Shown piece after piece: positions 1-64,000 of a stretch of 64,000 bases of DNA. Position numbers and translations under genes: made by a program. The notes beneath the pieces are model-generated. The model was not told where the DNA came from and ran no database searches. It saw only the letters and a list, made by a program, of their open reading frames with translations. The stretch covers positions 62,001 through 126,000 of the forward strand of contig QKJR01000095.1 of assembly GCA_003249215.1 (NCBI GenBank), given 5' to 3'. This DNA is from Rhodobacterales bacterium. GTDB taxonomy: Bacteria; Pseudomonadota; Alphaproteobacteria; Rhodobacterales; Rhodobacteraceae. Numbering within the stretch: the first letter of the stretch is position 1; each line of letters begins with the position of its first letter.

Positions 1-16
1 ATCGGGGGTCTCTCAT
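1..16 (-). CDS. Start of a gene truncated by the window edge
   Basis: A minus-strand ATG at 16-14 is preceded by a strong Shine-Dalgarno run (GGAGAAGGG, about 5-12 bases upstream). Only the first five codons (Met-Arg-Asp-Pro-Arg) lie in the window, so the product cannot be named. It follows the MarR gene on the same strand after a 234-base gap. That gap (17-250) contains no other gene I can support. Confidence 0.4.
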
Positions 17-250
17 CGGGTTCCCTTCTCCTGCAACTCGCCCGGGGCAGGCCACCGGAGGGCCCGACACGAAGGGCGTCACGGCGCCAGCGGCGCTTGC
101 CCGGGCGAGGACGGAATCGTCCCCGGGGCGGCCACATGACGGCGCATCTTCGATTGTTAGCGCATGCCGGGGCGTCGGTCTATCGCCGCGAACCGGACCG
201 GGGCGACGAAATCGCCTTCGGCTGCGCGCGGGTTTGCGGCGGCTGCGCGG

Positions 251-697
251 TCAGCAGATCCGCGCAAGCAGGCGCATGAAGACCTTGCGCTCGGAGGGTT
301 TGAGCGGCGCGAGCGTCGTGCGGCTCACGTTCATCGCGGCCTCGATTGCAGCGTTCAGCAGCTCGATCCCGTCCGGGGTCAGCGACACCAGATACCGGCG
401 CCGGTCGTCGGGGTCGGGCTCGGTGCGCAAGAGATCCCGCGCCACAAGGCGATCGACGACGCCCTTGGTCGTCGCCCCGTCCATCGCCACCGAGCGCCCG
501 AGCTGATTTTGCGACATCGCCCCCTCTTCGCCGAGCCGGTACATCACCGAAAACTGCGTCGTGGTCAGCCCGCCGGGCACGAGCTCGGCGAAGATCAGGG
601 AGTTGCGCTGATAGGCACGGCGGAGCAGAAAACCCACTTGTTCGTCGAGCACATAGCCATGCTCGGCGCTGGTCATGACCTTGGTTTCCTCCGCCAC
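251..697 (-). CDS. MarR-family transcriptional regulator
   Basis: A winged-helix regulator of about 148 residues. Visible are the MarR recognition-helix region (SQNQLGRSVAMDGATTKGVVDR) split over residues about 66-87 and the wing DPDDRRRYLVSLT, followed by a C-terminal dimerisation helix. The start chosen is GTG at 697 because AAGGAGG lies five bases upstream; an ATG at 676 is the alternative. It is the last gene of the operon that begins at the 6-hydroxynicotinate-reductase-like gene, 14 bases after livF. NicR, the repressor of nicotinate genes in Pseudomonas putida, is also a MarR protein. That analogy and its position make this the best candidate for the factor binding the 18-bp operators of region A (inference). 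Confidence 0.9.
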   Translation of the reverse strand: MAEETKVMTSAEHGYVLDEQVGFLLRRAYQRNSLIFAELVPGGLTTTQFSVMYRLGEEGAMSQNQLGRSVAMDGATTKGVVDRLVARDLLRTEPDPDDRRRYLVSLTPDGIELLNAAIEAAMNVSRTTLAPLKPSERKVFMRLLARIC

Positions 698-711
698 ACG
701 GGCCTCCTTGT

Positions 712-1413
712 TCAAACCGCCAGATAGGCGTCGCGGATCTCCGGATGTGCCTCCAGCTCCGCAAATGTCCCATCGAATTTCTTTTCGCCGCTTTCGATGA
801 TGATCGCACGATCGGCCACCACCCGGGCAAAATGCAGGTTCTGCTCGGAGATCATCACCGTCAAGCCCTGCGCCTTGAGCCGCAGGATCGCGCGGGCCAT
901 TTCCTCGACGATGACCGGGGCGATGCCCTCGGAGGGTTCGTCGAGCAGCAAAAGCGAGGGGTTGCCCATCAGCGTGCGCGCGATGGTCAGCATCTGCTGC
1001 TCGCCGCCCGACATCGCCTTGCCGAGCTGGTTGCGCCGCTCGTGGAGGTTCGGGAAGATCTCGAAGAGCTGCTCCACGCTCCAGTGCGGCGCGCCCTCGC
1101 GCGCGGGCTGGCGGCCGACCTCGAGGTTTTCGAGCACGGTGAGCGCGGTGAAGATGCGCCGGTCCTCGGGGACATAGCCGATCCCGGCGCGCGCCACGCG
1201 ATAGGCGGCCTGCCCGGTCACCTCCGTGCCCTGAAAGCGCACCTTGCCCGATTTCGGGCGCACGAGCTGGATGATCGACTTCATCGTCGTGCTCTTGCCC
1301 GCGCCGTTGCGCCCCAGAAGCGCCACGACCTCGCCGCGCCCGACCGAGAAGGACAGATCCTGCAGGATATGCGCCTTGCCGTAGAAACTGTTGACGCGCT
1401 CGAGCTCAAGCAT
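712..1413 (-). CDS. livF: Branched-chain-type ABC transporter ATP-binding protein (LivF-like)
   Basis: A 233-residue cytoplasmic ATPase of the hydrophobic amino acid transporter class. Walker A is GRNGAGKST (about residues 36-44), the signature is MSGGEQQML and Walker B is LLLLDEPSEGIAP; all are intact. The length is normal for LivF. The ATG at 1413 overlaps the end of livG by eight bases, showing translational coupling. It would energise the fused LivH-LivM permease. The substrate cannot be read from the sequence. The genetic context (molybdenum hydroxylase and 6-hydroxynicotinate-reductase-like genes) suggests an N-heterocyclic acid or related compound rather than leucine. Confidence 0.93.
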   Translation of the reverse strand: MLELERVNSFYGKAHILQDLSFSVGRGEVVALLGRNGAGKSTTMKSIIQLVRPKSGKVRFQGTEVTGQAAYRVARAGIGYVPEDRRIFTALTVLENLEVGRQPAREGAPHWSVEQLFEIFPNLHERRNQLGKAMSGGEQQMLTIARTLMGNPSLLLLDEPSEGIAPVIVEEMARAILRLKAQGLTVMISEQNLHFARVVADRAIIIESGEKKFDGTFAELEAHPEIRDAYLAV

Positions 1414-2176
1414 TCTCGATCTCCTTGAACAACATCCCGCCGCCCAGATAGACCTCCTGGACCTGCGGATTGGCGCGCACCTCGGCGGCATTGCCATCGG
1501 CGATCAGCTCGCCGCGGTTGAGCACCATGATGTGATGGGCATGGGTGAAGACCACGTCCATGTCATGCTCGGTGAAGAGCACGCTGACCCCCTCCTGCGC
1601 GACGATATCGGCGGTGAGCTGCATCAGCGCGATCCGCGCCGAAGGGGCCATCCCCGCCGTCGGTTCATCCATCAGGAGAAGCCGGGGCTTGTGGGCGAGC
1701 GCGATCGCGAGCTCGAGCCGCTTGAGATCGCCATAGGCCAGCACCGAACAGGGCCGCTCGGCCTGCGCCGTCATCGCCACCCGATCCAGAAGCGCCATCG
1801 CCTCGTCACGATAGAGATCGCGCGCCCGCGGCAAGAGCGAGAAGATCCGGTGATTGTGGCTGATCAGCGCCATCTGCACATTCTCGATCACCGTCATCGA
1901 AGCATAGGTGCCGGTGATCTGGAAGGTGCGCCCGACGCCCCGGCGCCAGACCTGCCGCGGGCGCAGGCCGGTGATCCGCTTCCCATCGAGGAACACATCG
2001 CCCCCCGAGGGTTTGATCTGCCCCATCAGCATGTTGAAGCAGGTCGACTTGCCCGCGCCATTGGGCCCGATCAGCGCCTTCATCTCGCCGGCCTTGACCG
2101 AGAAGGACACGCCCTTGACCGCCTGAAACCCGTCATAGGATTTTGCGAGGTTCTCGACTCTCAGGATCTCGCTCAT
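1406..2176 (-). CDS. livG: Branched-chain-type ABC transporter ATP-binding protein (LivG-like)
   Basis: A 256-residue ATPase and partner of LivF. Walker A is GPNGAGKST, followed by the LivG-typical GVGRTFQ motif. Walker B is RLLLMDEPTAGMAP, with VLFTEHDMDVVF as the H-loop. The signature region reads LAYGDLKRLELA, the usual LivG variant of LSGG. The C-terminal BCA_ABC_TP_C-like tail NPQVQEVYLGG is present. The start ATG overlaps the stop of livHM by four bases (ATGA), and its own stop overlaps livF. The operon is tightly coupled. Confidence 0.93.
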   Translation of the reverse strand: MSEILRVENLAKSYDGFQAVKGVSFSVKAGEMKALIGPNGAGKSTCFNMLMGQIKPSGGDVFLDGKRITGLRPRQVWRRGVGRTFQITGTYASMTVIENVQMALISHNHRIFSLLPRARDLYRDEAMALLDRVAMTAQAERPCSVLAYGDLKRLELAIALAHKPRLLLMDEPTAGMAPSARIALMQLTADIVAQEGVSVLFTEHDMDVVFTHAHHIMVLNRGELIADGNAAEVRANPQVQEVYLGGGMLFKEIENA

Positions 2177-4059
2177 TCCTCGGCCTCCGCGCGTTTGATC
2201 AGCCCCAGACGCTCGCCCAGACGACGCGCCGATCCGACGATCCCCTCGGGCGCGAGGATCACCACGGCGATGATCAGCATCCCGAGCATGAGCCGCCAGT
2301 ATTCCATCCGCGTCAGCCAGTCCTCGACCGTGGCCATGAAGGCCGCGCCGACGACCCCGCCGGACAGCGTCTTGATCCCGCCGAGGAAGACCACGATCAG
2401 TGCATCGAAGCTCTTGCCGATCTCGAGCTCGGTCGGGAAGACCGATCCCTTGGCGAAGACGAAGAGCCCGCCCGCGAGCCCCGCCAGCGCCCCGGCAAGC
2501 GCGAAGGCGAGATATTGCACGCGTTTCACGTTGATCCCGGTCGCCTCGGCCTGACGCGCACTGTCACGCGCGGCGCGCAGCGCATAGCCGAAGGGCGCGT
2601 GGATCACATGGCGCAGGAAGAGGATCCCGGCGGCGCCGATCACCAGCGTGAAGTAGTAATAGGGCACCTGCCCCGAGAGCCAGTCCGAGGGCCAGATATT
2701 GATCAGCCCGTCATCGCCGCGCGTCACCGAACGCCACTGGAAGGCGAGCGACCAGACGAGTTGGCTGAAGGCCAGCGTCAGCATCGCGAGATAGACGCCC
2801 GAGAGCCGGATGCAGAACCAGCCGACCACCAGTGCGAGCATCCCCGCCCCGATCGGCGCAGCGATGAAGGCGATCTCCATCGGCGCCTTGGCATAGGTGA
2901 CGAGGAGCGCCGCGACATAGGCGCCGCCGCCATAAAAGGCCGCATGGCCGAAGCTCGTGAGCCCGCCGGCGCCCAGAATGAAATGCAGCGAGGCGGCGAA
3001 GAGCGCGAAGATGATGATGTCGGTCATCAGCACCAGAAGGAACGGGTCCGAGACCAGCGGCAGCAGCGCCAGCACCGCAAGCAGGCCGGTGACCGCAAGG
3101 CGCCCGGTGCGGCCGAAGGGGCGGATCGGGGCCTCGGGCGCGCCGACCTGACCATGCTCACCCGCGACCTCCTCCTTGCCCAGAAGGCCATAGGGCCGGA
3201 AGATCAGCACGATCGCCATCACCACGAACATCAGCACCAGCGTCGATTGCGGCATGTAGGTCACGCCGAAGACATTGAGCACCGAGATGATCACCGAGGC
3301 GATGAAGGCGCCGGGCAGGCTGCCCATGCCGCCGATCACCACCACGACGAAGAGCGGACCGATGATGTTCATGTCCATCAGCAGGTCGGCCCCGCCCTTG
3401 GGCAGTTGCAGCGCACCGCCCCAGCCGGCCAGCGCCGAGCCGAGCGCGAAGACGCCGGTGAAGAGCCAGCGCTGATTGACGCCGAGCGCGCCGACCATCT
3501 CGCGGTCCTGGGTCGCGGCCCGCACGAGGATGCCGAGCCGCGTCTTGGCGATCAGCCACCAGAGCGCGATCAGGATGAAGGGCGTGATACAGATCAGAAC
3601 GATATCATATTTCGGGATCGGCTCGCCGAAGATGCGGAAGACGCCACGCAGCCCGGGGGCGCGCGCGCCCATGATGTCCTCGGCGCCCCAGCTCATCAGC
3701 GCAAGATCCTGGATCATCAGGATCACACCGAAGGTCGCGACAAGCTGAAAGAGTTCGGGGGCGCGGTAGATCGGGCGCAAGACGACGATCTCGACCAGCG
3801 CGCCGACGAGCCCGACGATCACCCCGGTGAGCACGATCGAGCCCCAGAAGCCGACATGGCTGCCGAGATAGTCGGGCAGGATCCCCATCAGGGTCACCCC
3901 GAAATAGGCGCCGAGCATGTAGAAGGAGCCATGCGCGAAATTGACGATCCGGGTCACCCCGAAGATCAACGAGAGGCCCGAAGCCACCAGAAACAGACCC
4001 GCGGCATTGGAGAGGCCCGTCAGCAGCTGCGCGAAGAAAAATCCCATCGGGAGATCCAC
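2173..4059 (-). CDS. livHM: Fused LivH-LivM ABC permease
   Basis: One 628-residue protein carries both permeases of a branched-chain-type importer. The LivH half (about residues 1-295) has GLSLIFGVTRIVNFAHG near the N-terminus and GGMGSLPGAFI. A hydrophilic linker rich in E, G and P (about 300-320) follows. The LivM half (about 325-628) has HFILGAGGLTSFGHAAF and FLGGIKTLSGGVVGA. The two are usually separate genes of roughly 300 and 330 residues, so this is a clean fusion rather than a sequencing artefact. About 16-18 membrane helices are expected. The start codon is GTG at 4059; an in-frame ATG lies at 4047. Neither has a strong Shine-Dalgarno sequence. Confidence 0.93.
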   Translation of the reverse strand: MDLPMGFFFAQLLTGLSNAAGLFLVASGLSLIFGVTRIVNFAHGSFYMLGAYFGVTLMGILPDYLGSHVGFWGSIVLTGVIVGLVGALVEIVVLRPIYRAPELFQLVATFGVILMIQDLALMSWGAEDIMGARAPGLRGVFRIFGEPIPKYDIVLICITPFILIALWWLIAKTRLGILVRAATQDREMVGALGVNQRWLFTGVFALGSALAGWGGALQLPKGGADLLMDMNIIGPLFVVVVIGGMGSLPGAFIASVIISVLNVFGVTYMPQSTLVLMFVVMAIVLIFRPYGLLGKEEVAGEHGQVGAPEAPIRPFGRTGRLAVTGLLAVLALLPLVSDPFLLVLMTDIIIFALFAASLHFILGAGGLTSFGHAAFYGGGAYVAALLVTYAKAPMEIAFIAAPIGAGMLALVVGWFCIRLSGVYLAMLTLAFSQLVWSLAFQWRSVTRGDDGLINIWPSDWLSGQVPYYYFTLVIGAAGILFLRHVIHAPFGYALRAARDSARQAEATGINVKRVQYLAFALAGALAGLAGGLFVFAKGSVFPTELEIGKSFDALIVVFLGGIKTLSGGVVGAAFMATVEDWLTRMEYWRLMLGMLIIAVVILAPEGIVGSARRLGERLGLIKRAEAEE

Positions 4060-4078
4060 CAGATCATGAAGAGGGGGT

Positions 4079-4102
4079 CTCCGGCCCCGAGCGGGGCCAG
4101 AG
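4079..4102 (-). terminator. Hairpin between livK and livHM
   Basis: CTCCGGCCCC pairs with GGGGCCAGAG across a four-base loop, giving ten pairs with one G-U on the minus-strand RNA. No T-run follows. It probably stabilises the upstream binding-protein message or partly attenuates transcription rather than ending it. Similar hairpins follow the other two solute-binding-protein genes in this window. Confidence 0.6.
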
Positions 4103-4126
4103 GAGGGTCACAAGGAAAGCGGCGGC

Positions 4127-5329
4127 TCAGTTGGCCGGACGCATCGCCTTGATCTCGTCATCCGAGGGCATGTAGGCGACCGGGTTCTTGTAGCTCCAGT
4201 CCACCATGACACCCTGCCCGTCCTTGAGCGCGAGCTTGCCGATCCAGGCGCCGAAGGTCGACTGGTGATCGAGCGCGCGATATTCGAGCTCGCCCACCGG
4301 GGTTTCGGGAACCTTGAGCCCTTCGAAGGCCTTGATCAGCGAGGCGGTATCGGTCGCACCGGCCTTCTCGATCGCCGCGGCCACCGAGAGCGCCATCGTG
4401 TAGCCGACAAGGCTGCCCATCTTCGGCGTCTCGCCGGTGAAGGCCTCGTAATCGGTCACGAAGGTCTTGCCGGGCCCGTCGGGCAGGTCATACCAGGGAT
4501 AGCCGGTCACGATCCAGTCTTCGGGGGATTCCTCGCCCAGCGGCTCGAGATATTCGGGCTCGCCCGTCAGCATCGAATAGACCGGCCGCCCGTCGAAGAG
4601 GCCGCGGTCGGTGCCCTCGCGGACGAATTTCGCAAGGTCCGTGCCGAAGGTCACGTTGAAGATCGCATCGGGCTTGACGCGTTCCAGCGCCTGAACCTCG
4701 GCGGCGGCGTCGATCTTGAAGAGCGCGGGCCATTGCTCGCCGACGAATTCGACATCGGGCTTGAGCTGCTTGAGCACCGTCTTGAAGGCCTCGACCGCCG
4801 AGGTGCCGTAGGAATAGTTCGGCGCGATCGCGGCATAGGTCTTGGCGTCGGTCTTGGCGGCGGCTTCGGCGAGCATCGCGGCCTGCACCCAGGTCGAGAC
4901 GCGCAGACGGAAGGTATTGGCGTTGCCCGACTGCCAGACGAGCGTGTCGGCCAGCGGTTCCCCCGCGAGATAGAGATAGTTCTTTTCCTTGGCGAAGGAC
5001 GAGAGCGCGATGCCCACGTTCGACAGGATCGCGCCGGTGAACATCACCGCGCCGTCGCGGGTCATCAGCTCCTCGGCGATCTTGACCGCCTCGCCGGGGT
5101 CGCCCTGATCGTCGCGGAAGATGAATTCCATCGGACGGCCGAGCACGCCGCCCTTGGCATTGACCTGGCTCATCGCGAGCTCGATCCCCTTGCGATAGGG
5201 GTCGGCAAAGGCGGCCATGCGCTTGTAATGGTTGATGTCGCCGATCTTGATCGGCTCTTCGGCCAGGCTGGGGGAGGCCAGCAGGGTCACCGCCGTGGCT
5301 GCGGCGAGAAGGCTGCGGAAGATGTTCAT
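4127..5329 (-). CDS. livK: ABC transporter substrate-binding protein (Leu/Ile/Val-type, periplasmic)
   Basis: 400 residues. It has a clear signal peptide (LLAAATAVTLLASPSLA, cleavage near residue 23) followed by IKIGDINHYK and the type-I periplasmic binding fold (Peripla_BP_6): GIELAMSQVNAKGGVLGRP, IAEELMTRDGAVMFTGAILSN and PNYSYGTSAVEAF are visible. It should deliver substrate to LivHMGF encoded downstream. The gap to livHM is 67 bases and holds a hairpin. The gap upstream to the AA_synth gene is 89 bases. Ligand identity is unknown; nicotinate or a related heterocyclic acid is inferred from neighbours only. Confidence 0.93.
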   Translation of the reverse strand: MNIFRSLLAAATAVTLLASPSLAEEPIKIGDINHYKRMAAFADPYRKGIELAMSQVNAKGGVLGRPMEFIFRDDQGDPGEAVKIAEELMTRDGAVMFTGAILSNVGIALSSFAKEKNYLYLAGEPLADTLVWQSGNANTFRLRVSTWVQAAMLAEAAAKTDAKTYAAIAPNYSYGTSAVEAFKTVLKQLKPDVEFVGEQWPALFKIDAAAEVQALERVKPDAIFNVTFGTDLAKFVREGTDRGLFDGRPVYSMLTGEPEYLEPLGEESPEDWIVTGYPWYDLPDGPGKTFVTDYEAFTGETPKMGSLVGYTMALSVAAAIEKAGATDTASLIKAFEGLKVPETPVGELEYRALDHQSTFGAWIGKLALKDGQGVMVDWSYKNPVAYMPSDDEIKAMRPAN

Positions 5330-5418
5330 CGGTTCGTGTCTCTCCTGTTGGGCCGGGCCGTTTCATCTGGCCGCCCGGTATGGCCGCTTGCCGGGTTGGT
5401 CCCGGTCTCATGCTATGC

Positions 5419-5997
5419 TCAGCGCAGGCCGTCTTCGCCCTGCGCCGCGTCATGGGTAAGGCCGCCGACACGCGGCAAGGGCCGCCCGCCGGTGGCAAGG
5501 GCCACGGCGACCACGATCTCGCCGGCGCGCGGCGCATCGTTGATCCGGATTTCCATGGCGTCGAAATGGCTGCGGACATAGGCCGCGTCCTTGTGCCCAA
5601 GCGGGATGTCGAGCACCTGCCCGATGCCGCCGAGCTTCTTCGACGAGGGCACGAGCGCCGCGCCGCCGCCAAGCGCCGCGCGCAAGGGCGCGCCGAGCTT
5701 CGGATGCAGGAGCGCCGCGGCATGTTCGAGCTCACCGCCCTCGCCCACCAGCGCGGCCTTGCCATAGCTCTGGATCGCCTCGGGCCCGACGCCAAGCGCC
5801 GCCATCGCCTCGCGCGCCAAGAGATCCCCCAGCGCCGCCCCGGTCTCGATCAGTTCGGACAGATCCTCGACATAGCGCCCGGCGAAGGGATTGGCGATCA
5901 CCGCCGCAGCCGCCGCCTTGCGCGCAGGGGGCGTGATCGCCCGCCCCATCTCGCGCTCGATGCGCTCGACCTGGGTGAAGATCTTGCGGATATGCAT
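5419..5997 (-). CDS. AA_synth-family protein, copy 1
   Basis: 192 residues of the family annotated as amino acid synthesis protein (Pfam PF06684), whose biochemical role is not established. Characteristic stretches are VIANPFAGRYVEDLS (near residue 33), SYGKAALVG, ALVPSSKKLGG, YVRSHFDAMEIRI and RVGGLTHDAAQGEDGLR at the C-terminus. Its neighbour immediately upstream is a paralogue ending in the same EDGLR sequence. The ATG overlaps the stop of that paralogue by one base. Two copies in tandem suggest a heteromeric complex or two related substrates. The context points to heterocycle breakdown, not biosynthesis. Confidence 0.85.
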   Translation of the reverse strand: MHIRKIFTQVERIEREMGRAITPPARKAAAAAVIANPFAGRYVEDLSELIETGAALGDLLAREAMAALGVGPEAIQSYGKAALVGEGGELEHAAALLHPKLGAPLRAALGGGAALVPSSKKLGGIGQVLDIPLGHKDAAYVRSHFDAMEIRINDAPRAGEIVVAVALATGGRPLPRVGGLTHDAAQGEDGLR

Positions 5998-6581
5998 CAG
6001 CGCAGCCCGTCCTCGCCCTTGGCCTCGGCATGCGTCAGCCCGCCGACACGCGCATGAACCCGCGGCCCGGTGGTCATCACGAGGGCGAGGACGATCTCGT
6101 CGGCCTTGGGCGCATCGGCAAGACCGACCTCCATCGCGTCGAAATGGCTGCGCACATAGGAGGCGTTGGAATGGGTGATCGGCACGTCGAGCCGGGTGCC
6201 GGGACCACCGAGTTTCTTGGTCGAGGGCACGATCGCGGCCGAGGCGGTCAGCTTTTCGCGCATCGAATAGCCGCCCGGCACATGCCAGAGCGCGCCATGC
6301 TCGAGCTCACCCGCGGCGCCCACGATCGCGCCCTTGCCATAGCCCTCGATCGCATCCGGGTCGCCGCCCATCGCCTCGAGCAACTCGCCCGCAAGACGCA
6401 GGCCGAGCGGCTTCAGATCATCCATGAAGCCCGCGATATCCTCGTGATAGGCGCCGGCGAAAGGGTTCTTGATCACGGCGAGGATCGCGCCCTTGCGCAG
6501 CGGCGTCTCGGCTTTCGGGCCGCCCTCGTGCCAGATCGTCTCGAGCTGGATGGCGGTCTTGCGGATCTCGGGTTCAGGCAA
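5997..6581 (-). CDS. AA_synth-family protein, copy 2
   Basis: About 194 residues, paralogous to the downstream copy: VIKNPFAGAYHEDIAGF, GYGKGAIVG, AIVPSTKKLGG, YVRSHFDAMEVGL and RVGGLTHAEAKGEDGLR. The start is inferred as TTG at 6581 because AAAGGAG sits seven bases upstream. A longer reading to 6629 would add a Pro/Cys-rich segment without family resemblance. The start overlaps the end of the UPF0280 gene by eight bases, implying coupled translation. Both copies keep the conserved Lys-Lys-Leu-Gly-Gly and His-Phe-Asp segments, so neither looks degenerate. Confidence 0.83.
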   Translation of the reverse strand: MPEPEIRKTAIQLETIWHEGGPKAETPLRKGAILAVIKNPFAGAYHEDIAGFMDDLKPLGLRLAGELLEAMGGDPDAIEGYGKGAIVGAAGELEHGALWHVPGGYSMREKLTASAAIVPSTKKLGGPGTRLDVPITHSNASYVRSHFDAMEVGLADAPKADEIVLALVMTTGPRVHARVGGLTHAEAKGEDGLR

Positions 6582-7458
6582 GGGCGGGCTCCTTTGGCAG
6601 GCAGGTATCTTGCAGGTGGGTATCGGCAAGGGTGGCGCGAGCGTCGCCCAAAGCCAGATAGGCGGCGCGGATCAGCCCGCGCTGCCGAAAATTTTGGGCC
6701 AGCGCCAGAGCGGGCGCAAGCGCCTCTGCACATTCGGCCTCGCTCAACGGGCCGACATCGATCACCACCGCACGGTCGCCAAGATCGCTCTCCGGCACGA
6801 GCTCGCAAGCCCGCGCACGCAGAATTTCGGGATGACCGGGCAGATCGACGGCATTCGCGATCAGAGTGGCCGCGGCATCGGCCTGCGCCGCGGTGTCGGC
6901 GAGCACGGTCACCGCATCGGCGATGCCCATCGAGAACGACCGCCCGCGCCAGCCCGAGGTGGCGATGCCCCCGATCCCGGCATCGGCCGGAACCTCGATC
7001 CGCCCGCCGGAGCGGCCGGTCATCGGATCGTCGCAGATCGCCACGCGGAAAGGGTCGGCCCGCGACCAGAGCGCAATATCGCCGCCATTGTTCACATGCA
7101 GCCGCGCGAGCCCATGGCCGGGCACCAGCGCCGCGGCCAGCAGGTGATCGGCGACCGATCCCGCGACCGCCGCCATCGGCGTGATGAACAGCGGCGCGAA
7201 GGGCGCGGTGGCGGCCACCATCGCCCGTGCCACGGCCCCGCGCGGTGCGGGCCCAGTGGCTGCGCGCAGCCGCGCGAGCTCGGTCACGAGATCGCCCAGA
7301 AGCGGGGTGAAACCCGTGCGCAACCGCTCGAAGGCCGCCATCCGGGCGGGTTCGGGCCCGTCGGCCGTGACGATCGCGTCGATCGGGCCGTGGATCAGCC
7401 GCAGGCGCCGGCCGTCACGCGACAGGCGCGCCTCGCAGCGCTCGGCGAAAGCGCTCAT
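6574..7458 (-). CDS. UPF0280 family protein (ApbE-like fold)
   Basis: 294 residues. It matches the UPF0280/COG2122 family, which belongs to the ApbE (FAD:protein FMN transferase) superfamily. Visible ApbE-like elements are HVNNGGDIALW, in the place of the ApbE Asn-x-Gly-Gly motif, and GWRGRSFSMGIADAVTVLA with a following Ala-rich helix resembling the ADA segment. Its start ATG overlaps the stop of the Fe-S reductase-like gene by four bases. I infer a role in flavin attachment or cofactor maturation of that neighbouring protein. A direct catabolic role is the alternative. Confidence 0.82.
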   Translation of the reverse strand: MSAFAERCEARLSRDGRRLRLIHGPIDAIVTADGPEPARMAAFERLRTGFTPLLGDLVTELARLRAATGPAPRGAVARAMVAATAPFAPLFITPMAAVAGSVADHLLAAALVPGHGLARLHVNNGGDIALWSRADPFRVAICDDPMTGRSGGRIEVPADAGIGGIATSGWRGRSFSMGIADAVTVLADTAAQADAAATLIANAVDLPGHPEILRARACELVPESDLGDRAVVIDVGPLSEAECAEALAPALALAQNFRQRGLIRAAYLALGDARATLADTHLQDTCLPKEPALA

Positions 7459-8987
7459 TTGCGCTCCCCCTGCGGCAGCAGCGGCCAGGGCGCATCCGCG
7501 CCGCGTCCGACATCGCGCCGCCCCGAGAGCCGGTGATCGCTCTGCCGCCCGGCGATGCCCTGCAGCGCCTCGGAGAGCGGAACCACGTAATCCATATGCC
7601 CGCCGAGCGCCTCGTAATCGGCGCGGCGCATGGTGAATTCGAGCGGGGCGACCATCGCGGGCGTCGGCACGTAACCGAAGGCGTTGCCCGGCGTGCGGGT
7701 CACATCGACCATGAAGGTGATCCCGCCACCCGGCCAGATATAGGCCGGCGCGCCGCCGATGGTGACCCGGGTCAGCGCCTGCTGCACCGAACGGGTGAGG
7801 CCCACGGGGTTTTGCGTGACGCCCGCGCGCAGGCTGCCGCCGGCGCCGGCCATGAACAGAACCGAGGTCATCGCCGGTTCGCAATTCTCCTCGATCCGCG
7901 CGACCGAGGGCAGAAGCCGCTCGGGCATCGGCTTGGCGACCGGTTGCAGCGCGTCATCGAGTTCGAAATAGGCGGAATGCTCGCCCGTGGTGGAGACCAT
8001 CAGCAGGCTGAGCCCCGGCCAGGCAATCTTCGGGTTCCACGGCCCGAGGATCGACAGCGGATCGGTCAGATCGGTGCCGCCCCAGCCGGTGCCGGGCTCG
8101 GCCACCTGAAAATAGCGCCCCGGCGTCGAGCGGCGGCCGAGGATCTTGATCCCGGTCGGCGACCAGCCGATCACCTTGCCCGCCTGATGCTCGCTCATCA
8201 CGCCGGTGATGTGGTCATCGACCACCACCACCTCGTCGACGAGCCCCTGCCATTGCGCCGCGAACATGCCGACCGTGGCCGAGCCGCAGCCGACGCGCAT
8301 CCGCTCCTCGCGCAGCCCGTTGACGATCGGCGGGCGCCCCGCCTGCACCAGAAGCTCGGCGCCGCCGTCGATGCTGAGCGCCACCTCGCCGCCATTGCAC
8401 AGCGTCAGCAGCGTGGCACAGGTGACGCGGCCCTCCTTCTTCGAGCCGCCGGTCAGATGGTTCACGCCGCCGAGGCTGAGCATCTGGCTGCCATATTCGG
8501 AGGTGGTGACATGGCCGATCACCTCGCCCTCGGCGCGCACCGCGGCGCATTCCGAGCCGAGGTGCCGGTCGGTGTCGATCTTCACCTTGGCGCCACAATA
8601 GGAGAAGATCCCCTCGGTCACCACGGTGACCATGTCGGCGTCATCGTAGCGCGAGGCGACGATGAAGGGCGCGGGCTTGTAATCGGGATAGGTGGTGCCG
8701 GCGCCGATCGCGGTGACGAAGGCCTGATCGCCACCGATCGGCTCGCCGCCAATCAGATCCCCATCCCATTCGCGGCTGAGGAAGGGGACGAGCTGTCCCT
8801 CGGCGCCCTCGCGCGCGCGGTTCTCGAGGATGGTGAGCGGATCGAGCCGGACCAGCACGCCCTCTTCATTGGCATAGCGGTCGCAGGCTCCCGAGCGGCC
8901 CTCGGCGATATAGCACATCACCGGGCAGGCATCGCAGCGGATCTTCTGCGGGGCGGCGGTGTCGGGCGCTGAAGTCTCTTGGGTCAC
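7455..8987 (-). CDS. 6-hydroxynicotinate reductase-like iron-sulfur protein
   Basis: About 510 residues. The N-terminal Cys motif IRCDACPVMCYIAEG...GAC (Cys 18, 21, 25 and 35 from the chosen start) should ligate a 4Fe-4S cluster. Two more Cys lie in YCGAKVKIDTD and LGSEC. The protein resembles those annotated as 6-hydroxynicotinate reductase (EC 1.3.7.1). In Eubacterium barkeri that enzyme is ferredoxin-dependent and forms 1,4,5,6-tetrahydro-6-oxonicotinate. The start is taken as GTG at 8987 with GAAAGG upstream; longer starts at 9029 or 9047 would run through candidate operator sequence. First gene of the minus-strand operon to marR. The nearby ferredoxin and reductase genes fit its electron demand. 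Confidence 0.75.
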   Translation of the reverse strand: MTQETSAPDTAAPQKIRCDACPVMCYIAEGRSGACDRYANEEGVLVRLDPLTILENRAREGAEGQLVPFLSREWDGDLIGGEPIGGDQAFVTAIGAGTTYPDYKPAPFIVASRYDDADMVTVVTEGIFSYCGAKVKIDTDRHLGSECAAVRAEGEVIGHVTTSEYGSQMLSLGGVNHLTGGSKKEGRVTCATLLTLCNGGEVALSIDGGAELLVQAGRPPIVNGLREERMRVGCGSATVGMFAAQWQGLVDEVVVVDDHITGVMSEHQAGKVIGWSPTGIKILGRRSTPGRYFQVAEPGTGWGGTDLTDPLSILGPWNPKIAWPGLSLLMVSTTGEHSAYFELDDALQPVAKPMPERLLPSVARIEENCEPAMTSVLFMAGAGGSLRAGVTQNPVGLTRSVQQALTRVTIGGAPAYIWPGGGITFMVDVTRTPGNAFGYVPTPAMVAPLEFTMRRADYEALGGHMDYVVPLSEALQGIAGRQSDHRLSGRRDVGRGADAPWPLLPQGERK

Positions 8988-9025
8988 CGGGCGGGCCTTT
9001 CGGATGCGGGGCGGCCCCGCTGCAT

Positions 9026-9043
9026 TCATTCGTACACAAGCGG
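9026..9043 (-). promoter_or_regulatory. Candidate MarR operator at the -10 of the reductase operon
   Basis: Plus-strand TCATTCGTACACAAGCGG fits TCRTTNG-N4-CNAACGA: left half perfect, right half four of six fixed bases. On the minus strand it begins exactly 17 bases after TTGACG (9066-9061), so it covers the -10 region. A bound protein would block RNA polymerase. Confidence 0.6.
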
Positions 9044-9066
9044 GCATGAGTCCCCGCCCCCGTCAA

Positions 9067-9084
9067 CTGTTTCTGCACGAATGA
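9067..9084 (-). promoter_or_regulatory. Second, weaker operator copy abutting the -35
   Basis: Minus-strand TCATTCGTGCAGAAACAG has a perfect left half and a poor right half. It directly abuts the -35 TTGACG at 9066-9061. Its TTCATTCGTRCA core is nearly repeated in inverted orientation at the site at 9026. Confidence 0.45.
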
Positions 9085-9302
9085 ATTGCGCATCTCCGAC
9101 TTTGCCCCGGCTGAGCCAGAGGTTCGCCCAGAAACCGCGCAACTTTTCCTGACAATGTCTAATTTTCAAACAAGTCAGCAATAATTGGCTATCGGCGCCT
9201 TGGAGCGGCCCGGATTTCGACCGAGTCCAGCTTCTCCGACTCGATCGAACAGCGCCATTCGTCTCCATCATTCGCCCGTTTTCCGAGCAGTGCGCCCGAA
9301 AA

Positions 9303-9335
9303 TTGTCCATGCATTTATCGTTCGTATACTTATGA
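9303..9335 (+). promoter_or_regulatory. Promoter with overlapping operator upstream of hyuA1
   Basis: TTGTCC (9303-9308) and TATACT (9325-9330) are spaced by 16 bases. The 18-bp palindrome TCGTTCGTATACTTATGA (9318-9335) overlaps the -10, with left half perfect and right half four of six. It lies about 140 bases upstream of the hyuA1 start. A leader of that length is somewhat long, so the TTGACA element at 9378 may be an additional promoter. Confidence 0.55.
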
Positions 9336-9377
9336 AAATAATTTGAGGTTCATGCCCCGTTTTCAGCCCCGCGCCGA

Positions 9378-9407
9378 TTGACAGTTTTCCGCGCCGCTCT
9401 CTAGCCT
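9378..9407 (+). promoter_or_regulatory. Possible second hyuA1 promoter
   Basis: A consensus TTGACA (9378-9383) is followed after 18 bases by TAGCCT (9402-9407). It sits 69 bases before the hyuA1 ATG. No operator copy overlaps it. Confidence 0.45.
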
Positions 9408-9475
9408 GCCGCATCCTTCCGCGGTTCTGCCTGCCTGGAAGGCGCGCATCCCCAAGGCCATTTCAGGACGGACCG

Positions 9476-11554
9476 ATGACAGATTCACCAGCCAGTTCCG
9501 GCATCACCGCGGGCATCGACGTCGGCGGCACCTTCACCGATCTGGTGCTCTATGACAGCCGCGCCGGCGCGGTGCGGCTGGCCAAGGTTCCGACCACGCT
9601 CGACAACCAGTCGACCGGTGTCGTTGGCGCGCTCGATGCGGCCGGCGCCGATATCGCGGCGCTCGATCTGATCGTGCATGGCACCACCACGACGACCAAT
9701 GCGGTGCTCGAGCGCGCGCTGTGCAAAACCGGGCTGATCACCACGCTGGGCTTTCGCGACGTGCTGGAGCTTGGCCGCCGCACCCGCCCGCAGGCCTATG
9801 GCCTCAAGGGCGAGTTTCGCCCGCTGATCCCGCGCGATCTGCGCCTCGAGATCCCCGAGCGGATGGATGCGCGTGGCGAAGAGCTTGTCGCCCTCGACGA
9901 GGCGGCGCTGCGCCACGCGATCGAGCAGCTCAAGGCCGCGGGCTGCGAGGCGCTGGTGATCCACTTCCTGCACGCCTATGCCAACCCCGCCCATGAGCTG
10001 CGCGCCGGCGAGATCGCGGCCGAGATCTGGCCGAACGAGAATATCACGCTGGGCCATGCGCTCCTCTCCGAGAGCCGCGAATTCGAGCGCGGCGTGACCG
10101 CCGCCGTGAACGCCTCGGTGCAACCGCTGCTGCGCCGCTATGTCGAGCGGCTGGCCGACAAGCTCACCGCGCGCGGCTATGCGCATGATCTCCTGGTGAT
10201 GAACGGCAACGGCGGCATGGTCTCGGCGCGGATCGTCGCGAAGGAGGCCGCGAAGACGGTGATGTCGGGTCCGGCCTCGGGGGTGATGGCCGCCGCCTAT
10301 ACCGGGCGGCGCGCGGGCATCCCGAACCTGCTGACCTATGACATGGGCGGCACCTCGACCGATGTCGCGCTGATCCGCGGCGCCGAGCCCGCGGTCAGCC
10401 ACGAGATCGAGATCGAATATGCGATGCCGATCCATGTGCCGATGGTCGATGTGCGCACGGTGGGCGCGGGCGGCGGCTCGATTGCCCGGGTGAATGCGGC
10501 GGGGCTGCTGCAGGTGGGGCCCGAGTCCGCGGGCTCGACCCCGGGGCCGATCTGCTATGGCCGGGGCGGCACGCAGCCGACGATCTCGGATGCGAACCTG
10601 CTCTTAGGCCGGATGAACCCCGAAAAACTCAACGCCGCCTCGGCGCAGGTCTCGCTCGACACGATCCGCGAGGCCTTCGCCCGCGAACTTGGCGACACGC
10701 TCGGCGTCAGCGCCGAGGATGCCGCCTCGGCGGTGCTCAAGATCGCGACGGCGAAAATGGCCGATGCGGTGCGGATGGTTTCGATCAGCCTTGGCGAAGA
10801 CCCGCGCGATTTCGCGCTCTTCGCCTTTGGCGGCGCAGGCCCCCTGCACGCCAGCGCCATCGCCCGCGAGCTGGGCGTGCCGCGCGTTCTGGTGCCCGCA
10901 CGCCCCGGCATCACCAATGCGCTCGGCTGTGTCGTGGCCGACTTGCGCCATGACTTCGTGAACACCGTCAACAAGCCGCTCGATCACTGCGACATCGCCG
11001 CCGTCCACGAGATCTTCGCGCGGCAGATCGCGACGGGCACAGAGGCGATCGAGGCCGAGGCGGTCGAGGTCGAGGAGATCAAGGTGATCACCACGGTGGA
11101 CATGCAGTTCATCGGCCAGACGCACCTCCTGCGGGTGCCCCTGCCCGGCCCGAAGCCGACGCTCGATGAGTTGCGCAGCCTCTTTGAAGCCGCTTATTTC
11201 AAGCGCTTCCAGGTCGAATTGCCGGAGATCCGCCCGGCGCTTGTCAACGTCAACACCTCGGTCATCGGGCGCCGCCCGGAAATCGACCTCGGCCTGCTGA
11301 TCGACACGGCCGAGCGCCGGGCGAGCCTCGAGGACGCGCGCGCCGAGCGCCGGAAGGTCTGGTTCGACGGCTGGGTGGAGACGCCGGTCTACTGGCGCGA
11401 CCACCTGCCCGCCGATGCCGCGCTCTCGGGTCCTGCGATCATCGAACAGATGGACACGACGATCGTTCTCGAACCCGGCGACCGGGCGACGCAGGACGCC
11501 GACGGCAATATCATCATCACCCTGTCCCCCCAAAATGGCGGAGCCGTCGCATGA
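9476..11554 (+). CDS. hyuA: Hydantoinase/oxoprolinase A subunit (HyuA1)
   Basis: 692 residues. It has the Hydant_A_N and Hydantoinase_A domains of the ATP-dependent N-methylhydantoinase/5-oxoprolinase/acetone carboxylase family: GIDVGGTFTD phosphate loop (residues 13-22), HGTTTTTNAVLER, YDMGGTSTDVALI, GAGGGSIARV and FAFGGAGPLHA. These enzymes phosphorylate a lactam or carbonyl with ATP; HyuA carries the nucleotide site. The ATG overlaps nothing upstream; its stop overlaps hyuB1 (ATGA). Lying divergently from the reductase-like gene and sharing its operators, it is a good candidate to open the lactam of 1,4,5,6-tetrahydro-6-oxonicotinate (inference). A hydantoin or oxoproline substrate is the alternative. 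Confidence 0.93.
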   Translation: MTDSPASSGITAGIDVGGTFTDLVLYDSRAGAVRLAKVPTTLDNQSTGVVGALDAAGADIAALDLIVHGTTTTTNAVLERALCKTGLITTLGFRDVLELGRRTRPQAYGLKGEFRPLIPRDLRLEIPERMDARGEELVALDEAALRHAIEQLKAAGCEALVIHFLHAYANPAHELRAGEIAAEIWPNENITLGHALLSESREFERGVTAAVNASVQPLLRRYVERLADKLTARGYAHDLLVMNGNGGMVSARIVAKEAAKTVMSGPASGVMAAAYTGRRAGIPNLLTYDMGGTSTDVALIRGAEPAVSHEIEIEYAMPIHVPMVDVRTVGAGGGSIARVNAAGLLQVGPESAGSTPGPICYGRGGTQPTISDANLLLGRMNPEKLNAASAQVSLDTIREAFARELGDTLGVSAEDAASAVLKIATAKMADAVRMVSISLGEDPRDFALFAFGGAGPLHASAIARELGVPRVLVPARPGITNALGCVVADLRHDFVNTVNKPLDHCDIAAVHEIFARQIATGTEAIEAEAVEVEEIKVITTVDMQFIGQTHLLRVPLPGPKPTLDELRSLFEAAYFKRFQVELPEIRPALVNVNTSVIGRRPEIDLGLLIDTAERRASLEDARAERRKVWFDGWVETPVYWRDHLPADAALSGPAIIEQMDTTIVLEPGDRATQDADGNIIITLSPQNGGAVA

Positions 11555-13296
11555 CCCTCGATCCGATCACCCTCTCGGTCATCCAGTCCGGCCTGCAACA
11601 GGTCTGCGACGAGATGGATCTCAGCTTCTCGCGCGCGGCCTTCTCGCCGGTCATCGCCGAGGCGAACGACCGCTCCGACGGGATCTATTCGGCCGAGGAC
11701 GGCAGCCTGATCGCGCAGGGCTCGCAGGGGCTGCCGGTCTTCGTCGGCACGATGCAATATTCGACCCGCACCCTGATCGAATGGATCGCCGACGGGCGCG
11801 CGATCGCGCCGAAGCCGGGCGATATCTACATCGTCAACGATCCCTATCTCGGCGGAACCCATCTGATGGATGTGCGCTTCGCGATGCCGGTCTGGCGCAA
11901 CGGCGACATTTTCTGCTGGCTGTCGAACACCGGCCACTGGCCCGACACGGGCGGCGCGGTGCCCGGCGGCTTCTCGGCCTCGGCCACCTCGGTCGAGCAG
12001 GAGGGGCTGCGCCTGCCGCCGGTGCGGCTCTTCAAGGAGGGCAAGCTTGATCCCGAGATCTACGGCATCATCTGCTCGAACATCCGCGTGGCCGATCAGC
12101 GCATCGGCGATGTGAAGGCGCAGGCGGCCGCGCTCTATGTCGGCGAGAGCCGCCTGACCCGGCTTCTGGACCGTTACGGCGATGAGACCGTGCGCGAAGC
12201 CATCGCCGAGCTGCGCGCCCGGGCCGCGGCGCAGATGCGCGCCGGCATCCGCGAGATCGCGCCCGGCACCTATGCCGCGACCGCCTATGTCGACAGTGAC
12301 GGGGTGGTGAACGAACCGCTCGAGATCCGGCTGACGATCACCGCGACCGGCGAAAAGCTGATCTTCGATTTCGCGGGATCGAGCGCGCCCTGCGCCGGGC
12401 CGATGAACTCGGTCCTCGCCACGACGCTCTCGTCGGTCTATCTCGCGATGCGCCATATCTTCCCCGATGTGCCGATCTCTGCGGGCGCCTTCGAGCCGCT
12501 GGAGATCATCCGCCCCACCGGCACCTTCCTCGATGCGCAATATCCCCGCCCGGTCTCGGGCTGCGCCGCCGAGGTCAGCCAGCGCATCGCCGAAGCCGTC
12601 TTTGCCGCGCTGGTCGAGGCCCTGCCCGATCGCGTCACCGCCTCGCCCGCGGGCTCGTCGGGCAACTTCGCGCTCGGCGGCTCGGTCCCCGAAGAAGGGC
12701 GCAACTTCGTCATGTATCAGATCTCGGGCGGCGGCTACGGCGGCTGGAACGGCGGCGACGGCATTGCGAACGGCTGCTCGACCATCGGCATTTCCAAGGC
12801 GCCCCCGGTCGAGATCATGGAGCAGCAATTCCCGGTGCTCTACCACCGCTACGCGCTGCGCGAGGGCTCGGGCGGTGCGGGCAAGTATCGCGGCGGTTTC
12901 GGGCTCGATTACGAGGTCGAGCTGCGCCGCGGCACTGCGCAGGCAAGCTTCGTGATGGATCACGGCCGCTTCGGGCCGCAGGGCGCGCTTGGCGGGCGTG
13001 ACGGGATGGTTAACCACGTCCTCGTCACCCGCGGCGGGCAGGAGATCACGCCCGAGCACCTCTCGAAGGCGCAGGACATTCCGCTGAGCGCGGGCGACCG
13101 GGTGCGCGTGGGCACCCCGGGCGGCGGCGGCTATGGCGATCCTTTCGAGCGCGCACCGGAGCTCGTGGCCGAGGATGTCCGGCTCGGGCGCTACAACAGC
13201 GACGAGGCCCGCAGCCTCTTCGGCGTGGTGCTTGGCGCGGATTTCGTCCCCGATCTGAGCGCAACCCAAGCCCTGCGCGCCGAGCTGCGCTTCTGA
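11551..13296 (+). CDS. hyuB: Hydantoinase/oxoprolinase B subunit (HyuB1)
   Basis: 581 residues, Hydantoinase_B domain (PF02538), cytoplasmic. Diagnostic segments are SPVIAEANDRSDGIY, DIYIVNDPYLGGTHLMD, NTGHWPDTGG and the glycine-rich C-terminal GTPGGGGYGDP. HyuA and HyuB act as a complex. The start is at the ATGA overlap with hyuA1. It differs clearly from the three other HyuB proteins in the window, for example NDPYLGGTH instead of NDPWMGTGH, so it belongs to another subgroup and probably acts on another substrate. The operon ends at the terminator at 13314. Confidence 0.93.
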   Translation: MTLDPITLSVIQSGLQQVCDEMDLSFSRAAFSPVIAEANDRSDGIYSAEDGSLIAQGSQGLPVFVGTMQYSTRTLIEWIADGRAIAPKPGDIYIVNDPYLGGTHLMDVRFAMPVWRNGDIFCWLSNTGHWPDTGGAVPGGFSASATSVEQEGLRLPPVRLFKEGKLDPEIYGIICSNIRVADQRIGDVKAQAAALYVGESRLTRLLDRYGDETVREAIAELRARAAAQMRAGIREIAPGTYAATAYVDSDGVVNEPLEIRLTITATGEKLIFDFAGSSAPCAGPMNSVLATTLSSVYLAMRHIFPDVPISAGAFEPLEIIRPTGTFLDAQYPRPVSGCAAEVSQRIAEAVFAALVEALPDRVTASPAGSSGNFALGGSVPEEGRNFVMYQISGGGYGGWNGGDGIANGCSTIGISKAPPVEIMEQQFPVLYHRYALREGSGGAGKYRGGFGLDYEVELRRGTAQASFVMDHGRFGPQGALGGRDGMVNHVLVTRGGQEITPEHLSKAQDIPLSAGDRVRVGTPGGGGYGDPFERAPELVAEDVRLGRYNSDEARSLFGVVLGADFVPDLSATQALRAELRF

Positions 13297-13313
13297 ACCA
13301 CCCCGCAAATTAA

Positions 13314-13337
13314 AAAGGGGCCCTGCGGGGCCCCTTT
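13314..13337. terminator. Bidirectional intrinsic terminator
   Basis: AAAGGGGCCC and GGGCCCCTTT form a perfect ten-base-pair stem with a TGCG loop. A-rich sequence precedes it (13312-13316), giving a T-run on the minus-strand RNA. It separates the convergent hyuB1 (+) and ferredoxin reductase (-) genes. Confidence 0.85.
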
Positions 13338-13357
13338 CGCATTCCGTGCCGACCGGA

Positions 13358-14152
13358 TCAGTCGACGAAGGCGCGCTCGACCACGAAGGTCCCCGGCGCG
13401 CTGTTCGATCCTTCTTCGAGCCCGAACCCCTCAAGCGCGGCCTTGGTGTCGCGCAGCATCGCCATCGAGCCGCAGATCATGCCGCGGTCGCTCTCGGGCG
13501 AGATCGGCGGCAGGCCCAGATCGGCGAAGGCCTTGCCCGAGGCCATCAGATCGGTGATCCGCCCGCGAAACGGATAGTCCTCGCGCGTCACCGTGTTGTA
13601 GAGCCGCAGCCGCCCGGCCGCGAATTCGCCCACCAGCGGATCCGCGAGCGTCGCGGCGACCAGCTCCTGGCCATAGGTCAGTTCGGAGACCTCGCGGCAG
13701 GTATGGGTCAGGATCACCTCCTCGAATTTCTCATAGGTCTCGGGATCGCGGATCAGCGAGGCGAAGGGCGCGATCCCGGTGCCGGTCGAGAACATCCAGA
13801 GCCGCCGCCCGGGCAGCAGCGCATCGAGCACGAGCGTGCCCGTGGGTTTTTTCCGCATCAGCACCGTGTCGCCCTCGCGGATCTTCTGCAGATGCTCGGT
13901 CAGCGGGCCGCCCGGCACCTTGATCGAGTAGAACTCGAGCTCCTCGTCCCAAGACGGGCTCGCCACCGAATAGGCGCGAAAGACCGGGCGCTCGGCATTG
14001 GGCAGGCCGATCATCACGAATTCGCCCGAGCGGAACCGCAGGCTCGCGGGCCGCGTCATGCGAAAGCGGAAGAGCCGGTCGGTGTAATGGCTCACCTCGG
14101 TCACGGTCTGGGCGAAGACGCCCGCGGGAATGGGGAAGCTCTGGTCAGTCAT
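13358..14152 (-). CDS. fpr: Ferredoxin--NADP+ reductase
   Basis: 264 residues. FAD-binding motif FRAYSVASPSWDEELEFY (about residues 55-72), NADP-binding STGTGIAPFASLIRDP, CGSMAML and the C-terminal FVVERAFVD are those of bacterial Fpr-type reductases. The reaction moves electrons between NADPH and ferredoxin. The start ATG at 14152 lies seven bases after the ferredoxin stop, so the two form an operon. Control by the same operator as the 6-hydroxynicotinate-reductase-like gene argues for a dedicated electron supply to it. A general housekeeping Fpr cannot be excluded. Confidence 0.93.
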   Translation of the reverse strand: MTDQSFPIPAGVFAQTVTEVSHYTDRLFRFRMTRPASLRFRSGEFVMIGLPNAERPVFRAYSVASPSWDEELEFYSIKVPGGPLTEHLQKIREGDTVLMRKKPTGTLVLDALLPGRRLWMFSTGTGIAPFASLIRDPETYEKFEEVILTHTCREVSELTYGQELVAATLADPLVGEFAAGRLRLYNTVTREDYPFRGRITDLMASGKAFADLGLPPISPESDRGMICGSMAMLRDTKAALEGFGLEEGSNSAPGTFVVERAFVD

Positions 14153-14159
14153 GATGTCC

Positions 14160-14504
14160 TCACTGGGCAGCGGGTTGGGCGGCAGGTTCGGGGGAAAGCA
14201 GCGCGCGCTTGCCGGGTTTGCCGGCCCAGTCGTCGCGGTCCTCGGGCGGGGCGCCCTTCTCGGCGATATTGGGCCAGAGCGCGGCATAGCGGCGGTTCAG
14301 CTCGAGCCAGTCCTCGACGCCTGCGGCACTGTCGGCGCGGATCGCGTCGATCGGGCATTCGGGCTCGCAGACGCCGCAATCGATGCATTCATCGGGCGCG
14401 ATCACGAGGAAATTCTCGCCCTGATAGAAGCAGTCGACCGGGCAGACCTCGACGCAATCCTGATAGGTGCAGTTGATGCAATCTTCCGTGACGACATAGG
14501 TCAT
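14160..14504 (-). CDS. fdxA: 7Fe ferredoxin (FdxA type)
   Basis: 114 residues. The N-terminal [26 protein letters not shown] and the second motif [18 protein letters not shown] are the 3Fe-4S/4Fe-4S pattern of FdxA/FdII ferredoxins. The C-terminal extension includes [15 protein letters not shown], usual for the alphaproteobacterial form. The start is ATG 14504, the standard family N-terminus. It is the first gene of the fdxA-fpr operon. The promoter has TTGACG at 14570-14565 and the operator on the -10. Likely role: electron donor to the reductase-like protein of region A (inference). Confidence 0.95.
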
Positions 14505-14529
14505 TCTGTGCAGCTCCGCGCGCCAATAA

Positions 14530-14570
14530 TCGTTAGTAGGCAAACGATCATCGCCACCCGGCCCCGTCAA
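14530..14570 (-). promoter_or_regulatory. fdxA promoter with operator on the -10
   Basis: On the minus strand TTGACG (14570-14565) is followed by exactly 17 bases and then the palindrome TCGTTTGCCTACTAACGA (14547-14530). Read on the plus strand this is TCGTTAGTAGGCAAACGA, which matches both halves of TCRTTNG-N4-CNAACGA perfectly. The arrangement is the same as in the reductase promoter near 9050. Confidence 0.65.
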
Positions 14571-14626
14571 TCGTTACCGATGCCTCGCGCGGCAAAAATC
14601 GAGCCCGTAAAGCGCCCCTGCTTAAT

Positions 14627-14644
14627 TCATTCGCATACGAACGA
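14627..14644. promoter_or_regulatory. Additional 18-bp operator copy
   Basis: TCATTCGCATACGAACGA is the best-matching copy, with both halves perfect. It lies between the nicB stop (14680) and the fdxA promoter, 80 bases upstream of the fdxA operator. No convincing promoter overlaps it. It may be an auxiliary site for looping, or control an unrecognised transcript. Confidence 0.55.
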
Positions 14645-14679
14645 CTTTTGGTCGGTTTTCAGGAGCTCCGCCAAGCCGT

Positions 14680-17600
14680 TCAGCGCGCCGCGCGCGCCGC
14701 CTGTACAGCCTCGGCGAGGTTGCCCCAGGCCGGCTTCCCGGGCGCAAGCGTGCGGCGCAGATAGGCCGCGATCTCGGTGATGGCCTCGTCGCTCATCACG
14801 GGGCCGAAGGCCGGCATCTGCTGCCCGCCGCCCGGCGCCGGCACCCCGGCAAGGATCGCGCGCACGAGGCTCTGGGGCCCGGGGGCATGCACCGCCGAGG
14901 AGAAGACCAGAGGCGCGCGCGCCGCCGTCGCGAAGGACACCGGCCCGGTGATGTGACAGGCGCCACAGGCCCGATCGAAGAGCCGCCCGGCCGCATCGGT
15001 CGGGGTTTCGAGCGCGGCATTGGCCTCGGCCGCCAGCGCCGCAGGCTCGGGCTCGGCCCGGTCCGGGGCGCGGTCGAGCGATGCGAGATAATGTGCCATC
15101 GCGCGGATATCGGCCTCGGGCAGTTCGCGCAACTCGGCCACCACGGGCGCCATCGGCCCGGCCGCCGCCCCGTGCCGCGCCGAGCCTCCGCGCAGGTAAT
15201 CGTAGAAATCCGCCTCGCTCCAGCGCAGCGGCGCGGGGCCGGTGCCATCGAGCGGCGGCGCATACCAGCCGTCGATCACCGCGCCCGAGAGATGCACGTC
15301 CCCGGCCTTCTCGGCGCCCGCGAAATTGCGCGGGCTGTGGCAGGCGGCACAATGCCCGGCCCCCTCGACGAGATAGGCGCCACGGTTCCATTCGTCGGAT
15401 TTCGTCGGATCGGGGGTGAATTCCTGCGCCCGGTGCCAGATCCGGTTCCACAGCGCCATCCCCGGCCGCAGGTTCGTCGGGAAGGTCATCCGCTCGGCCG
15501 GCAGCGGCGCAGAGCGGACCGGATCGAGGCTCTGGATATAGGCATAGAGCGCCTGCATGTCGGGCTCGGTGATCCGGGCGAAAGCGGTATAGGGAAAGGC
15601 CGGGTAGAGATGGCGCCCATCGCGCGAGATCCCCTCGCGCATCGCCCGGGCAAAGGCCGGATAGGACCAGCTCCCGAGACCGGTTTCCGGGTCGGGCGTC
15701 AGGTTCGTCGAATGGATCGTGCCGAAACCGGTCTCGAGCGGGCGCCCGCCGGCCAGCGGCACCCCGCCCTCGGCGGTATGGCAAACGGCGCAATCGCCAA
15801 GCGCAAAGACCTGCCGGCCGCGTTCGAGGGTCTCGGCCGACCAGCTCGAGGCCGCGGGCGGCTGGGTGCGCGGGATCTCGGGGCGGAGCGGCATCGCGAC
15901 GACGCCCATCGCGAGGCTTCCCGCGAGCGCCGCCCCCGCCCCGGCGAGGAGCGCCCGCCAGCCACCACGCCGGGGGCGCGCGGGCGCCGGCAGCGCGGCG
16001 GGCATCGGCGCCTCGGCCAGCGCCGCCTTCACCTTCTCCGGCGTGAAGGGAAGCGAGCGCATCCGCACGCCCGTCGCATCAAAAATCGCATTCGCGATCG
16101 CCGCCGCCGAGGGCACCGAGGCGCTTTCGCCCACGCCGAGCGGGGGCTCTTCCGGACGCTCCATCAAGAGCGTGCGGATCGCCGGCAGATCCTCGAACCG
16201 GGCGAGCGGATAGCTGCCCCAGTCCTTGTCGGCCACCGCGATCGCGTCGAAGCTGATCTGCTCGCCCAGCGTCCGGCTGATCGACTGCACCACATTGCCG
16301 TGGATCTGGTGGCGCACGCCGTCGGGGTTGATCATCAGCCCCGAATCCTGCCCCACGAGGATCTTCGAAAGACTGACCTCGCCCGTGCGCCGGTTGACCC
16401 CGACCTCGACGAGCCAGGCCGCCTGCGCCGCGGCGACACCGGGAAATTTCCCATGCACATAGGTCGCATAGGCGAAGCCCTGACCATAGGCGATCTCGCC
16501 CTCATGACGCAGCCGGGCGCCGACATGGGGCTCCCATCCGCCTTCCTCGGCGGTGCGCCGGATCAGCTCGGCCGTGCGCGGATCGTCGATATGGCGCAGG
16601 CGAAAGGCGACCGGGTCCTCGCCCGCCGCTTCGGCCATCTCGTCGATGAAACATTCATGCGCGAAGGTGTTCGGCATCGCCGAGACGCCGCGAAACCACG
16701 AGGCGCGCACGATCGGCGCCATGTCATGGGCGACCACGCGCAGATTGGGAATGCGATAGGGCGGGATCGCGGTGCGGTCGCCCATGTCCGAGGGGCGCGG
16801 CGCCGGGTCGATCACCCCGGTCAGCAGCAGCGCGAGATTGGGGGCGAGGTTCGAGGGATAGCGCGTTTCGAATTCATAGCCGTCGAAATCGCCCTCGGGC
16901 GACAATCCGCCCTCGACATCCATCAATTGCGCGGCGCCCTTCGGCTCCCACAGATGTTCCTGCTCGCGGGTGAGCTGCACGCGCACCGGACGACCGACCG
17001 CGCGCGACAGGAGCGCAGCATCCCCACAAACGTCATCGGTGCAGTTGCGCCCGAAACAGCCCGCCGCCTCGTGCCGGATGATCTCGACCGCCTGCGGATC
17101 GAGGCCCATGAGCTGGGCCAGATCGCCTTGCAGAACATGCGGGTTCTGCGTGCCCGACCACAGCCTGAGCCGCCCGTCCGACCAGTCGGCCACCGCGCAG
17201 GAGGGGCCGATCGCGCCATGCATCTGCCAGGGCCAGCTATAGCTTCGCTTGCGCCACACCCCCGCGCGCGCCTTCGCGGCGGCGAGGTCCCCCTGATCGC
17301 GCAAGAGCCGCGGGGTCGAGGGCATGGCGCGCAGAGTGCCCGCGATATCCTGCATGTCGGGCAGCTCGGGCGGCAGCGCCCAGCGCACCTTGAGCGCCTC
17401 GGCGATGGCACGGGCCTGCCCTTCGCGCTCGGCGACCACGCCCAGGAAATCGCCCTTGCGCACGACGGCCACGAAGCCCGGCATCCCCGAAACCGACCCC
17501 TCGTCGACCTCGAGCAGGCTGCGACCGATGAAATCGCCACTGTCGCGCCCGGCATAGGGCGGGCGGATCACATGGCCGTGCAGCATCCCCGGCACGCGCA

Positions 17601-18147
17601 CATCATGAACATAGGTCCACGCGCCCACCGCCTTGGCGGGAATGTCGACCCGCGGGCTCGCTCGCCCCACGATGCGATAGTCGGCCGGCGCCTTGACCGG
17701 GGCCTGCGGGTCGAGCTCGGCGTCGATCTGCTGGTTCTCGAGCAGCGTGGCATAGTCGAGCCCTGCACCGGAACCGGCAAGGAAGCGCCCGTTCTGTGCG
17801 CGCAGCTCCTCCGCCGCCACGCTGAGACGCGCCGCGGCGAGCTGCCCCAGCAGCGCGCGCGCCTGAGCGGCCGCCCGGCGCAGCGGTTCGGCCGCGAACT
17901 GGATCGTCTCCGAGGCGATGGTCGGCCCCTGATCCGGCGTCGCGCCGGTATGGCCGAGCACCATCCGCACCCGCGCAGGCGGCAGGTCGAGCTCTTCCGC
18001 CACGATCTGGCCGAGTGCGGTGCGGATCCCGGTCCCCAGATCGACATGGCCATTGTAGCCCGTCGCATCCCCCGCCGCATCGAGCGTGAGCAGCACCTCG
18101 CGTCCGGTCTTGCCGTGGCGCCAGATCATCAGATGCGGCACAGTCAT
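14680..18147 (-). CDS. nicB: NicB-like molybdopterin dehydrogenase fused to tri-haem cytochrome c
   Basis: 1155 residues, close to the roughly 1190 of Pseudomonas putida NicB. An N-terminal xanthine-dehydrogenase-family molybdenum-cofactor region (about 1-740) carries HGHVIRPPYAGRD, AAGCFGRNCTDD and the active-site PLGVGESASVPSAAAIANA. A membrane-anchor-like hydrophobic stretch (WRALLAGAGAALAGSLAMGVVAM) follows. Three c-type haem motifs are present: CAVCH, CAACH and CGACH. NicAB hydroxylates nicotinate to 6-hydroxynicotinate and passes electrons to the respiratory chain through the haems. The start ATG overlaps nicA by four bases. Isoquinoline 1-oxidoreductase or another N-heterocycle hydroxylase is the main alternative. 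Confidence 0.85.
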   Translation of the reverse strand: MTVPHLMIWRHGKTGREVLLTLDAAGDATGYNGHVDLGTGIRTALGQIVAEELDLPPARVRMVLGHTGATPDQGPTIASETIQFAAEPLRRAAAQARALLGQLAAARLSVAAEELRAQNGRFLAGSGAGLDYATLLENQQIDAELDPQAPVKAPADYRIVGRASPRVDIPAKAVGAWTYVHDVRVPGMLHGHVIRPPYAGRDSGDFIGRSLLEVDEGSVSGMPGFVAVVRKGDFLGVVAEREGQARAIAEALKVRWALPPELPDMQDIAGTLRAMPSTPRLLRDQGDLAAAKARAGVWRKRSYSWPWQMHGAIGPSCAVADWSDGRLRLWSGTQNPHVLQGDLAQLMGLDPQAVEIIRHEAAGCFGRNCTDDVCGDAALLSRAVGRPVRVQLTREQEHLWEPKGAAQLMDVEGGLSPEGDFDGYEFETRYPSNLAPNLALLLTGVIDPAPRPSDMGDRTAIPPYRIPNLRVVAHDMAPIVRASWFRGVSAMPNTFAHECFIDEMAEAAGEDPVAFRLRHIDDPRTAELIRRTAEEGGWEPHVGARLRHEGEIAYGQGFAYATYVHGKFPGVAAAQAAWLVEVGVNRRTGEVSLSKILVGQDSGLMINPDGVRHQIHGNVVQSISRTLGEQISFDAIAVADKDWGSYPLARFEDLPAIRTLLMERPEEPPLGVGESASVPSAAAIANAIFDATGVRMRSLPFTPEKVKAALAEAPMPAALPAPARPRRGGWRALLAGAGAALAGSLAMGVVAMPLRPEIPRTQPPAASSWSAETLERGRQVFALGDCAVCHTAEGGVPLAGGRPLETGFGTIHSTNLTPDPETGLGSWSYPAFARAMREGISRDGRHLYPAFPYTAFARITEPDMQALYAYIQSLDPVRSAPLPAERMTFPTNLRPGMALWNRIWHRAQEFTPDPTKSDEWNRGAYLVEGAGHCAACHSPRNFAGAEKAGDVHLSGAVIDGWYAPPLDGTGPAPLRWSEADFYDYLRGGSARHGAAAGPMAPVVAELRELPEADIRAMAHYLASLDRAPDRAEPEPAALAAEANAALETPTDAAGRLFDRACGACHITGPVSFATAARAPLVFSSAVHAPGPQSLVRAILAGVPAPGGGQQMPAFGPVMSDEAITEIAAYLRRTLAPGKPAWGNLAEAVQAARAAR

Positions 18148-18623
18148 CCCCGCGCCTCCGGTGCGTTTTCGGCCATCAGCACCACCGCCCGTTCGGCCGC
18201 CGCGAGAATTTCCTGATGGGTGCCGCAGCGGCACAGGTTATGGCGCAGCGCGCGGCGGATCCGGTCGCGGTCGGGCTGCGGCTCCTGCATCAGCAGCGCG
18301 GCCACGGTCATGATCATCCCGTTCAGGCAATAGCCGCATTGCGCGCCCTCCATCTCGATGAAGGCGCGCTGCACCGGATGCGGCGCCGCGCGGGTGCCCA
18401 GCCCTTCGAGGGTGGTCACCTCGCGCCCCGCCACCGCCGAAAGCGGCATCACGCAGGCCCGCGCCGCCTGCCCGTCCACGAGCACCGTGCAGGCCCCGCA
18501 TTCGGCATAGCCGCAGCCATATTTCGGCCCGTTCAATTGCAAATCGTTGCGCAAAGCCTCGAGCAGCGTGACATGCCCGGGCAGATCGAGCGACACGTTG
18601 CGCCCATTCACCTTCAGTTCCAT
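18144..18623 (-). CDS. nicA: NicA-like 2Fe-2S subunit of molybdenum hydroxylase
   Basis: 159 residues, the normal length for NicA. The plant-type 2Fe-2S motif CGYAECGACTVLVDG...C (about residues 40-60) is followed by the second cluster motif CGYCLNGM...HNLCRCGTH. It transfers electrons from the molybdenum centre to the haem domain of the NicB-like subunit. The start ATG at 18623 opens a canonical MELKVNG beta-strand; an upstream extension to 18725 would run through the promoter. Together with nicB it is the oxidative first step inferred for region A. Confidence 0.9.
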   Translation of the reverse strand: MELKVNGRNVSLDLPGHVTLLEALRNDLQLNGPKYGCGYAECGACTVLVDGQAARACVMPLSAVAGREVTTLEGLGTRAAPHPVQRAFIEMEGAQCGYCLNGMIMTVAALLMQEPQPDRDRIRRALRHNLCRCGTHQEILAAAERAVVLMAENAPEARG

Positions 18624-18682
18624 CGCGCGGCCCCCGTCGGCGGCGGCCAGAGCTGATCTGCAGGCTGCCACGGCTCGAAAAA

Positions 18683-18725
18683 TCATTTGCAGACTAACAA
18701 AGATCGGGACGGCGAACCACGTCAA
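18683..18725 (-). promoter_or_regulatory. nicA promoter with operator near the -10
   Basis: TTGACG lies at 18725-18720 on the minus strand. The palindrome at 18700-18683 (plus strand TCATTTGCAGACTAACAA) matches the region A operator, with left half perfect and right half five of six. The spacing from the -35 is 19 bases, close to the 17 seen at the two other TTGACG promoters. It lies 60 bases upstream of the nicA start. Confidence 0.55.
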
Positions 18726-18805
18726 GCCGGCGCGACTGTCTGCCTCGGCGAAAGCGGATCCGATGCCCGCTTTCCCGGCGTGAGTGCGAAAAATAGAAGC
18801 AGACG

Positions 18806-18831
18806 AAAAACCGCGCCGATCATGGCGCGGT
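18806..18831 (-). terminator. Intrinsic terminator of the region B operon
   Basis: On the minus strand ACCGCGCC pairs with GGCGCGGT (18831-18824 with 18817-18810; loop of six) and is followed by TTTTT. It is placed 42 bases after the MmgE/PrpD stop and isolates nicAB from the region B operon. Confidence 0.85.
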
Positions 18832-18872
18832 CCGGGGGGGGCCTCGCCCCGAACCGCGCGCGGCGCCGCGGC

Positions 18873-20276
18873 TCAGCGCCTTTCGGGCGCGAGGACGTCC
18901 TGCAGGCCGATCCTCAAGCCATCATGGGAAACGTCGGGGGCGGCCTCGCCAAGCCGGGTAGCCGCCTCGATCAGGCTCGCACCGCGCTCCGGCGCGAGCC
19001 CCGCCGCGGCGAGGCAATCGCGGGCCTTCGCCTGCGCGGCCTTTGCGGTCATCGGCCGGTCGGCATGGCCGAGCGGGCGCATGATCTCGGGGCTCTGGAT
19101 GCGCCGCCCGTCCTCCAGCACAAGCGTGACCTGATCCCAGGCGGCATAGCCATCGAGCACCGGATCGGCCCGATCCGAGAGCACCCGCACCACCTTCGCC
19201 ATGACCGCGCGCACCGCAGGGCGATCGAGCCCCGCCTCGGAAAGATCGCCGAGGCCGAGCCCGCCCGTCAGCAGCGCCGCCGCGACCGAATATTCGGTGC
19301 TGAACCGCGCTTCGGGCACCGTTTCCGGCGCGCGATAGCGCAGGGTTTGCGAATGGCGCGGGCTCAGCAGCACCTCGATCCGCGCCACGTCGGGCGCGAG
19401 GCGCTGATAATCGGGGTGCAGCTCGATTGCCGCATCGACCGCGCGATGCGCCGAATAGCAGACCGGATAGCGCTTCACGCTTGGCGCGATATGGTCGAGC
19501 CGCAGCCCGCCCTCGTCCATCAGGAGCGGCCGCGCGAGGTCGATCTCGCCCTTGGGCGACTGCACCGCGAGAAAGCCGTTCGGCGCCTCAAGTGCATCGG
19601 GCGCGCCGGTGAAGCCCGCCTGCGCAAGCAGCGCCGCGGTGACACCCGCCTCGGCCGCGCGCCCGGCGTGGAAGGGTTTGGTCATGCTGCCGAAACTGAC
19701 GGTCAGCCCCGCGCCGATCGAGGCCGCCGTGGCGATCGCATTGCGCGTCCTTTCCGCATCGAGGCCGAGGATCACCGAAGCCGCCGCCGCCGCCCCGATC
19801 GGGCCCAGAAGCCCGGTCGGATGGCCGCCCTTGGCGTGATAGAGCGTGCGCTCGCGCGTCGAGACCTCGGCCCAGGCCTCGAGCCCCATCGCATAGGCCG
19901 CAAGCACCCGCCGCCCCGGGATCGCGTGCCCCTGCCCCGCGGGCGGAAGAAGCGCGAGGATCGCCGGCACGATCACCGCGCTGACATGGCCGCCGAAGGC
20001 CACGTCATCGTAATCGAGCGCATGGGCCGCCGTGCCGAAAACCAGCGCGCGGGTCTGCGGCGTCTCCGCCATTGCGCCCGAGGCCTTGAGCATCTGCACG
20101 AGGGCCCGCACCGCGGGCTCGTCGCGCCCGGCGAACATCACCCCGAGCGTGTCGAGGATCGCGATCCCCGCGCGCTCGGCCGCCGCATCGGAGAGCGCGG
20201 CCGGATCGAAGCCCGCGACCCGCTCCGCGAGGGAACGGGTCAGGGCAAAGGGCGCCTCCTCCCCGGGGCGGGCCAT
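18873..20276 (-). CDS. MmgE/PrpD family protein
   Basis: 467 residues. Typical MmgE/PrpD segments are AERAGIAILDTLGVMFAGR near the N-terminus, GTAAHALDYDDVAFGGHVSAVIVPA, KGGHPTGLLGPIGAAAAA, GSMTKPFHAGRAAEAG and YPVCYSAHRAVDAA. The family includes 2-methylcitrate dehydratase and cis-aconitate decarboxylase, which act on small tricarboxylates. Substrate here is unknown. The start ATG at 20276 is one base from the hyuB2 stop. It is the last gene of the operon. With the maleate-isomerase-like gene it may process a dicarboxylate released by ring opening (inference). Confidence 0.88.
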   Translation of the reverse strand: MARPGEEAPFALTRSLAERVAGFDPAALSDAAAERAGIAILDTLGVMFAGRDEPAVRALVQMLKASGAMAETPQTRALVFGTAAHALDYDDVAFGGHVSAVIVPAILALLPPAGQGHAIPGRRVLAAYAMGLEAWAEVSTRERTLYHAKGGHPTGLLGPIGAAAAASVILGLDAERTRNAIATAASIGAGLTVSFGSMTKPFHAGRAAEAGVTAALLAQAGFTGAPDALEAPNGFLAVQSPKGEIDLARPLLMDEGGLRLDHIAPSVKRYPVCYSAHRAVDAAIELHPDYQRLAPDVARIEVLLSPRHSQTLRYRAPETVPEARFSTEYSVAAALLTGGLGLGDLSEAGLDRPAVRAVMAKVVRVLSDRADPVLDGYAAWDQVTLVLEDGRRIQSPEIMRPLGHADRPMTAKAAQAKARDCLAAAGLAPERGASLIEAATRLGEAAPDVSHDGLRIGLQDVLAPERR

Positions 20277-20277
20277 C

Positions 20278-21930
20278 TCAGGCGCCGGTCCCGGGCTTGC
20301 CATAGGCCTCGGCCGCGGCCTCGGGGCTGATGAAGCCCTGCCGCAGATCCATCGCCACGGCCTCGGCGTTGCGGTCCTCGGGGCGGCCATAGCCGCCGCC
20401 GCCGGGCATTTCGATGATCACCGTCTCGCCCGCGGGGATCACCTGCAGCCCCTTGGCCTTGAGCTTGGCGCCCGAGCCGAGCGTGAGGCGCCCGGGCGCG
20501 CCCGATTGCCCGCCCTGCCGGCCCCGCGCCGGGTTCACCACCCGCTCGTAGCGCGCATAGAGGGTGAGCGGCGCCTCCTCGCGGTTGCCGATCTCCATCA
20601 CCTGACCAAGACCGCCGCGCTGCCGCCCCGGGCCGCCGGAATCCTTGAGGAATTCCTTGCGCCAGATCACCAGCGGCGTGATCGATTCCGTGACCTCGAC
20701 GGGCACGTTGCGGATCCCCGAGGGGAAGGGCGTGGCCGAAAGACCATCAAGCGCGGGCCGCGCGCCGGCGCCGCCCGAATGGAAGGTGGTGACCATGAAG
20801 CCCTTGCGCCCGCCCTCGGAGGCCATCCCGAGCCGGATGTTCCAGAGCGTGCCGGTGCTCTCGGCCGGCACCCGGTCGGTCAGCGCCTGTTCGAAGCAGC
20901 CGAAAACCAGATCGGGCAGGAACATGCCGATCGTCGAGCGCGCCACCACCGGCCGCGGGAAGCTTGCATTGGCGATGCAATCCTCGGGTGCGGTCACGGT
21001 GATGCAGGCCATGGTCGCGGCATTGTTGGGCAGATGCGGCGCCACGAGGCATTTCACCCCGAAGGAGGCATAGGCCTCGGTATAGCACATCGGGCAGTTG
21101 ATCCCGAAGCGCGAGGCGGCCGAGGTGCCCTCCATGTCGATATGCACGCCGGTCTCGTCCACCGTCACCGCGGCACAAAGCTCGATCGGCGCCTCATAGC
21201 CGTCGATCGTCATGGTGTTCGACCAGGTGCCGCGCGGCAGCTTGGCGATCTCGTCGAGCATCGCCTTGCGCGAGCGTTCGAAGATCTCGTCGCCGATCGT
21301 GTCGATCTCCTCGAGGCCATATTCGTCCATGATCTTCATCAGCCGCTGCCCGCCGACATCGTTGCAGGCGACGAGCGCGAAAATATCGCCCTCGACCTGC
21401 ACCGGCTCCTTGACGTTGGCGCGCACCATCTTGAGCAGGCTCTCGTTCATCTCGCCGCGGTCGACCACCTTCATGATCGGGATGAAGAGACCCTCGCCAT
21501 AGACATCGCGCGATTCCGGCGAGGGGCCGTTGCCGCCGATATCGACGACATGGGTGGTGCAGGCGAAAAGCCCGACGAAGCGGCCCGCGCGGAAGATCGG
21601 CGTGACCACGGACAGGTCCGAGAGGTGGCCGGTCGCCTTCCAGGGATCGTTGGTGATATAGACATCACCCTCGCGCATCGTGGCGGCGGGGTATTCGGCG
21701 AGGAAATGCTTGACCGAGCGTGCCATCGAATTGATGTGGCCCGGCGTGCCGGTGACCGCCTGGGCGATCATCTCGCCGCGGGTGTTGAACACGCCCGCCG
21801 AGACATCGCCCGCCTCGCGCGTCGAGGTCGAGAAGCCCGCGCGGATCAGGCTGCGCGCCTGTTCCTCGACTGCGGCGATGAGACGGCTCCAGATCACCTG
21901 GAGCTGGATGAGATGGCCCTGATCGCTCAT
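20278..21930 (-). CDS. hyuB: Hydantoinase/oxoprolinase B subunit (HyuB2)
   Basis: 550 residues, PF02538 family. LIAAVEEQARSLIRAGFS, TRGEMIAQAVTGTPGHINSM, DVYITNDPWKATGHLSD and the closing IEMPGGGGYGRPEDR are diagnostic. It is closer to HyuB3 and HyuB4 (same TGTPGHINSMA segment) than to HyuB1. The start overlaps the HyuA2 stop by four bases. It should form a heteromer with HyuA2 for ATP-dependent attack on a cyclic amide or related carbonyl compound. Confidence 0.92.
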   Translation of the reverse strand: MSDQGHLIQLQVIWSRLIAAVEEQARSLIRAGFSTSTREAGDVSAGVFNTRGEMIAQAVTGTPGHINSMARSVKHFLAEYPAATMREGDVYITNDPWKATGHLSDLSVVTPIFRAGRFVGLFACTTHVVDIGGNGPSPESRDVYGEGLFIPIMKVVDRGEMNESLLKMVRANVKEPVQVEGDIFALVACNDVGGQRLMKIMDEYGLEEIDTIGDEIFERSRKAMLDEIAKLPRGTWSNTMTIDGYEAPIELCAAVTVDETGVHIDMEGTSAASRFGINCPMCYTEAYASFGVKCLVAPHLPNNAATMACITVTAPEDCIANASFPRPVVARSTIGMFLPDLVFGCFEQALTDRVPAESTGTLWNIRLGMASEGGRKGFMVTTFHSGGAGARPALDGLSATPFPSGIRNVPVEVTESITPLVIWRKEFLKDSGGPGRQRGGLGQVMEIGNREEAPLTLYARYERVVNPARGRQGGQSGAPGRLTLGSGAKLKAKGLQVIPAGETVIIEMPGGGGYGRPEDRNAEAVAMDLRQGFISPEAAAEAYGKPGTGA

Positions 21931-24041
21931 GCCGCTTCTCCCTTGGCTGCGACCGCGGCCTCGCGGTCGATGACGATATGGCCGCGGGCGTCGATCGACG
22001 CGCTGAACCCCGCGGGCACCATCGTGTTGGTTTCGGATTCAGTAATGATGGCCGGGCCCGGGATGCGCATCCCCGGCAGCAGCCCGGTGCGGGTATAGAC
22101 CCCGGCATCGCCGTCGGTCATGCTCGCGAGATCGACGAGCGCCTGACGCTTGCGCGGTCCGGGCGCGGGCGTGGCCTCGGGCGCAAGCGCCGCCCCGGTC
22201 GGCGCCGGCCGCGGGCCCGACAGCGCGAGTTTCCAGGTCAGGCATTCGATTTCCATGCCCGGGATCGTGCGGCCGAAATGGCGGCGATATTCGGCATCGA
22301 AAAGCGCGGTGAGCATGCTGTGCAGCGCATCCGCCGCGGGCAGCGCGTCGAGCGTGACCATGATCTCATGGCCCTGCCCGCGGTAGCGCATATAGACCGC
22401 GATGCTTTCCGAGAGCGGCGCGGGGGCCGGCACACCGAGGCGCACGATCCGCTCGGCCTCGGCGCGCATATCGGAAAGGATCGCGCCCATATCCTCGGTG
22501 GTGAGCGCCGCAAGCGGGATCAGCCGGGTGCGCACCGCCTCATAAGACACCGGCGCGAGCAGGAAGCCATGCGCCGAGCCGACGCCCGCGCCCTTGGGGA
22601 TCACGATCCGGTCGATCGAGAGCTTCTGCGCGATCCGCGCGGCATGCATCGGAGCGGCGCCGCCAAAGGCGATCATCGTGCGGCCTTCGAGCTGGGCGCC
22701 GTTGTCGGTGGCATGAACGCGCGCGGCATTGGCCATGTTCTCATCGACCACCTCGACCATCGCGATCGCCGCGGTGCGCACGTCCATGCCGGCGGGCGTG
22801 CCCACATGGATATCGAGCGCCTGCGCCGCCAGCAGCGCATCGAGGGCGATCTTGCCGCCGGCAAAGCCCTCGGGGTCGATCTTGCCGAGGATCAGGTCGG
22901 CGTCGGTCACCGCGGGGCGCGTGCCGCCCAGGCCATAGGCCGCGGGGCCGGGTTCGGAGCCCGCGCTTTCGGGGCCCACGGCCACACAGCCGAGCCCGTC
23001 GATCTGACCGAGCGAGCCCCCGCCCGCGCCGATCTCGACAAGGTCGATCACCGGCACGCGCAGCGGCATGCCCGAGCCGCGCAGGAAGCGATAGGCGCGC
23101 GCCACCTCGAGGTTGCGGCTTTGCTGGGGCGTGGCGTGGTCGATCAGCACGAGCTTCGCCGTGGTGCCGCCCATGTCGAAGGCGATCGCCGCGTCGATCG
23201 ACATTTCGGCGGCCAGATGCGCGGCCAGAACCGCGCCGCCCGCAGGACCCGATTCCACCAGCTTGATCGGCTGGGCACAGGCCACATCGAGGCTGCAGAG
23301 CCCGCCCGAGGACATCATCAGCATGATCTCGCCCGGAATGCCGAGCCCGGCGATCCCGGTCTTGAGCCGGCGCAGATAGCTTTCCATCACCGGTTGCACA
23401 TAGGCATTGGCGCAAGCAGTCGAGCCGCGCTCATATTCGCGGATCTCGGGGCAGATCTCATGCGAGAGGGTGATCCGCAGCTCGGGCATCTCGGCGGCGA
23501 GCAGCGCCCCCGCCGCGCTTTCATGGGCGCCGTTCATGTAGCTGTGCAGGAAGCAGATCGCGACCGCCTCGACCCCTTCCGCGCGCAGCACCGGGATCAG
23601 CGCGCGCAGGCTCTCGGGATCGAAGGGGCGCAGCACGCTGCCATCGGCGGCCATGCGTTCATCGACCTCGAGGCGCAGCCAGCGCGGCACCAGCGGCGCG
23701 GGGCGCTGCATGTAGAGATCGGAAACCTCGAAGCGGTGCTCATAGGCCATTTCGAGCGAATCCCGAAAGCCCCGGGTGGTGATCATCGCGATCTTGGCGC
23801 CCTTGCGCTCGATCAGCGCATTGGTGGCAAGCGTCGTGCCATGCACCACGAGGCCGATATCGCCGGGCGCAACGCCCCCTTTCTCCAGCAGGTCGCGCGT
23901 GCCTTCGAGCACCGCGCGTTCCGGCTCGCCATGGGTCGTAAGATATTTTCCGGAAATGAAATCGCCCGGGCCACGCTCGAGAACGATATCGGTGAATGTG
24001 CCGCCGATATCGACGGCCAGACGGGCTTGGGGAGCAGTCAT
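21927..24041 (-). CDS. hyuA: Hydantoinase/oxoprolinase A subunit (HyuA2)
   Basis: 704 residues. AVDIGGTFTDIVLERG near residue 9, HGTTLATNALIERKGAK, AFDMGGTTAKLVLI, GAGGGSLGQIDGLG and FGGAAPMHAARIAQKL define the family. The phosphate-binding Gly-Gly-Thr-Phe-Thr-Asp loop is intact. The start overlaps the stop of the racemase-like gene (ATGA), so metC-like, racemase-like, hyuA2 and hyuB2 are all translationally coupled. Substrate unknown. It resembles HyuA3 of region C more than HyuA1 (shared TTLATNA and MGGTTAK motifs). Confidence 0.92.
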   Translation of the reverse strand: MTAPQARLAVDIGGTFTDIVLERGPGDFISGKYLTTHGEPERAVLEGTRDLLEKGGVAPGDIGLVVHGTTLATNALIERKGAKIAMITTRGFRDSLEMAYEHRFEVSDLYMQRPAPLVPRWLRLEVDERMAADGSVLRPFDPESLRALIPVLRAEGVEAVAICFLHSYMNGAHESAAGALLAAEMPELRITLSHEICPEIREYERGSTACANAYVQPVMESYLRRLKTGIAGLGIPGEIMLMMSSGGLCSLDVACAQPIKLVESGPAGGAVLAAHLAAEMSIDAAIAFDMGGTTAKLVLIDHATPQQSRNLEVARAYRFLRGSGMPLRVPVIDLVEIGAGGGSLGQIDGLGCVAVGPESAGSEPGPAAYGLGGTRPAVTDADLILGKIDPEGFAGGKIALDALLAAQALDIHVGTPAGMDVRTAAIAMVEVVDENMANAARVHATDNGAQLEGRTMIAFGGAAPMHAARIAQKLSIDRIVIPKGAGVGSAHGFLLAPVSYEAVRTRLIPLAALTTEDMGAILSDMRAEAERIVRLGVPAPAPLSESIAVYMRYRGQGHEIMVTLDALPAADALHSMLTALFDAEYRRHFGRTIPGMEIECLTWKLALSGPRPAPTGAALAPEATPAPGPRKRQALVDLASMTDGDAGVYTRTGLLPGMRIPGPAIITESETNTMVPAGFSASIDARGHIVIDREAAVAAKGEAA

Positions 24042-24799
24042 CGGGTCTTTCCTTCCAGAGTAGTGGGGGCCGGGGCGGCGAACAATCGGCCGCAGCCTGC
24101 GCCCGCGAGCGGCGCGCCGATGGCGGTGAGCGCGCCCCAGAGCGAGCAGAGATTGGACGACACCACCGGGCGGTCGAGGATTTGCTCGAGCTCGGGGATG
24201 ATGTCGTAGGTGAGAAGATTGGTGCAGCTCAGAAACACCACATCGGCGGCCCGGGCGCGGTCGAGATTGGCGAGCACCAGATCGCGGGTTTCGAGTGAGT
24301 CGACAGCGCCGATCGGGCGGGCCGTGTCACAGATATGGGCGTCACAGCCCACGACGCTCATCCCCGCCCCTTCGAGAAAGGCGATCTCGGCCTGATTGAT
24401 GTCATCGGGATAGGGCGTCACCAGATAGACCGAGCGCGCGCCCAGATGCGCCAGCGCGCGCAGCACCGCGCGCGAGGTGGTCAACGCAGGCACGCCGGTC
24501 AGATCCTCGATCTCGGTCGCGACCGCATCCTCGCTGCCCGGCCCGTCGACGAAACTGCCGCTGGTGCAGGCATAGAGGATGATCTCGGGGGCCGCGCGCA
24601 CAAGGGTGCCAGCCGCGGCCACCGCATTGCGCCCCATCTCACGCAGCGACTCCGCGGTCAGATCGGTGCCGCCCGGGCGCTGCGCCCGGGCGTGATTGAT
24701 GGCGAAACCGGGTGGCAGATGGCGCGGCAGCTCCGCCTCGAGCGCCATATTGCCGGCGGGGCCGACGATCCCGATGCGGCGCAGATCAGAGTGTTTCAT
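24038..24799 (-). CDS. Maleate isomerase / Asp-Glu racemase superfamily protein
   Basis: 253 residues. The N-terminus RIGIVGPAGNMALEAELP and two Cys-containing loops, LYACTSGSFVDG and VFLSCTNLLTYD, are the catalytic cysteine pair of the maleate cis-trans isomerase/arylmalonate decarboxylase branch. PGFAINHARAQ and PVVSSNLCSLWG also fit. Maleate isomerase converts maleate to fumarate. Whether the substrate here is maleate or a substituted analogue is not visible. The start ATG overlaps the stop of the PLP lyase gene by four bases. A hydantoin racemase is less likely from the motifs. Confidence 0.85.
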   Translation of the reverse strand: MKHSDLRRIGIVGPAGNMALEAELPRHLPPGFAINHARAQRPGGTDLTAESLREMGRNAVAAAGTLVRAAPEIILYACTSGSFVDGPGSEDAVATEIEDLTGVPALTTSRAVLRALAHLGARSVYLVTPYPDDINQAEIAFLEGAGMSVVGCDAHICDTARPIGAVDSLETRDLVLANLDRARAADVVFLSCTNLLTYDIIPELEQILDRPVVSSNLCSLWGALTAIGAPLAGAGCGRLFAAPAPTTLEGKTR

Positions 24800-25992
24800 G
24801 CAAGCCTCCCGAAACCCGCCTCGAGATCGGCGATCAGATCCTCGGGATCCTCGAGGCCGACATGGATCCGCATGACCTGCCCCCCCGGCGCCCAGGTGGT
24901 GGCGGTGCGCACGGCGGTGGGGTCGACCGGGATCAGCAGGCTCTCGAACCCACCCCAGCTCGCGCCCATCCCGAAAAGCTTCATGCCGTCCATCATCCGC
25001 GCGAGCGTGGGGCGCTCGACGCTGCGCATCACGAAGCCGAAAAGCCCGCTCGCGCCCGAGAAATCCCGCGACCAGAGCGCATGGCCCGGATCCGAGGGCA
25101 GCCCCGGATGCATCACGCGGATCACCTCGGGCCGCCCTTCGAGCCATTGCGCAATACGCAGCCCCGAGGCGTGATGCTGGCGCAGCCGCACCGAAAGGGT
25201 GCGCATGCCGCGCAGCATCAGATAGGCGTCATCGGGGCCGATACAGGCGCCCATGCGCTGCGCGAAGGCGCGCATCCGCTCGTGCCGCCCCGCCCCGCAG
25301 GCGATCGTGCCCGACATCACATCGGAATGGCCCGAGAGATATTTCGTGCCCGCCTGAACCGAGAAATCGACTCCCATCGTGAGCGGCTTGAGGAAAAGCC
25401 CCCCCGACCAGGTATTGTCGAGCGCGGTCGGCACGCCCCGGGCCTGCGCCGCGGCGACGATGGCGGCGATGTCGGGCATCTCGAAGGTCTGCGAGCCGGG
25501 CGCCTCGAGCCAGACGAGCGCGGTTTCGGGCCGGATCAGCTCGGCGATCCCGGCGCGCGGATCATAGAAGCTCACCGCCACGCCCATCGGGATCATGATC
25601 TCGTTGCAGGCATGGCGCACCGGGCCATAGGCATTGTCGGGGATCAGAAAATGCGCGCCGGGCCGGGCATGGGCCAGCAGCACGAGGGTGATCGCCATGA
25701 CGCCCGACGGCGTCAGCACCGTGCCCTCGGCGCCTTCGAGCGCGCTCACCGCCTCTTCGAGCGCGAAGCTCGTGGGCGTGCCGCGCCGGCCATAGCGCAC
25801 CCGCGCCGTGGCCTTGGCATCGAGCGCGGCCAGCGTCGGGAAAAGGATCGTCGAAGCGTGATAGACCGGCACGTTCACCGCCCCGTCATGCGCGAAAGGA
25901 TCGCGCCCGGCATGGGCGAGCAGGGTATCATCCGCGCGGCTGCGCCGGTCATTGTCTCCGGCGCGCGGATCGGCTGTCAGGTTCAGGTTCAT
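24796..25992 (-). CDS. PLP-dependent Cys/Met metabolism enzyme (cystathionine beta-lyase-like)
   Basis: 398 residues of the Cys_Met_Meta_PP family. RYGRRGTPTSFALEEAVSALEG, TALDNTWSGGLFLKPL and the PLP-lysine motif QAGTKYLSGHSDVMSG are present, and the C-terminal ASWGGFESLL is typical of cystathionine beta-lyase. Members cleave C-S bonds of cysteine derivatives or make thioether links. It is placed in a cyclic-amide operon rather than a methionine locus, which suggests a catabolic C-S lyase (inference). It follows the dppDF gene after 88 bases. Confidence 0.9.
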   Translation of the reverse strand: MNLNLTADPRAGDNDRRSRADDTLLAHAGRDPFAHDGAVNVPVYHASTILFPTLAALDAKATARVRYGRRGTPTSFALEEAVSALEGAEGTVLTPSGVMAITLVLLAHARPGAHFLIPDNAYGPVRHACNEIMIPMGVAVSFYDPRAGIAELIRPETALVWLEAPGSQTFEMPDIAAIVAAAQARGVPTALDNTWSGGLFLKPLTMGVDFSVQAGTKYLSGHSDVMSGTIACGAGRHERMRAFAQRMGACIGPDDAYLMLRGMRTLSVRLRQHHASGLRIAQWLEGRPEVIRVMHPGLPSDPGHALWSRDFSGASGLFGFVMRSVERPTLARMMDGMKLFGMGASWGGFESLLIPVDPTAVRTATTWAPGGQVMRIHVGLEDPEDLIADLEAGFGRLA

Positions 25993-26080
25993 GGGATCAC
26001 TCGCTCCGTCCTAGTCGTGTCGGCATGGCGAGGCATCGCCCCGCGGCCGGTCATCATCTGGTCATCTGTCACGGCCCGGC

Positions 26081-27937
26081 TCATCCGGCCCTCCGCTGCA
26101 GCCTTGGCGCGGGCTCTGCCGTGGCCCAATCGTCATCGAGCACGAAATGCCCCGGCGAGACCTCGATCATCCGGGTCTCGGGCGGCGCGTAGCCAAGCGG
26201 GCGGACGGGGGTGCGGATCTCATCGACCGCAAGGCCCCGGCGCAGGGCGCGGCGCGCCGGATCGGGCACCGGCACGGCGGCCATGAGCTGGCGGGTATAG
26301 GGATGCGCCGGCGCCTCGAAGACCGCGCGGCGCGGGCCGATCTCGACGATCCGGCCCAGATACATCACGGCAACCCGGTGGCTGATCCGCTCGACCACGG
26401 CCATGTCATGGCTGATGAAGAGATAGGAGAGGCCGCGCTCGCGCTGCAGCTCCATCATCAGGTTGATCACCTGCGCCTTGACCGAGACATCGAGCGCCGA
26501 GACCGCCTCATCCGCGATCAGCAATTTGGGGTCGAGCGCGAGCGCGCGGGCAATGGCGATGCGCTGACGCTGGCCGCCCGAGAACTGATGCGGGAAGCGG
26601 CCGGCCATCGCGGGCGCGAGGCCCACGCCTTCGAGCAGATCGGCGACCCGCGCCTCGAGCGCCGCCCCCGACATCCCGAAATGATAGCGCAGAGGCTCGG
26701 CCAGCAGCGCGCCGACCCGCATCCGCGGATCGAGGCTCGCGAAGGGATCCTGAAACACCATCTGCAGGCTGCGACAGATCTCGCGGCGCGAGGCGGCCCC
26801 CGCGCCCGTCAGAGCCATCCCGCCAATCTCGACCTGCCCCCCCTGCGGCCGGTTCAGCCCCATGATCGCCCGCGCCGTCGTGCTCTTGCCCGACCCGCTC
26901 TCGCCGACGAGCGAAAGCGTCTCGCCCGGGGCGATGGTGAAGGAGATATCCTCGACCGCATGCACCCGGCCCTGCACCCGCCCCCAGAGCCCGCCGTGCA
27001 CATCGAAACGCACCTGCAGATCGCGCGCATTCAGCAGCGGGGGCGCGGCAGGATCGGGTGCGGGCGCGGCGGTCGGCGGCGCCGGGATCGGCGCGCCGCT
27101 CTGATGGTCGATCAGCGCGAAAGGCTCGGGCAGGTCGCGCCCGTTCATCGAGCCGAGCCGCGGGATCGAGGCCAGCAGCGCCCTGGTATAGGGCTGCGCC
27201 GGCGCGCGGAACACATCCGCCGTGGTCCCCGTCTCGACCAGATCGCCGCGATACATGACCGCGGTGCGATCGGCGATCTCGGCCACCACGCCCATGTCAT
27301 GGGTGATGAACATCACCGCCATGTTGGTCTCGTCCTGCAGCTGCTTGATCAGCTCGAGGATCTGCGCCTGGATCGTCACATCGAGCGCGGTCGTCGGCTC
27401 GTCGGCGATGAGCAGCGCCGGCTGACAGGCGAGCGCCATCGCGATCGCCACGCGCTGGCGCATGCCACCCGAGAGCTTGTGCGGAAATTCCTCGAGCCGG
27501 CGCGCGGCCGAGGGGATGCGGACGCGTTCCAGAAGACGGATCGCCTCGGCGCGGGCGTCCTTTTGCGTCAGGCCGCGCTTGATCCGCAGCGTCTCCATCA
27601 GCTGAAAGCCCACGGTATAGACCGGATTGAGGCTCGCATCCTGAAAGATCATCGCCATCTCGCGGCCGCGGAAGCTGCGCATCTCGGCATCGTCGAGCGA
27701 CAGGAGCGGCGTCTCGCCGAAGCGGATATCGCCCTCGATCCGCGCGCTGCGCGGGTTGAGAAGGCGCATCACCGACATCGCCGTCACGCTCTTGCCGGAG
27801 CCGGATTCGCCGACCACGGCCAGCGTCTCCTTCGGCGCGATCTCGAAGGAAATGTCGCGGATCACCGGCACCCAGCCCTTCGGCCCCGCGAAGGAGGTCG
27901 TCAGGTTGCGCACGGAAAGGATGGGCGTCACGGGCAT
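26081..27937 (-). CDS. dppDF: Fused DppD-DppF dipeptide ABC ATP-binding protein
   Basis: 618 residues with two complete ABC domains. The first Walker A is [13 protein letters not shown] with signature [12 protein letters not shown]; the second Walker A is [14 protein letters not shown] with signature [12 protein letters not shown]. Each is followed by an oligopeptide-type C-terminal segment ([12 protein letters not shown]-like PYTRALL and [12 protein letters not shown]). A Pro/Ala-rich linker near residues 285-300 joins them. In region C the same functions are separate genes. It energises DppB and DppC encoded just upstream. Confidence 0.93.
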
Positions 27938-27955
27938 CGAATGGGTCCTTGTCGG

Positions 27956-28888
27956 TCAGGCATCGCGGCGCGGGTTGAGAATGTCGCGCAGCCGGTCGCC
28001 CACGAGATTGATCGCGACGATGATCAGCAGAAGCGCCAGCCCCGGATAGAAGCTCATCCAGTAGAGGCCGGAGAACATGAACTGGAACCCGCTCGAGATC
28101 AGCAGGCCGAGGCTCGGCTCGGTCACCGGCACGCCGACGCCGAGGAAGGAAAGCGTGGCCTCGAGCGAGATCGCACGGGCGACCTGCACGGTGGCGATGA
28201 CGATCAGCGGCGGGATGCAGTTGGGCAGCAGGTGGCGCAGCAGGATCCGCCAGGACGGCAGGCCGAGAACCGCGCTCGCCTCGATATACTCCTTGCGCGT
28301 CTCGACGAGCCCGGCGCCGCGGGCCGCGCGCGCGAATGTGGCCCATTCGGCAAGGATCAGCGCAAGCACGACATTGCCCACCCCCTTGCCCAGAAGCGCA
28401 AGGATCATCAGCGCCATCAGGATCGTCGGGAAGGAAAGTTGCAGATCGACGAGGCGCATGATCGCGCCTTCGGTGCGCCCGCCGCGATAGGCCGCAAAAA
28501 GCCCGAGCGAGGCACCGATCACCGCGGCACAGAGCGCCGAGATCACGCCGACCCCGAGCGAGATCCGCAGCCCGTAGACGATGGCCGAGAACATGTCGCG
28601 GCCCTGATCGTCGGTGCCCAGGAGATAGGTATAGCCCCCCGCCGCCGAGACCGAACCCGGGGGCAATTGCCCGTCGAGGATATCGAGCTGGATCAGGTCA
28701 TAGGGGTTTTGCGGCACGATCCAGGGCGCGAAGACCGCCGCGACCACGCAGATCCCGAGCAGGACGAGGCCGATGACCGCCGAGGGCGAGGCGAGGAAGG
28801 CCTGCAGCAGCTCACGCGAGGGGCGCGCGCCTTCGGCGGCCGGGACCGAGGTCGCGGCCGAGGTCACGGCGGGGGTGGTATCGGACAT
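27956..28888 (-). CDS. dppC: Dipeptide ABC transporter permease DppC
   Basis: 310 residues, inner-membrane permease with about six helices. The N-terminal OppC_N-like segment and the EAA-type cytoplasmic loop EASAVLGLPSWRILLRHLLPN are visible. LGTDDQGRDMFSAIVYG is the family signature before the core. The start overlaps the dppB stop by one base. It forms a heterodimer with DppB. Confidence 0.93.
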   Translation of the reverse strand: MSDTTPAVTSAATSVPAAEGARPSRELLQAFLASPSAVIGLVLLGICVVAAVFAPWIVPQNPYDLIQLDILDGQLPPGSVSAAGGYTYLLGTDDQGRDMFSAIVYGLRISLGVGVISALCAAVIGASLGLFAAYRGGRTEGAIMRLVDLQLSFPTILMALMILALLGKGVGNVVLALILAEWATFARAARGAGLVETRKEYIEASAVLGLPSWRILLRHLLPNCIPPLIVIATVQVARAISLEATLSFLGVGVPVTEPSLGLLISSGFQFMFSGLYWMSFYPGLALLLIIVAINLVGDRLRDILNPRRDA

Positions 28889-29868
28889 CAGGATTTCCCC
28901 CGCGCGCCGAACCTGACCCGGGGGTCAAGCAGCGTATAGATGATGTCGACCACCAGATTGATCGTGATGAAGAGCAGCACGATGATCATCAGGTAAGCGA
29001 CGATGATCGGCCGATCGAGCAGGTTGATCGAGTCGATGATCAGCTTGCCCATCCCCGGCCAGGAATAGATCGTCTCGGTCACGACCGAGAAGGCGATGAC
29101 GGAACCGAATTCGAGCCCGACCACGGTGACGACCGGGATCAGCACGTTCTTCAGCACATGCACGAAGATCACGCGGCCATTGCTCAGCCCCTTGGCGCGG
29201 GCAAGCCGCACGTAATCCATCGGCATCACCTCGGCCACGCCCGCCCGCGTCAGCCGCAGGATCAGCGACATGTTGAAGAGCGCAAGATTGACCGCCGGCA
29301 GGAGCAGATGACGCAGCCCGTCCACCGTCAGGAAGGACCATTCGACGCCAAGCGCGCGCAGCGTCTCGCCGCGCCCGCCGCTCGGCAGCCAGCCGAGTTT
29401 GACCGAGAAGAGCATGATCATCATCATGCCGATCCAGAAGGTGGGCAGCGAAAACCCGAGGATGCTGCCGCCCATGATCAGACGCGAAAGCGCGGAATGT
29501 GGGCGCAAGCCCGCATAGAGCCCGAGCGGCACCCCCACCACGACCGAGATCAGCGTGGCGAGAACGGCCAGTTCGAGGGTCGCGGGCAGGCGCTGCACGA
29601 TGACCTGCAACGCGGGCTGGTTGAAGATATAGCTCGTGCCCAGATCGAGATGCACGAGCCCCCAGAGGAAGCGGCCGTATTGCACCCAGAGCGGCTTGTC
29701 GAAGCCGAATTCGGCAATCAGCCGTGCGCGCTCGGCCTGGGTCGCCTGTGGCGAGATCAGCATGTCGACGGGATCGCCGATCGCATGCATCCCGGCAAAG
29801 ACGATCAGCGTCATGCAGAACATGACGAAAAGCCCCTGCAGGATGCGTTGCGCGATGGATGCAAACAT
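28888..29868 (-). CDS. dppB: Dipeptide ABC transporter permease DppB
   Basis: 326 residues. An opening hydrophobic helix (ILQGLFVMFCMTLIVFAGMH), GDPVDMLISPQATQAE and the EAA-like loop RLARAKGLSNGRVIFVHVLKN mark DppB. The start is ATG 29868; a longer reading to 30090 would enter the dppA region and lacks homology. It follows dppA after 80 bases that contain a strong hairpin. Confidence 0.92.
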   Translation of the reverse strand: MFASIAQRILQGLFVMFCMTLIVFAGMHAIGDPVDMLISPQATQAERARLIAEFGFDKPLWVQYGRFLWGLVHLDLGTSYIFNQPALQVIVQRLPATLELAVLATLISVVVGVPLGLYAGLRPHSALSRLIMGGSILGFSLPTFWIGMMMIMLFSVKLGWLPSGGRGETLRALGVEWSFLTVDGLRHLLLPAVNLALFNMSLILRLTRAGVAEVMPMDYVRLARAKGLSNGRVIFVHVLKNVLIPVVTVVGLEFGSVIAFSVVTETIYSWPGMGKLIIDSINLLDRPIIVAYLMIIVLLFITINLVVDIIYTLLDPRVRFGARGKS

Positions 29869-29902
29869 CGGTCGTTCACTCTTGGCAGACTGTCGAAGGA
29901 GG

Positions 29903-29925
29903 GGCGGCCCCCGCGCGGGGCCGCC
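29903..29925 (-). terminator. Hairpin between dppA1 and dppB1
   Basis: GGCGGCCCC and GGGGCCGCC form a nine-pair G/C stem with a five-base loop. No T-run follows on the minus strand. The likely effect is partial attenuation or 3-prime protection of the binding-protein message. Confidence 0.6.
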
Positions 29926-29948
29926 TCGGATCGTTTCGGGCGACCGGA

Positions 29949-31562
29949 TCAGCCGGCGGGCTGCACATCCATCGCCAGCGTGCGCTCGTCCGAGCGGCCG
30001 GCGAAGGCGAGCGTGTCGCTCTCGGCCCAGACGCTGATCGGATAGTAGAGCGGCACCAGCGCGACATCGGCGATGGCACGGCCCGCGCATTCCTCGAAGA
30101 TCGCCTTGCGCGCGGTGTCGTCCACCGTGGCCATCCCCTTCTCGATCAGCGCGTCGATCTCCCGGTTCGAATAGCGGCCGCGGTTGTTCGAGCCATAGCC
30201 CTTCGACTTGTCATAGCTGTGGATCAGGTTGCGCAGCGGACCCGAGGATTCACCCGTCGCCGCGCCGTAACCCACGAGGAAGAAGCTGAATTCCGGCACA
30301 CCATCCGGCCCGCCGCTGCTCGCGCGCTTGTAGAAGATATTGCTCGGCATCGCATCGACCTCGACCTTGACGCCGATCCGCGCGAGCATCTGCGCCGTGG
30401 CCTGAAGAACGGCACTGTCACGGATGAAGCGGTCATTGGGGCCGTGCAGCGTGACGGTGAAGCCCTCGGGGAAGCCCGCCTCGGCCAGCAGCGCCTTGGC
30501 CTTGGCCGCATCGGCCTTGGTCACGCTCACCTCCGGGTTGAAGCCGAAGATCCCCTCGGGCACGAGCTGCGAGGCGGCCTCGCCGGCGTCCGACAGGATC
30601 CGGTTCGCGATCGCGGCCTTGTCGAGCGCGAGGTTGAACGCCTGACGCACGCGCAGATCGCGGAACGGGTTCGGGATCTCGCTGCCGTCATTGGCCTTGG
30701 CATAGGGCGTCGTTTCGCGGTTGTGATCGAAGAACAGGAACACCATCCGGTTCGCCGTCGCCTTGGTGGTCTTGATCCCCGAAACACCCGCGAGATGCGC
30801 CATATCGGCCGGCGGCACGCTGTCGATCAGCGCGACATCGCCCGATTGCAGCGCCGCCACGCGCGAGCCGCCATTGGCGATCGGCCGGATCTCGACCTTG
30901 GCCCAGGCCGGTTTGGGGCCCCAATAGGCGTCGTTGCGCGCGAGCACGATCGACTGGCCCGGCGTGTAGGAGACGAAGCGATAGGGTCCCGAGCCGATCG
31001 TGGCCTTGCCGGAATTGTAATCCTCCGAGCTCGCCCCCTCGCCATGCGCCTTGGAGATGATGGCAACCGCGGTCAGTTCGTTCGGCACGATCGGATTGGC
31101 GGATTTGGTGATCACCCGCAGCCTGCGCTCATCGACCTTCTCGAAGGTCTTGTCGCCCAGATAGGCGCGCAGGTTGAAGATCGCGCCCTGCACGTTCTGC
31201 GCCCGCTCATAGGTGAAGATCAGATCCTCGACCGTGACCGGCGCGCCATCATGGAAGCTGGCGCCCGCGCGCAGGGTGAATTCCCAGGTCGTGTCGTCGA
31301 TCGCCTTCCAGCTCTCGGCAAGGCCCGGCACGACGCCCTGATGCTCATCCATATGCACGAGGCGGTCGAAGATGTGCTGCGAGACCGAGCTGTTGGCGGT
31401 CACGATATGCCAATGCGGATCGATCGAAGACGTCTCGCTCGCCATGCCGATGACCAGCCCGCCATCGGGCGTGACCGCATAGGCGGCAGCACCGCGCAAC
31501 AGGGCACCCGGCATCAGCGCGAGGCCGAGTCCACCCAGAAACATGCGTCTGTCAGTTTTCAT
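29949..31562 (-). CDS. dppA: Dipeptide-type ABC solute-binding protein (DppA1)
   Basis: 537 residues, SBP_bac_5 family, periplasmic. The N-terminus MKTDRRMFLGGLGLALMPGALL resembles a Tat signal (Asp-Arg-Arg-Met-Phe-Leu), with cleavage near residue 28. VPGLAESWKAIDDTTWEFTLR, SGPYRFVSYTPG and RQAFNLALDKAAIANRIL are family marks. It is the first gene of the region B operon. Three TGTATT-like sequences lie 60-100 bases upstream. Ligands of this family range from peptides to glutathione and opines, and the exact one is not visible. Confidence 0.92.
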   Translation of the reverse strand: MKTDRRMFLGGLGLALMPGALLRGAAAYAVTPDGGLVIGMASETSSIDPHWHIVTANSSVSQHIFDRLVHMDEHQGVVPGLAESWKAIDDTTWEFTLRAGASFHDGAPVTVEDLIFTYERAQNVQGAIFNLRAYLGDKTFEKVDERRLRVITKSANPIVPNELTAVAIISKAHGEGASSEDYNSGKATIGSGPYRFVSYTPGQSIVLARNDAYWGPKPAWAKVEIRPIANGGSRVAALQSGDVALIDSVPPADMAHLAGVSGIKTTKATANRMVFLFFDHNRETTPYAKANDGSEIPNPFRDLRVRQAFNLALDKAAIANRILSDAGEAASQLVPEGIFGFNPEVSVTKADAAKAKALLAEAGFPEGFTVTLHGPNDRFIRDSAVLQATAQMLARIGVKVEVDAMPSNIFYKRASSGGPDGVPEFSFFLVGYGAATGESSGPLRNLIHSYDKSKGYGSNNRGRYSNREIDALIEKGMATVDDTARKAIFEECAGRAIADVALVPLYYPISVWAESDTLAFAGRSDERTLAMDVQPAG

Positions 31563-31841
31563 GCGTAACCCCTGTTGGATGTTGGTGGACGCTCAGCGAC
31601 GCCCTTGCCCAACTTCAGGCACTGTATTTTTTAGTATTCAAGTGTTTTTTTATGTATTTACTTCAGAACAAAGCAGGGAGGGCCGCGCAGGGACCAGCTA
31701 CGCCCCCCCGCAACACACTGAAAACATATGGATATGTCAGAGATCCGCAGGCCCGCCCAGCGCGAGGCATCGTGAACAGTCGCACCGCGTAGGTCAGATT
31801 TCAGTCAGGCTGGATGAAATTTTGCGCAGCCGCAAAACGGC
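31563..31841. promoter_or_regulatory. Promoter region of the dppA1 operon with AATAC repeats
   Basis: No gene. AT-rich compared with its flanks. On the minus strand it carries AAATACAT (near 31659-31652), GAATACT (31639-31633) and AAATACA (31629-31623). Related sequences lie before the GntR gene (32534) and the GST gene (33208), suggesting binding sites for the GntR protein. A separate perfect inverted repeat, ACATAT-GG-ATATGT, occupies 31724-31737. Confidence 0.45.
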
Positions 31842-32501
31842 TCAGGGCTGAGAATCGTTCTGGAGCATGAACAGCATCCGGTGCTGCTGCGACGACCGGA
31901 TATGGGCACGCACGGCATCCTCGGCCGCGGCGGCATCGCGGCGCAGCAGAGCCTCGACGATCTCGAGGTGCTGGCGGTGCGCGGCCTCGGCGCGGCCACC
32001 TTCCTGCAGCAGACTGGGCAGCAGAGACATCGTCACCGAAAGCTGTTGCAGGCTCGCGAGCAGGTAGCGGTTATGTGCAGCCAGAGCCATCAGATTGTGG
32101 AACTGGCGGTTGATCTCGGACAGGCGGGCGGTGTCATTCAGGAACTCCGCCTCGCTGTCGACCAGGTTTTTCAGGGTGAGCAGCTCGGTTTCGCTGGCAC
32201 CGAGGGCCGTGAGGCGGCCGGCCGCGCCCTCGAGCACTTCGCGCATCGTGTAGAGTTCGACGATCTGCTGATGGCTCAGGCTGGTGACGATGAGCCCACG
32301 CCGCGGCACGTTGGTGAGCAGGCCCTCGGTCTCGAGTTTCGAGATCGCATCGCGCACCGGGGTGCGCGACACGCCGAGCTTCGAGGCGAGCGCGACCTCG
32401 GTCACCCGTTCGCCGATCTTGAGCTGTCCGTTCTGGATCGCAGTGCGCACCTGCTCGTAAACGGCGAAGGTGACATCGCGGCTCTTGGTGACTTCTTTCA
32501 A
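31842..32501 (-). CDS. GntR-family (FCD domain) transcriptional regulator
   Basis: 219 residues. The N-terminal winged helix (AVYEQVRTAIQNGQLKIGERV, LASKLGVSRTPVRDAISKLETEGLL, residues about 13-70) is followed by an all-helical FCD effector domain with metal-type residues in INRQFHNLMALAAHN and AEAAHRQHLEIVEALL. The start codon is TTG at 32501, supported by GAGG five bases upstream; no ATG or GTG fits. It lies between the GST gene and dppA1 on the same strand, so it probably controls the region B operon in response to a small acid. Confidence 0.9.
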   Translation of the reverse strand: MKEVTKSRDVTFAVYEQVRTAIQNGQLKIGERVTEVALASKLGVSRTPVRDAISKLETEGLLTNVPRRGLIVTSLSHQQIVELYTMREVLEGAAGRLTALGASETELLTLKNLVDSEAEFLNDTARLSEINRQFHNLMALAAHNRYLLASLQQLSVTMSLLPSLLQEGGRAEAAHRQHLEIVEALLRRDAAAAEDAVRAHIRSSQQHRMLFMLQNDSQP

Positions 32502-32533
32502 ATCGACCTCGACATGACGCTTTCGGAAACCTC

Positions 32534-32549
32534 GAATACATGTGTTTTT
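32534..32549. promoter_or_regulatory. Candidate GntR autoregulatory site
   Basis: GAATACATGTGTTTTT contains the palindromic core ACATGT and the AATACAT element shared with the dppA1 and GST promoters. It lies about 35 bases upstream of the GntR start. Confidence 0.35.
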
Positions 32550-32572
32550 GGCTGTGTGCCAATGGTTCCGCT

Positions 32573-33178
32573 TCAGGAGATAACGGCCTCGATGTGCCGA
32601 AGATAGGTGTCATGACCGCGCAGCCGCGCGTGATAGGCTGCAAGCGCCGGCAAATCGGGGCGCGGATCGGTGATCAGGAACCAGCGATGCACCGCAGGCG
32701 CGGCACAGAGATCGGCCAGAGTCAGGTCATTTCCGGCAATGTAATCAAACCCTTCCGCGCGGAGCTGCGCATCGAGGGCGGTGAAGGCGGCGGTCACGGC
32801 ATCAAGCAGTGGCGCGCGATCAGCGGGGGCGGCCTTGCGATAGCGTCCGAGCGGCGGCACCAGCGCGGTGGTCAGCCAGTCCATCCAGCCATCGACGCGC
32901 GCGCGGGCGACCGGTTCCTCGGGCCAGAGCGCCCCGGGGCTGTCCTCGGCCGCGAGATAGCGCAGGATCGCCTGAGATTCGAAAAGCCCCCTTCCATCCT
33001 CGAGCTCGAGCGCGGGAACCTTGCCGAAGGGGTTCAGCTTGCGGAATTGCGGGGTATCGGTGCCGCCGAATTTGCCCCCGGTGAGCCGAAGGTCAAATGC
33101 CTGCCCAAGCTCGTCGAGCAGCCAGAGCACTTTTGCCGAATTCGAAGAGTCCCGGCGGGCATAGAGCGTGATCATCAT
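32573..33178 (-). CDS. Glutathione S-transferase
   Basis: 201 residues. The thioredoxin-like N-domain MITLYARRDSSNSAKVLWLLDELG has Ser at the catalytic position; KLNPFGKVPALELEDGRGLFESQAILRYLA holds the Glu-Ser glutathione contact. The helical C-domain contains DYIAGNDLTLADLCAAPAVHRW with the conserved Asp N-cap. Two ATGs lie in tandem (33178 and 33175), preceded by GGAGGG; the second has the better spacing. Role in detoxification or a glutathione-dependent catabolic step is undetermined. A TAATGTATTTATAT element at 33208 lies upstream. Confidence 0.9.
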   Translation of the reverse strand: MMITLYARRDSSNSAKVLWLLDELGQAFDLRLTGGKFGGTDTPQFRKLNPFGKVPALELEDGRGLFESQAILRYLAAEDSPGALWPEEPVARARVDGWMDWLTTALVPPLGRYRKAAPADRAPLLDAVTAAFTALDAQLRAEGFDYIAGNDLTLADLCAAPAVHRWFLITDPRPDLPALAAYHARLRGHDTYLRHIEAVIS

Positions 33179-33207
33179 CCCTCCAATAATGGATTCATCT
33201 GGACACT

Positions 33208-33221
33208 AATGTATTTATATG
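33208..33221. promoter_or_regulatory. AAATACAT element upstream of GST
   Basis: TAATGTATTTATAT (minus strand ATATAAATACATTA) shares AAATACAT with the dppA1 upstream region. It lies between the divergent GST and AbrB-family genes. Confidence 0.35.
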
Positions 33222-33267
33222 GTTTTTTGTGGTCAAATCAATTCAGATACCCGGACAACCGCCTCTG

Positions 33268-34362
33268 ATGTCTGCCTCCCCCGTGAGATCCCCCGTCACT
33301 CAGCCCGACCTGCCCGGCATCCGCTGGCCCGTTCTCCTGCGACAGGCGGTGACCTGGGTCGTGGCGGGGATTGGCGGCTACCTTTGCTCGCTGATCCACC
33401 TGCCGCTGGCCTGGATGATCGGCGCGCTCGCCTTTTCCTCGGTGCTGTCCTGGGGCTTTGCGGTGTCGCTGCCCGCCCGCGGCCGGGCGCTCGCGCTGGT
33501 GGTTCTCGGCACCAGTTTCGGCACCGGCATGACCCCGACCGTCTTCCTGCAGGTGCTGCAGGACTTGCCGGTGATGGCGGGCTGCGCGCTGCTCACGCTG
33601 ACGCTCGGGGCGGCGCTCACCCGGCCGCTGGCGCGGTTCTCGGGGCTCGAGGAGCGCACCGCCTTCTTTTGTGCCGTGCCGGGCGGGGTGACCGTGATGC
33701 CGATCCTCGCCGAGGCGGCGCAGGCCGATACCCGCCCCGTCACCCTGTCGCAAACCGTGCGCATGGTGCTTGTGGTCCTGACCATCCCGCTCGGCGTGAC
33801 CGCACTGGGCGGGGGCGATGCGGTTTTCCTCGCGACCGCGACGCCGGTGCGTCCCCTCGCCCTCGTGCTGTTCCTGATCCTCGCGCTTGGCGCGGCGCTG
33901 CTGATCGCGCGGGCGCGGGTCAGCAACCCCTGGATTCTCGGCCCGCTGATCTTCTCGATGGTCGTTTCGGCCTCGGTGGGCCCGCCGACGGGCTTTCCGC
34001 ACTGGCTGATCAACCTTGCACAGGTGGCGATGGGCGCGGGCCTCGGGGTCAAGCTCAACCGTGGCTTCGTGATGTCCTCGCACCGTCTGCTCGCGGTGTC
34101 GGCGATCTCGACGCTGATCCTGATCGCGCTGCTGGCAAGCGTCGCCTATGCGGTGGCCCAGCTTACCGACCTCGACGTTCCCGTCGTTCTGCTCGGCATG
34201 GCGCCCGGCGGCACGCCCGAAATGGTCGTCACCGCCGCCGCGCTCGGGGTTGCGGTGCCGATGGTGCTCGGCTTTCACCTGGTGCGGATGCTGGCCAGCA
34301 ATCTCCTGATCGGGCCGATGTGGCGCCTCTATCGCGCGCTGGGGCATGTTTCCCCCTCCTGA
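33268..34362 (+). CDS. AbrB-family membrane protein (PF05145)
   Basis: 364 residues, about ten hydrophobic helices. The duplicated AbrB pattern appears as LPLAWMIGALAFSSVLSW and NPWILGPLIFSMVVSA (SNxWILGPL half-repeat). AVPGGVTVMPILAEAA and LGMAPGGTPEMVVTAAALG are the paired PGG motifs. The family (often labelled ammonia monooxygenase or aidB regulator) has no firm function; some members are linked to export of small metabolites. The start is uncertain: ATG 33268 or GTG 33229, neither with a clear Shine-Dalgarno sequence. Confidence 0.87.
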   Translation: MSASPVRSPVTQPDLPGIRWPVLLRQAVTWVVAGIGGYLCSLIHLPLAWMIGALAFSSVLSWGFAVSLPARGRALALVVLGTSFGTGMTPTVFLQVLQDLPVMAGCALLTLTLGAALTRPLARFSGLEERTAFFCAVPGGVTVMPILAEAAQADTRPVTLSQTVRMVLVVLTIPLGVTALGGGDAVFLATATPVRPLALVLFLILALGAALLIARARVSNPWILGPLIFSMVVSASVGPPTGFPHWLINLAQVAMGAGLGVKLNRGFVMSSHRLLAVSAISTLILIALLASVAYAVAQLTDLDVPVVLLGMAPGGTPEMVVTAAALGVAVPMVLGFHLVRMLASNLLIGPMWRLYRALGHVSPS

Positions 34363-34455
34363 GCGGGGGCAAGGCATTGCCCTGCATCGAAAAAAGGCCG
34401 ACAAGAACAGTCTGCATCGCTTTCGTCCTCCTGTCGCGAAAGGCCTCTTTGCCTC

Positions 34456-36096
34456 ATGACACCGCAACGCTCCGTCCTGGCCCCCTATCGCACACCCGCC
34501 TTTCGCACCCTCTGGTCGGCGAACCTTGCGTCGAACCTCGGCGGTCTCGTGCAGGCGGTGGGCGCGGGCTGGATGATGGCCACGCTGACCTCGTCGCATT
34601 GGATGGTCGCGCTGGTGCAATCGTCGAACACTTTGCCGATCATGGTCTTCTCGCTGATCGCCGGGGCGATGGCCGACAATTTCAACCGGCGCCGGATCAT
34701 GCTCGTCGCGCAAAGCTTCATGGCGCTGACCTCGGTCGCGCTCGCGCTCTGTGCCTGGGCCGGGCTTCTCTCGCCGTGGCTCCTGCTGGCGTTCACCTTT
34801 CTCGTCGGCTGCGGCGGGGCGGTGCACAACCCGTCGTGGCAGGCCTCGATGGGCGATATCGTCCCGCGTGAAGATCTGCCCGCCGCAGTCAGTCTCAACA
34901 GCATGGGCTTCAACATGATGCGCAGCCTCGGCCCGGCGGTGGGCGGGCTCGTGGTCGCCCTGGCCGGGCCGGCGGCAGCCTTCGGCATGAATGCGCTGAG
35001 CTATATCCCGCTCCTCGGGGCGCTCCTGCGCTGGAAGCCGAGCTACCCCGAGGCGAAGCTGCCACCCGAGCGGCTGAGCGATGCGATGGGCGCGGGGTTG
35101 CGCTATGTGATAATGTCGCCGGCCTTGCTGCGGGTGCTGGGGCGTGGGGCGATCTTCGGCTTCGGCGCGGTCGCGGCGCTGGCGCTGCTGCCGCTGATCG
35201 CGCGCGATACGCTGGGCGGCACCGCGCTGAGCTATGGGATCCTGCTCGGCGCTTTCGGGCTCGGGGCGATCGGCGGGGTGGCGATAAACGCGCCGCTGCG
35301 AGCCCGGCTGAGCAACGAGCAGGTGGTGCGCCTCGCCTTCCTCGGCTTCGCCCTCGCGCTGATCGGGCTTGGCCTGTCGCGCTGGATGCCGGTGAGCTGC
35401 GCGCTGTTGCTCATCGCAGGGGCGTGCTGGGTGCTGGCGCTCTCGCTCTTCAACGTCACGGTGCAGCTTGCGGCGCCGCGCTGGGTCGTGGGGCGGGCGC
35501 TCTCGTTCTATCAGGCCGCGACCTTCGGCGGCATGGCGACGGGCGCCTGGGTCTGGGGCCTGCTCGCCGATGTGCAGGGCCCGCAGGTCGCGCTCTGGGC
35601 GGCGGCGGCGCTGCTGACCGTCGGGGCGGCGCTAGGCCTGTGGATGCGGCTGGCCGAATTCTCGACCGTCGATCTGAGCCCCGCGAACCTGTTTCGCGCC
35701 CCCCAGCCGCAGCTCGACATCAGTGCCCGCTCGGGTCCGATCCTGATCCTCGTCGATTACGAGATCGATCTCGAGGACACCCAGCAGTTCCTCGAGCTGA
35801 TGCGCGACCGCCGCCGGATCCGGCGGCGTGACGGTGCGCGGCAATGGGCGCTCTTGCGCGATCTCGAGATGCCGCGGCGCTGGACCGAGAGCTATCACGT
35901 GCCGACATGGCTCGATTATCTGCGCCACAACGATCGCCGCACGCGGGCCGATATCGGCAACCTCGAGGCGCTGCGGGCGCTGCACCGCGGGCCCGAAGGC
36001 AATATCCGCGTGCATCGCATGATCGAGCGGCAGGCGGTTCCGAGGCATGACGACGCGCCGCCCCTGCCGCCACGCGACGAGATGCCGGGGTTCTGA
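34456..36096 (+). CDS. MFS transporter with C-terminal effector-like domain (MFS_3)
   Basis: 546 residues. An N-terminal twelve-helix major facilitator domain (about 1-405) starts with FRTLWSANLASNLGGLVQAVGAGWMM and includes FNRRRIMLVAQSF as the loop 2-3 motif. A hydrophilic C-terminal domain (about 410-535, ILVDYEIDLEDTQQFLELM ... RHNDRRTRADIGNLEALRALHRG) is typical of the MFS_3 / transmembrane secretion effector family. It probably exports a small molecule. It stands alone on the plus strand, convergent with the malY/patB gene 34 bases away. Confidence 0.9.
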   Translation: MTPQRSVLAPYRTPAFRTLWSANLASNLGGLVQAVGAGWMMATLTSSHWMVALVQSSNTLPIMVFSLIAGAMADNFNRRRIMLVAQSFMALTSVALALCAWAGLLSPWLLLAFTFLVGCGGAVHNPSWQASMGDIVPREDLPAAVSLNSMGFNMMRSLGPAVGGLVVALAGPAAAFGMNALSYIPLLGALLRWKPSYPEAKLPPERLSDAMGAGLRYVIMSPALLRVLGRGAIFGFGAVAALALLPLIARDTLGGTALSYGILLGAFGLGAIGGVAINAPLRARLSNEQVVRLAFLGFALALIGLGLSRWMPVSCALLLIAGACWVLALSLFNVTVQLAAPRWVVGRALSFYQAATFGGMATGAWVWGLLADVQGPQVALWAAAALLTVGAALGLWMRLAEFSTVDLSPANLFRAPQPQLDISARSGPILILVDYEIDLEDTQQFLELMRDRRRIRRRDGARQWALLRDLEMPRRWTESYHVPTWLDYLRHNDRRTRADIGNLEALRALHRGPEGNIRVHRMIERQAVPRHDDAPPLPPRDEMPGF

Positions 36097-36130
36097 ATGC
36101 CGGGGTGCTGAGGCGCGCCGCGCGCGGACC

Positions 36131-37321
36131 CTAGCGGATGTTGCCGCGCAGCGCGCCGAGCATCCGATCGAGGATCTCGTCGAGGATCTCCTGCGAGGTG
36201 GCGAAGTTCAGCCGCACGAAGGACAGCGCGCCGGGCTCGAAATTCTCACCAGGCGAGAAGCCGAGCCGCGCGCGATCGTGGAAGAAGTCGAAGGCAGAGC
36301 CCTCGATGCCCAGCGCCGAGCAGTCGAGCCAGGCGAGATAGGTCGCCTCGGGCTTGTGAAAGCGGATCGCGGGCATCTCTGCGCTCAGCCGCGCGGCCAG
36401 ATGATCGCGCATCGCCCCCAGATGCGAGAGCGCCGCGGCGAGCCAGGCATCACCCTCGTCCCAGGCGGCCACGGTCGCATCGATCCCGAGCGCATTGACC
36501 GAGCCCATCACCCGCGCCGGGAAGCGGTGGTGAAAGCGTTCCTTCAGCTCGGGCGTGCCGAAATGCATGACCGCGGTGCGCAGGCCGGGGATGTTGAAGC
36601 TCTTGGTGGCCGAGTTGAAGGTCAGCGTGCGCGCCGCCGCTGCGGGACCGAGCGAGGCGAAGGGAATATGGCGCGCCGGGGCATGCACCAGATCGGAATG
36701 GATCTCGTCGGAGATCACGATCAGGTCATGCGCCTCGGCAAAGGCCAGAACGGCACGCAGTTCGGCCTCGGAGAAGGCGCGGCCGGTCGGGTTCTGCGGG
36801 TTGCACAGCAGAAAGATCCGCACATCGGGCGTCATCGCGGCCTCGAGCGCCTCGAGATCGAAACCATAGCGGTCGCCCTCGTCGCGCATCGGCAAGGGCA
36901 GCAGGCGCCGGCCGGTCTCGGTGATTGCGGCGCGGAACGGGGGATAGTTCGGAACCTGAACGATCACCCCGTCGCCCGGCTCGGAAAAGGCCATGATCGC
37001 GGCGAAGGTCGCCTGCACCAGATCCGCCAGGACCAGCGTCTGGGCCGCCGCGGCCTCCCAGCCATAAAGCCGCTTCATCCGCCGCGCAAAGGCTTCGGCC
37101 ACCGCCACATCGGCCTTTTGCCCGTCGCGCATCGGATAGCCGTAATCGTCGAGATCGACCGAACGGCGGATCGCGGCCCGGATCGCGGGGGCGACCGCGA
37201 AATCCATGTCGGCGACGAAGGCCGGGATCACGTCCGCCTCGTATTGACGCCATTTGGCATTGCTGCGCGACAGCAGCACCTCCTTCGCCATCAGGAAATC
37301 GGCAGGGGTATCAAGGGTCAT
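36131..37321 (-). CDS. patB: MalY/PatB family PLP C-S lyase / aminotransferase
   Basis: 396 residues, fold-type I. NAKWRQYEADVIPAFVADMDFAVAP is the MalY/PatB N-terminus; CNPQNPTGRAFSE, VISDEIHSDLVH and the PLP-lysine loop FNSATKSFNIPGLR are intact. PatB-type enzymes cleave cysteine S-conjugates or cystathionine to pyruvate, ammonia and a thiol. It follows dppF2 after 14 bases on the same strand and is thus the last gene of the dppBCDF-patB operon. GGAG lies six bases before the ATG. Confidence 0.9.
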   Translation of the reverse strand: MTLDTPADFLMAKEVLLSRSNAKWRQYEADVIPAFVADMDFAVAPAIRAAIRRSVDLDDYGYPMRDGQKADVAVAEAFARRMKRLYGWEAAAAQTLVLADLVQATFAAIMAFSEPGDGVIVQVPNYPPFRAAITETGRRLLPLPMRDEGDRYGFDLEALEAAMTPDVRIFLLCNPQNPTGRAFSEAELRAVLAFAEAHDLIVISDEIHSDLVHAPARHIPFASLGPAAAARTLTFNSATKSFNIPGLRTAVMHFGTPELKERFHHRFPARVMGSVNALGIDATVAAWDEGDAWLAAALSHLGAMRDHLAARLSAEMPAIRFHKPEATYLAWLDCSALGIEGSAFDFFHDRARLGFSPGENFEPGALSFVRLNFATSQEILDEILDRMLGALRGNIR

Positions 37322-37335
37322 CTGGGGCTCCGCAA

Positions 37336-38268
37336 TCAGGCGAGGTGGCAGGCGACGGCATTGCCGCCGGGCAGGGTCTTGAGCTCAGGCGCCTCAAGGG
37401 CACACCGCGCTTCGGCGATCGGGCAACGCGCCCGGAAGCGGCACCCGGTCTCGGGGATCTTGGTGCTGATCTCGCCCGAGATCGCGCCGCCGATCTTCTT
37501 GGCGGGGTCGGTCGAGGGCACCGAGGACAGCAAGGCCCGTGTATAGGGGTGGCGCGGGCTGTTCCAGAGCGTTGCGTGATCGGCGCTTTCAACGATCTTG
37601 CCCAGATACATCACCAGCACCCGGTCCGAGATATAGCGCACGACCGAGAGATCGTGGCTGATGAACAGGAAGGCCAGCCCCATCTCGCGTTTCAGATCGA
37701 CGAGGAGGTTGAGGATCTGCGCCTGAATCGAGAGATCGAGCGCCGAGACCGCCTCGTCGCAGACGACGAGCTCGGGCTCGAGGATCAGCGCGCGGGCAAT
37801 GCCGATGCGCTGACGCTGACCGCCCGAGAATTCATGCGCGAAGCGTTGCAGCGAAGCTTTGGGAAAGCCGATCTTCTCGGCCATCGCCTCGATGATCCGG
37901 CGCCGCTCGGCGGGGTCGGCGACGCCATGCACCTTGAGCGGCGTCTCGAGCATCTGCCAGATCGTCTGGCGCGGGTTGAGCGAGGCATAGGGGTCCTGAA
38001 ATACCATCTGCAACTTGCGCCGCATCGGACGCATCTGCGCCTCGGGCAGGGTCGCGATATCGTGCCCGTCGAGGGTGATCTTCCCCGAGGCCGGCTCGAT
38101 CAGCCGCATCACCGTCTTGCCAAGGGTGGATTTACCGCAACCGGATTCCCCCACGAGGCCCACGGTCTCCTTGGCGCCAACGCTGAAGGAGACGCCATCG
38201 ACGGCATAGAAGGTCTTGCCCTTCACGGTATAGGCGGTGCGCAGGTTCTCGACGTCGAGCAGCGACAT
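37336..38268 (-). CDS. dppF: Dipeptide ABC transporter ATP-binding protein DppF
   Basis: 310 residues. Walker [15 protein letters not shown]-loop VFQDPYASLNPRQTI, signature [12 protein letters not shown] and Walker [13 protein letters not shown] are followed by the oligopeptide-type C-terminus (HPYTRALLSSVP, CRFRARCPIAEARC). Start ATG 38268. It pairs with DppD encoded immediately upstream. Confidence 0.93.
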   Translation of the reverse strand: MSLLDVENLRTAYTVKGKTFYAVDGVSFSVGAKETVGLVGESGCGKSTLGKTVMRLIEPASGKITLDGHDIATLPEAQMRPMRRKLQMVFQDPYASLNPRQTIWQMLETPLKVHGVADPAERRRIIEAMAEKIGFPKASLQRFAHEFSGGQRQRIGIARALILEPELVVCDEAVSALDLSIQAQILNLLVDLKREMGLAFLFISHDLSVVRYISDRVLVMYLGKIVESADHATLWNSPRHPYTRALLSSVPSTDPAKKIGGAISGEISTKIPETGCRFRARCPIAEARCALEAPELKTLPGGNAVACHLA

Positions 38269-38291
38269 GGATTTCTCCGTGATTTCAGGTC

Positions 38292-39290
38292 TCAATGCGA
38301 CGCCGCAACAGGCGACGGGGCCATGGCTTCCGCGCGGCGATAGCAGGCAACGTGCCAGTCGGGCCCCGCCAGTTCGAGCGGCGGCGGCGTCTCGCGGCAG
38401 CCGGGTGCGGCCAGCGGGCAGCGCGGGGCAAAGGCGCAGCCGCGTTCGCCAAGGGCGGAATGTACGTTGCCGGTGATCTCGGTCAGCCGGTGCGAGCTGT
38501 AATGCCAGCCATCGTCGACCGAGGAATTCATCAGCCCCTGCGAATAGGGATGCTGCGGCCCGGCGAAGAACGGGGCGATCGGCGCAGTCTCGACGATGCG
38601 CCCGGCATACATCACCGCCACCCGGTCGGTCCATTGCGCGACGGCGCCCAGATCATGGGTGATCAGCAGCATCGCCATCGACAGTTTCGAGCAGAGATCC
38701 TCGAGCAGGTCCATCACCTGCGCCTGAATCGTCACATCGAGCGCGGTCGTCGGCTCGTCGGCGATCAGCAGCCGCGGATTGCAGGCGATCGCCATCGCGA
38801 TCATCACCCGCTGCCGCATCCCGCCCGAGAAGTTGTGCGGATACATCGTATAGCGTTCGCGCGGGTTCGGAATACCGACCAGATCGAGCAGCTCGATCAC
38901 CCGCTCCTTGGCCGCGCGGCGCGAGAGCTTCTCGTGCTGCAGGATGTTCTCGGCCACCTGCAGCCCGATCGGCAGCACCGGGTTGAGCGAGGTCATCGGC
39001 TCCTGCAGGATCAGCGCGATCCCCTTGCCGCGGATCCGGCGCAGCTCATGCGCGGGCAGCGTGGCCAGATCGTGACCGTCGAAGATCACCTGACCGCCGG
39101 TGATCCGCGCCGCCTGAGGCAAGAGGCGCAGGATCGAAAAGGCCGTGAGCGACTTGCCGCACCCCGATTCCCCGACCAGCGCGACCTTCTCGCCCTCTTC
39201 GATCTTCAGGTCGATCCCCTTGACGATCGGCGCGCCGGGGAAGCCGACTTCCAGCTTGAGCAATTCGAGAACCGGGGGCTTGGGGATCAT
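38292..39290 (-). CDS. dppD: Dipeptide ABC transporter ATP-binding protein DppD
   Basis: 332 residues. Walker [15 protein letters not shown]-loop [16 protein letters not shown], signature [12 protein letters not shown], Walker [15 protein letters not shown] and a C-terminal Cys-containing [14 protein letters not shown] tail. The start overlaps the dppC2 stop by four bases. It is a separate protein here, unlike the fused version in region B. Confidence 0.93.
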
Positions 39291-40156
39291 GAGCGCTCTC
39301 CCGAACGGGGGTTGAGGATATCGGTCAGCCGGTCGCCAAGAATGTTGAGCGAGAGCACCGTGAGCACCGTCGCGACACCGGGCAGCGCCGAGAGATACCA
39401 TTCCGAACGGATCTGCGTGCGGCCGTTGCCGATCAGGCTGCCCCAGCTCACCACATTGGGGTCGCCGAGGTTGAGGAAGGAGACCGCGCTTTCGAGCAGG
39501 ATCCCGTTGGCGACCAGAACCGAGGCCCCGACGATCAGCGTCGGCAGGGCGTTGGGCAGGATCTCGCGCAGGATGATCCGCCCGGTGGGATAGCCAAGCG
39601 CGCGCGCCGCCATCACGAAATCCGCCTCGCGCAGCGACAGGAACTCGGCCCGCGCGAGCCGCGCGATCATCGGCCAGGCCGCAAGCCCGATCGAGATCGC
39701 GATGAGCGGGATCGAGGGGTTGCCGATCGCCAGGATCACGATGATCAACAAGAGCGTCGGCATCGTCTGGAAGATCTCGGTCACCCGCATCAGGATGATA
39801 TCGACCCAGCCGCCGAAATAGCCCGCCAGCGCCCCGACGCAGGTGCCGATCATCAGGCCGAGCACCGCCGAGGAGAAGCCCACGAGCAGGGTCGCGCGGC
39901 TGCCCTGCACGATCCCCGAGAACAGATCGCGCCCGAGCTGATCGGTGCCAAGCGGCGAGCTCGGATCGGCAAAGGGCCAGAGGAAGGGCATGTTGACCAT
40001 GTCGAGCGGATCGTAGGGCGCGATCTGGGCGGCGAAGACGGCCATCACCAGCACGCCGAGCAGCACGATCACGGCCAGCACGAAGAGCGGGTTGCGCAGC
40101 GATTTCGGCAGGCGCAGGCGCGGCCGGTCGTTCGGGTCGGTTGCGAGAAGGGACAT
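39287..40156 (-). CDS. dppC: Dipeptide ABC transporter permease DppC
   Basis: 289 residues, about six membrane helices. LGTDQLGRDLFSGIVQGS is the family signature and MAARALGYPTGRIILREILPN is the EAA-type loop. It lies four bases after the dppB2 stop and overlaps dppD. Confidence 0.93.
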   Translation of the reverse strand: MSLLATDPNDRPRLRLPKSLRNPLFVLAVIVLLGVLVMAVFAAQIAPYDPLDMVNMPFLWPFADPSSPLGTDQLGRDLFSGIVQGSRATLLVGFSSAVLGLMIGTCVGALAGYFGGWVDIILMRVTEIFQTMPTLLLIIVILAIGNPSIPLIAISIGLAAWPMIARLARAEFLSLREADFVMAARALGYPTGRIILREILPNALPTLIVGASVLVANGILLESAVSFLNLGDPNVVSWGSLIGNGRTQIRSEWYLSALPGVATVLTVLSLNILGDRLTDILNPRSGERS

Positions 40157-40160
40157 CGGT

Positions 40161-41132
40161 TCAGCTCCGGATCCGCGGATCGAGCCAGCTCACCAGCCAG
40201 TCGATCAGCACATTGGTCACGATCACCGCGATCGACGACAAAAGCAGGATCCCGAGCAGAACCTGCGTGTCGCGCGCCGCCAGCGCATTCATCGTCAACC
40301 GCCCGAGGCCGGGCCAGTTGAACACCGTCTCCACCACGACGGCGCCGCCGAGCATGTTGCCCAGATGCAGACCCGCGACCGTGGTCACCGGGATCAGCGC
40401 GTTGCGCAGGCCGTGGCGGAACTGGATCAGCATCGGATGCAGGCCCTTGGAATGGGCGGTGCGGATATAGTCCTGACGCAGCACCTCGAGCATCGCGGCG
40501 CGGGTCAGCCGGGCATAGATCGCCACGAAGAAGGCCGCGAGCGCGCAGGAGGGCAACACGAGATGGTGCAGTCGGTCGGTGAACCAGGCCCAGCCCTGCA
40601 GATCGGCCCCGATCGTCTCGGCGCCGCCGGCCGGGAAGAGCTGCAGCTTGGCCGAGAAATAGACGATGATCATCAGCCCGACCCAGAAGTTCGGCGCGGA
40701 GTAAAGCAGGAGCGAGCCGGCCGTCAGCAGCCGGTCGACCCAGCGCCCTGCGAAGACCGCCATCGCCCAGCCGATCACGATGCCCGAGCTGAGCGCGAGC
40801 ACGAAGGCCGTGAACATCAGCGTGAGCGTTGCGGGCAGGCGCTCCATGATGACGTCGAGCACCGGCGCCGAATAGTTGATCGACATCCCGAAATTCAGGG
40901 TGAAGACGCCGGCGACGTAGCGGATGAACTGCACCGGCAGGCTGTCGTTGAGCCCATAGGCAGCGCGCATCTCCTCCATCGTCTCCTGGCTCGACGAGCC
41001 CGACATCCCCGAGATTGCATCCACCGCATCGCCGGGCATCAGGTGCAACAGGATGAAGGCGATGAGCACGATGCCGAACATCGTAGGCAGCGCCTGCAAG
41101 GCGGTGCGGCGGATTGTGCGCAAAAGGCCCAT
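40161..41132 (-). CDS. dppB: Dipeptide ABC transporter permease DppB
   Basis: 323 residues. The N-terminal helix TMFGIVLIAFILLHLMPGD and RTAHSKGLHPMLIQFRHGLRN (EAA-type loop) identify DppB. The reading frame stays open far upstream, but that part is antisense to hyuA3; ATG 41132 (or 41147) gives the normal length. First gene of a minus-strand operon divergent from hyuA3. Its solute-binding protein is probably DppA2 encoded at 47075, in the divergent operon. Confidence 0.9.
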   Translation of the reverse strand: MGLLRTIRRTALQALPTMFGIVLIAFILLHLMPGDAVDAISGMSGSSSQETMEEMRAAYGLNDSLPVQFIRYVAGVFTLNFGMSINYSAPVLDVIMERLPATLTLMFTAFVLALSSGIVIGWAMAVFAGRWVDRLLTAGSLLLYSAPNFWVGLMIIVYFSAKLQLFPAGGAETIGADLQGWAWFTDRLHHLVLPSCALAAFFVAIYARLTRAAMLEVLRQDYIRTAHSKGLHPMLIQFRHGLRNALIPVTTVAGLHLGNMLGGAVVVETVFNWPGLGRLTMNALAARDTQVLLGILLLSSIAVIVTNVLIDWLVSWLDPRIRS

Positions 41133-41561
41133 CAGGCCGCCCCGCATGCGAAGGGCAGGCGAAGGGCGAGAGCGGGGCACGGGGTCGCGGTCTTGCGGGA
41201 CATTTCCGAACCTTTCTCGGTGAGAGGCACGACGGCACCGTCCTGCGTCAATACGACACCAGGTGATCGGCTTGCAGCGCCTTGGATTTCGGTCTATTCG
41301 CTCGGCACGGATCGACCGCGCCTTCGCTGCACTTGCAGCATGAGCAAAGGTTAGCACCGGTTTTCGCGGCTTGCCAAGCCGCCCGGCGGCCCCGATTACC
41401 CCCACAGATGCAATAGTTTCGTGCAGGATTGAGACTTCGCATGCACTAATCGCCGTGCAACTCTGCGATGCAGAAACTTGGTGCATCCGTCCCCCATCGC
41501 GCCCCGAGCGCCACGGAAACGCCGCACCACCTCCAATTTCCATCTGACAAGGAGTGCCCTG
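41133..41561. promoter_or_regulatory. Divergent dppB2/hyuA3 control region with ATGCA-N9-TGCA repeats
   Basis: No gene. ATGCA-N9-TGCA occurs at 41408-41425 and 41468-41485, exactly 60 bases apart, and an N10 version at 41441-41459. CTGCA-CT-TGCAG, a perfect inverted repeat, is at 41327-41338. The same ATGCA-N9-TGCA pattern is found upstream of the LysR gene at 51070. The sites lie on the hyuA3 side, 77-154 bases before its start. Confidence 0.55.
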
Positions 41562-43664
41562 GTGAGCGCGCCCAAAGACATGCCTGCAACCCTTCGCCTG
41601 TCCGCCGATGTGGGCGGCACCTTCACCGATATCGTGCTCGAGGAAGGGCCCACGCGCTGGACCACCAAGGTGCTCACGACGCCCGCCGCCCCGGAAGAGG
41701 GCGTGCTGAACGGCATCCAGAAGATCATGGGCATTTCCGGGCGCAGCCTGCCGCAGGTCGATGCCTTCGTGCATGGCACCACGCTTGCGACCAATGCGAT
41801 CATCGAGCGGCGCGGCGCCAAGACCGCGCTGATCGGCACCGACGGGTTCCGCGACATCCTCGAGATCGGCACCGAGAGCCGCTATGACCAATACGAGCTC
41901 GCGCTCGAACGCCCTGCCCCGCTCGTGGCGCGACCGCTGCGGATGACGGTGCGCGGACGGATGGATGCACGCGGGCGGGAACTGATGCCGCTCGACGAGG
42001 CGCAACTGCTCGAGATCGCGGCCGAGCTCACCGCCAAGGGCATCGAGAGCGTCGCGATCGCCCTGCTGCATTCCTTCATCAACCCCGCGCATGAACGTCG
42101 CGCGGCCGAGATCCTCAAATCCGCGGCGCCGGGGCTGCACCTGTCGCTGTCGTGCGAGGTCTGCCCCGAGATCCGCGAATACGAACGCACCTCGACCACC
42201 GTCGCCAATGCCTATGTGCAGCCGCTGATGGATGGCTATCTGGCGCGGATGGAGACGCGGCTCGACGAGCTCGGCTTCCGCGGGATCCTGTCGCTGATCA
42301 CCTCGGGCGGCGGGCTGACCTCGGTCGCAACGGCGCGCGCCTTCCCGGTGCGGCTGGTCGAATCCGGGCCGGCGGGCGGCGCGGTCTTCGCCTCGCAGAT
42401 CGCCGCCAAGCTCGGCGAGAAACAGGTCATCGCCTTCGACATGGGCGGCACCACGGCCAAGGTCTCGCTGATCGAGAATTACGAATCCGAGAGCTCGCGG
42501 ATCTTCGAGGTCGACCGCGCGGCGCGCTTCCTCAAAGGCTCGGGCCTGCCGCTCCGGATCCCGGTGATCGAGATGGTCGAGATCGGCGCGGGCGGCGGTT
42601 CGCTCGCGCATGTCGATGCGCTCAAGCGGGTGACGGTCGGGCCGGAATCGGCCTCCTCGGTGCCGGGGCCGGCCTGCTACGGGTCGGGCGGCACACGCCC
42701 GGCGGTGACCGATGCCGATGTGGCGCTCGGGCTGATCAATCCCGAGGGCTTCGCCGGTGGCTCGATGACGCTGCGCGCCGATCTGTCGAAAGCCGCGCTT
42801 TCGGAACATGTCGGCGACAAGATCGGGCTCGGACCCGAGATGTCGGCCTATGCCGTCTATGAGATGGTCTGCGAAAACATGGCTTCGGCCGCCCGCTCCC
42901 ATACCGTCGAGCGCGGCGTGGTCGCCTCGGCCCATACGATGATCGCGACCGGTGGCGCCGCCCCCCTGCATGCCGCGCGCGTCGCCGAGAAGATCGGCGC
43001 GCCGCGGGTCATCATCCCGGCCAATGCCGGCGTCGGCTCAGCCGTGGGCTTCCTCGCCGCCCCGGTCAGCTACGAGATCGTGCGCTCGAACTACATGCGT
43101 CTGGACAGTTTCGACGCCGCCGTCGCCACCCGGATGCTCGACGAGATGTCGGCCGAGATCCGCGCCTGGGTCGAACCGGCCGCCCATGGCGTGCCGATCC
43201 AGGAAAGCCGCATCGCCTTCATGCGCTATGTCGGCCAGGGGCATGAAATCCCGGTGGTGCTGCCGCTGCGCGCGCTTGGCGCCGAGGATATCGCCGAGAT
43301 GCGCCGCACCTACGAAGAGACCTATGAGGCGCTCTTCAATCGCTCGATCCCGCAGGCGGCGATCGAGATCATGGCCTGGTCCGTCGCCTGCACCACCCCG
43401 CCCGAACTGCCCGCCACCATCGCCCCGATCGCGCCGAGCGGCCGCACCCCTTCGGGCGAGAGCGTGACGATCTTCGACGGCCGCGCCGAGGCGCCGGTTC
43501 AGATCCTGCGCTATGCGCGCACCGATCTGATCCCGGGCGACAGCGTGCCAGGCCCCGCGCTCATCGTCGAGGCGGAAACCACCACCTTCGTCACCGGGGC
43601 ATTCGACGCGCGCATCGACGCCGCCGGCTCCATCGTCATGGATCGCAAGGAGAATGCGGCATGA
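41562..43664 (+). CDS. hyuA: Hydantoinase/oxoprolinase A subunit (HyuA3)
   Basis: 700 residues. LSADVGGTFTDIVLEEGP near residue 13, HGTTLATNAIIERRGAK, AFDMGGTTAKVSLI, GAGGGSLAHVDALKR and ATGGAAPLHAARVAEKI define the nucleotide-binding subunit. The start chosen is GTG 41562 because AAGGAG ends seven bases upstream; an in-frame ATG at 41478 would add an Arg/Pro-rich stretch overlapping the third ATGCA repeat. Its stop overlaps hyuB3 by four bases. Likely ATP-dependent cyclic-amide hydrolase; substrate unknown. Confidence 0.93.
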   Translation: MSAPKDMPATLRLSADVGGTFTDIVLEEGPTRWTTKVLTTPAAPEEGVLNGIQKIMGISGRSLPQVDAFVHGTTLATNAIIERRGAKTALIGTDGFRDILEIGTESRYDQYELALERPAPLVARPLRMTVRGRMDARGRELMPLDEAQLLEIAAELTAKGIESVAIALLHSFINPAHERRAAEILKSAAPGLHLSLSCEVCPEIREYERTSTTVANAYVQPLMDGYLARMETRLDELGFRGILSLITSGGGLTSVATARAFPVRLVESGPAGGAVFASQIAAKLGEKQVIAFDMGGTTAKVSLIENYESESSRIFEVDRAARFLKGSGLPLRIPVIEMVEIGAGGGSLAHVDALKRVTVGPESASSVPGPACYGSGGTRPAVTDADVALGLINPEGFAGGSMTLRADLSKAALSEHVGDKIGLGPEMSAYAVYEMVCENMASAARSHTVERGVVASAHTMIATGGAAPLHAARVAEKIGAPRVIIPANAGVGSAVGFLAAPVSYEIVRSNYMRLDSFDAAVATRMLDEMSAEIRAWVEPAAHGVPIQESRIAFMRYVGQGHEIPVVLPLRALGAEDIAEMRRTYEETYEALFNRSIPQAAIEIMAWSVACTTPPELPATIAPIAPSGRTPSGESVTIFDGRAEAPVQILRYARTDLIPGDSVPGPALIVEAETTTFVTGAFDARIDAAGSIVMDRKENAA

Positions 43665-45349
43665 GCGGCACCGAGACGCCCGACACCGGCACGGGCCCCA
43701 CCACGACCCCCGGCCTGATCGACCTGCAGGTGATGTGGAACCGCCTTCTGGCGGTGGTCGAGGAACAGGCGCAGGTCTGTCAGCGCACCGCCTTCTCGAC
43801 GATCGTGCGCGAGTCGGGCGATCTGGCGGCCGGGGTCTTCGACGCGCAGGGCCGGATGCTTGCGCAGGCGGTGACCGGCACGCCGGGGCATATCAACTCG
43901 ATGGCGCTCGCGGTGGGGCACGTGATCGACGCCTATCCGGTCGAGACCATGTGCGAGGGCGACGTCTATATCCACAACGATCCCTGGATGGGCACCGGGC
44001 ACCTCAACGACATCTCGATCACCACGCCCTGTTTTTACGATGGCAAGCTCGTCGGTTTCCTCGCCTGCAACAGCCATATCATGGATATCGGCGGCATCGC
44101 GGATCGCTCGTCCTCCAGGGATGTCTTCATGGAGGGTCTCTATCTGCCGATCCTGAAGATCGTCGATGCCGGTCAGGTCAACGAGAGCCTGATGGCGGTG
44201 ATCCGCGCCAATACCCGCCAGCCGGTCGAGACGGTGGGCGATGTCTATTCGCTGATCAACTGCAATGCGATCGGCTGCGAGCGGCTGACCGACATGATGC
44301 GCGAATTCGGCCTCGACCGGCTCGATGCGCTGGCCGATCATATCATCGACACTTCGCGCGAGGCGGTTCTGACGAAGATCCGCGCCCTGCCCAAGGGTAC
44401 CTGGCATGGCGAGCTGACGCTCGACGGGCGCGATGAACCGATCCATCTCAAGGCCGCGCTGACGATCACCGAGGACGATATCACCGTCGATTACGCGGGC
44501 TCGGCGGGGATGACGAAATACAATTTCAACGTGCCGCTCTGCTATACGCTCGCCTATACGAGCTATGCGCTCGGCATCGCGATCTTCGGCGATATTCCGA
44601 ACAATGCGGGCTCGCTCGCGCCGCGCATCGTGACCGCGCCCGAGGGCTGCATCCTCAACGCGCTCAAGCCCGCCCCCGTCTTCGCGCGCTCGCAGATGGG
44701 GCTGATGCTGCCCGATCTGGTGTTCAACTGCCTGCGTCAGGTCATCCCCGACCGGGTGACGGCCGAAAACACCTGCGGGCTCTGGGGCATCAACGTGATG
44801 GGCCCCTGGGACAGCCCCGCGCAGATCTGGAACCGCTACCGAATTCAGGTGATGACGACCGGCGGCATGGGCGCGCTGCCCTATCGCGACGGGATGTCGG
44901 CCACCGGTTTCCCCTCGGGGGTGCGCGGCGGCCCGGTCGAGGTCTTCGAGCAGATGTCGACGCTGGTGATCTGGCGCAAGGAACTGCGCGCGGATTCGGG
45001 CGGCGCGGGCGAATTCCGCGGCGGGCTCGGGCAATGGATCGAGCTCGGCAATTCGATCCCCGAGCCCTTCGATTTCTTCGCGGGCTACGAGCGGATCGAG
45101 AACCCCGCCAAGGGCGCGGCCGGCGGCTGTGATGGCGCGGCCGGTGCCCTCGTGCTGAGCACTGGCGAGACGCGCGGCGGCAAGGAGAGCTTCAGCGTGC
45201 CGGCCGGCGCGCGGATCACCGTCAAATCCTCGGGCGGCGGCGGCTCGGGCGATCCCCGGGCGCGCGACCGCGATGCCGTGCGGCGCGATCTCGACTGGGG
45301 GCTGATCAGCCCCGAGGCCGCGCGCGAGATCTATGGCCTTGAGGCCTGA
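43661..45349 (+). CDS. hyuB: Hydantoinase/oxoprolinase B subunit (HyuB3)
   Basis: 562 residues. NRLLAVVEEQAQVCQRTAFS, TGTPGHINSMALAVGHV, DVYIHNDPWMGTGHLND and the terminal SSGGGGSGDPRARDRD are diagnostic. It is followed 13 bases later by a paralogue (HyuB4). From the start of their common region (43733) to about 44392 the two genes align without a gap and nearly identically at DNA level, then diverge. A HyuA with two different HyuB subunits is unusual and suggests either a heteromeric complex or two interchangeable specificities. Confidence 0.93.
   Translation: MSGTETPDTGTGPTTTPGLIDLQVMWNRLLAVVEEQAQVCQRTAFSTIVRESGDLAAGVFDAQGRMLAQAVTGTPGHINSMALAVGHVIDAYPVETMCEGDVYIHNDPWMGTGHLNDISITTPCFYDGKLVGFLACNSHIMDIGGIADRSSSRDVFMEGLYLPILKIVDAGQVNESLMAVIRANTRQPVETVGDVYSLINCNAIGCERLTDMMREFGLDRLDALADHIIDTSREAVLTKIRALPKGTWHGELTLDGRDEPIHLKAALTITEDDITVDYAGSAGMTKYNFNVPLCYTLAYTSYALGIAIFGDIPNNAGSLAPRIVTAPEGCILNALKPAPVFARSQMGLMLPDLVFNCLRQVIPDRVTAENTCGLWGINVMGPWDSPAQIWNRYRIQVMTTGGMGALPYRDGMSATGFPSGVRGGPVEVFEQMSTLVIWRKELRADSGGAGEFRGGLGQWIELGNSIPEPFDFFAGYERIENPAKGAAGGCDGAAGALVLSTGETRGGKESFSVPAGARITVKSSGGGGSGDPRARDRDAVRRDLDWGLISPEAAREIYGLEA
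43733..44392 (+). repeat. Tandem-duplicated 5-prime half of hyuB3
   Basis: This stretch recurs at 45402-46061 with a constant offset of 1669 bases and no indel. In the first 285 bases I count fewer than ten differences by eye, mostly at third codon positions. The 3-prime halves of the two genes are clearly more diverged, which fits duplication followed by gene conversion of the 5-prime half. Confidence 0.85.
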
Positions 45350-45362
45350 ACAGGAGCAGCCG

Positions 45363-47018
45363 ATGAGTGACAAGAGCATTTCCCTGATCGACAAGCAGAT
45401 CATGTGGAACCGCCTTCTGGCGGTGGTCGAGGAACAGGCGCAGGTCTGTCAGCGCACCGCCTTCTCGACGATCGTGCGCGAGTCGGGCGATCTGGCGGCC
45501 GGGGTCTTCGACGCGCAGGGCCGGATGCTCGCGCAGGCGGTGACCGGCACGCCGGGGCACATCAACTCGATGGCGCTCGCGGTGGGGCACGTGATCGACG
45601 CCTATCCGGTCGAGACCATGCAGGAGGGCGACGTCTATATCCACAACGATCCGTGGATGGGCACCGGACACCTCAACGACATCTCGATCACCACCCCCTG
45701 CTTCCATCAGGGCAAGCTCGTCGGTTTCCTCGCCTGCAACAGCCATATCATGGATATCGGCGGCGTGAACGACTGGTCGAGTTCGCGCGATGTGTTCATG
45801 GAGGGGCTCTATCTGCCGATCCTGAAGATCGTCGATGCCGGTCAGGTCAACGAGAGCCTGATGGCGGTGATCCGGGCCAATACCCGCCAGCCGGTCGAGA
45901 CGGTGGGCGATGTCTATTCGCTGGTGAACTGCAATGCGATCGGCTGCGAGCGGCTGGGCGAGATGATGCAGGAATTCGGCCTCGACCGTCTCGACGCGCT
46001 CGCCGATCATATCATCGACACCTCGCGCGAGGCGGTTCTGACGAAGATCCGCGCCCTGCCCCATGGCAGCTGGTCGAGCGAGATCACGCTCGATGGCGTC
46101 GATGAGCCGATCGTGCTCAAGGCACGCCTGACGATTGCCGATGACGGGATCGAGGTGGATTACACCGGCTCGGCCGGGATGACGAAATACAATTTCAACA
46201 CGCCGCTGTGCTACACGCTCGCCTATACGAGCTATGCGATCGGCGTGGCCATCACGGGCGACATTCCGAACAATGCCGGATCGCTCGCGCCCCGGCGCGT
46301 CACCGCGCCCGAGGGCTGTATCCTCAATGCGCTCAAGCCCGCCGCGGTGGTCGCCCGCCATCTGATGGGGCTGATGCTGCCCGATCTGGTGTTCAACTGC
46401 CTGCGTCAGGCGGTCCCCGAAAAGGTGCCGGCCGAGGGCGCGGGGGTGCTGTGGAACCTGCGCGCCGTGGGGCCCTGGTCAAGCCCGCCTAAATTCGACA
46501 ATGGCTATATGGTCGGACTGGTGACCACCGGCGGCATGGGCGCGCTGCCCTATCGCGACGGGATGTCGGCCACCGGTTTCCCCTCGGGGGTGCGCGGCGG
46601 CCCGGTCGAGATCTTCGAAAGCATGTCGACCGTGGTGATGTGGCGCAAGGAGCTGAACCCGGATTCGGGCGGCGCGGGCGAATTCCGCGGCGGGCTCGGC
46701 CAGATCATGGAGATCGGCAATTCGATCCCCGAACCCTTCGAGATCGGCAATGCCTTCGAGCGGATCAAATTCGCCCCGCGCGGCGCGCAAGGCGGCCTCG
46801 ACGGCGCGGCGGGCAAGGTGCGGCTCAGCACCGGCGCCTCGCTCGACCGCAAGGGAATGCATCTCGTGCCGGTGGGCGCGCGGGCGGTGATCTGCTCGCC
46901 CGGCGGCGGCGGCACCGGCGATCCGCGGCGCCGGGACCGGGCCGCGATTGCGGCCGATATCGCCAACGGGCTGGTGAGCCCCGAGGCCGCCCGCGATCAC
47001 TACGGATATCAGGACTAA
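45363..47018 (+). CDS. hyuB: Hydantoinase/oxoprolinase B subunit (HyuB4)
   Basis: 551 residues, paralogue of HyuB3. The N-terminal half is almost identical in protein sequence (NRLLAVVEEQAQVCQRT, GHVIDAYPVETM, LYLPILKIVDAGQVNES). Differences cluster after the first third: FYDGKL versus FHQGKL, IADRSSSRD versus VNDWSSSRD, and a distinct C-terminal third ending SPGGGGTGDPRRRDR. The start ATG has CAGGAG upstream. Motifs are intact, so it is not a pseudogene. Confidence 0.93.
   Translation: MSDKSISLIDKQIMWNRLLAVVEEQAQVCQRTAFSTIVRESGDLAAGVFDAQGRMLAQAVTGTPGHINSMALAVGHVIDAYPVETMQEGDVYIHNDPWMGTGHLNDISITTPCFHQGKLVGFLACNSHIMDIGGVNDWSSSRDVFMEGLYLPILKIVDAGQVNESLMAVIRANTRQPVETVGDVYSLVNCNAIGCERLGEMMQEFGLDRLDALADHIIDTSREAVLTKIRALPHGSWSSEITLDGVDEPIVLKARLTIADDGIEVDYTGSAGMTKYNFNTPLCYTLAYTSYAIGVAITGDIPNNAGSLAPRRVTAPEGCILNALKPAAVVARHLMGLMLPDLVFNCLRQAVPEKVPAEGAGVLWNLRAVGPWSSPPKFDNGYMVGLVTTGGMGALPYRDGMSATGFPSGVRGGPVEIFESMSTVVMWRKELNPDSGGAGEFRGGLGQIMEIGNSIPEPFEIGNAFERIKFAPRGAQGGLDGAAGKVRLSTGASLDRKGMHLVPVGARAVICSPGGGGTGDPRRRDRAAIAADIANGLVSPEAARDHYGYQD
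45402..46061 (+). repeat. Tandem-duplicated 5-prime half of hyuB4
   Basis: Second copy of the hyuB3 5-prime half (43733-44392); see that entry. Recombination between the copies would delete exactly one hyuB gene and produce a chimera. Confidence 0.85.
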
Positions 47019-47074
47019 GGCCCGCAAAGAGGCCCAACGACAGGGGTGCCATAGCGGCACAGAAAGGAACGAAC

Positions 47075-48670
47075 ATGACTGAGAGACTGGACAAGCTTTC
47101 ACGCCGCAAGGTTCTGGCGGGTCTTGCGGCGCTACCGGCGACGGCGGGCCTGTTCGGCGCCGGGGTGCTCCCGAGCGTCGCGCGCGCTCAGGGCACGACC
47201 GTCGTGAACATGGTCGGCGTGACCGAGGCGCCCGCGCTTTTGTCCTTCGTGAACACGTCGAGCCTGATCTGGTCGGCGCATGTCAGCGAAGGCCTGCTGG
47301 AATTCGACCTGGACATGAACCCGACGCCGCTTTTGGCAACGGAATGGGAGGTCGCGCCCGATGGCCTGACCTATACGTTCAAGCTGCGCGAAGGCGTGAA
47401 ATGGCATGACGGCAAGGATTTCACCTCGGCCGATGTGAAATTCTCGATGCAGACCGCCGCGAAATACCATTCGCGCAACCGCTCGACCTTTTCGAAGATC
47501 ACCGAGATCGAGACCCCCGACGATCACACGGTCATCCTGCATCTGTCGGCGCCGACGCCCTTCCTGCTCAAGGCCTTCTCCTCGATGGAAAGCCCGATCG
47601 TGCCGGCACATCTCTATGGCCCCGACGAGAACCCGCTGACCCACCCCAACAATACCGCCCCGATCGGCACCGGCCCCTACCGGTTCAAGGAATGGGTCCG
47701 CGGCAGCCATGTGATCTGGGAAAAGAACGCCGAGTACTGGAACCCGGATCTGCCGCTCATCGACACGCTGGTGGCGAAGTTCATTCTTGACCCCTCGGCG
47801 CGCACCATCGCCTTCGAGACCGGCGAGATCGACATCGGCTATCGCACCCCGGTGCCGTTCCGCGACATCGACCGGCTCAAGGAGGTGCCGCATATCGCCT
47901 TCACCGACAAGGGCTATGCCTACGATCCGCCGAATATCATCATCGTCGAGGCCAACACGCGCGTGGCCCCGCTCGACAACCCCAAGCTGCGTCAGGCGAT
48001 CGCGCATTGCATCAACCGCGAGATGATCAACAAGGTCGTCTTCTTCAACTATGCGACGCCCTGCGCCGCGACGGTCGTGCCCTATCACGCGGCCTTCCAC
48101 CTCGACGAGCCCTCGCCCTACCCCTATGACATCGACAAGGCCAAGGCGCTGGTCGCCGAGGCGGGCCACCCCGACGGCGTGACCCTGTCGCTCGAATATG
48201 TCGGCGAGGATCAGCGCGTGTTGGGCGAATTCCTGCGCGCCGCGATGGGCCGGGCGGGCATCACCCTAGAGTTGCGCGGGCAGGACATGGGCACGCTGAT
48301 CAAGCGCGTCTATGGCGAGCAGGACTATCAGCTCCACCTCGCCTCGATCTCGAACCTGTTCGATCCGCAGGTCGGCGTGCAACGGCTGCTCTGGTCGAAG
48401 AACGACATCAAGGGCGTCGCCTTCTCCAACGGCACCGGCTATTCCGACCCCGAGGTCGATGCCTGGCTCGAGGCGGCGGCGGTGTCGCTCGATCAGGCCG
48501 AGCGCGTCGAACTGTGGCACAAGGTGCAGCGCAAGGTGATGCAGGATGTGCCGCATTTCCCGATCGTGATGGCGGCCTGGCAGACCATCTCGAACACCCG
48601 GATCACCGATCACACGACCAATGCCGAGGGCTTCGAAGGCTCGATGGCGCGGGTCAAGGTCGTCGGCTGA
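47075..48670 (+). CDS. dppA: Dipeptide-type ABC solute-binding protein (DppA2)
   Basis: 531 residues, SBP_bac_5 family. The signal is Tat-like (LSRRKVLAGLAALPATAGLFGAG, twin Arg at residues 10-11), with cleavage near ARAQG. LATEWEVAPDGLTYTFKLREGVKWHDG, GTGPYRFKEWVRGSHVIW and LRQAIAHCINREM are family signatures. AAAGGA precedes the ATG by seven bases. It is in the plus-strand hyu operon, while its likely permease and ATPase genes (dppBCDF) are transcribed divergently, so the two operons form one functional unit. Confidence 0.92.
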   Translation: MTERLDKLSRRKVLAGLAALPATAGLFGAGVLPSVARAQGTTVVNMVGVTEAPALLSFVNTSSLIWSAHVSEGLLEFDLDMNPTPLLATEWEVAPDGLTYTFKLREGVKWHDGKDFTSADVKFSMQTAAKYHSRNRSTFSKITEIETPDDHTVILHLSAPTPFLLKAFSSMESPIVPAHLYGPDENPLTHPNNTAPIGTGPYRFKEWVRGSHVIWEKNAEYWNPDLPLIDTLVAKFILDPSARTIAFETGEIDIGYRTPVPFRDIDRLKEVPHIAFTDKGYAYDPPNIIIVEANTRVAPLDNPKLRQAIAHCINREMINKVVFFNYATPCAATVVPYHAAFHLDEPSPYPYDIDKAKALVAEAGHPDGVTLSLEYVGEDQRVLGEFLRAAMGRAGITLELRGQDMGTLIKRVYGEQDYQLHLASISNLFDPQVGVQRLLWSKNDIKGVAFSNGTGYSDPEVDAWLEAAAVSLDQAERVELWHKVQRKVMQDVPHFPIVMAAWQTISNTRITDHTTNAEGFEGSMARVKVVG

Positions 48671-48690
48671 CCCCCGGGCGACACACCATC

Positions 48691-48719
48691 CCGGCGGGCA
48701 TCGAGGGGATGCCCGCCGG
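48691..48719 (+). terminator. Hairpin after dppA2
   Basis: CCGGCGGGCATC pairs perfectly over twelve bases with GATGCCCGCCGG across a GAGGG loop. No T-run follows. It sits between dppA2 and the M24 peptidase gene and probably limits read-through or protects the binding-protein message. Confidence 0.65.
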
Positions 48720-48740
48720 ATCCCGCACAAGGATCCCCGC

Positions 48741-49979
48741 ATGAGTGAACTCGACCGGCCCCGCGCCTCTCGCCTGATGCGCGCGCAGGGGATGGATGCG
48801 CTGCTGCTGTTTCAACCCGAAGCCTTTCGCTGGGCGACCGGCCTCGACGCGGGGGTTGCCGCGATGTGGCGCCGCGGCGGGGCGTCGGTGGCGCTCGTGC
48901 CCTCGGACGCAAGCGAGGCGATTGCCGCGATCCTGTCCGATCACGCACTGCATTTCGGTGCGGCACCGCGCTCGGCGATCGAGCTGATCACCCATCCGAT
49001 CTGGATCGACTATGTCGATTTCTCGCCGCGCGCCGGGGTCGATCCGGTGGTGGGCGTCGAGGCCGCCTATCGGGCCCAGGCGCTTGGCGGGCCCCGCCCG
49101 GAAAGCTTTGACCGCGCCCGCGTGATCGAGCTGATCGGCGAGCTGCTCGCCTGTCGTCACCTGGGCCGCGCGCGGGTCGGCGTCGATCTCGAATTCCTGC
49201 CCGGCGCGGATTTCGCGGCCCTCTGCGCCGCCCTGCCCGAGGTGGATTTCGTCGACGGCTCCGAAGTGCTGCGCCGGCTGCGCGCGATCAAGACCGCGCG
49301 CGAAATCTCCTGCCTGCGTCAGGCGAATGTGGCCTCGGAGGCGGGCCTCGTGCGGATGGCGGCCAAGGCCGAGGCCGGCATGGCGCGCTCCGATCTCGAC
49401 CGGCTCTGGCGCGAGGGCGCCGCCGCGGCCGCCCGCGCGGGCGGTTTCTCGATCAGTGGCGAGCGCGCGGGCATCGCGGTCGGTCCGAACCTGCTCGCGC
49501 CCGATCCGGTGCTCGCGCCCGGCGATCTGGTCAAGGCCGATATGGGTATCGCGGTCGATGGCTATCTCTCGGACGGCACCCGCAGCTATACGCTCGGCGC
49601 GCCGGCGCCCAGCGTCACACGGCTCTTCTCGGTCATCGAAGAGGCCTTCGAGGCGGGGCTTGCCGCCTTGCGCCCGGGGGCGGCCTTCTGCGAGGTCCAT
49701 GCCACCGTGCTCGCCACCACCCGCCGGCTCGGCCTGCCCGACTATCACCGCGGCCATTTCGGCCATTCGATCGGCGCGAGCTGCGGCTCCGAGGAATGGC
49801 CCTTCATCTCGGCGCAGAACGGCGAAGAGATCGAGCCCGGCATGGTGCTCGCCTTCGAGGTGCCGTTCTATCATCACGGCCATGGCGCGATGATGATCGA
49901 GGATCAGCTTCTGGTCACCGAGACCGGCATCGAGGTGATGAACGTGCTGCCCCGCGGGCTCGGCCGGATCGGCGCCTGA
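48741..49979 (+). CDS. M24 family metallopeptidase (Xaa-Pro peptidase / creatinase-like)
   Basis: 412 residues. An N-terminal creatinase-type domain (about 1-165) precedes a pita-bread catalytic domain. Candidate metal ligands are both Asp in VKADMGIAVDGYLSDGTRSY (split here), His in RGHFGHSIG, Glu in LAFEVPFYHH and Glu in MMIEDQLLV. AAGGA lies before the ATG. The family hydrolyses Xaa-Pro peptides, but also small amides such as creatine or ectoine intermediates. As the last gene of a hyu/dpp operon it may hydrolyse the ring-opened product or a dipeptide (inference). Confidence 0.9.
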   Translation: MSELDRPRASRLMRAQGMDALLLFQPEAFRWATGLDAGVAAMWRRGGASVALVPSDASEAIAAILSDHALHFGAAPRSAIELITHPIWIDYVDFSPRAGVDPVVGVEAAYRAQALGGPRPESFDRARVIELIGELLACRHLGRARVGVDLEFLPGADFAALCAALPEVDFVDGSEVLRRLRAIKTAREISCLRQANVASEAGLVRMAAKAEAGMARSDLDRLWREGAAAAARAGGFSISGERAGIAVGPNLLAPDPVLAPGDLVKADMGIAVDGYLSDGTRSYTLGAPAPSVTRLFSVIEEAFEAGLAALRPGAAFCEVHATVLATTRRLGLPDYHRGHFGHSIGASCGSEEWPFISAQNGEEIEPGMVLAFEVPFYHHGHGAMMIEDQLLVTETGIEVMNVLPRGLGRIGA

Positions 49980-49996
49980 GGCTGAGCGCAGGAGGC

Positions 49997-50938
49997 TCAG
50001 CGCAGGAGGCTGCGCAGCCGCTGCACGAGGAAATCGGAAAACACCCGGGCCTTGGGCTGAAGGTGCTTGTTCGAAGCATAGCAGACATAGATGTTGGATT
50101 CGGGCCAGACCGTCCAGTCCGGCAACAGCTCGATCAGCTCGCCCCGCTCGATCGCTTCGCGGCAGATATAGCCCGCGACGATCGCGATCCCGGCGCCATG
50201 CATCGCCGCCTGATTGATCGCCTCGGAGGAATCCGAGCGGAAATCACCGGCGACGCGCACCGTGTCGATCCCCTCGCCCTGACGAAACTGCCATGTGGTG
50301 CCGGAATGGGCATAGCGCGAGAAGCACAGGCAATCGTGCTCGGCCAGATCGGCGGGCACGATCGGCGTGCCCCGCTCGGCAAGATAGTCGGGCGAGGCCA
50401 CGAGGAACTTGCGATTGCGCCCGATCTTGCGCGCGACGAGGCTGGAATCGGGCAAGGAGCCGATCCGCACCACGGCATTATAGCCCTCTTCGAGGATGTC
50501 GACGAAACGGTCGGTGTAATTCGCCTCGACCTTCACCTTGGGATAGGTGGCGATGAAATCGGCGATGATGTCGGACAGCGCGAGCCGGCCGAAGGCCACC
50601 GGGAAGGAGACCCGCAACAGGCCCTGCGGCTCGGAATTGTAGGACGAGATCATCTCGTCGGCCTCGCGCAGCCGGCCCAGCACCTCGCGGCATTGCTGGA
50701 AGTAGATCTCGCCGAGTTCGGTGAAGACGACACGCCGGGTGGTCCGCTCCAGAAGCCGCAGGCCCAGCAGATCCTCGAGCCGGGCGACCTTGCGGCTCAA
50801 TGTCGAGGAAGACACCCGCGCGATCTGCGCCGCGGCGGCAAAGCTCATGTGCTCGGCCACGAGAACGAAAGAGGCGATCAGATGGATCCGCTCGAGATTC
50901 GTCGCCTCGCTCGGCGCCAGACGGAACTCATGAGACAC
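49997..50938 (-). CDS. LysR-family transcriptional regulator
   Basis: 313 residues. The N-terminal winged helix is at about residues 16-76: LIASFVLVAEHMSFAAAAQ and ARVSSSTLSRKVARLEDLLG, then LLERTTRRVVFTELG. The LysR substrate-binding domain follows with GLLRVSFPVAFGR. Convergent with the M24 gene (17 bases between stops) and divergent from an MFS transporter. ATGCA-N9-TGCA sites upstream of it and of hyuA3 suggest it controls the region C operons. An inducer is not identifiable. Confidence 0.92.
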   Translation of the reverse strand: MSHEFRLAPSEATNLERIHLIASFVLVAEHMSFAAAAQIARVSSSTLSRKVARLEDLLGLRLLERTTRRVVFTELGEIYFQQCREVLGRLREADEMISSYNSEPQGLLRVSFPVAFGRLALSDIIADFIATYPKVKVEANYTDRFVDILEEGYNAVVRIGSLPDSSLVARKIGRNRKFLVASPDYLAERGTPIVPADLAEHDCLCFSRYAHSGTTWQFRQGEGIDTVRVAGDFRSDSSEAINQAAMHGAGIAIVAGYICREAIERGELIELLPDWTVWPESNIYVCYASNKHLQPKARVFSDFLVQRLRSLLR

Positions 50939-51061
50939 GGGCTGAATTCTCCGAAATCGAATGCCCCCCGTTCAGCATGCGCCCGCGCGCCGCGGGGGGC
51001 GAGCACGGTGGCCGTCGTCGGGGTGGAAAAGCCTGAAATGTTCGGTGGATACGCGGGATTA

Positions 51062-51087
51062 GTGCACATATGCACGAAAAGAATGCA
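51062..51087. promoter_or_regulatory. Candidate LysR binding sites
   Basis: GTGCA-CATA-TGCAC (51062-51075) is a perfect inverted repeat. It overlaps ATGCA-CGAAAAGAA-TGCA (51070-51087), which has the same spacing as the repeats before hyuA3. TGCACGAAA is shared with the reverse complement of the site at 41408. The rest of the 266-base gap (50939-51204) shows no gene. Confidence 0.5.
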
Positions 51088-51204
51088 GGATTTAATGTTC
51101 CGCTGCAGCAGCGGGACCGCGATGATGCCCTTATCCACCACCCCGCCCCGTTGCGTGCCGCATCGCCCGCGCGCTCCCTGCTACGATCCGAAAGGCCCGT
51201 TTCC

Positions 51205-52413
51205 GTGACCGATACGACCCTGCAGTCCCCGGCGCCGCGGCTGCCCATCAACGTCTATCTGCTGATGTGCGCGCAGGCGCTCGCCGGGGCGATCCCGCCG
51301 ATCATGGTGTCGCTCGGGGGGGTGATCGGATCGGTGCTCGCCCCCTCGCCGATCTGGGCGACGCTGCCGGTCTCGACCTTCATGATCGGCACCTGCCTCG
51401 CGACGATCCCGGTCTCGTTGCTGGTGCGGATCTACGGGCGGCGCCCGATCTACCTCATCGGGGCGCTGATCGCGACCTGCGGGGCGGCGATCTGCGCCTT
51501 CGGGGTGATGCAGGGCTCCTTCGCGATCCTGTGCATGGGCTCGTTCCTGTTCGGGCTCAACATCGCCTGCGTGCAATCCTATCGCTTCGCCGCGGGTCAG
51601 GCCGTCGCCCATGAGATGCGGGCGCGGGCGGTCTCGATGGTCTTGCTCGGCGGGCTCGGCTCGGCGGTGATCGGCCCGCAGATCGCGATCCATTCCGAGC
51701 AATTCTCGCTTGGGGTGCCCTATGCCTCGGCCTTCGCTGGTCAGGCGTTGCTGGCCGCGGCCACCCTGCCCTTCCTGTTCTTCCTGCGTTTGCCCGGCGG
51801 CCATGGCCTGCGCCACGAACGCGCGACCGGCGGCGGCGCCAGACGGCTCCCGGTCACCCGCTCCTATCTGATCGCGGTGCTCTGCGGCGCCTTCGCCTAT
51901 GGCTCGATGACCTTCACCATGACCGCGGCACCGCTCGCGATCATGGCCTGCGGTTTCGGTGGCGAGGCGGCGGCGCTGGGGATCCAGTGGCATATCATGG
52001 GGATGTTCGCCCCGAGCTTCTTCACCGGACGGCTGATCGAGCGGTTCGGGCATCTGCCGGTGATGGTGCTCGGGATCGTGATCGTGACGATCGGCGCGAT
52101 CATCGCGCTGACCGGCGAGGAACTGGCGCAGTTCTGGACCACGCTCGTGCTGCTCGGCATCGGCTGGAACTTCGCCTATACCGGCTCGACCGTGATGATC
52201 GCGCGCGCCTCGGCCGAGGCGGGATCGGTCGCGCTGCAGGGCTTGGGCGATTTCCTGATCTTCCTTTTCGTCGCCGGGGCCTCGCTCTTTGCCGGCGCGC
52301 TGTTCCACCTGTCGAGCTGGGCGGCGATCAACATCACGGTGATGATCGCGCTCGGCCTCGTGCTGGCTCTCGTCTGGAGCGATCACCTGCGGGCCGGACG
52401 CAGCCGCGCCTGA
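51205..52413 (+). CDS. MFS transporter
   Basis: 402 residues with about twelve hydrophobic helices. The loop 2-3 segment LLVRIYGRRPIYLIGALIATCG matches the major facilitator signature. INVYLLMCAQALAGAIPPIM begins the first helix. The start is GTG 51205, with AAAGG upstream; the frame is open to 51070 but that extension would cover the LysR sites. Divergent from the LysR gene, so probably controlled by it. Substrate unknown; uptake or efflux of a region C metabolite is plausible. Confidence 0.88.
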   Translation: MTDTTLQSPAPRLPINVYLLMCAQALAGAIPPIMVSLGGVIGSVLAPSPIWATLPVSTFMIGTCLATIPVSLLVRIYGRRPIYLIGALIATCGAAICAFGVMQGSFAILCMGSFLFGLNIACVQSYRFAAGQAVAHEMRARAVSMVLLGGLGSAVIGPQIAIHSEQFSLGVPYASAFAGQALLAAATLPFLFFLRLPGGHGLRHERATGGGARRLPVTRSYLIAVLCGAFAYGSMTFTMTAAPLAIMACGFGGEAAALGIQWHIMGMFAPSFFTGRLIERFGHLPVMVLGIVIVTIGAIIALTGEELAQFWTTLVLLGIGWNFAYTGSTVMIARASAEAGSVALQGLGDFLIFLFVAGASLFAGALFHLSSWAAINITVMIALGLVLALVWSDHLRAGRSRA

Positions 52414-52492
52414 GCCGCCGCCGGACGCACCCGGAAGATCGGCGCACAGGCGTTGCGCGGGCCCGCCTCACCCACCGCCATGCACCAAACGA

Positions 52493-52514
52493 AAGGGCCC
52501 CATGCGGGGCCCTT
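52493..52514. terminator. Bidirectional terminator after the MFS gene
   Basis: AAGGGCCCC and GGGGCCCTT form a perfect nine-pair stem with loop ATGC. It separates the plus-strand MFS gene from the minus-strand metK. The flanking A and T runs are short. Confidence 0.75.
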
Positions 52515-52547
52515 CCTCATTGCCTGTGACCCGGCCTGTGACCCGGC

Positions 52548-53714
52548 TCAGACCGCCTTTTTCAGCGCCTCGATCAGGTCGGTCTTCTCCCAGGAGAACC
52601 CGCCATCCGCCTCGGGCGCGCGGCCGAAATGGCCGTAGGCGGCAGTGCGCGCATAGATCGGCTTGCACAGATCAAGATGCGTGCGGATGCCCTTCGGCGT
52701 CAGGTCCATGCATTGCGCCACGATACGCTCGATTTCCTCGTCGGGCACTGCGCCCGTGCCATAGGTATCGGCATAGATCGAGAGGGGCTTGGCCACGCCG
52801 ATCGCATAGCTCACCTGAATAAGGCAACGCTGCGCGAGCCCCGCGGCCACCACGTTCTTGGCCAGATAGCGCGCGGCATAGGCGGCCGAGCGGTCGACCT
52901 TGGTCGGGTCCTTGCCGGAAAACGCCCCGCCTCCATGCGGCGCCGCACCGCCATAGGTGTCGACGATGATCTTGCGCCCGGTCAGACCCGCATCCCCATC
53001 CGGGCCGCCGATCACGAAGGTGCCGGTCGGGTTCACCCACCATTCGGTGCGTTCGTCGATCCAGCCCGCGGGCAGGACCTCGCGGATATAGGGCTCGACG
53101 ATGGCGCGAATGTCGTCGCTCGTCTGGCTTTCGTATTTGTGTTGCGTCGACAGAACGATCGAGCTGACGCCCACGGGCTTGCCACCCTCGTAGCGCACCG
53201 AAAGCTGCGATTTCGCATCGGGGCCGAGCGTGGGCTCCGCGCCCGATTTGCGCGCCTCCGCCAGACGGCGCAGCACGGCATGGGCATATTGGATCGGCGC
53301 GGGCATCAGTTCGGCCGTCTCGTCGGTGGCGTAACCGAACATGATCCCCTGATCGCCGGCTCCGTCCTTGTCGACGCCTTGGCTGATATGGGCCGATTGC
53401 GGATGCAGGTAATTCGCGAATTTCAACGTGGCCCAGTGGAAGGCGTCCTGCTCGTAGCCGATGTCCTTCACGCAGTCGCGCACGATCGTGTCGATGCGGC
53501 CCATGAACTCGGCCAGACGCGCCTTGTCCGAGAGGCCGACCTCGCCGCCGACGACGACCTGATTGGTGGTCGCGAAGGTCTCGCAGGCGACGCGGGCATT
53601 GGGTTCCTCACCCAGGAAGGCGTCGAGCACGGCATCGGAAATGCGGTCGCAGACCTTGTCGGGGTGACCTTCCGAGACCGACTCGGAGGTGAAAACGTAA
53701 TTCTCTCGGGACAT
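52548..53714 (-). CDS. metK: S-adenosylmethionine synthetase
   Basis: 388 residues, full length. Converts methionine and ATP to S-adenosylmethionine. [22 protein letters not shown] (ATP loop) appears near residue 9. [15 protein letters not shown] (loop and methionine site) and [21 protein letters not shown] (ATP-binding P-loop-like segment) are intact. The start ATG directly follows a SAM/SAH-type riboswitch whose 3-prime strand contains the Shine-Dalgarno GGAG. Last gene of the phoH-ybeY-corC-lnt-metK neighbourhood, all on the minus strand. Confidence 0.97.
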
Positions 53715-53720
53715 GGGAAG

Positions 53721-53764
53721 TGCTCCATTGGTGTAACCCCGCCACGCCAGGAAGCCGTTGTGAC
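53721..53764 (-). promoter_or_regulatory. SAM/SAH riboswitch upstream of metK
   Basis: The minus-strand RNA begins GUCACAACGGCUUCCUGGCGUGGC and ends CCAAUGGAGCA, six bases before the metK ATG. This closely matches the SAM/SAH riboswitch class known from Rhodobacterales metK leaders, including the invariant CAACGGCUUCCUGGCGUG core. GUCAC pairs with GUGGC as P1. The GGAG of the ribosome-binding site lies in the conserved 3-prime strand, so ligand binding should hide it and lower MetK synthesis. Confidence 0.9.
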
Positions 53765-53780
53765 GGTTTGATGGGCCTGA

Positions 53781-55379
53781 CTAATCCCCCGGTTGAGCGG
53801 GGTCAACGCGGTATCTTCGCCGCAAAAGGTAAATCAACCCCGAAAGCGCGAGGAGCAGGGCGAAAACGGGGGCGTCACCGAGCCGCGCATAGGGCGTGGG
53901 GGGCAGTGCGGCGGGCAGGGTGGCGTCGAGCGCGCCCATCTTGCCCATGCCGAGCTCGGCCGTGACCCGCCCCTTGGCGTCGATCATCGCGCTGACGCCG
54001 GTGTTGGCCGCGCGCGCGAGCGGCAGGCCAAACTCGATCGTGCGCAACCGCGCGAGCGCAAGGTGCTGCCAGGGCCCCGCCGCCTCGCCGAACCAGGCGT
54101 CATTCGTCGCCTGCAACAGCCAGTCGGGGCGGGTGGGCGCGCGGCGGATGTCCTGCGGAAAGACCGCCTCATAGCAGATCAGCGGCTGCGCTAGGCCAAG
54201 CGGCCCGAGATCGAGCACCCGCGGCCCCGGCCCCGCCGAATAGCCATTGCCCTCCTGCGCCGCAAAGGCCGCGATCCCGAAGCGCGCCGCGAGATCGCCG
54301 AGCGGCACATATTCGCCGAAGGGCACGAGGTGATACTTGTCATAGACCGCCTCGACCGCGCCCCCCGCACCGATCACCGCAAGGCTGTTGTAATACCGCA
54401 ATCCCTCAGCCCGCTGAATACCCAGCGCGACCGGCACGCCCTGCGCCGCCTGCGCAATCATCATCAGCCCGTCGCCCGGCCGCTCAAGCAGGAAGGGCAC
54501 CGCGGTTTCCGGCCAGAGGATCAGATCGGGGCGCGGGGCGCCGGGCGCCGGTGCCTCTGCGGTCAGGTCGAGATGCCGGAAGAAGAACTCCATCCGGTGT
54601 TCGGGCTGCCATTTGAGATCCTGCGGCGCGTTGGGTTGCACGAGGCGAAGGGTGAGCCGCGTGGCGCGGGTGGGTTCGGGGGCGGCGAGCCGCGCGGCGC
54701 CCAGCGCCCAGAGCCCGCCAAGGCCGAGCAGCGCCACGACCAGCGGCAAGGCGCGGGAGAGCGGGGGCGCGGGCCGCAGGCGGCCCGCGCCCCCGCCCCA
54801 ACCGACCCCCGCGAGCGCCGCAAGGCCCAGCGTGATCACCCCGAGCCCCTGTGCCCCGACGACGGCCGCCGCCTGCGCGACGGGCGTCTCGATCCAGAGA
54901 TGCCCGATCAGAACCCAGGGGAAACCGGTGAAGAGATAGCTGCGCAGGAGATCCATCGCCGCGAGCCCCAGCGCGATGCCGAAACCGCGGCTGCGGGCGC
55001 CCATGCCAAGCGCGTGCCCCGCCGCGAAGCCCATGGCCCAGAACAGGCCCATCCCCGCCGCCATGAAGATGAGCGCAAAGGGCGCCATCCAGCCATAGAC
55101 CTCGGGCTCGACAAAGAACGGATCGACGATCCAGTAGAGCGTCGCGAGCGCATAGCCGAAGCCCGCGGCGAAGCCCCACCAGCCGGCCTGTGCGGCCCGT
55201 TCGGTCCGCGCGGCAAGCGCGAGCAGAACCGCGAGCGCGGGCAGCGCCACGAACCACAGCGACACGGGCACCTGCCCGAGCCCCACCGCCGCGCCCAGCG
55301 CCGCGGCAAGGCCGAGCCGTGCAATCGGCGGACGCGCGGGCGCGCGCAGAACAGCCAGACGCGGCAGGCCCAGCGCCAT
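53781..55379 (-). CDS. lnt: Apolipoprotein N-acyltransferase
   Basis: 532 residues, inner membrane. An N-terminal block of about six to seven helices (residues 20-220) is followed by a periplasmic nitrilase domain. The catalytic triad is visible as Glu in LILWPETAVPF, Lys in YDKYHLVPFGEYVP and Cys in QPLICYEAVFPQDIR. It adds the third acyl chain to lipoproteins. The gene lies 16 bases after the corC-like stop. No anomaly seen. Confidence 0.95.
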   Translation of the reverse strand: MALGLPRLAVLRAPARPPIARLGLAAALGAAVGLGQVPVSLWFVALPALAVLLALAARTERAAQAGWWGFAAGFGYALATLYWIVDPFFVEPEVYGWMAPFALIFMAAGMGLFWAMGFAAGHALGMGARSRGFGIALGLAAMDLLRSYLFTGFPWVLIGHLWIETPVAQAAAVVGAQGLGVITLGLAALAGVGWGGGAGRLRPAPPLSRALPLVVALLGLGGLWALGAARLAAPEPTRATRLTLRLVQPNAPQDLKWQPEHRMEFFFRHLDLTAEAPAPGAPRPDLILWPETAVPFLLERPGDGLMMIAQAAQGVPVALGIQRAEGLRYYNSLAVIGAGGAVEAVYDKYHLVPFGEYVPLGDLAARFGIAAFAAQEGNGYSAGPGPRVLDLGPLGLAQPLICYEAVFPQDIRRAPTRPDWLLQATNDAWFGEAAGPWQHLALARLRTIEFGLPLARAANTGVSAMIDAKGRVTAELGMGKMGALDATLPAALPPTPYARLGDAPVFALLLALSGLIYLLRRRYRVDPAQPGD

Positions 55380-55395
55380 GATCAGATGCCCCGGC

Positions 55396-56298
55396 TCATT
55401 CCGCGGGCAATACGCCCGGCAGACGCACCCGGAGCCGCTTGATGCGGCGCGGATCGGCGTCGAGCACCTCGTATTCGACCCCGTTCTCGGCCACGATCAC
55501 CTCGCCGCGCGCCGGCACCCGGCCGATCTGCATGAAAACGAGCCCGCCCATGCTGTCGATATCGGCCTCTTCCTCGGGATCGGCGAGGACCATGCCGATC
55601 TCGGCCTCGAACTCCTTGAGCGGCGCGCGGGCCTGCACGACCCATTGGCCGGGCTTCTCGAGCTTCCAATAGCCGTCCTCGGCCTCGTCATGCTCGTCCT
55701 CGATCTCGCCGATCACCTGTTCGATCAGGTCCTCGAGCGTCACGAGCCCGTCGACCCCGCCATATTCGTCGATCACGAGCGCCATGTGGATGCGTTGCAC
55801 CTGCATCTTCTGCAAGAGCACGCCGATCGGCATCGAGGGCGGCACGTAGAGCAGCGGGCGCAACAGCTTGCGCAGCGAGAACCGCCCGCCGCCCGCATTG
55901 CCGAACCCCCATTCGAGCGCCAGATCCTTGAGGTGGATCAGGCCGAGCGGCGTGTCGAGCGTGTCCTTGAAGACCGGAAGGCGCGAATAGCCCTCGTTGC
56001 GGAAGACCTCGACGAGCTCGTCGCGGGGGATGTTGACCGGCACGGCCACGATCTCGACCTTGGGGATCGCCACATCGCCCACGCGCATCCGGCGCAGGTT
56101 GCCAAGCCCCGGCAAGGCAACGGGCGCAGGCGCGGCGGCCGTTCCCTCGTCACTCGCCTCGGGCTCGGACGGCCCGAAAACATCGAAAATACGCCCCAGA
56201 AGCCCCCGCGCGTGGGGCTCCGAAGATTGACTGTCGTCCGCGTCGTCAGACGGCGCAGACGCGTTGGCGGAGGCAGCTCCGTCAGCGACTTGTCCCAT
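55396..56298 (-). CDS. CorC/HlyC-type CBS-domain protein
   Basis: 300 residues, soluble. An acidic, disordered N-terminus (about 1-60) is followed by two CBS domains (MRVGDVAIPKVEIVAVP ... EGYSRLPVFKDTLDTPLGLIHLKDL and VPPSMPIGVLLQKMQVQRIHMALVIDEYGGVDGLVTLEDLIEQVIGEIEDEHD, each shown only by position here, about 70-210). A CorC_HlyC domain closes the protein. No membrane DUF21 part is present. Proposed roles in the family concern Mg/Co efflux. Conserved neighbour of ybeY and lnt. Confidence 0.92.
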   Translation of the reverse strand: MGQVADGAASANASAPSDDADDSQSSEPHARGLLGRIFDVFGPSEPEASDEGTAAAPAPVALPGLGNLRRMRVGDVAIPKVEIVAVPVNIPRDELVEVFRNEGYSRLPVFKDTLDTPLGLIHLKDLALEWGFGNAGGGRFSLRKLLRPLLYVPPSMPIGVLLQKMQVQRIHMALVIDEYGGVDGLVTLEDLIEQVIGEIEDEHDEAEDGYWKLEKPGQWVVQARAPLKEFEAEIGMVLADPEEEADIDSMGGLVFMQIGRVPARGEVIVAENGVEYEVLDADPRRIKRLRVRLPGVLPAE

Positions 56299-56339
56299 CG
56301 GTCCTTTCCAAATTCACCCGAACCAATAGTCGGGCAGCT

Positions 56340-56846
56340 TCACTCATATGGGTTAACAATGCCTAAACGCGCAAGGATGCGCACTTCTATTTTTTCCATC
56401 AGCTCGGCATCGCCCTCGCGAATGTGATCATAACCCAACAGATGCAGCACCCCGTGCACCAGCAGATGGGTGACGTGATCCGCAATCGGCTTGCCCGCCT
56501 CAGCGGCCTCGCGCGCGCAGGTTTCCCAGGCGATGGCGATATCGCCGAGACTCTCGCGCTCGCCCTGCACCATGACCTCGGGAAACCACGGCTCGCCGCC
56601 CTCCTCCTCCGAGGCCAGATCCTGAGCCGGCCAGCTCAGCACGTTGGTGGTCGTCGGCTTGGCCCGAAAATCGGCGTTCAGCACGGCGATTCGCGCATCA
56701 TCGCAGCCGAGCAGGCTGATCTCCCACTCTGCGGGCATCATCTCCTGATCGGTGAGCACCGCGCGCACGGCCCGCTCGGCCAGCGCGGGCAGCTCCATCG
56801 CCTCCCAGGCCTCGCATTCGATCAGAACCTCGATCAGAGCGCTCAT
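56340..56846 (-). CDS. ybeY: Endoribonuclease YbeY
   Basis: 168 residues. The zinc-binding signature HLLVHGVLHLLGYDH (about residues 125-139) is complete, as is NADFRAKPTTTNVLSWP earlier. YbeY acts in 16S rRNA 3-prime maturation and ribosome quality control. It lies 41 bases upstream of the corC-like start. Between it and phoH an unrelated gene is inserted on the opposite strand. Confidence 0.95.
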   Translation of the reverse strand: MSALIEVLIECEAWEAMELPALAERAVRAVLTDQEMMPAEWEISLLGCDDARIAVLNADFRAKPTTTNVLSWPAQDLASEEEGGEPWFPEVMVQGERESLGDIAIAWETCAREAAEAGKPIADHVTHLLVHGVLHLLGYDHIREGDAELMEKIEVRILARLGIVNPYE

Positions 56847-56972
56847 TCAATCCCTCGCAGATGACCCGCCCGGCCCGCTGCGCCGGACACAAGGTCGGGT
56901 TTCCCCGCCTTGCCTTACGTTACGTAAACAACAACCTTTCGGAGCTGTTTCCCGATGAGCAAAGGCCATTAC

Positions 56973-57527
56973 ATGATCCGTTCCCTGAAAACCACAGCGA
57001 CACTTCTGCTCGCAACCCTGATCGGCGGCGCGCTTTTCGGCCCCGCCGCCCAAGCCGCGACCTATACGCTCCTGCTGCCGCAATTCATCTATCGCGGCGT
57101 CGAGGGCGGGATCAGCCCGATCCAGACCGTCGGCACCTTCAAACCCTACCTGACCGCGGGCGAGCACTTTGTCTCGGCGCGGCTCTGGGGCACCTATGGC
57201 AATGCCATCGGCCCGAGAAGCGCGCCGGTGCAATTGTTTGGCGATGGCGTGCTGCTGGGCCAATGCGAGGCCTTCGCGCCCTGCACCACCGACCCCTATG
57301 TCGATTTTTCCTATGATATCAAAAACCTCGAGGCCTTCCTCGATGGCAGCTACGTGTTGCAGGCGCTGCAGACCGGCGGCGGCGTGACGCTGCTCAGCAT
57401 CCTGCGCCTCGAGATCACCACCGCAGAGGGCCCCCTGCCCGCCGTCCCCCTGCCGATGAGCGCGGCGCTTCTTCTCGGCCCGCTCGGCGCCCTCGTGGCT
57501 CTCGGTCGGCGCCGTCGCTCGCGCTGA
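56973..57527 (+). CDS. Secreted protein with VPLPA-type C-terminal sorting signal
   Basis: About 184 residues. Signal peptide SLKTTATLLLATLIGGALFGPAAQA, cleaved near residue 29; a beta-rich central part with a single Cys pair (LGQCEAFAPCTTD); and a C-terminal VPLPMSAALLLGPLGALVALG followed by RRRRSR. The last feature is a Pro-motif, membrane helix and basic tail, as in VPLPA-CTERM / PEP-CTERM proteins processed by exosortase-like systems. ATG 56973 has AAAGG eight bases upstream; ATG 56955 is an alternative. It sits antiparallel within the conserved phoH-ybeY pair. The central domain is unrecognised. Confidence 0.85.
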   Translation: MIRSLKTTATLLLATLIGGALFGPAAQAATYTLLLPQFIYRGVEGGISPIQTVGTFKPYLTAGEHFVSARLWGTYGNAIGPRSAPVQLFGDGVLLGQCEAFAPCTTDPYVDFSYDIKNLEAFLDGSYVLQALQTGGGVTLLSILRLEITTAEGPLPAVPLPMSAALLLGPLGALVALGRRRRSR

Positions 57528-57547
57528 ATCCGCCCCTTGAGTCACGC

Positions 57548-57576
57548 GCAAGGGCCGGGATTTTCCCGGCCCTTGC
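57548..57576. terminator. Hairpin between the VPLPA-CTERM gene and phoH
   Basis: GCAAGGGCCGGGA and TCCCGGCCCTTGC form a perfect thirteen-pair stem with a TTT loop. No T-run follows in either direction, but its position between convergent stops suggests a bidirectional terminator. Confidence 0.7.
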
Positions 57577-57600
57577 CCTGTCTGCACCATAGACCGTATC

Positions 57601-58617
57601 TCAGCCCGCGCTCGCCTCGGAGCGGTCGTAGGCGTCGATGATCCGCGCCACCAGCGGGTGGCGCACCACATCCTGCGCGGTGAAGTAGTTGAAGCTGATG
57701 CCCTTCACCCCCTCGAGGATCTTCTCGGCATCCTGCAAGCCCGAAGCCGTGCCGCGCGGCAGGTCGATCTGGCTTCGGTCGCCGGTGATCACCATACGCG
57801 AGCCCTGGCCGAGACGGGTCAGGAACATCTTCATCTGCATCGTGGTCGCGTTCTGCGCCTCGTCGAGCACGACGAAGGCATTGGCGAGCGTGCGCCCCCG
57901 CATGAAGGCCAAGGGCGCGATCTCGATGCGCTTTTCCTCCATCAGCTTTTGCATCTGCTTCGCGGGCAGGAAGTCGTTCAGCGCGTCATAGAGCGGCTGC
58001 ATGTAGGGATCGACCTTCTCCTTCATGTCGCCGGGCAGGAAGCCCAGACGCTCGCCCGCCTCGACGGCCGGACGGCTGAGGATGATCTTGTCGACCAGAC
58101 CGCCGATCAGCATGGTCACGCCGACCGCCACCGCCAGATAGGTCTTGCCGGTGCCCGCAGGCCCGATGCCGAAGGCGAGCTCATTCTCGAACAGCGCCCG
58201 CACATAGGCCTTCTGCGCCTCGGTGCGCGGCTCGACCTGTTTCTTGCGGGTGCGGATCTCGTATTTGCCGGCCGCGAACATCTCGAGTTGTTCGGTCACG
58301 CCGATCCCCTCATGGCCGAAATCGGTCATCCGGATCGCGGCGTCGATCTCGCCCGCATCGACCGCCTTGCCCTGTTCGAGCCGCTCGTAGAGCTGGCCGA
58401 GCACACCGGCGGCCTGCGCCTGCGCCTCGGGGGTACCGACGACGGCGAGCTGATTGCCACGGCGCAGGATGTGAACCGAGAGCTTGTGCTCGATCTGGGC
58501 CAGATTGCGGTCAAATTCGCCGCAAAGGTCGATCAACAACCGGTTGTCAGGAAACTCGAGAAGCGTCTCATGTGCATCCTGAGAGGTGGGCGGGGGTGTG
58601 ATCGCGCTGAAGCCCAA
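57601..58617 (-). CDS. phoH: PhoH-family ATPase
   Basis: 338 residues. Walker A GPAGTGKTYLAVAVGV and Walker B FVVLDEAQNATTMQM with the adjacent FLTRLGQGSRMVITGD are intact. A KH-like N-terminal region (LLIDLCGEFDRNLAQIEHKL) precedes. The start is inferred as TTG 58617 because GGGAG lies six bases upstream and the N-terminus then fits the family. An open frame to 58677 also starts with TTG and has no such signal. Role: RNA metabolism, commonly linked to YbeY. Confidence 0.93.
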   Translation of the reverse strand: MGFSAITPPPTSQDAHETLLEFPDNRLLIDLCGEFDRNLAQIEHKLSVHILRRGNQLAVVGTPEAQAQAAGVLGQLYERLEQGKAVDAGEIDAAIRMTDFGHEGIGVTEQLEMFAAGKYEIRTRKKQVEPRTEAQKAYVRALFENELAFGIGPAGTGKTYLAVAVGVTMLIGGLVDKIILSRPAVEAGERLGFLPGDMKEKVDPYMQPLYDALNDFLPAKQMQKLMEEKRIEIAPLAFMRGRTLANAFVVLDEAQNATTMQMKMFLTRLGQGSRMVITGDRSQIDLPRGTASGLQDAEKILEGVKGISFNYFTAQDVVRHPLVARIIDAYDRSEASAG

Positions 58618-58732
58618 AGAGGTCTCCCTGTCAGAGGTTGATGTAGATATGGTGCTCCCTCCCCCTGAGTCACGCAAGCACTGGTTTCATCCGAGTCGAG
58701 CTTGCGCCAAAAATTTCATCAAACCGTAACAG

Positions 58733-58764
58733 AAGCGGCCGCGGAATGCATCCCGCGGCCGCTT
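58733..58764 (+). terminator. Strong hairpin followed by T6
   Basis: AAGCGGCCGCGG pairs perfectly with CCGCGGCCGCTT over twelve bases, followed by TGCCTG and TTTTTT (58771-58776). In plus orientation this is a typical intrinsic terminator, yet no plus-strand gene lies upstream. Confidence 0.6.
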
Positions 58765-58780
58765 TGCCTGTTTTTTAGGC

Positions 58781-58803
58781 GGATGCTGCATCGTGCAGCA
58801 TCC
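58781..58803. terminator. Second hairpin next to the lipoprotein gene
   Basis: GGATGCTGCA and TGCAGCATCC form a perfect ten-pair stem with a TCG loop. It lies 12 bases downstream of the minus-strand lipoprotein gene and could end its transcript, although the following T-run is missing on that strand. Confidence 0.5.
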
Positions 58804-58815
58804 ATCCCGCCCGAC

Positions 58816-59133
58816 TCAGAGCGGGTCGGCAATCGGGGTGCCCGACTTGTAGGGGCCGACCGCCGTCGCCGCCGGACCCGCGCCCGAGCAGATCGGCTTG
58901 CCGTAATCGTCGACCCGCGCGGTCAGATAGCCCTCGACGCCATCGTCGATGATCCAGTGATCGCAGCCCTCGGGGTCGATCCAGATCCCGGCCTTGAGCG
59001 TCGAGAGATGGTGGGCGTTGATGCCGCGGTCGACGGTCTTGTCGGGGCCGATCTGCCCCATGCCCTCGGCCATTTCACACGCACCGAGGAGCCCCGCCGC
59101 CGCCGCCATCAGAAGAACCTGTTTCACAGCCAT
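58816..59133 (-). CDS. Small lipoprotein with IWIDPxGCxHW motif
   Basis: About 105 residues. The signal MAVKQVLLMAAAAGLLGAC ends in a lipobox (LLGAC, Cys at 19). The mature part holds GIWIDPEGCDHWIIDDG and VEGYLTARVDDYGKPIC. The same motif occurs in the OmpA-family protein encoded just upstream, so the two are partial paralogues. A start at 59148 would overlap the upstream stop by four bases; ATG 59133 gives a conventional lipoprotein signal. Expected in the outer membrane. Function unknown. Confidence 0.85.
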   Translation of the reverse strand: MAVKQVLLMAAAAGLLGACEMAEGMGQIGPDKTVDRGINAHHLSTLKAGIWIDPEGCDHWIIDDGVEGYLTARVDDYGKPICSGAGPAATAVGPYKSGTPIADPL

Positions 59134-59144
59134 CGTCCCCACCC

Positions 59145-59708
59145 TCATTTCACACAGATAATCTCGACGCGGCGGTTCGCGGCCATGCCCGCGGCCGTCG
59201 CGTTGGTCGCACGCGGCTGACGCTCGCCATACCAGTTCACCGCAAGCACCGGCGCACCGATCGACTTGGCGACGCCCGCCACCGCTTCGGCGCGGCGCTT
59301 CGAGAGACCCATGTTGTATTCATCCGAGGCGCGGCTGTCGGTGTGGCCGGTGATGATGAAGGTCCGGGCCTGGGCCGAGCGGAAGAAATTCTCGAGATAG
59401 TTGCGCCCGGTGCCGCTGAGCTTGGCGCTGTCGGTGGCAAAGAGCGTATCGGTCGGGATCACGCCGCAGACGTTGCGGTGGCAGACCGGGCGGCCGTCGC
59501 GCGTCTTGCGCGCATCCATATAGCCCTCGGCGCCGTCATCCATCACCCAGTGCTCGCAGCCGTCGGGGTCGATCCAGATTGTCGGAATGTAACGCTCGGG
59601 CTTGGAAATCTGCTGCGCCGCGGCCGGCGCCATCATGCTCGCGAGCGCGAGCGCCGCCCCGGCGAGAGCACCCATCGCGGGCGCGAAGCTCTTCTTGGAA
59701 ATCGTCAT
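59145..59708 (-). CDS. OmpA-family peptidoglycan-binding protein
   Basis: 187 residues. Signal peptide (AGAALALASMMAPAAAQ, cleaved near residue 32), then TIWIDPDGCEHWVMDDG, then a C-terminal OmpA domain: DSAKLSGTGRNYLENFF, ITGHTDSRASDEYNMGLSKRRAEAV and ANRRVEIICVK. The OmpA domain binds peptidoglycan; the protein lacks a beta-barrel and is smaller than OmpA. ATG 59708 is used; ATG 59735 is in frame upstream. It is adjacent to and coupled with the lipoprotein sharing its N-terminal motif, suggesting they work together at the cell envelope. Confidence 0.9.
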   Translation of the reverse strand: MTISKKSFAPAMGALAGAALALASMMAPAAAQQISKPERYIPTIWIDPDGCEHWVMDDGAEGYMDARKTRDGRPVCHRNVCGVIPTDTLFATDSAKLSGTGRNYLENFFRSAQARTFIITGHTDSRASDEYNMGLSKRRAEAVAGVAKSIGAPVLAVNWYGERQPRATNATAAGMAANRRVEIICVK

Positions 59709-59979
59709 GGCCCCATCCACCTTTTCATCACTCATTCACGCGCCGTTTCACGTGCTGCGGCTTCGCAGCCCAAGCCCCCGGCCCGGGGCCGGCGGTTCAC
59801 GGTAAATTCATCCCACACTAGCAAAACTTCGCGGCATTGGAAGCGGCTTCACCCAGATATTGTGACCGTTTCAAGGACAAACCCTAAAATGCCGCGGCCG
59901 AACTGCCGCAACGGAAACGATCCGGCCGCAGTCCGGCCACAATCGCCCCCATGGGCCTTTTGGGCCGCCGAACGGGGCC

Positions 59980-61305
59980 TCAGCCCCCGATCAGCGCACC
60001 GCCGAGCGAATTGGGGCCGCTTTCGGTGATTCTCACCCGCGCGAGCACCCCGGGCGCGAGCCCCTCGCCCACCACATGGACTGCGTGCAGATAGTCCGAT
60101 TTGCCGGTCCACTGGCCGGGCAGACGGCCGGGTTTTTCGAAGAGCACGCCGACCTCGCGCCCGACCATACCCTCTTGCGCGGCCCGCTGCTGGCGGGTGA
60201 TCAGGGCCTGCACCTCGTGCAGTCTGGCATCGGCGACCTCCGAGGCCACGCCCTCGCGCCCCGCGGCCGGGGTGCCGGGCCGCGGCGAGTATTTGAACGA
60301 ATAGGCCATGCCGAAGCCGACCTCCTCGATCAGCGCGATCGTGTCGCGGTGATCCTGATCGCTCTCGCCGGGGAAGCCCGCGATGAAATCCGAGCTCAGC
60401 AGGATATCGGGCCGCGCGGCGCGAATGCGCTCGATCAGCCGCAGATACTCTTCGGCGGTGTGCTTGCGGTTCATCGCCTTGAGCACCCGGTCGCTGCCCG
60501 ACTGCACCGGCAGATGCAGATAGGGCATCAGCTTGGGCTCAAGCCCATGCGCCTCGATCAGGTCGTCGGCCATGTCGTTGGGGTGGCTCGTGGTGTAGCG
60601 GATCCGCTCAAGCCCGTCGATACGTGCCAGCGCCCGCACCAGACGCCCGAGGCCCCAGTCGCCGCCCTCACCCTCGCCGTGATAGCCATTGACGTTCTGC
60701 CCCAGCAGCGTGATCTCGCGCACGCCCTTGTCGACGAGCTTCTGCGCCTCGGACAGGATGCGGGAAACGGGGCGGCTGATTTCCGAGCCACGGGTATAGG
60801 GCACCACACAAAAGGCGCAGAACTTGTCGCAGCCCTCCTGCACCGTCAGGAAGGCGGTCGGGCGGCCCTGCACCGGGCGCTCGGGCAGCAGGTCGAACTT
60901 GTCCTCGACCGGGAATTCGGTATCGACCGGCCGCTCGCCCCGCGCCGCCGCCTCGGCCATCTCGGGCAGGCGGTGATAGTTCTGGCTGCCCACCACCAAA
61001 TCGACGAGCGGCATCCGCCGCATGATCTCGGCGCCCTCGGCCTGCGCGACGCAGCCCGCCACGCCGATCTTCAGATCGGGTTTCGCCTCCTTGAAGGGGC
61101 GCAGCCGCCCGAGGTCGGAATAGACCTTCTCGGCCGCCTTCTCGCGGATGTGGCAGGTGTTCAGGAGCACCATATCCGCCTCGGCCGGATCGTCGGTGAG
61201 GGTATAGCCCTTGGCGCCCATCGCCTCGGCCATGCGCTCGCTGTCATAGACATTCATCTGACAGCCATAGGTCTTGATATGCAGCTTCTTCGGGGCGTCC
61301 GACAT
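59980..61305 (-). CDS. miaB: tRNA-2-methylthio-N6-dimethylallyladenosine synthase MiaB
   Basis: 441 residues. The N-terminal MTTase domain starts [20 protein letters not shown]; the radical-SAM motif is [16 protein letters not shown] (Cys-x3-Cys-x2-Cys); a TRAM domain ends the protein. It methylthiolates A37 of tRNAs reading UNN codons. The start is ATG 61305; an upstream open frame to 61686 is antisense to the next gene. The 271-base gap 59709-59979 between it and the OmpA-type gene has only small GC hairpins and an AT-richer stretch (59800-59830) that may be the promoter of the latter. Confidence 0.96.
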
Positions 61306-61480
61306 GGGCCATTCCTCGCGCGGGTTGGGCGGGGTGATAGTGCAAAAGCGCCGCGCCCTCAACCGTTGCGCGCCCCATCGGCCGCCGGCCACACAGCGGC
61401 CGGGCCCTATCCCCCCGGCAATCGCACCGGCTTGAATTCCCCCCGCCCATGCCCGATCCTGCCGGCCAAAAGGGACAGGC

Positions 61481-62347
61481 ATGAGATACGCATCACTCGA
61501 CGCATTTCTGACCGAGGGCCGCGGCGCTCTCGCCAAGGGGCCCGTGGGCCTCATTCTGGTCGAGGATCTGGTCGAGGTCGAAAGCACGATCCGCCACCAC
61601 CTCAAGGCCGGGTTCCACGCGCTTCTGGTGCTGGCGCCCGACGAGCTGCGCCTGCCGCCCGATCTCGAGGGCGCGGTGCACCGCATCCCCTATGACATGC
61701 ACCGCCCCGGCGCGCTCACCGCCGCGGTCAATCCGGTGATCGCCGCCGCGCCGCCCGGGACATGGCTCTATTACTGCTACAACGCCGAATACCTGTTCCA
61801 CCCGTTCTGCGAGACCCGCAACGTCGCCGAGCTTCTGGCTTTCCACACAGAGGAACGCCGCGCGGCGATGCTGACCTATGTCATCGACCTCTACGCCCCC
61901 GATCTCGGCCGCACCCCGAACGGCGTCAGCCTCGAGGAGGCGCATCTCGACCGCTCGGGCTATTACGCGCTCGCGCGCCCCGATGCGCAGGGCCACGCCA
62001 AGGAACGTCAACTCGATTTCTTCGGCGGCGTGCGCTGGCGGTTCGAGGAACATATTCCGAAGGCGCGCCGCCGGATCGACCGGATCGCCCTCTTCCGTGC
62101 CGAACCGGGGCTCGAACTACGCGCCGATCACACGTTCAACGTCGAGGAATACAACACCTATTCCTGCCCCTGGCACCACAACCTGACCGCCGTGATCGCC
62201 TCGTTCCGGGTGGCCAAGGCGCTGAAATACAACCCCGGCTCGACCTATGAGATCCCGTCCTTCTGGTGGTACAATTCGGTGCGTTTCGAGTGGTCCTCGC
62301 AGCAACTCATGGATCTGGGGCTGATGGAACCCGGCCAGTGGTTCTGA
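61481..62347 (+). CDS. Conserved protein of unknown function, possibly glycosyltransferase-like
   Basis: 288 residues, soluble, no signal peptide. I do not recognise it firmly. [27 protein letters not shown] resembles the first beta-alpha unit of GT2-type enzymes that act near a tethered partner. [37 protein letters not shown] and [21 protein letters not shown] are other likely conserved blocks with Cys and His. AAAAGGGAC precedes the ATG. Divergent from miaB by 175 bases and 151 bases before cydD. Codon use is like its neighbours. Confidence 0.8.
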
Positions 62348-62498
62348 GCCTTTCGCGGCCCGCGTTCGGCGCCCCGGGCCGGGCTGCGGTGCGGCCGCGC
62401 CAGATCGCCGCAGCCGGGCCGTTCCCCCTTGCCTCATCCGGCCCAGCGCCTAGGTCCGGAGCGTGCCGCCGCGAACCGGCCCCCAAAGTCTGCCCGAG

Positions 62499-64000
62499 AT
62501 GACCGACCCGAACCCGACCGTCCCCGACGCCGCAGCCGCCTCGGCGCCCTCCGACCCCGACACGCCGCCGGCAAAGCTCCTGCGCCGCCTCGCCGCGCCG
62601 GTTTCGGCCCGGCTCTCGCGCGGGGCCGCGCTCTCGCTGGCGGCGGCGCTGATCTGGCCCGCGCAGGCCGCGCTCGTCGCGCTGGTGATCGGCGGGCTCG
62701 TGGCGCCCGAGGGTCCCGCGCTCGGCGTCTGGCCGGGGGCTGCGGGCTTCCTCGGCCTTGCGGTGCTGCGCGCGGGCCTCGATGCGGCGTCGCAATCGGC
62801 CACCCAGAGCGCCGCGCGTGATCTCGTCACCTCCGTGCGCACCCGGCTGATCACCGCGGCCGCGCATCAGGGCGCGGGCGGATCGGCCGCCCTTCCCGCC
62901 GCCGAGGCGGCAAGCCTCGCCGCCGAGAAAGCGGCGCTGCTCGGCCCCTGGGCCGCGCGTTATCAGCCGGCGAGCCTGCGCGCCCGGGTGGCCCCGCTCG
63001 TCCTCGCCGGTCTCGCCCTCACGCAATCCTGGGTCGTGGCCGGCATTCTGGTGGTCGCAGGGCCGCTGATCCCGCTCTTCATGGCGCTCGTCGGCATGGC
63101 CGCCGAGGAGATCTCGCGCCGCCAGATGACCGAGATCGGCTCGCTCTCGCGGCTTGCCATCGACCGGATCGCGGCGATCACCGATCTGCGGCTTCTGGGC
63201 GCAACCGGGCGGGCCGAGGCCGATCTCGCGCGCGCCTCGGGCGATCTGCGGGTCCGCACGATGGCGGTTCTGCGCATCGCCTTCCTGTCCTCGACCGTGC
63301 TCGAACTTTTCTCGGCGCTCGGGGTGGCACTGGTCGCGGTCTATGTCGGCTTCGCGCTGCTGGGCGAGATCCCGTTTGGCACATGGGGCGCGGGCATGGG
63401 CGCGGCGCAGGGGATATTCCTCTTGATGATCGCGCCCGACTTCTTTCAGCCGCTGCGCGATCTCGCGGCCGCCTGGCACGACCGCGCCTCGGCGCTTGCG
63501 GTCGCCGCCGATCTGGCCGAGGCCGAGGCGCGCATTGCGGCGGGCGGCACCCTGCCCGGGGCGGGCGGACGCGGCACGCCGCTCGGGGCGGCGCCGCTCT
63601 CGTGGCGCGGGTTGGCCGTCGCGCCGGGCCCCGGCGCGATGCCGCTCGTCTTCCCCGATGGCCGTGTCGAACCGGGCGAGGCCGTCGCGCTCACCGGCCC
63701 CTCGGGCGCAGGAAAAACCACCTGCCTCGCCGCGCTCGCGGGCCTCGTCCCCCATGACGCGGGCGAGATCCGCCGCGGCGAAACCCGGTTCGGGGAGGCG
63801 ACCGCCGAGGATTGGCGCGCCGATCTTGGCTGGGTGCCACAGATGCCGCGCTTTCCCGATGCGCCGCTGGCCGAGGCGGTCGCACTCGGGCGTGCGGGTG
63901 ATCTGCGCGCGGCCCTTGCCGCCGCCCGCGCCGAAGAAATCGTCGCCGCCCTGCCCGGCGGGCTCGATGCGCGGCTGGGCGATTACGGCGGCGGCGTCTC
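62499..64000 (+). CDS. cydD: CydD subunit of the cysteine/glutathione ABC exporter, truncated by the window end
   Basis: The first 500 codons are present. An ABC exporter membrane domain (about residues 30-330, several hydrophobic helices, with ARYQPASLRARVAPLVLAG and FFQPLRDLAAAWHDRASALAVA, the latter typical of CydD) is followed by a nucleotide-binding domain with Walker A GPSGAGKTTCLAALAG and Q-loop LGWVPQMPRFPDAPLAEAV. The window ends just before the expected LSGGQ signature (GDYGGGV...). CydDC exports reduced thiols to the periplasm and supports cytochrome bd and c assembly. Start ATG 62499. Confidence 0.88.
   Translation, partial: MTDPNPTVPDAAAASAPSDPDTPPAKLLRRLAAPVSARLSRGAALSLAAALIWPAQAALVALVIGGLVAPEGPALGVWPGAAGFLGLAVLRAGLDAASQSATQSAARDLVTSVRTRLITAAAHQGAGGSAALPAAEAASLAAEKAALLGPWAARYQPASLRARVAPLVLAGLALTQSWVVAGILVVAGPLIPLFMALVGMAAEEISRRQMTEIGSLSRLAIDRIAAITDLRLLGATGRAEADLARASGDLRVRTMAVLRIAFLSSTVLELFSALGVALVAVYVGFALLGEIPFGTWGAGMGAAQGIFLLMIAPDFFQPLRDLAAAWHDRASALAVAADLAEAEARIAAGGTLPGAGGRGTPLGAAPLSWRGLAVAPGPGAMPLVFPDGRVEPGEAVALTGPSGAGKTTCLAALAGLVPHDAGEIRRGETRFGEATAEDWRADLGWVPQMPRFPDAPLAEAVALGRAGDLRAALAAARAEEIVAALPGGLDARLGDYGGGV

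Follow-up and report, generated by a model that had tools for sequence, protein, structure and literature searches.

The locus lies between positions 251 and 18623 of the window, a 64,000-nucleotide stretch of Rhodobacterales DNA, and carries every gene that an earlier note on this DNA had named there (Table 1). The same layout is found in two congeners, G404 and G495 (reductase identity 82-83%, HyuB 94%), and on plasmid pLA6_008 (reductase 80%, HyuB 88%, NicB 70%).

Table 1. Genes and operator copies of the locus, with positions in the window.
Feature	Position	Strand	Remarks
MarR-family regulator, NicR-like	251..715	-	Pfam MarR; last gene of reductase-importer run
ABC importer ATPase, LivF-type	712..1413	-	
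ABC importer ATPase, LivG-type	1406..2176	-	
ABC permease, single fused LivH-LivM type (LivHM)	2173..4059	-	homologs in 60/140 reductase loci
ABC solute-binding protein, nicotinate proposed as ligand	4127..5329	-	homologs in 65/140 reductase loci
AA_synth (DUF1185) protein 1	5419..5997	-	Pfam PF06684 4.5e-73; PDB 2qtp 7.7e-85
AA_synth (DUF1185) protein 2	5997..~6590	-	Pfam PF06684 7e-71; start codon uncertain
UPF0280, ApbE flavin-transferase fold	6574..7458	-	predicted structure
Hnr, 6-hydroxynicotinate reductase type Fe-S protein	7455..~8972	-	longest ORF extends to 9047
Operator palindrome, between divergent reductase and HyuA genes	9317..9336	.	
HyuA, ATP-binding subunit of proposed THON lactamase	9476..11554	+	Pfam Hydantoinase_A
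HyuB, hydrolytic subunit of proposed THON lactamase	11551..13296	+	Pfam Hydantoinase_B
Ferredoxin-NADP reductase	13358..14152	-	NCBIfam PRK10926 1.4e-38, 132.6 bits, below cut-off 390
Ferredoxin FdxA, proposed electron donor to reductase	14160..14504	-	NCBIfam FdxA 156.2 bits, cut-off 135
Operator palindrome upstream of FdxA	14529..14548	.	0 mismatches to pattern
Second operator palindrome upstream of FdxA	14626..14645	.	
NicB, nicotinate hydroxylase molybdopterin subunit; carries cytochrome c domains	14680..18147	-	
NicA, [2Fe-2S] subunit of nicotinate hydroxylase	18144..18623	-	
Operator palindrome upstream of NicA	18682..18701	.	

Neighborhood and shared operator

Gene neighborhoods were compared across 140 loci carrying the reductase, a gene being counted only inside the fetched flank and by its best match; the 106 loci of at least 18 kb (long loci) were used to tabulate hydroxylases and ring openers, the other 34 being excluded from that table, and loci L176-L185 stand outside both counts. 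Homologs of the MarR-family regulator (at least 40% identity) occur in 91 of the 140 loci, those of the ferredoxin-NADP reductase in 36, and a nicotinate phosphoribosyltransferase gene lies near the reductase in 15. The regulator itself is 74% identical to a pLA6_008 gene product annotated as "Nicotinate degradation protein R."

A 20-base palindrome is present in three control regions of the locus. Its pattern, which was derived from these same sites, has 7 matches at 4 places, a number reached in 1 of 100 shuffles; in a held-out check, which is the stronger evidence, a 4-site matrix gave 141 sites of at least 18 bits in 2.68 Mb of related loci (sites that are not independent, since the loci are related), against 1 in mononucleotide shuffles. 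The copy between the reductase and HyuA genes is conserved in congener loci L176 and L177, and upstream of NicA a site of 17.9 bits is present in the congeners. The palindrome thus precedes HyuA and NicA in the congener loci, and it precedes the reductase, NicA and enamidase genes in Bradyrhizobium loci. HyuAB bears this operator here and in some relatives; of 26 loci, only 4 have a site upstream of HyuA at p < 0.05. No strong site was found before the importer or MarR genes. The operator that the earlier note described as linking all of the genes is therefore real for three control regions, and links all of them only if the run from the reductase to the MarR gene is a single transcript. An importer and a MarR regulator accompanied by a shared operator are features expected of a reductive cluster proceeding through 1,4,5,6-tetrahydro-6-oxonicotinate (THON), in which the NicR-like regulator would control the gene set through the palindrome as its presumed site, in response to a presumed inducer.

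Reductase and hydroxylase

Members of the reductase family were detected in 68 of 385 genomes sampled from the class and in 77 of 292 sampled from the order. The window protein shares 58-76% identity with its relatives in 120 loci, as expected of the Hnr-type enzyme of a THON cluster, and at least 16 plasmid relatives are already annotated as 6-hydroxynicotinate reductase (16 of 25 among the matches listed). In an alignment of 68 rows, each of eight cysteines is conserved in no fewer than 66. For comparison, an identity of 42% between the Eubacterium barkeri Hnr and the strain SG-6C protein is reported in the accessible part of PMC3511419. An AlphaFold2 model built on 28 rows was of low confidence (pLDDT 67.5) and gave no PDB match in Foldseek at E <=0.001, and a single Pfam match at 0.022 was taken as chance. 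From the published relatives, we infer that 6-hydroxynicotinate would be the substrate.

The hydroxylase encoded in the window is of the NicAB type, its main pieces sharing 53-62% identity with Bradyrhizobium NicAB, and those of NicB 53-60% with the NicB that adjoins the reductase in Bradyrhizobium loci, where the hydroxylase likewise lies beside the reductase. Across the 106 long loci, NicAB is present in 31 and an NDH-type hydroxylase (at least 45% identity to the L145 enzyme across 500 residues) in 67, with both in 0 and neither in 8. Enamidase is found near 25 of the 31 long NicAB loci, neither ring opener near 6, and HyuB near 0; among the NDH-type long loci, 24 have enamidase and 15 have HyuB. 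The hydroxylase step thus appears, from these comparisons, to be swapped as well, with NicAB here and the NDH-type enzyme elsewhere.

A xanthine-dehydrogenase-type hydroxylase encoded just to the left of the window (L004, 16391-19988) was rejected as the hydroxylase of the pathway. Compared with the large subunits from other reductase loci, its own shows about 31% identity, and the eight such loci inspected have medians of 54-60% against the rest; no operator site above 9 bits was found in L004. Contrary to this rejection, one short terminal fragment next to the L139 reductase gives 52%.

HyuAB and enamidase as probable alternative ring openers

The earlier note had reported that no enamidase is encoded in the window, which was borne out; a search at E 1e-50 also detected none in the window's own genome (82% complete) or in the nearly complete congeners G404 and G495. 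Where an enamidase does accompany the reductase, as in L094, its closest match is the solved enamidase 2vun (6.9e-107). Among the 144 different reductase-bearing genomes of the two samples, 68 have enamidase only, 75 HyuAB only, 1 both and 0 neither. The 68 reductase genomes of the class sample divide into 29 with enamidase only and 39 with HyuB only (both 0, neither 0), and the 77 of the order sample into 39 with enamidase only (36 at >=69% identity, 3 at 48%), 37 with HyuB only, 1 with both (G586) and 0 with neither. Enamidase is therefore found in about half of the sampled reductase genomes, and HyuAB in the others, including this genome and its two congeners.

The identity cut-offs behind these counts were chosen after the gaps were visible: for enamidase, >=68% vs <=41% in the class sample and, in the order sample, >=69%, to which the three at 48% were added; for HyuB, >=62% vs <=57% and >=73% vs <=44%, respectively. 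Nearly all ring-opener candidates were scored in the order sample, and the best 3 (HyuB) or 4 (enamidase) per genome in the class sample, where a second ring opener could escape. The 317 class genomes that have no reductase include 4 with a HyuB ortholog, a further 7 with a match at 48-57%, and 1 with enamidase; lowering the HyuB threshold to 48% added these 7 and no reductase genome.

HyuAB might instead serve a neighboring pathway (e.g., that of hydantoin or 5-oxoproline) while another hydrolase opens the ring. HyuB does lie on another contig or distant from the reductase in several class genomes (G093, G122, and G066 among them), and a second HyuAB pair is encoded at 20278-24041 of the window. 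This explanation is nevertheless very improbable: HyuB was found in every enamidase-free reductase genome of both samples but in only those 4 of the 317 reductase-free class genomes, and its gene lies within the cluster or next to it in the window, the congeners, Salipiger, Actibacterium, Mesorhizobium, and plasmid pLA6_008.

A second alternative is that the division between enamidase and HyuAB reflects two substrates, with HyuAB-type clusters degrading a different pyridine or lactam; members of the HyuAB family act on several lactams, and the reductase substrate in HyuAB genomes is putative. This possibility is weakened, and made unlikely, by the reductase tree, on which the two kinds are interleaved. 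The best tree requires 9 ring-opener switches, of which well-supported branches force 4 or more, and a single enamidase clade is rejected. The window reductase itself groups with those of the enamidase-type genomes G303 and G381 (support 99/98). Moreover, the two kinds share the NDH-type hydroxylase and the operator, and three genera include genomes of both. When kinship is taken into account, just 4 contrasts that are both independent and well supported remain for judging the complementarity (sign test, p 0.125).

Because of the near either/or distribution, the nine switches on the tree, and the presence of the pathway operator on HyuAB, we consider it most likely that HyuAB is an ATP-dependent THON lactamase that takes the place of enamidase. 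The role of ring opener that the earlier note had given to HyuAB is made much firmer by these comparative data.

The two proteins have the domains and ATP motifs of the lactamase family and, as far as three residues go, its metal site. HyuA contains DVGGT and DMGGT motifs, its nearest PDB sequence being N-methylhydantoinase 7hk5, and H104, D107, and H129 of HyuB match by their spacing three of the four residues at the CapB metal site (PMC8453981, available in part). The caprolactamase equivalog models scored 498 bits with HyuA and 315 with HyuB, against cut-offs of 1000, and the pLA6_008 orthologs, at 84 and 88% identity, carry acetophenone carboxylase subunit annotations. Caprolactamase CapAB and its relative OplAB (PMC8453981 and PMC11033972, each in part) are likewise two-subunit enzymes of the hydantoinase/oxoprolinase family, with ATP motifs, metal-site residues, and lactam chemistry in common with HyuAB, from which they differ in that the proposed substrate here is an unsaturated lactam acid. 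According to the accessible part of PMC11033972, the ATP-dependent OplAB opens the six-membered lactam delta-valerolactam and poorly tolerates substituents adjoining the amide, and the latter counts against the HyuAB assignment. Opening of the ring by HyuAB would cost ATP, of which enamidase needs none.

UPF0280 and the proposed pathway

In 134 of the 140 loci, and in 105 of the 106 long ones, UPF0280 is encoded close to the reductase. The AlphaFold2 model of the window protein (pLDDT 93.5) matched 2o34 (1.9e-9) and then ApbE flavin transferases (from 4.4e-5, probability 1.00) in Foldseek, pointing to an ApbE fold, with TM-scores to ApbE chains of about 0.3-0.5; the Pfam ApbE score of 18.5 bits is below the cut-off of 25.6. 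The protein contains GGD, TSG, and ADxxxT stretches, which we take to be marks of ApbE. On the basis of the modeled fold, we propose that UPF0280 attaches flavin to the reductase, a cytosolic target unlike that of the ApbE transferases. No classical flavin acceptor motif was found in the reductase, and a threonine in its GCGSA/GSAT stretch was not supported as the attachment site (T in 56, A in 11, and L in 1 of 68 rows). At least one AA_synth gene is present in 113 of the 140 loci and two in 41, as counted by place, since both queries can match one gene.

Gene content, conserved neighborhood, operator, HyuAB/enamidase complementarity, and ApbE fold were computed here; the reactions and the electron path we infer. 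Very probably, the locus encodes a reductive nicotinate module in which HyuAB opens the ring in place of enamidase. The ABC importer would take up nicotinate, and NicAB would convert it to 6-hydroxynicotinate, passing electrons through its own cytochrome c domains to the respiratory chain. Ferredoxin-NADP reductase and then FdxA would supply the Hnr-type reductase, its flavin presumably attached by UPF0280, for reduction of the ring to THON, whose six-membered lactam HyuAB would open at the cost of ATP. Loss of ammonium would be expected to give 2-formylglutarate, which may then proceed towards glutarate. The combination of a respiratory NicAB-type hydroxylase with a 6-hydroxynicotinate-reductase-type protein, a ferredoxin, and a ferredoxin-NADP reductase, as put forward in the earlier note, is supported by the gene content.

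Two known pathways resemble this scheme in part. Nicotinate fermentation by E. barkeri employs nicotinate dehydrogenase (3hrd), Hnr, and enamidase (2vun). That pathway includes the same reduction to THON, and many alphaproteobacterial relatives retain an NDH-like hydroxylase together with enamidase. The window would differ at two steps out of three, where it relies on non-homologous or distantly related enzymes (NicAB and HyuAB), and the electron acceptor would be an aerobic one. The nic route of Pseudomonas putida proceeds through NicAB and then NicC and NicX under the regulator NicR; it has in common with the window a MarR regulator and an initial step of the NicAB type, whereas the window has a proposed reduction instead of decarboxylative hydroxylation.

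The closest described system is the cluster of Azorhizobium caulinodans and the Bradyrhizobiaceae. As far as the accessible part of PMC3511419 goes, this cluster was drawn in 2012 for Azorhizobium (AZC_2804-2790), Bradyrhizobium (blr3818-3830), Rhodopseudomonas, and strain SG-6C, and the THON route is cited for aerobic Azorhizobium (its references 24 and 25), in which it passes through glutarate. On this evidence we rejected the idea of an undescribed pathway: contrary to what the earlier note had supposed, neither the gene set nor a reductive route in an aerobe is new, and of the new lower pathway that it expected, the enzyme of one step is new while the later steps need not be. Common to both systems are a nicotinate hydroxylase, the Hnr-type reductase, an ABC importer, conserved unknown proteins, and the aerobic THON route. 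It could even be argued that the window simply holds the published cluster, since its genes for the reductase, NicAB, the importer, MarR, UPF0280, and AA_synth recur in Bradyrhizobium loci; this is scarcely credible, as HyuAB lies in the cluster and no enamidase was found in the genome or in either congener. The presence of HyuAB and another gene order set the window apart, in a comparison made through related loci rather than the published loci themselves. These data strongly suggest that the new element is the enzyme for the ring-opening step, in an otherwise known pathway.

A search of papers outside subscription journals found none on UPF0280, none on DUF1185 with nicotinate, and, among the papers listed and judged by title and start of abstract, none tying HyuAB or UPF0280 to nicotinate breakdown; nor was an ATP-dependent THON lactamase activity found in the literature searched. 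The only relevant item in the accessible part of PMC10041152, on Ruegeria mutants, is a table row for pncB.

On balance we favor, as a probable explanation, a pathway whose reductase core stays constant while its hydroxylase and ring opener are interchangeable, in which HyuAB is a THON lactamase that has repeatedly replaced enamidase, and UPF0280 a dedicated flavin transferase of the reductase. The same swap from enamidase to HyuAB recurs in many related bacteria, and the near-perfect either/or pattern across 144 genomes would make it a clean example of non-orthologous replacement. It also raises the question of why ATP should be spent on a hydrolysis that enamidase performs without it. A concrete function is thereby proposed for UPF0280 and for a branch of the large and often mis-named hydantoinase/oxoprolinase family, one that would explain the use of nicotinate by enamidase-free alphaproteobacteria.

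Organization of the probable nicotinate gene set

Every gene that the earlier note had named was found at positions 251-18623 of the window, which represents 64 kb of contig C84 in a source genome of 3.17 Mb (82% complete). The genes from the reductase, a 6-hydroxynicotinate reductase (Hnr)-type Fe-S protein, through the MarR regulator all lie on the minus strand, several of them overlapping.

Features of the window and of the region directly to its left, by position, with identities to plasmid pLA6_008 (minus-strand order in the reductase run reads from the bottom up)
Feature	Position	Orientation	Identity
Three-subunit xanthine-dehydrogenase-type hydroxylase (FAD, Fe-S and Mo subunits) and XdhC gene, left of window	C84 56124-61988 (locus L004, 14124-19988)
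MarR	251-715	minus	74%
LivF, LivG, fused LivHM, solute-binding protein		minus
Two AA_synth genes	5419-6590	minus	78 and 82%
UPF0280		minus	65%
Reductase	7455 to about 8972	minus	80%
HyuA, HyuB	9476-13296	divergent from reductase run	84%, 88%
Ferredoxin-NADP reductase, FdxA	13358-14504, beyond HyuB	minus
NicB (cytochrome c domains), NicA	beyond HyuB	minus	70% (both)
MmgE/PrpD, second HyuB-HyuA pair, Asp/Glu racemase or arylmalonate decarboxylase family protein, Cys/Met PLP enzyme	18873-25992
Oligopeptide-type ABC importer	26081-31562

Two congeners (99-100% complete; loci L176 and L177) keep the HyuAB and NicAB layout but lack the ferredoxin pair that separates HyuB from NicB in the window, so this pair was gained in the window or lost in the congeners. 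The hydroxylase and the XdhC gene left of the window adjoin MarR; the hydroxylase shares about 31% with the fused (NDH-type) hydroxylases of the pathway described below and is without the operator, the palindrome shared within the gene set. The genes at 18873-25992, which the oligopeptide-type importer follows, look like a separate catabolic set.

A known pathway with an interchangeable hydroxylase

The earlier note proposed a candidate undescribed gene set, but the pathway is of a known kind. Passages of one paper report that E. barkeri was found to form 1,4,5,6-tetrahydro-6-oxonicotinate (THON) and that aerobic Azorhizobium was later found to do so as well; they add that Azorhizobium and other proteobacteria share a conserved cluster encoding the enzymes of steps one to three, an ABC transporter and two conserved proteins described as unknown (PMC3511419). 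The Figure 4 legend places this cluster in Azorhizobium, Bradyrhizobium, Rhodopseudomonas and strain SG-6C; growth experiments showed that this last strain degrades nicotinate as well as 6-hydroxynicotinate, and its reductase and the E. barkeri enzyme share 42% identity (PMC3511419). The pathway type and most of the gene set were thus already known.

A scan of public genomes returned at least 588 reductase relatives, from which a set of 80 named loci was retained, and the reductase was present in 68/385 genomes sampled from the class and 77/292 sampled from the order. In most cases the adjoining hydroxylase is a single protein in which the Fe-S and molybdopterin parts are fused (NDH type). The only one tested, from L145, scored 260 and 208 bits against the two molybdopterin subunits of nicotinate dehydrogenase 3hrd, together exceeding its best single-chain match (357 bits); its top NCBIfam model was selenium-dependent xanthine dehydrogenase (558 bits, below the cut-off of 830). 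NicAB takes the place of this enzyme in the window and the Bradyrhizobium loci. Among the 106 reductase loci of at least 18 kb, 31 have NicAB, 67 the NDH type, none both and 8 neither, so the hydroxylase is an interchangeable part of the pathway.

Ring opening by enamidase or, probably, HyuAB

A conserved amidohydrolase cluster occurs in 51/120 loci; the closest match of its L094 member is the solved enamidase 2vun from E. barkeri (E 6.9e-107). Enamidase and HyuB never share a locus (0/140). Enamidase alone was present in 29 of the 68 reductase genomes of the class sample and HyuB alone in the other 39, with none having both or neither (Fisher p 7e-20, kinship not corrected for). The 77 of the order sample comprised 39 with enamidase only, 37 with HyuB only, one with both (G586) and none with neither; three of these 39 enamidases are at 48% identity, and the one of the three that was retrieved (L182) has the operator in front (21.3 bits). 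As the window genome is the sole reductase carrier common to both samples, pooling gives 144 different genomes: 68 enamidase only, 75 HyuB only, one both and none neither. The single genome with both, G586 (L180, L181), carries its enamidase on a separate contig, where a further AA_synth pair and an importer accompany it. Among the 317 class genomes without reductase, both are rare: HyuB orthologs occur in 4 (7 more at 48-57%) and enamidase in 1. The either/or counts are limited in that scoring in the class sample covered only the top 3 or 4 candidates of each genome, against nearly all candidates in the order sample.

On a maximum-likelihood tree of 68 reductases, the enamidase/HyuB label switches 9 times, at least 4 of them on well-supported branches, an AU test rejects placing all enamidase types in one clade (p about 2e-59), and the window reductase groups with two enamidase-type genomes (support 99/98). 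Three genera contain genomes of both kinds. The bootstrap had yet to settle completely, long branches lead to three of the rows, and only 4 pairs were available for a strict test of independent contrasts (p 0.125); the case for replacement therefore leans on repetition more than on any single p value.

Sites for the operator, scored with a matrix built from four window palindromes (p < 0.05), were found upstream of the reductase in 36/132 loci, NicA or Fe-S homologs in 33/114, enamidase in 25/54, FdxA in 3/3, MarR in 10/91 and HyuA or homologs in 4/26, many of these loci being close Bradyrhizobium relatives; the first AA_synth gene, inside the gene run, had 5/109 against 5% expected. Across 2.68 Mb there were 141 sites of at least 18 bits, compared with a single one after shuffling. 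HyuAB thus holds, in the window, the congeners and some relatives (L131, L128, L154, L055), the control slot that enamidase has in Bradyrhizobium.

HyuA has both ATP motifs, and H104, D107 and H129 of HyuB have the spacing of His99, Asp102 and His124 of CapB. Passages on CapAB attribute phosphorylation of the lactam to one subunit and its hydrolysis, presumably, to the other (PMC8453981), and passages on OplAB state that the six-membered delta-valerolactam is preferred and substituents adjoining the amide are poorly tolerated (PMC11033972). THON being a six-membered lactam, the proposed reaction, in which HyuAB would open its ring at the expense of ATP, fits the chemistry of the family. The ring opening by HyuAB put forward in the earlier note is strongly supported.

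Reductase neighbours, mobility and new content

UPF0280 lies near the reductase in 134/140 loci, MarR in 91, one or more AA_synth genes in 113 (two in 41) and the solute-binding protein in 65. The AA_synth genes accompany the reductase in enamidase and HyuAB genomes alike; a step following ring opening is one candidate role. Nicotinate phosphoribosyltransferase (identified by NCBIfam and Pfam) in 15/140 loci is consistent with nicotinate as substrate. Other neighbours were named by sequence reading. In L038, L076, L077 and further loci these are a Rieske-type oxygenase-like gene (13/140, plus L178 and L179), which in some cases separates the AA_synth genes from the solute-binding protein gene, and an aldehyde:ferredoxin oxidoreductase-like gene (5/140). 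A glutaryl-CoA-dehydrogenase-like gene (5/140: L069, L073, L080, L092, L148) is consistent with a route via glutarate.

The NicAB-HyuAB-Hnr module is also present on pLA6_008 (L184, CP031593.1; 102 kb) of a marine Paracoccaceae strain, whose annotation names nicA, nicB, hnr and nicR and labels HyuAB acetophenone carboxylase. A betaproteobacterial plasmid combines NicAB with enamidase instead (identities of 68% for enamidase and 62% for the reductase). The reductase is encoded on a total of 26 plasmid records, so the module may be passed from one bacterium to another.

Alhapel and colleagues reportedly found in 2006 that E. barkeri Hnr carries a covalent flavin and Fe-S clusters and that the enamidase product is 2-formylglutarate. 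For the AF2 model of UPF0280 (pLDDT 93.5), the first match is 2o34, the only homolog with a solved structure, followed by ApbE-type flavin transferases starting at E 4.4e-5. Of the 30 chains that reach E 0.001 or better, two belong to 2o34, and the TM-scores to ApbE chains are about 0.3-0.5; a sub-threshold match to Pfam ApbE agrees. No flavin acceptor site could be named in the reductase. The ApbE-like fold, the covalent flavin of Hnr and the near-constant adjacency make UPF0280 the strongest candidate for a transferase that attaches flavin to the reductase. We count this proposed role as new content of the pathway, together with the interchangeable hydroxylase and the probable replacement of enamidase by HyuAB.
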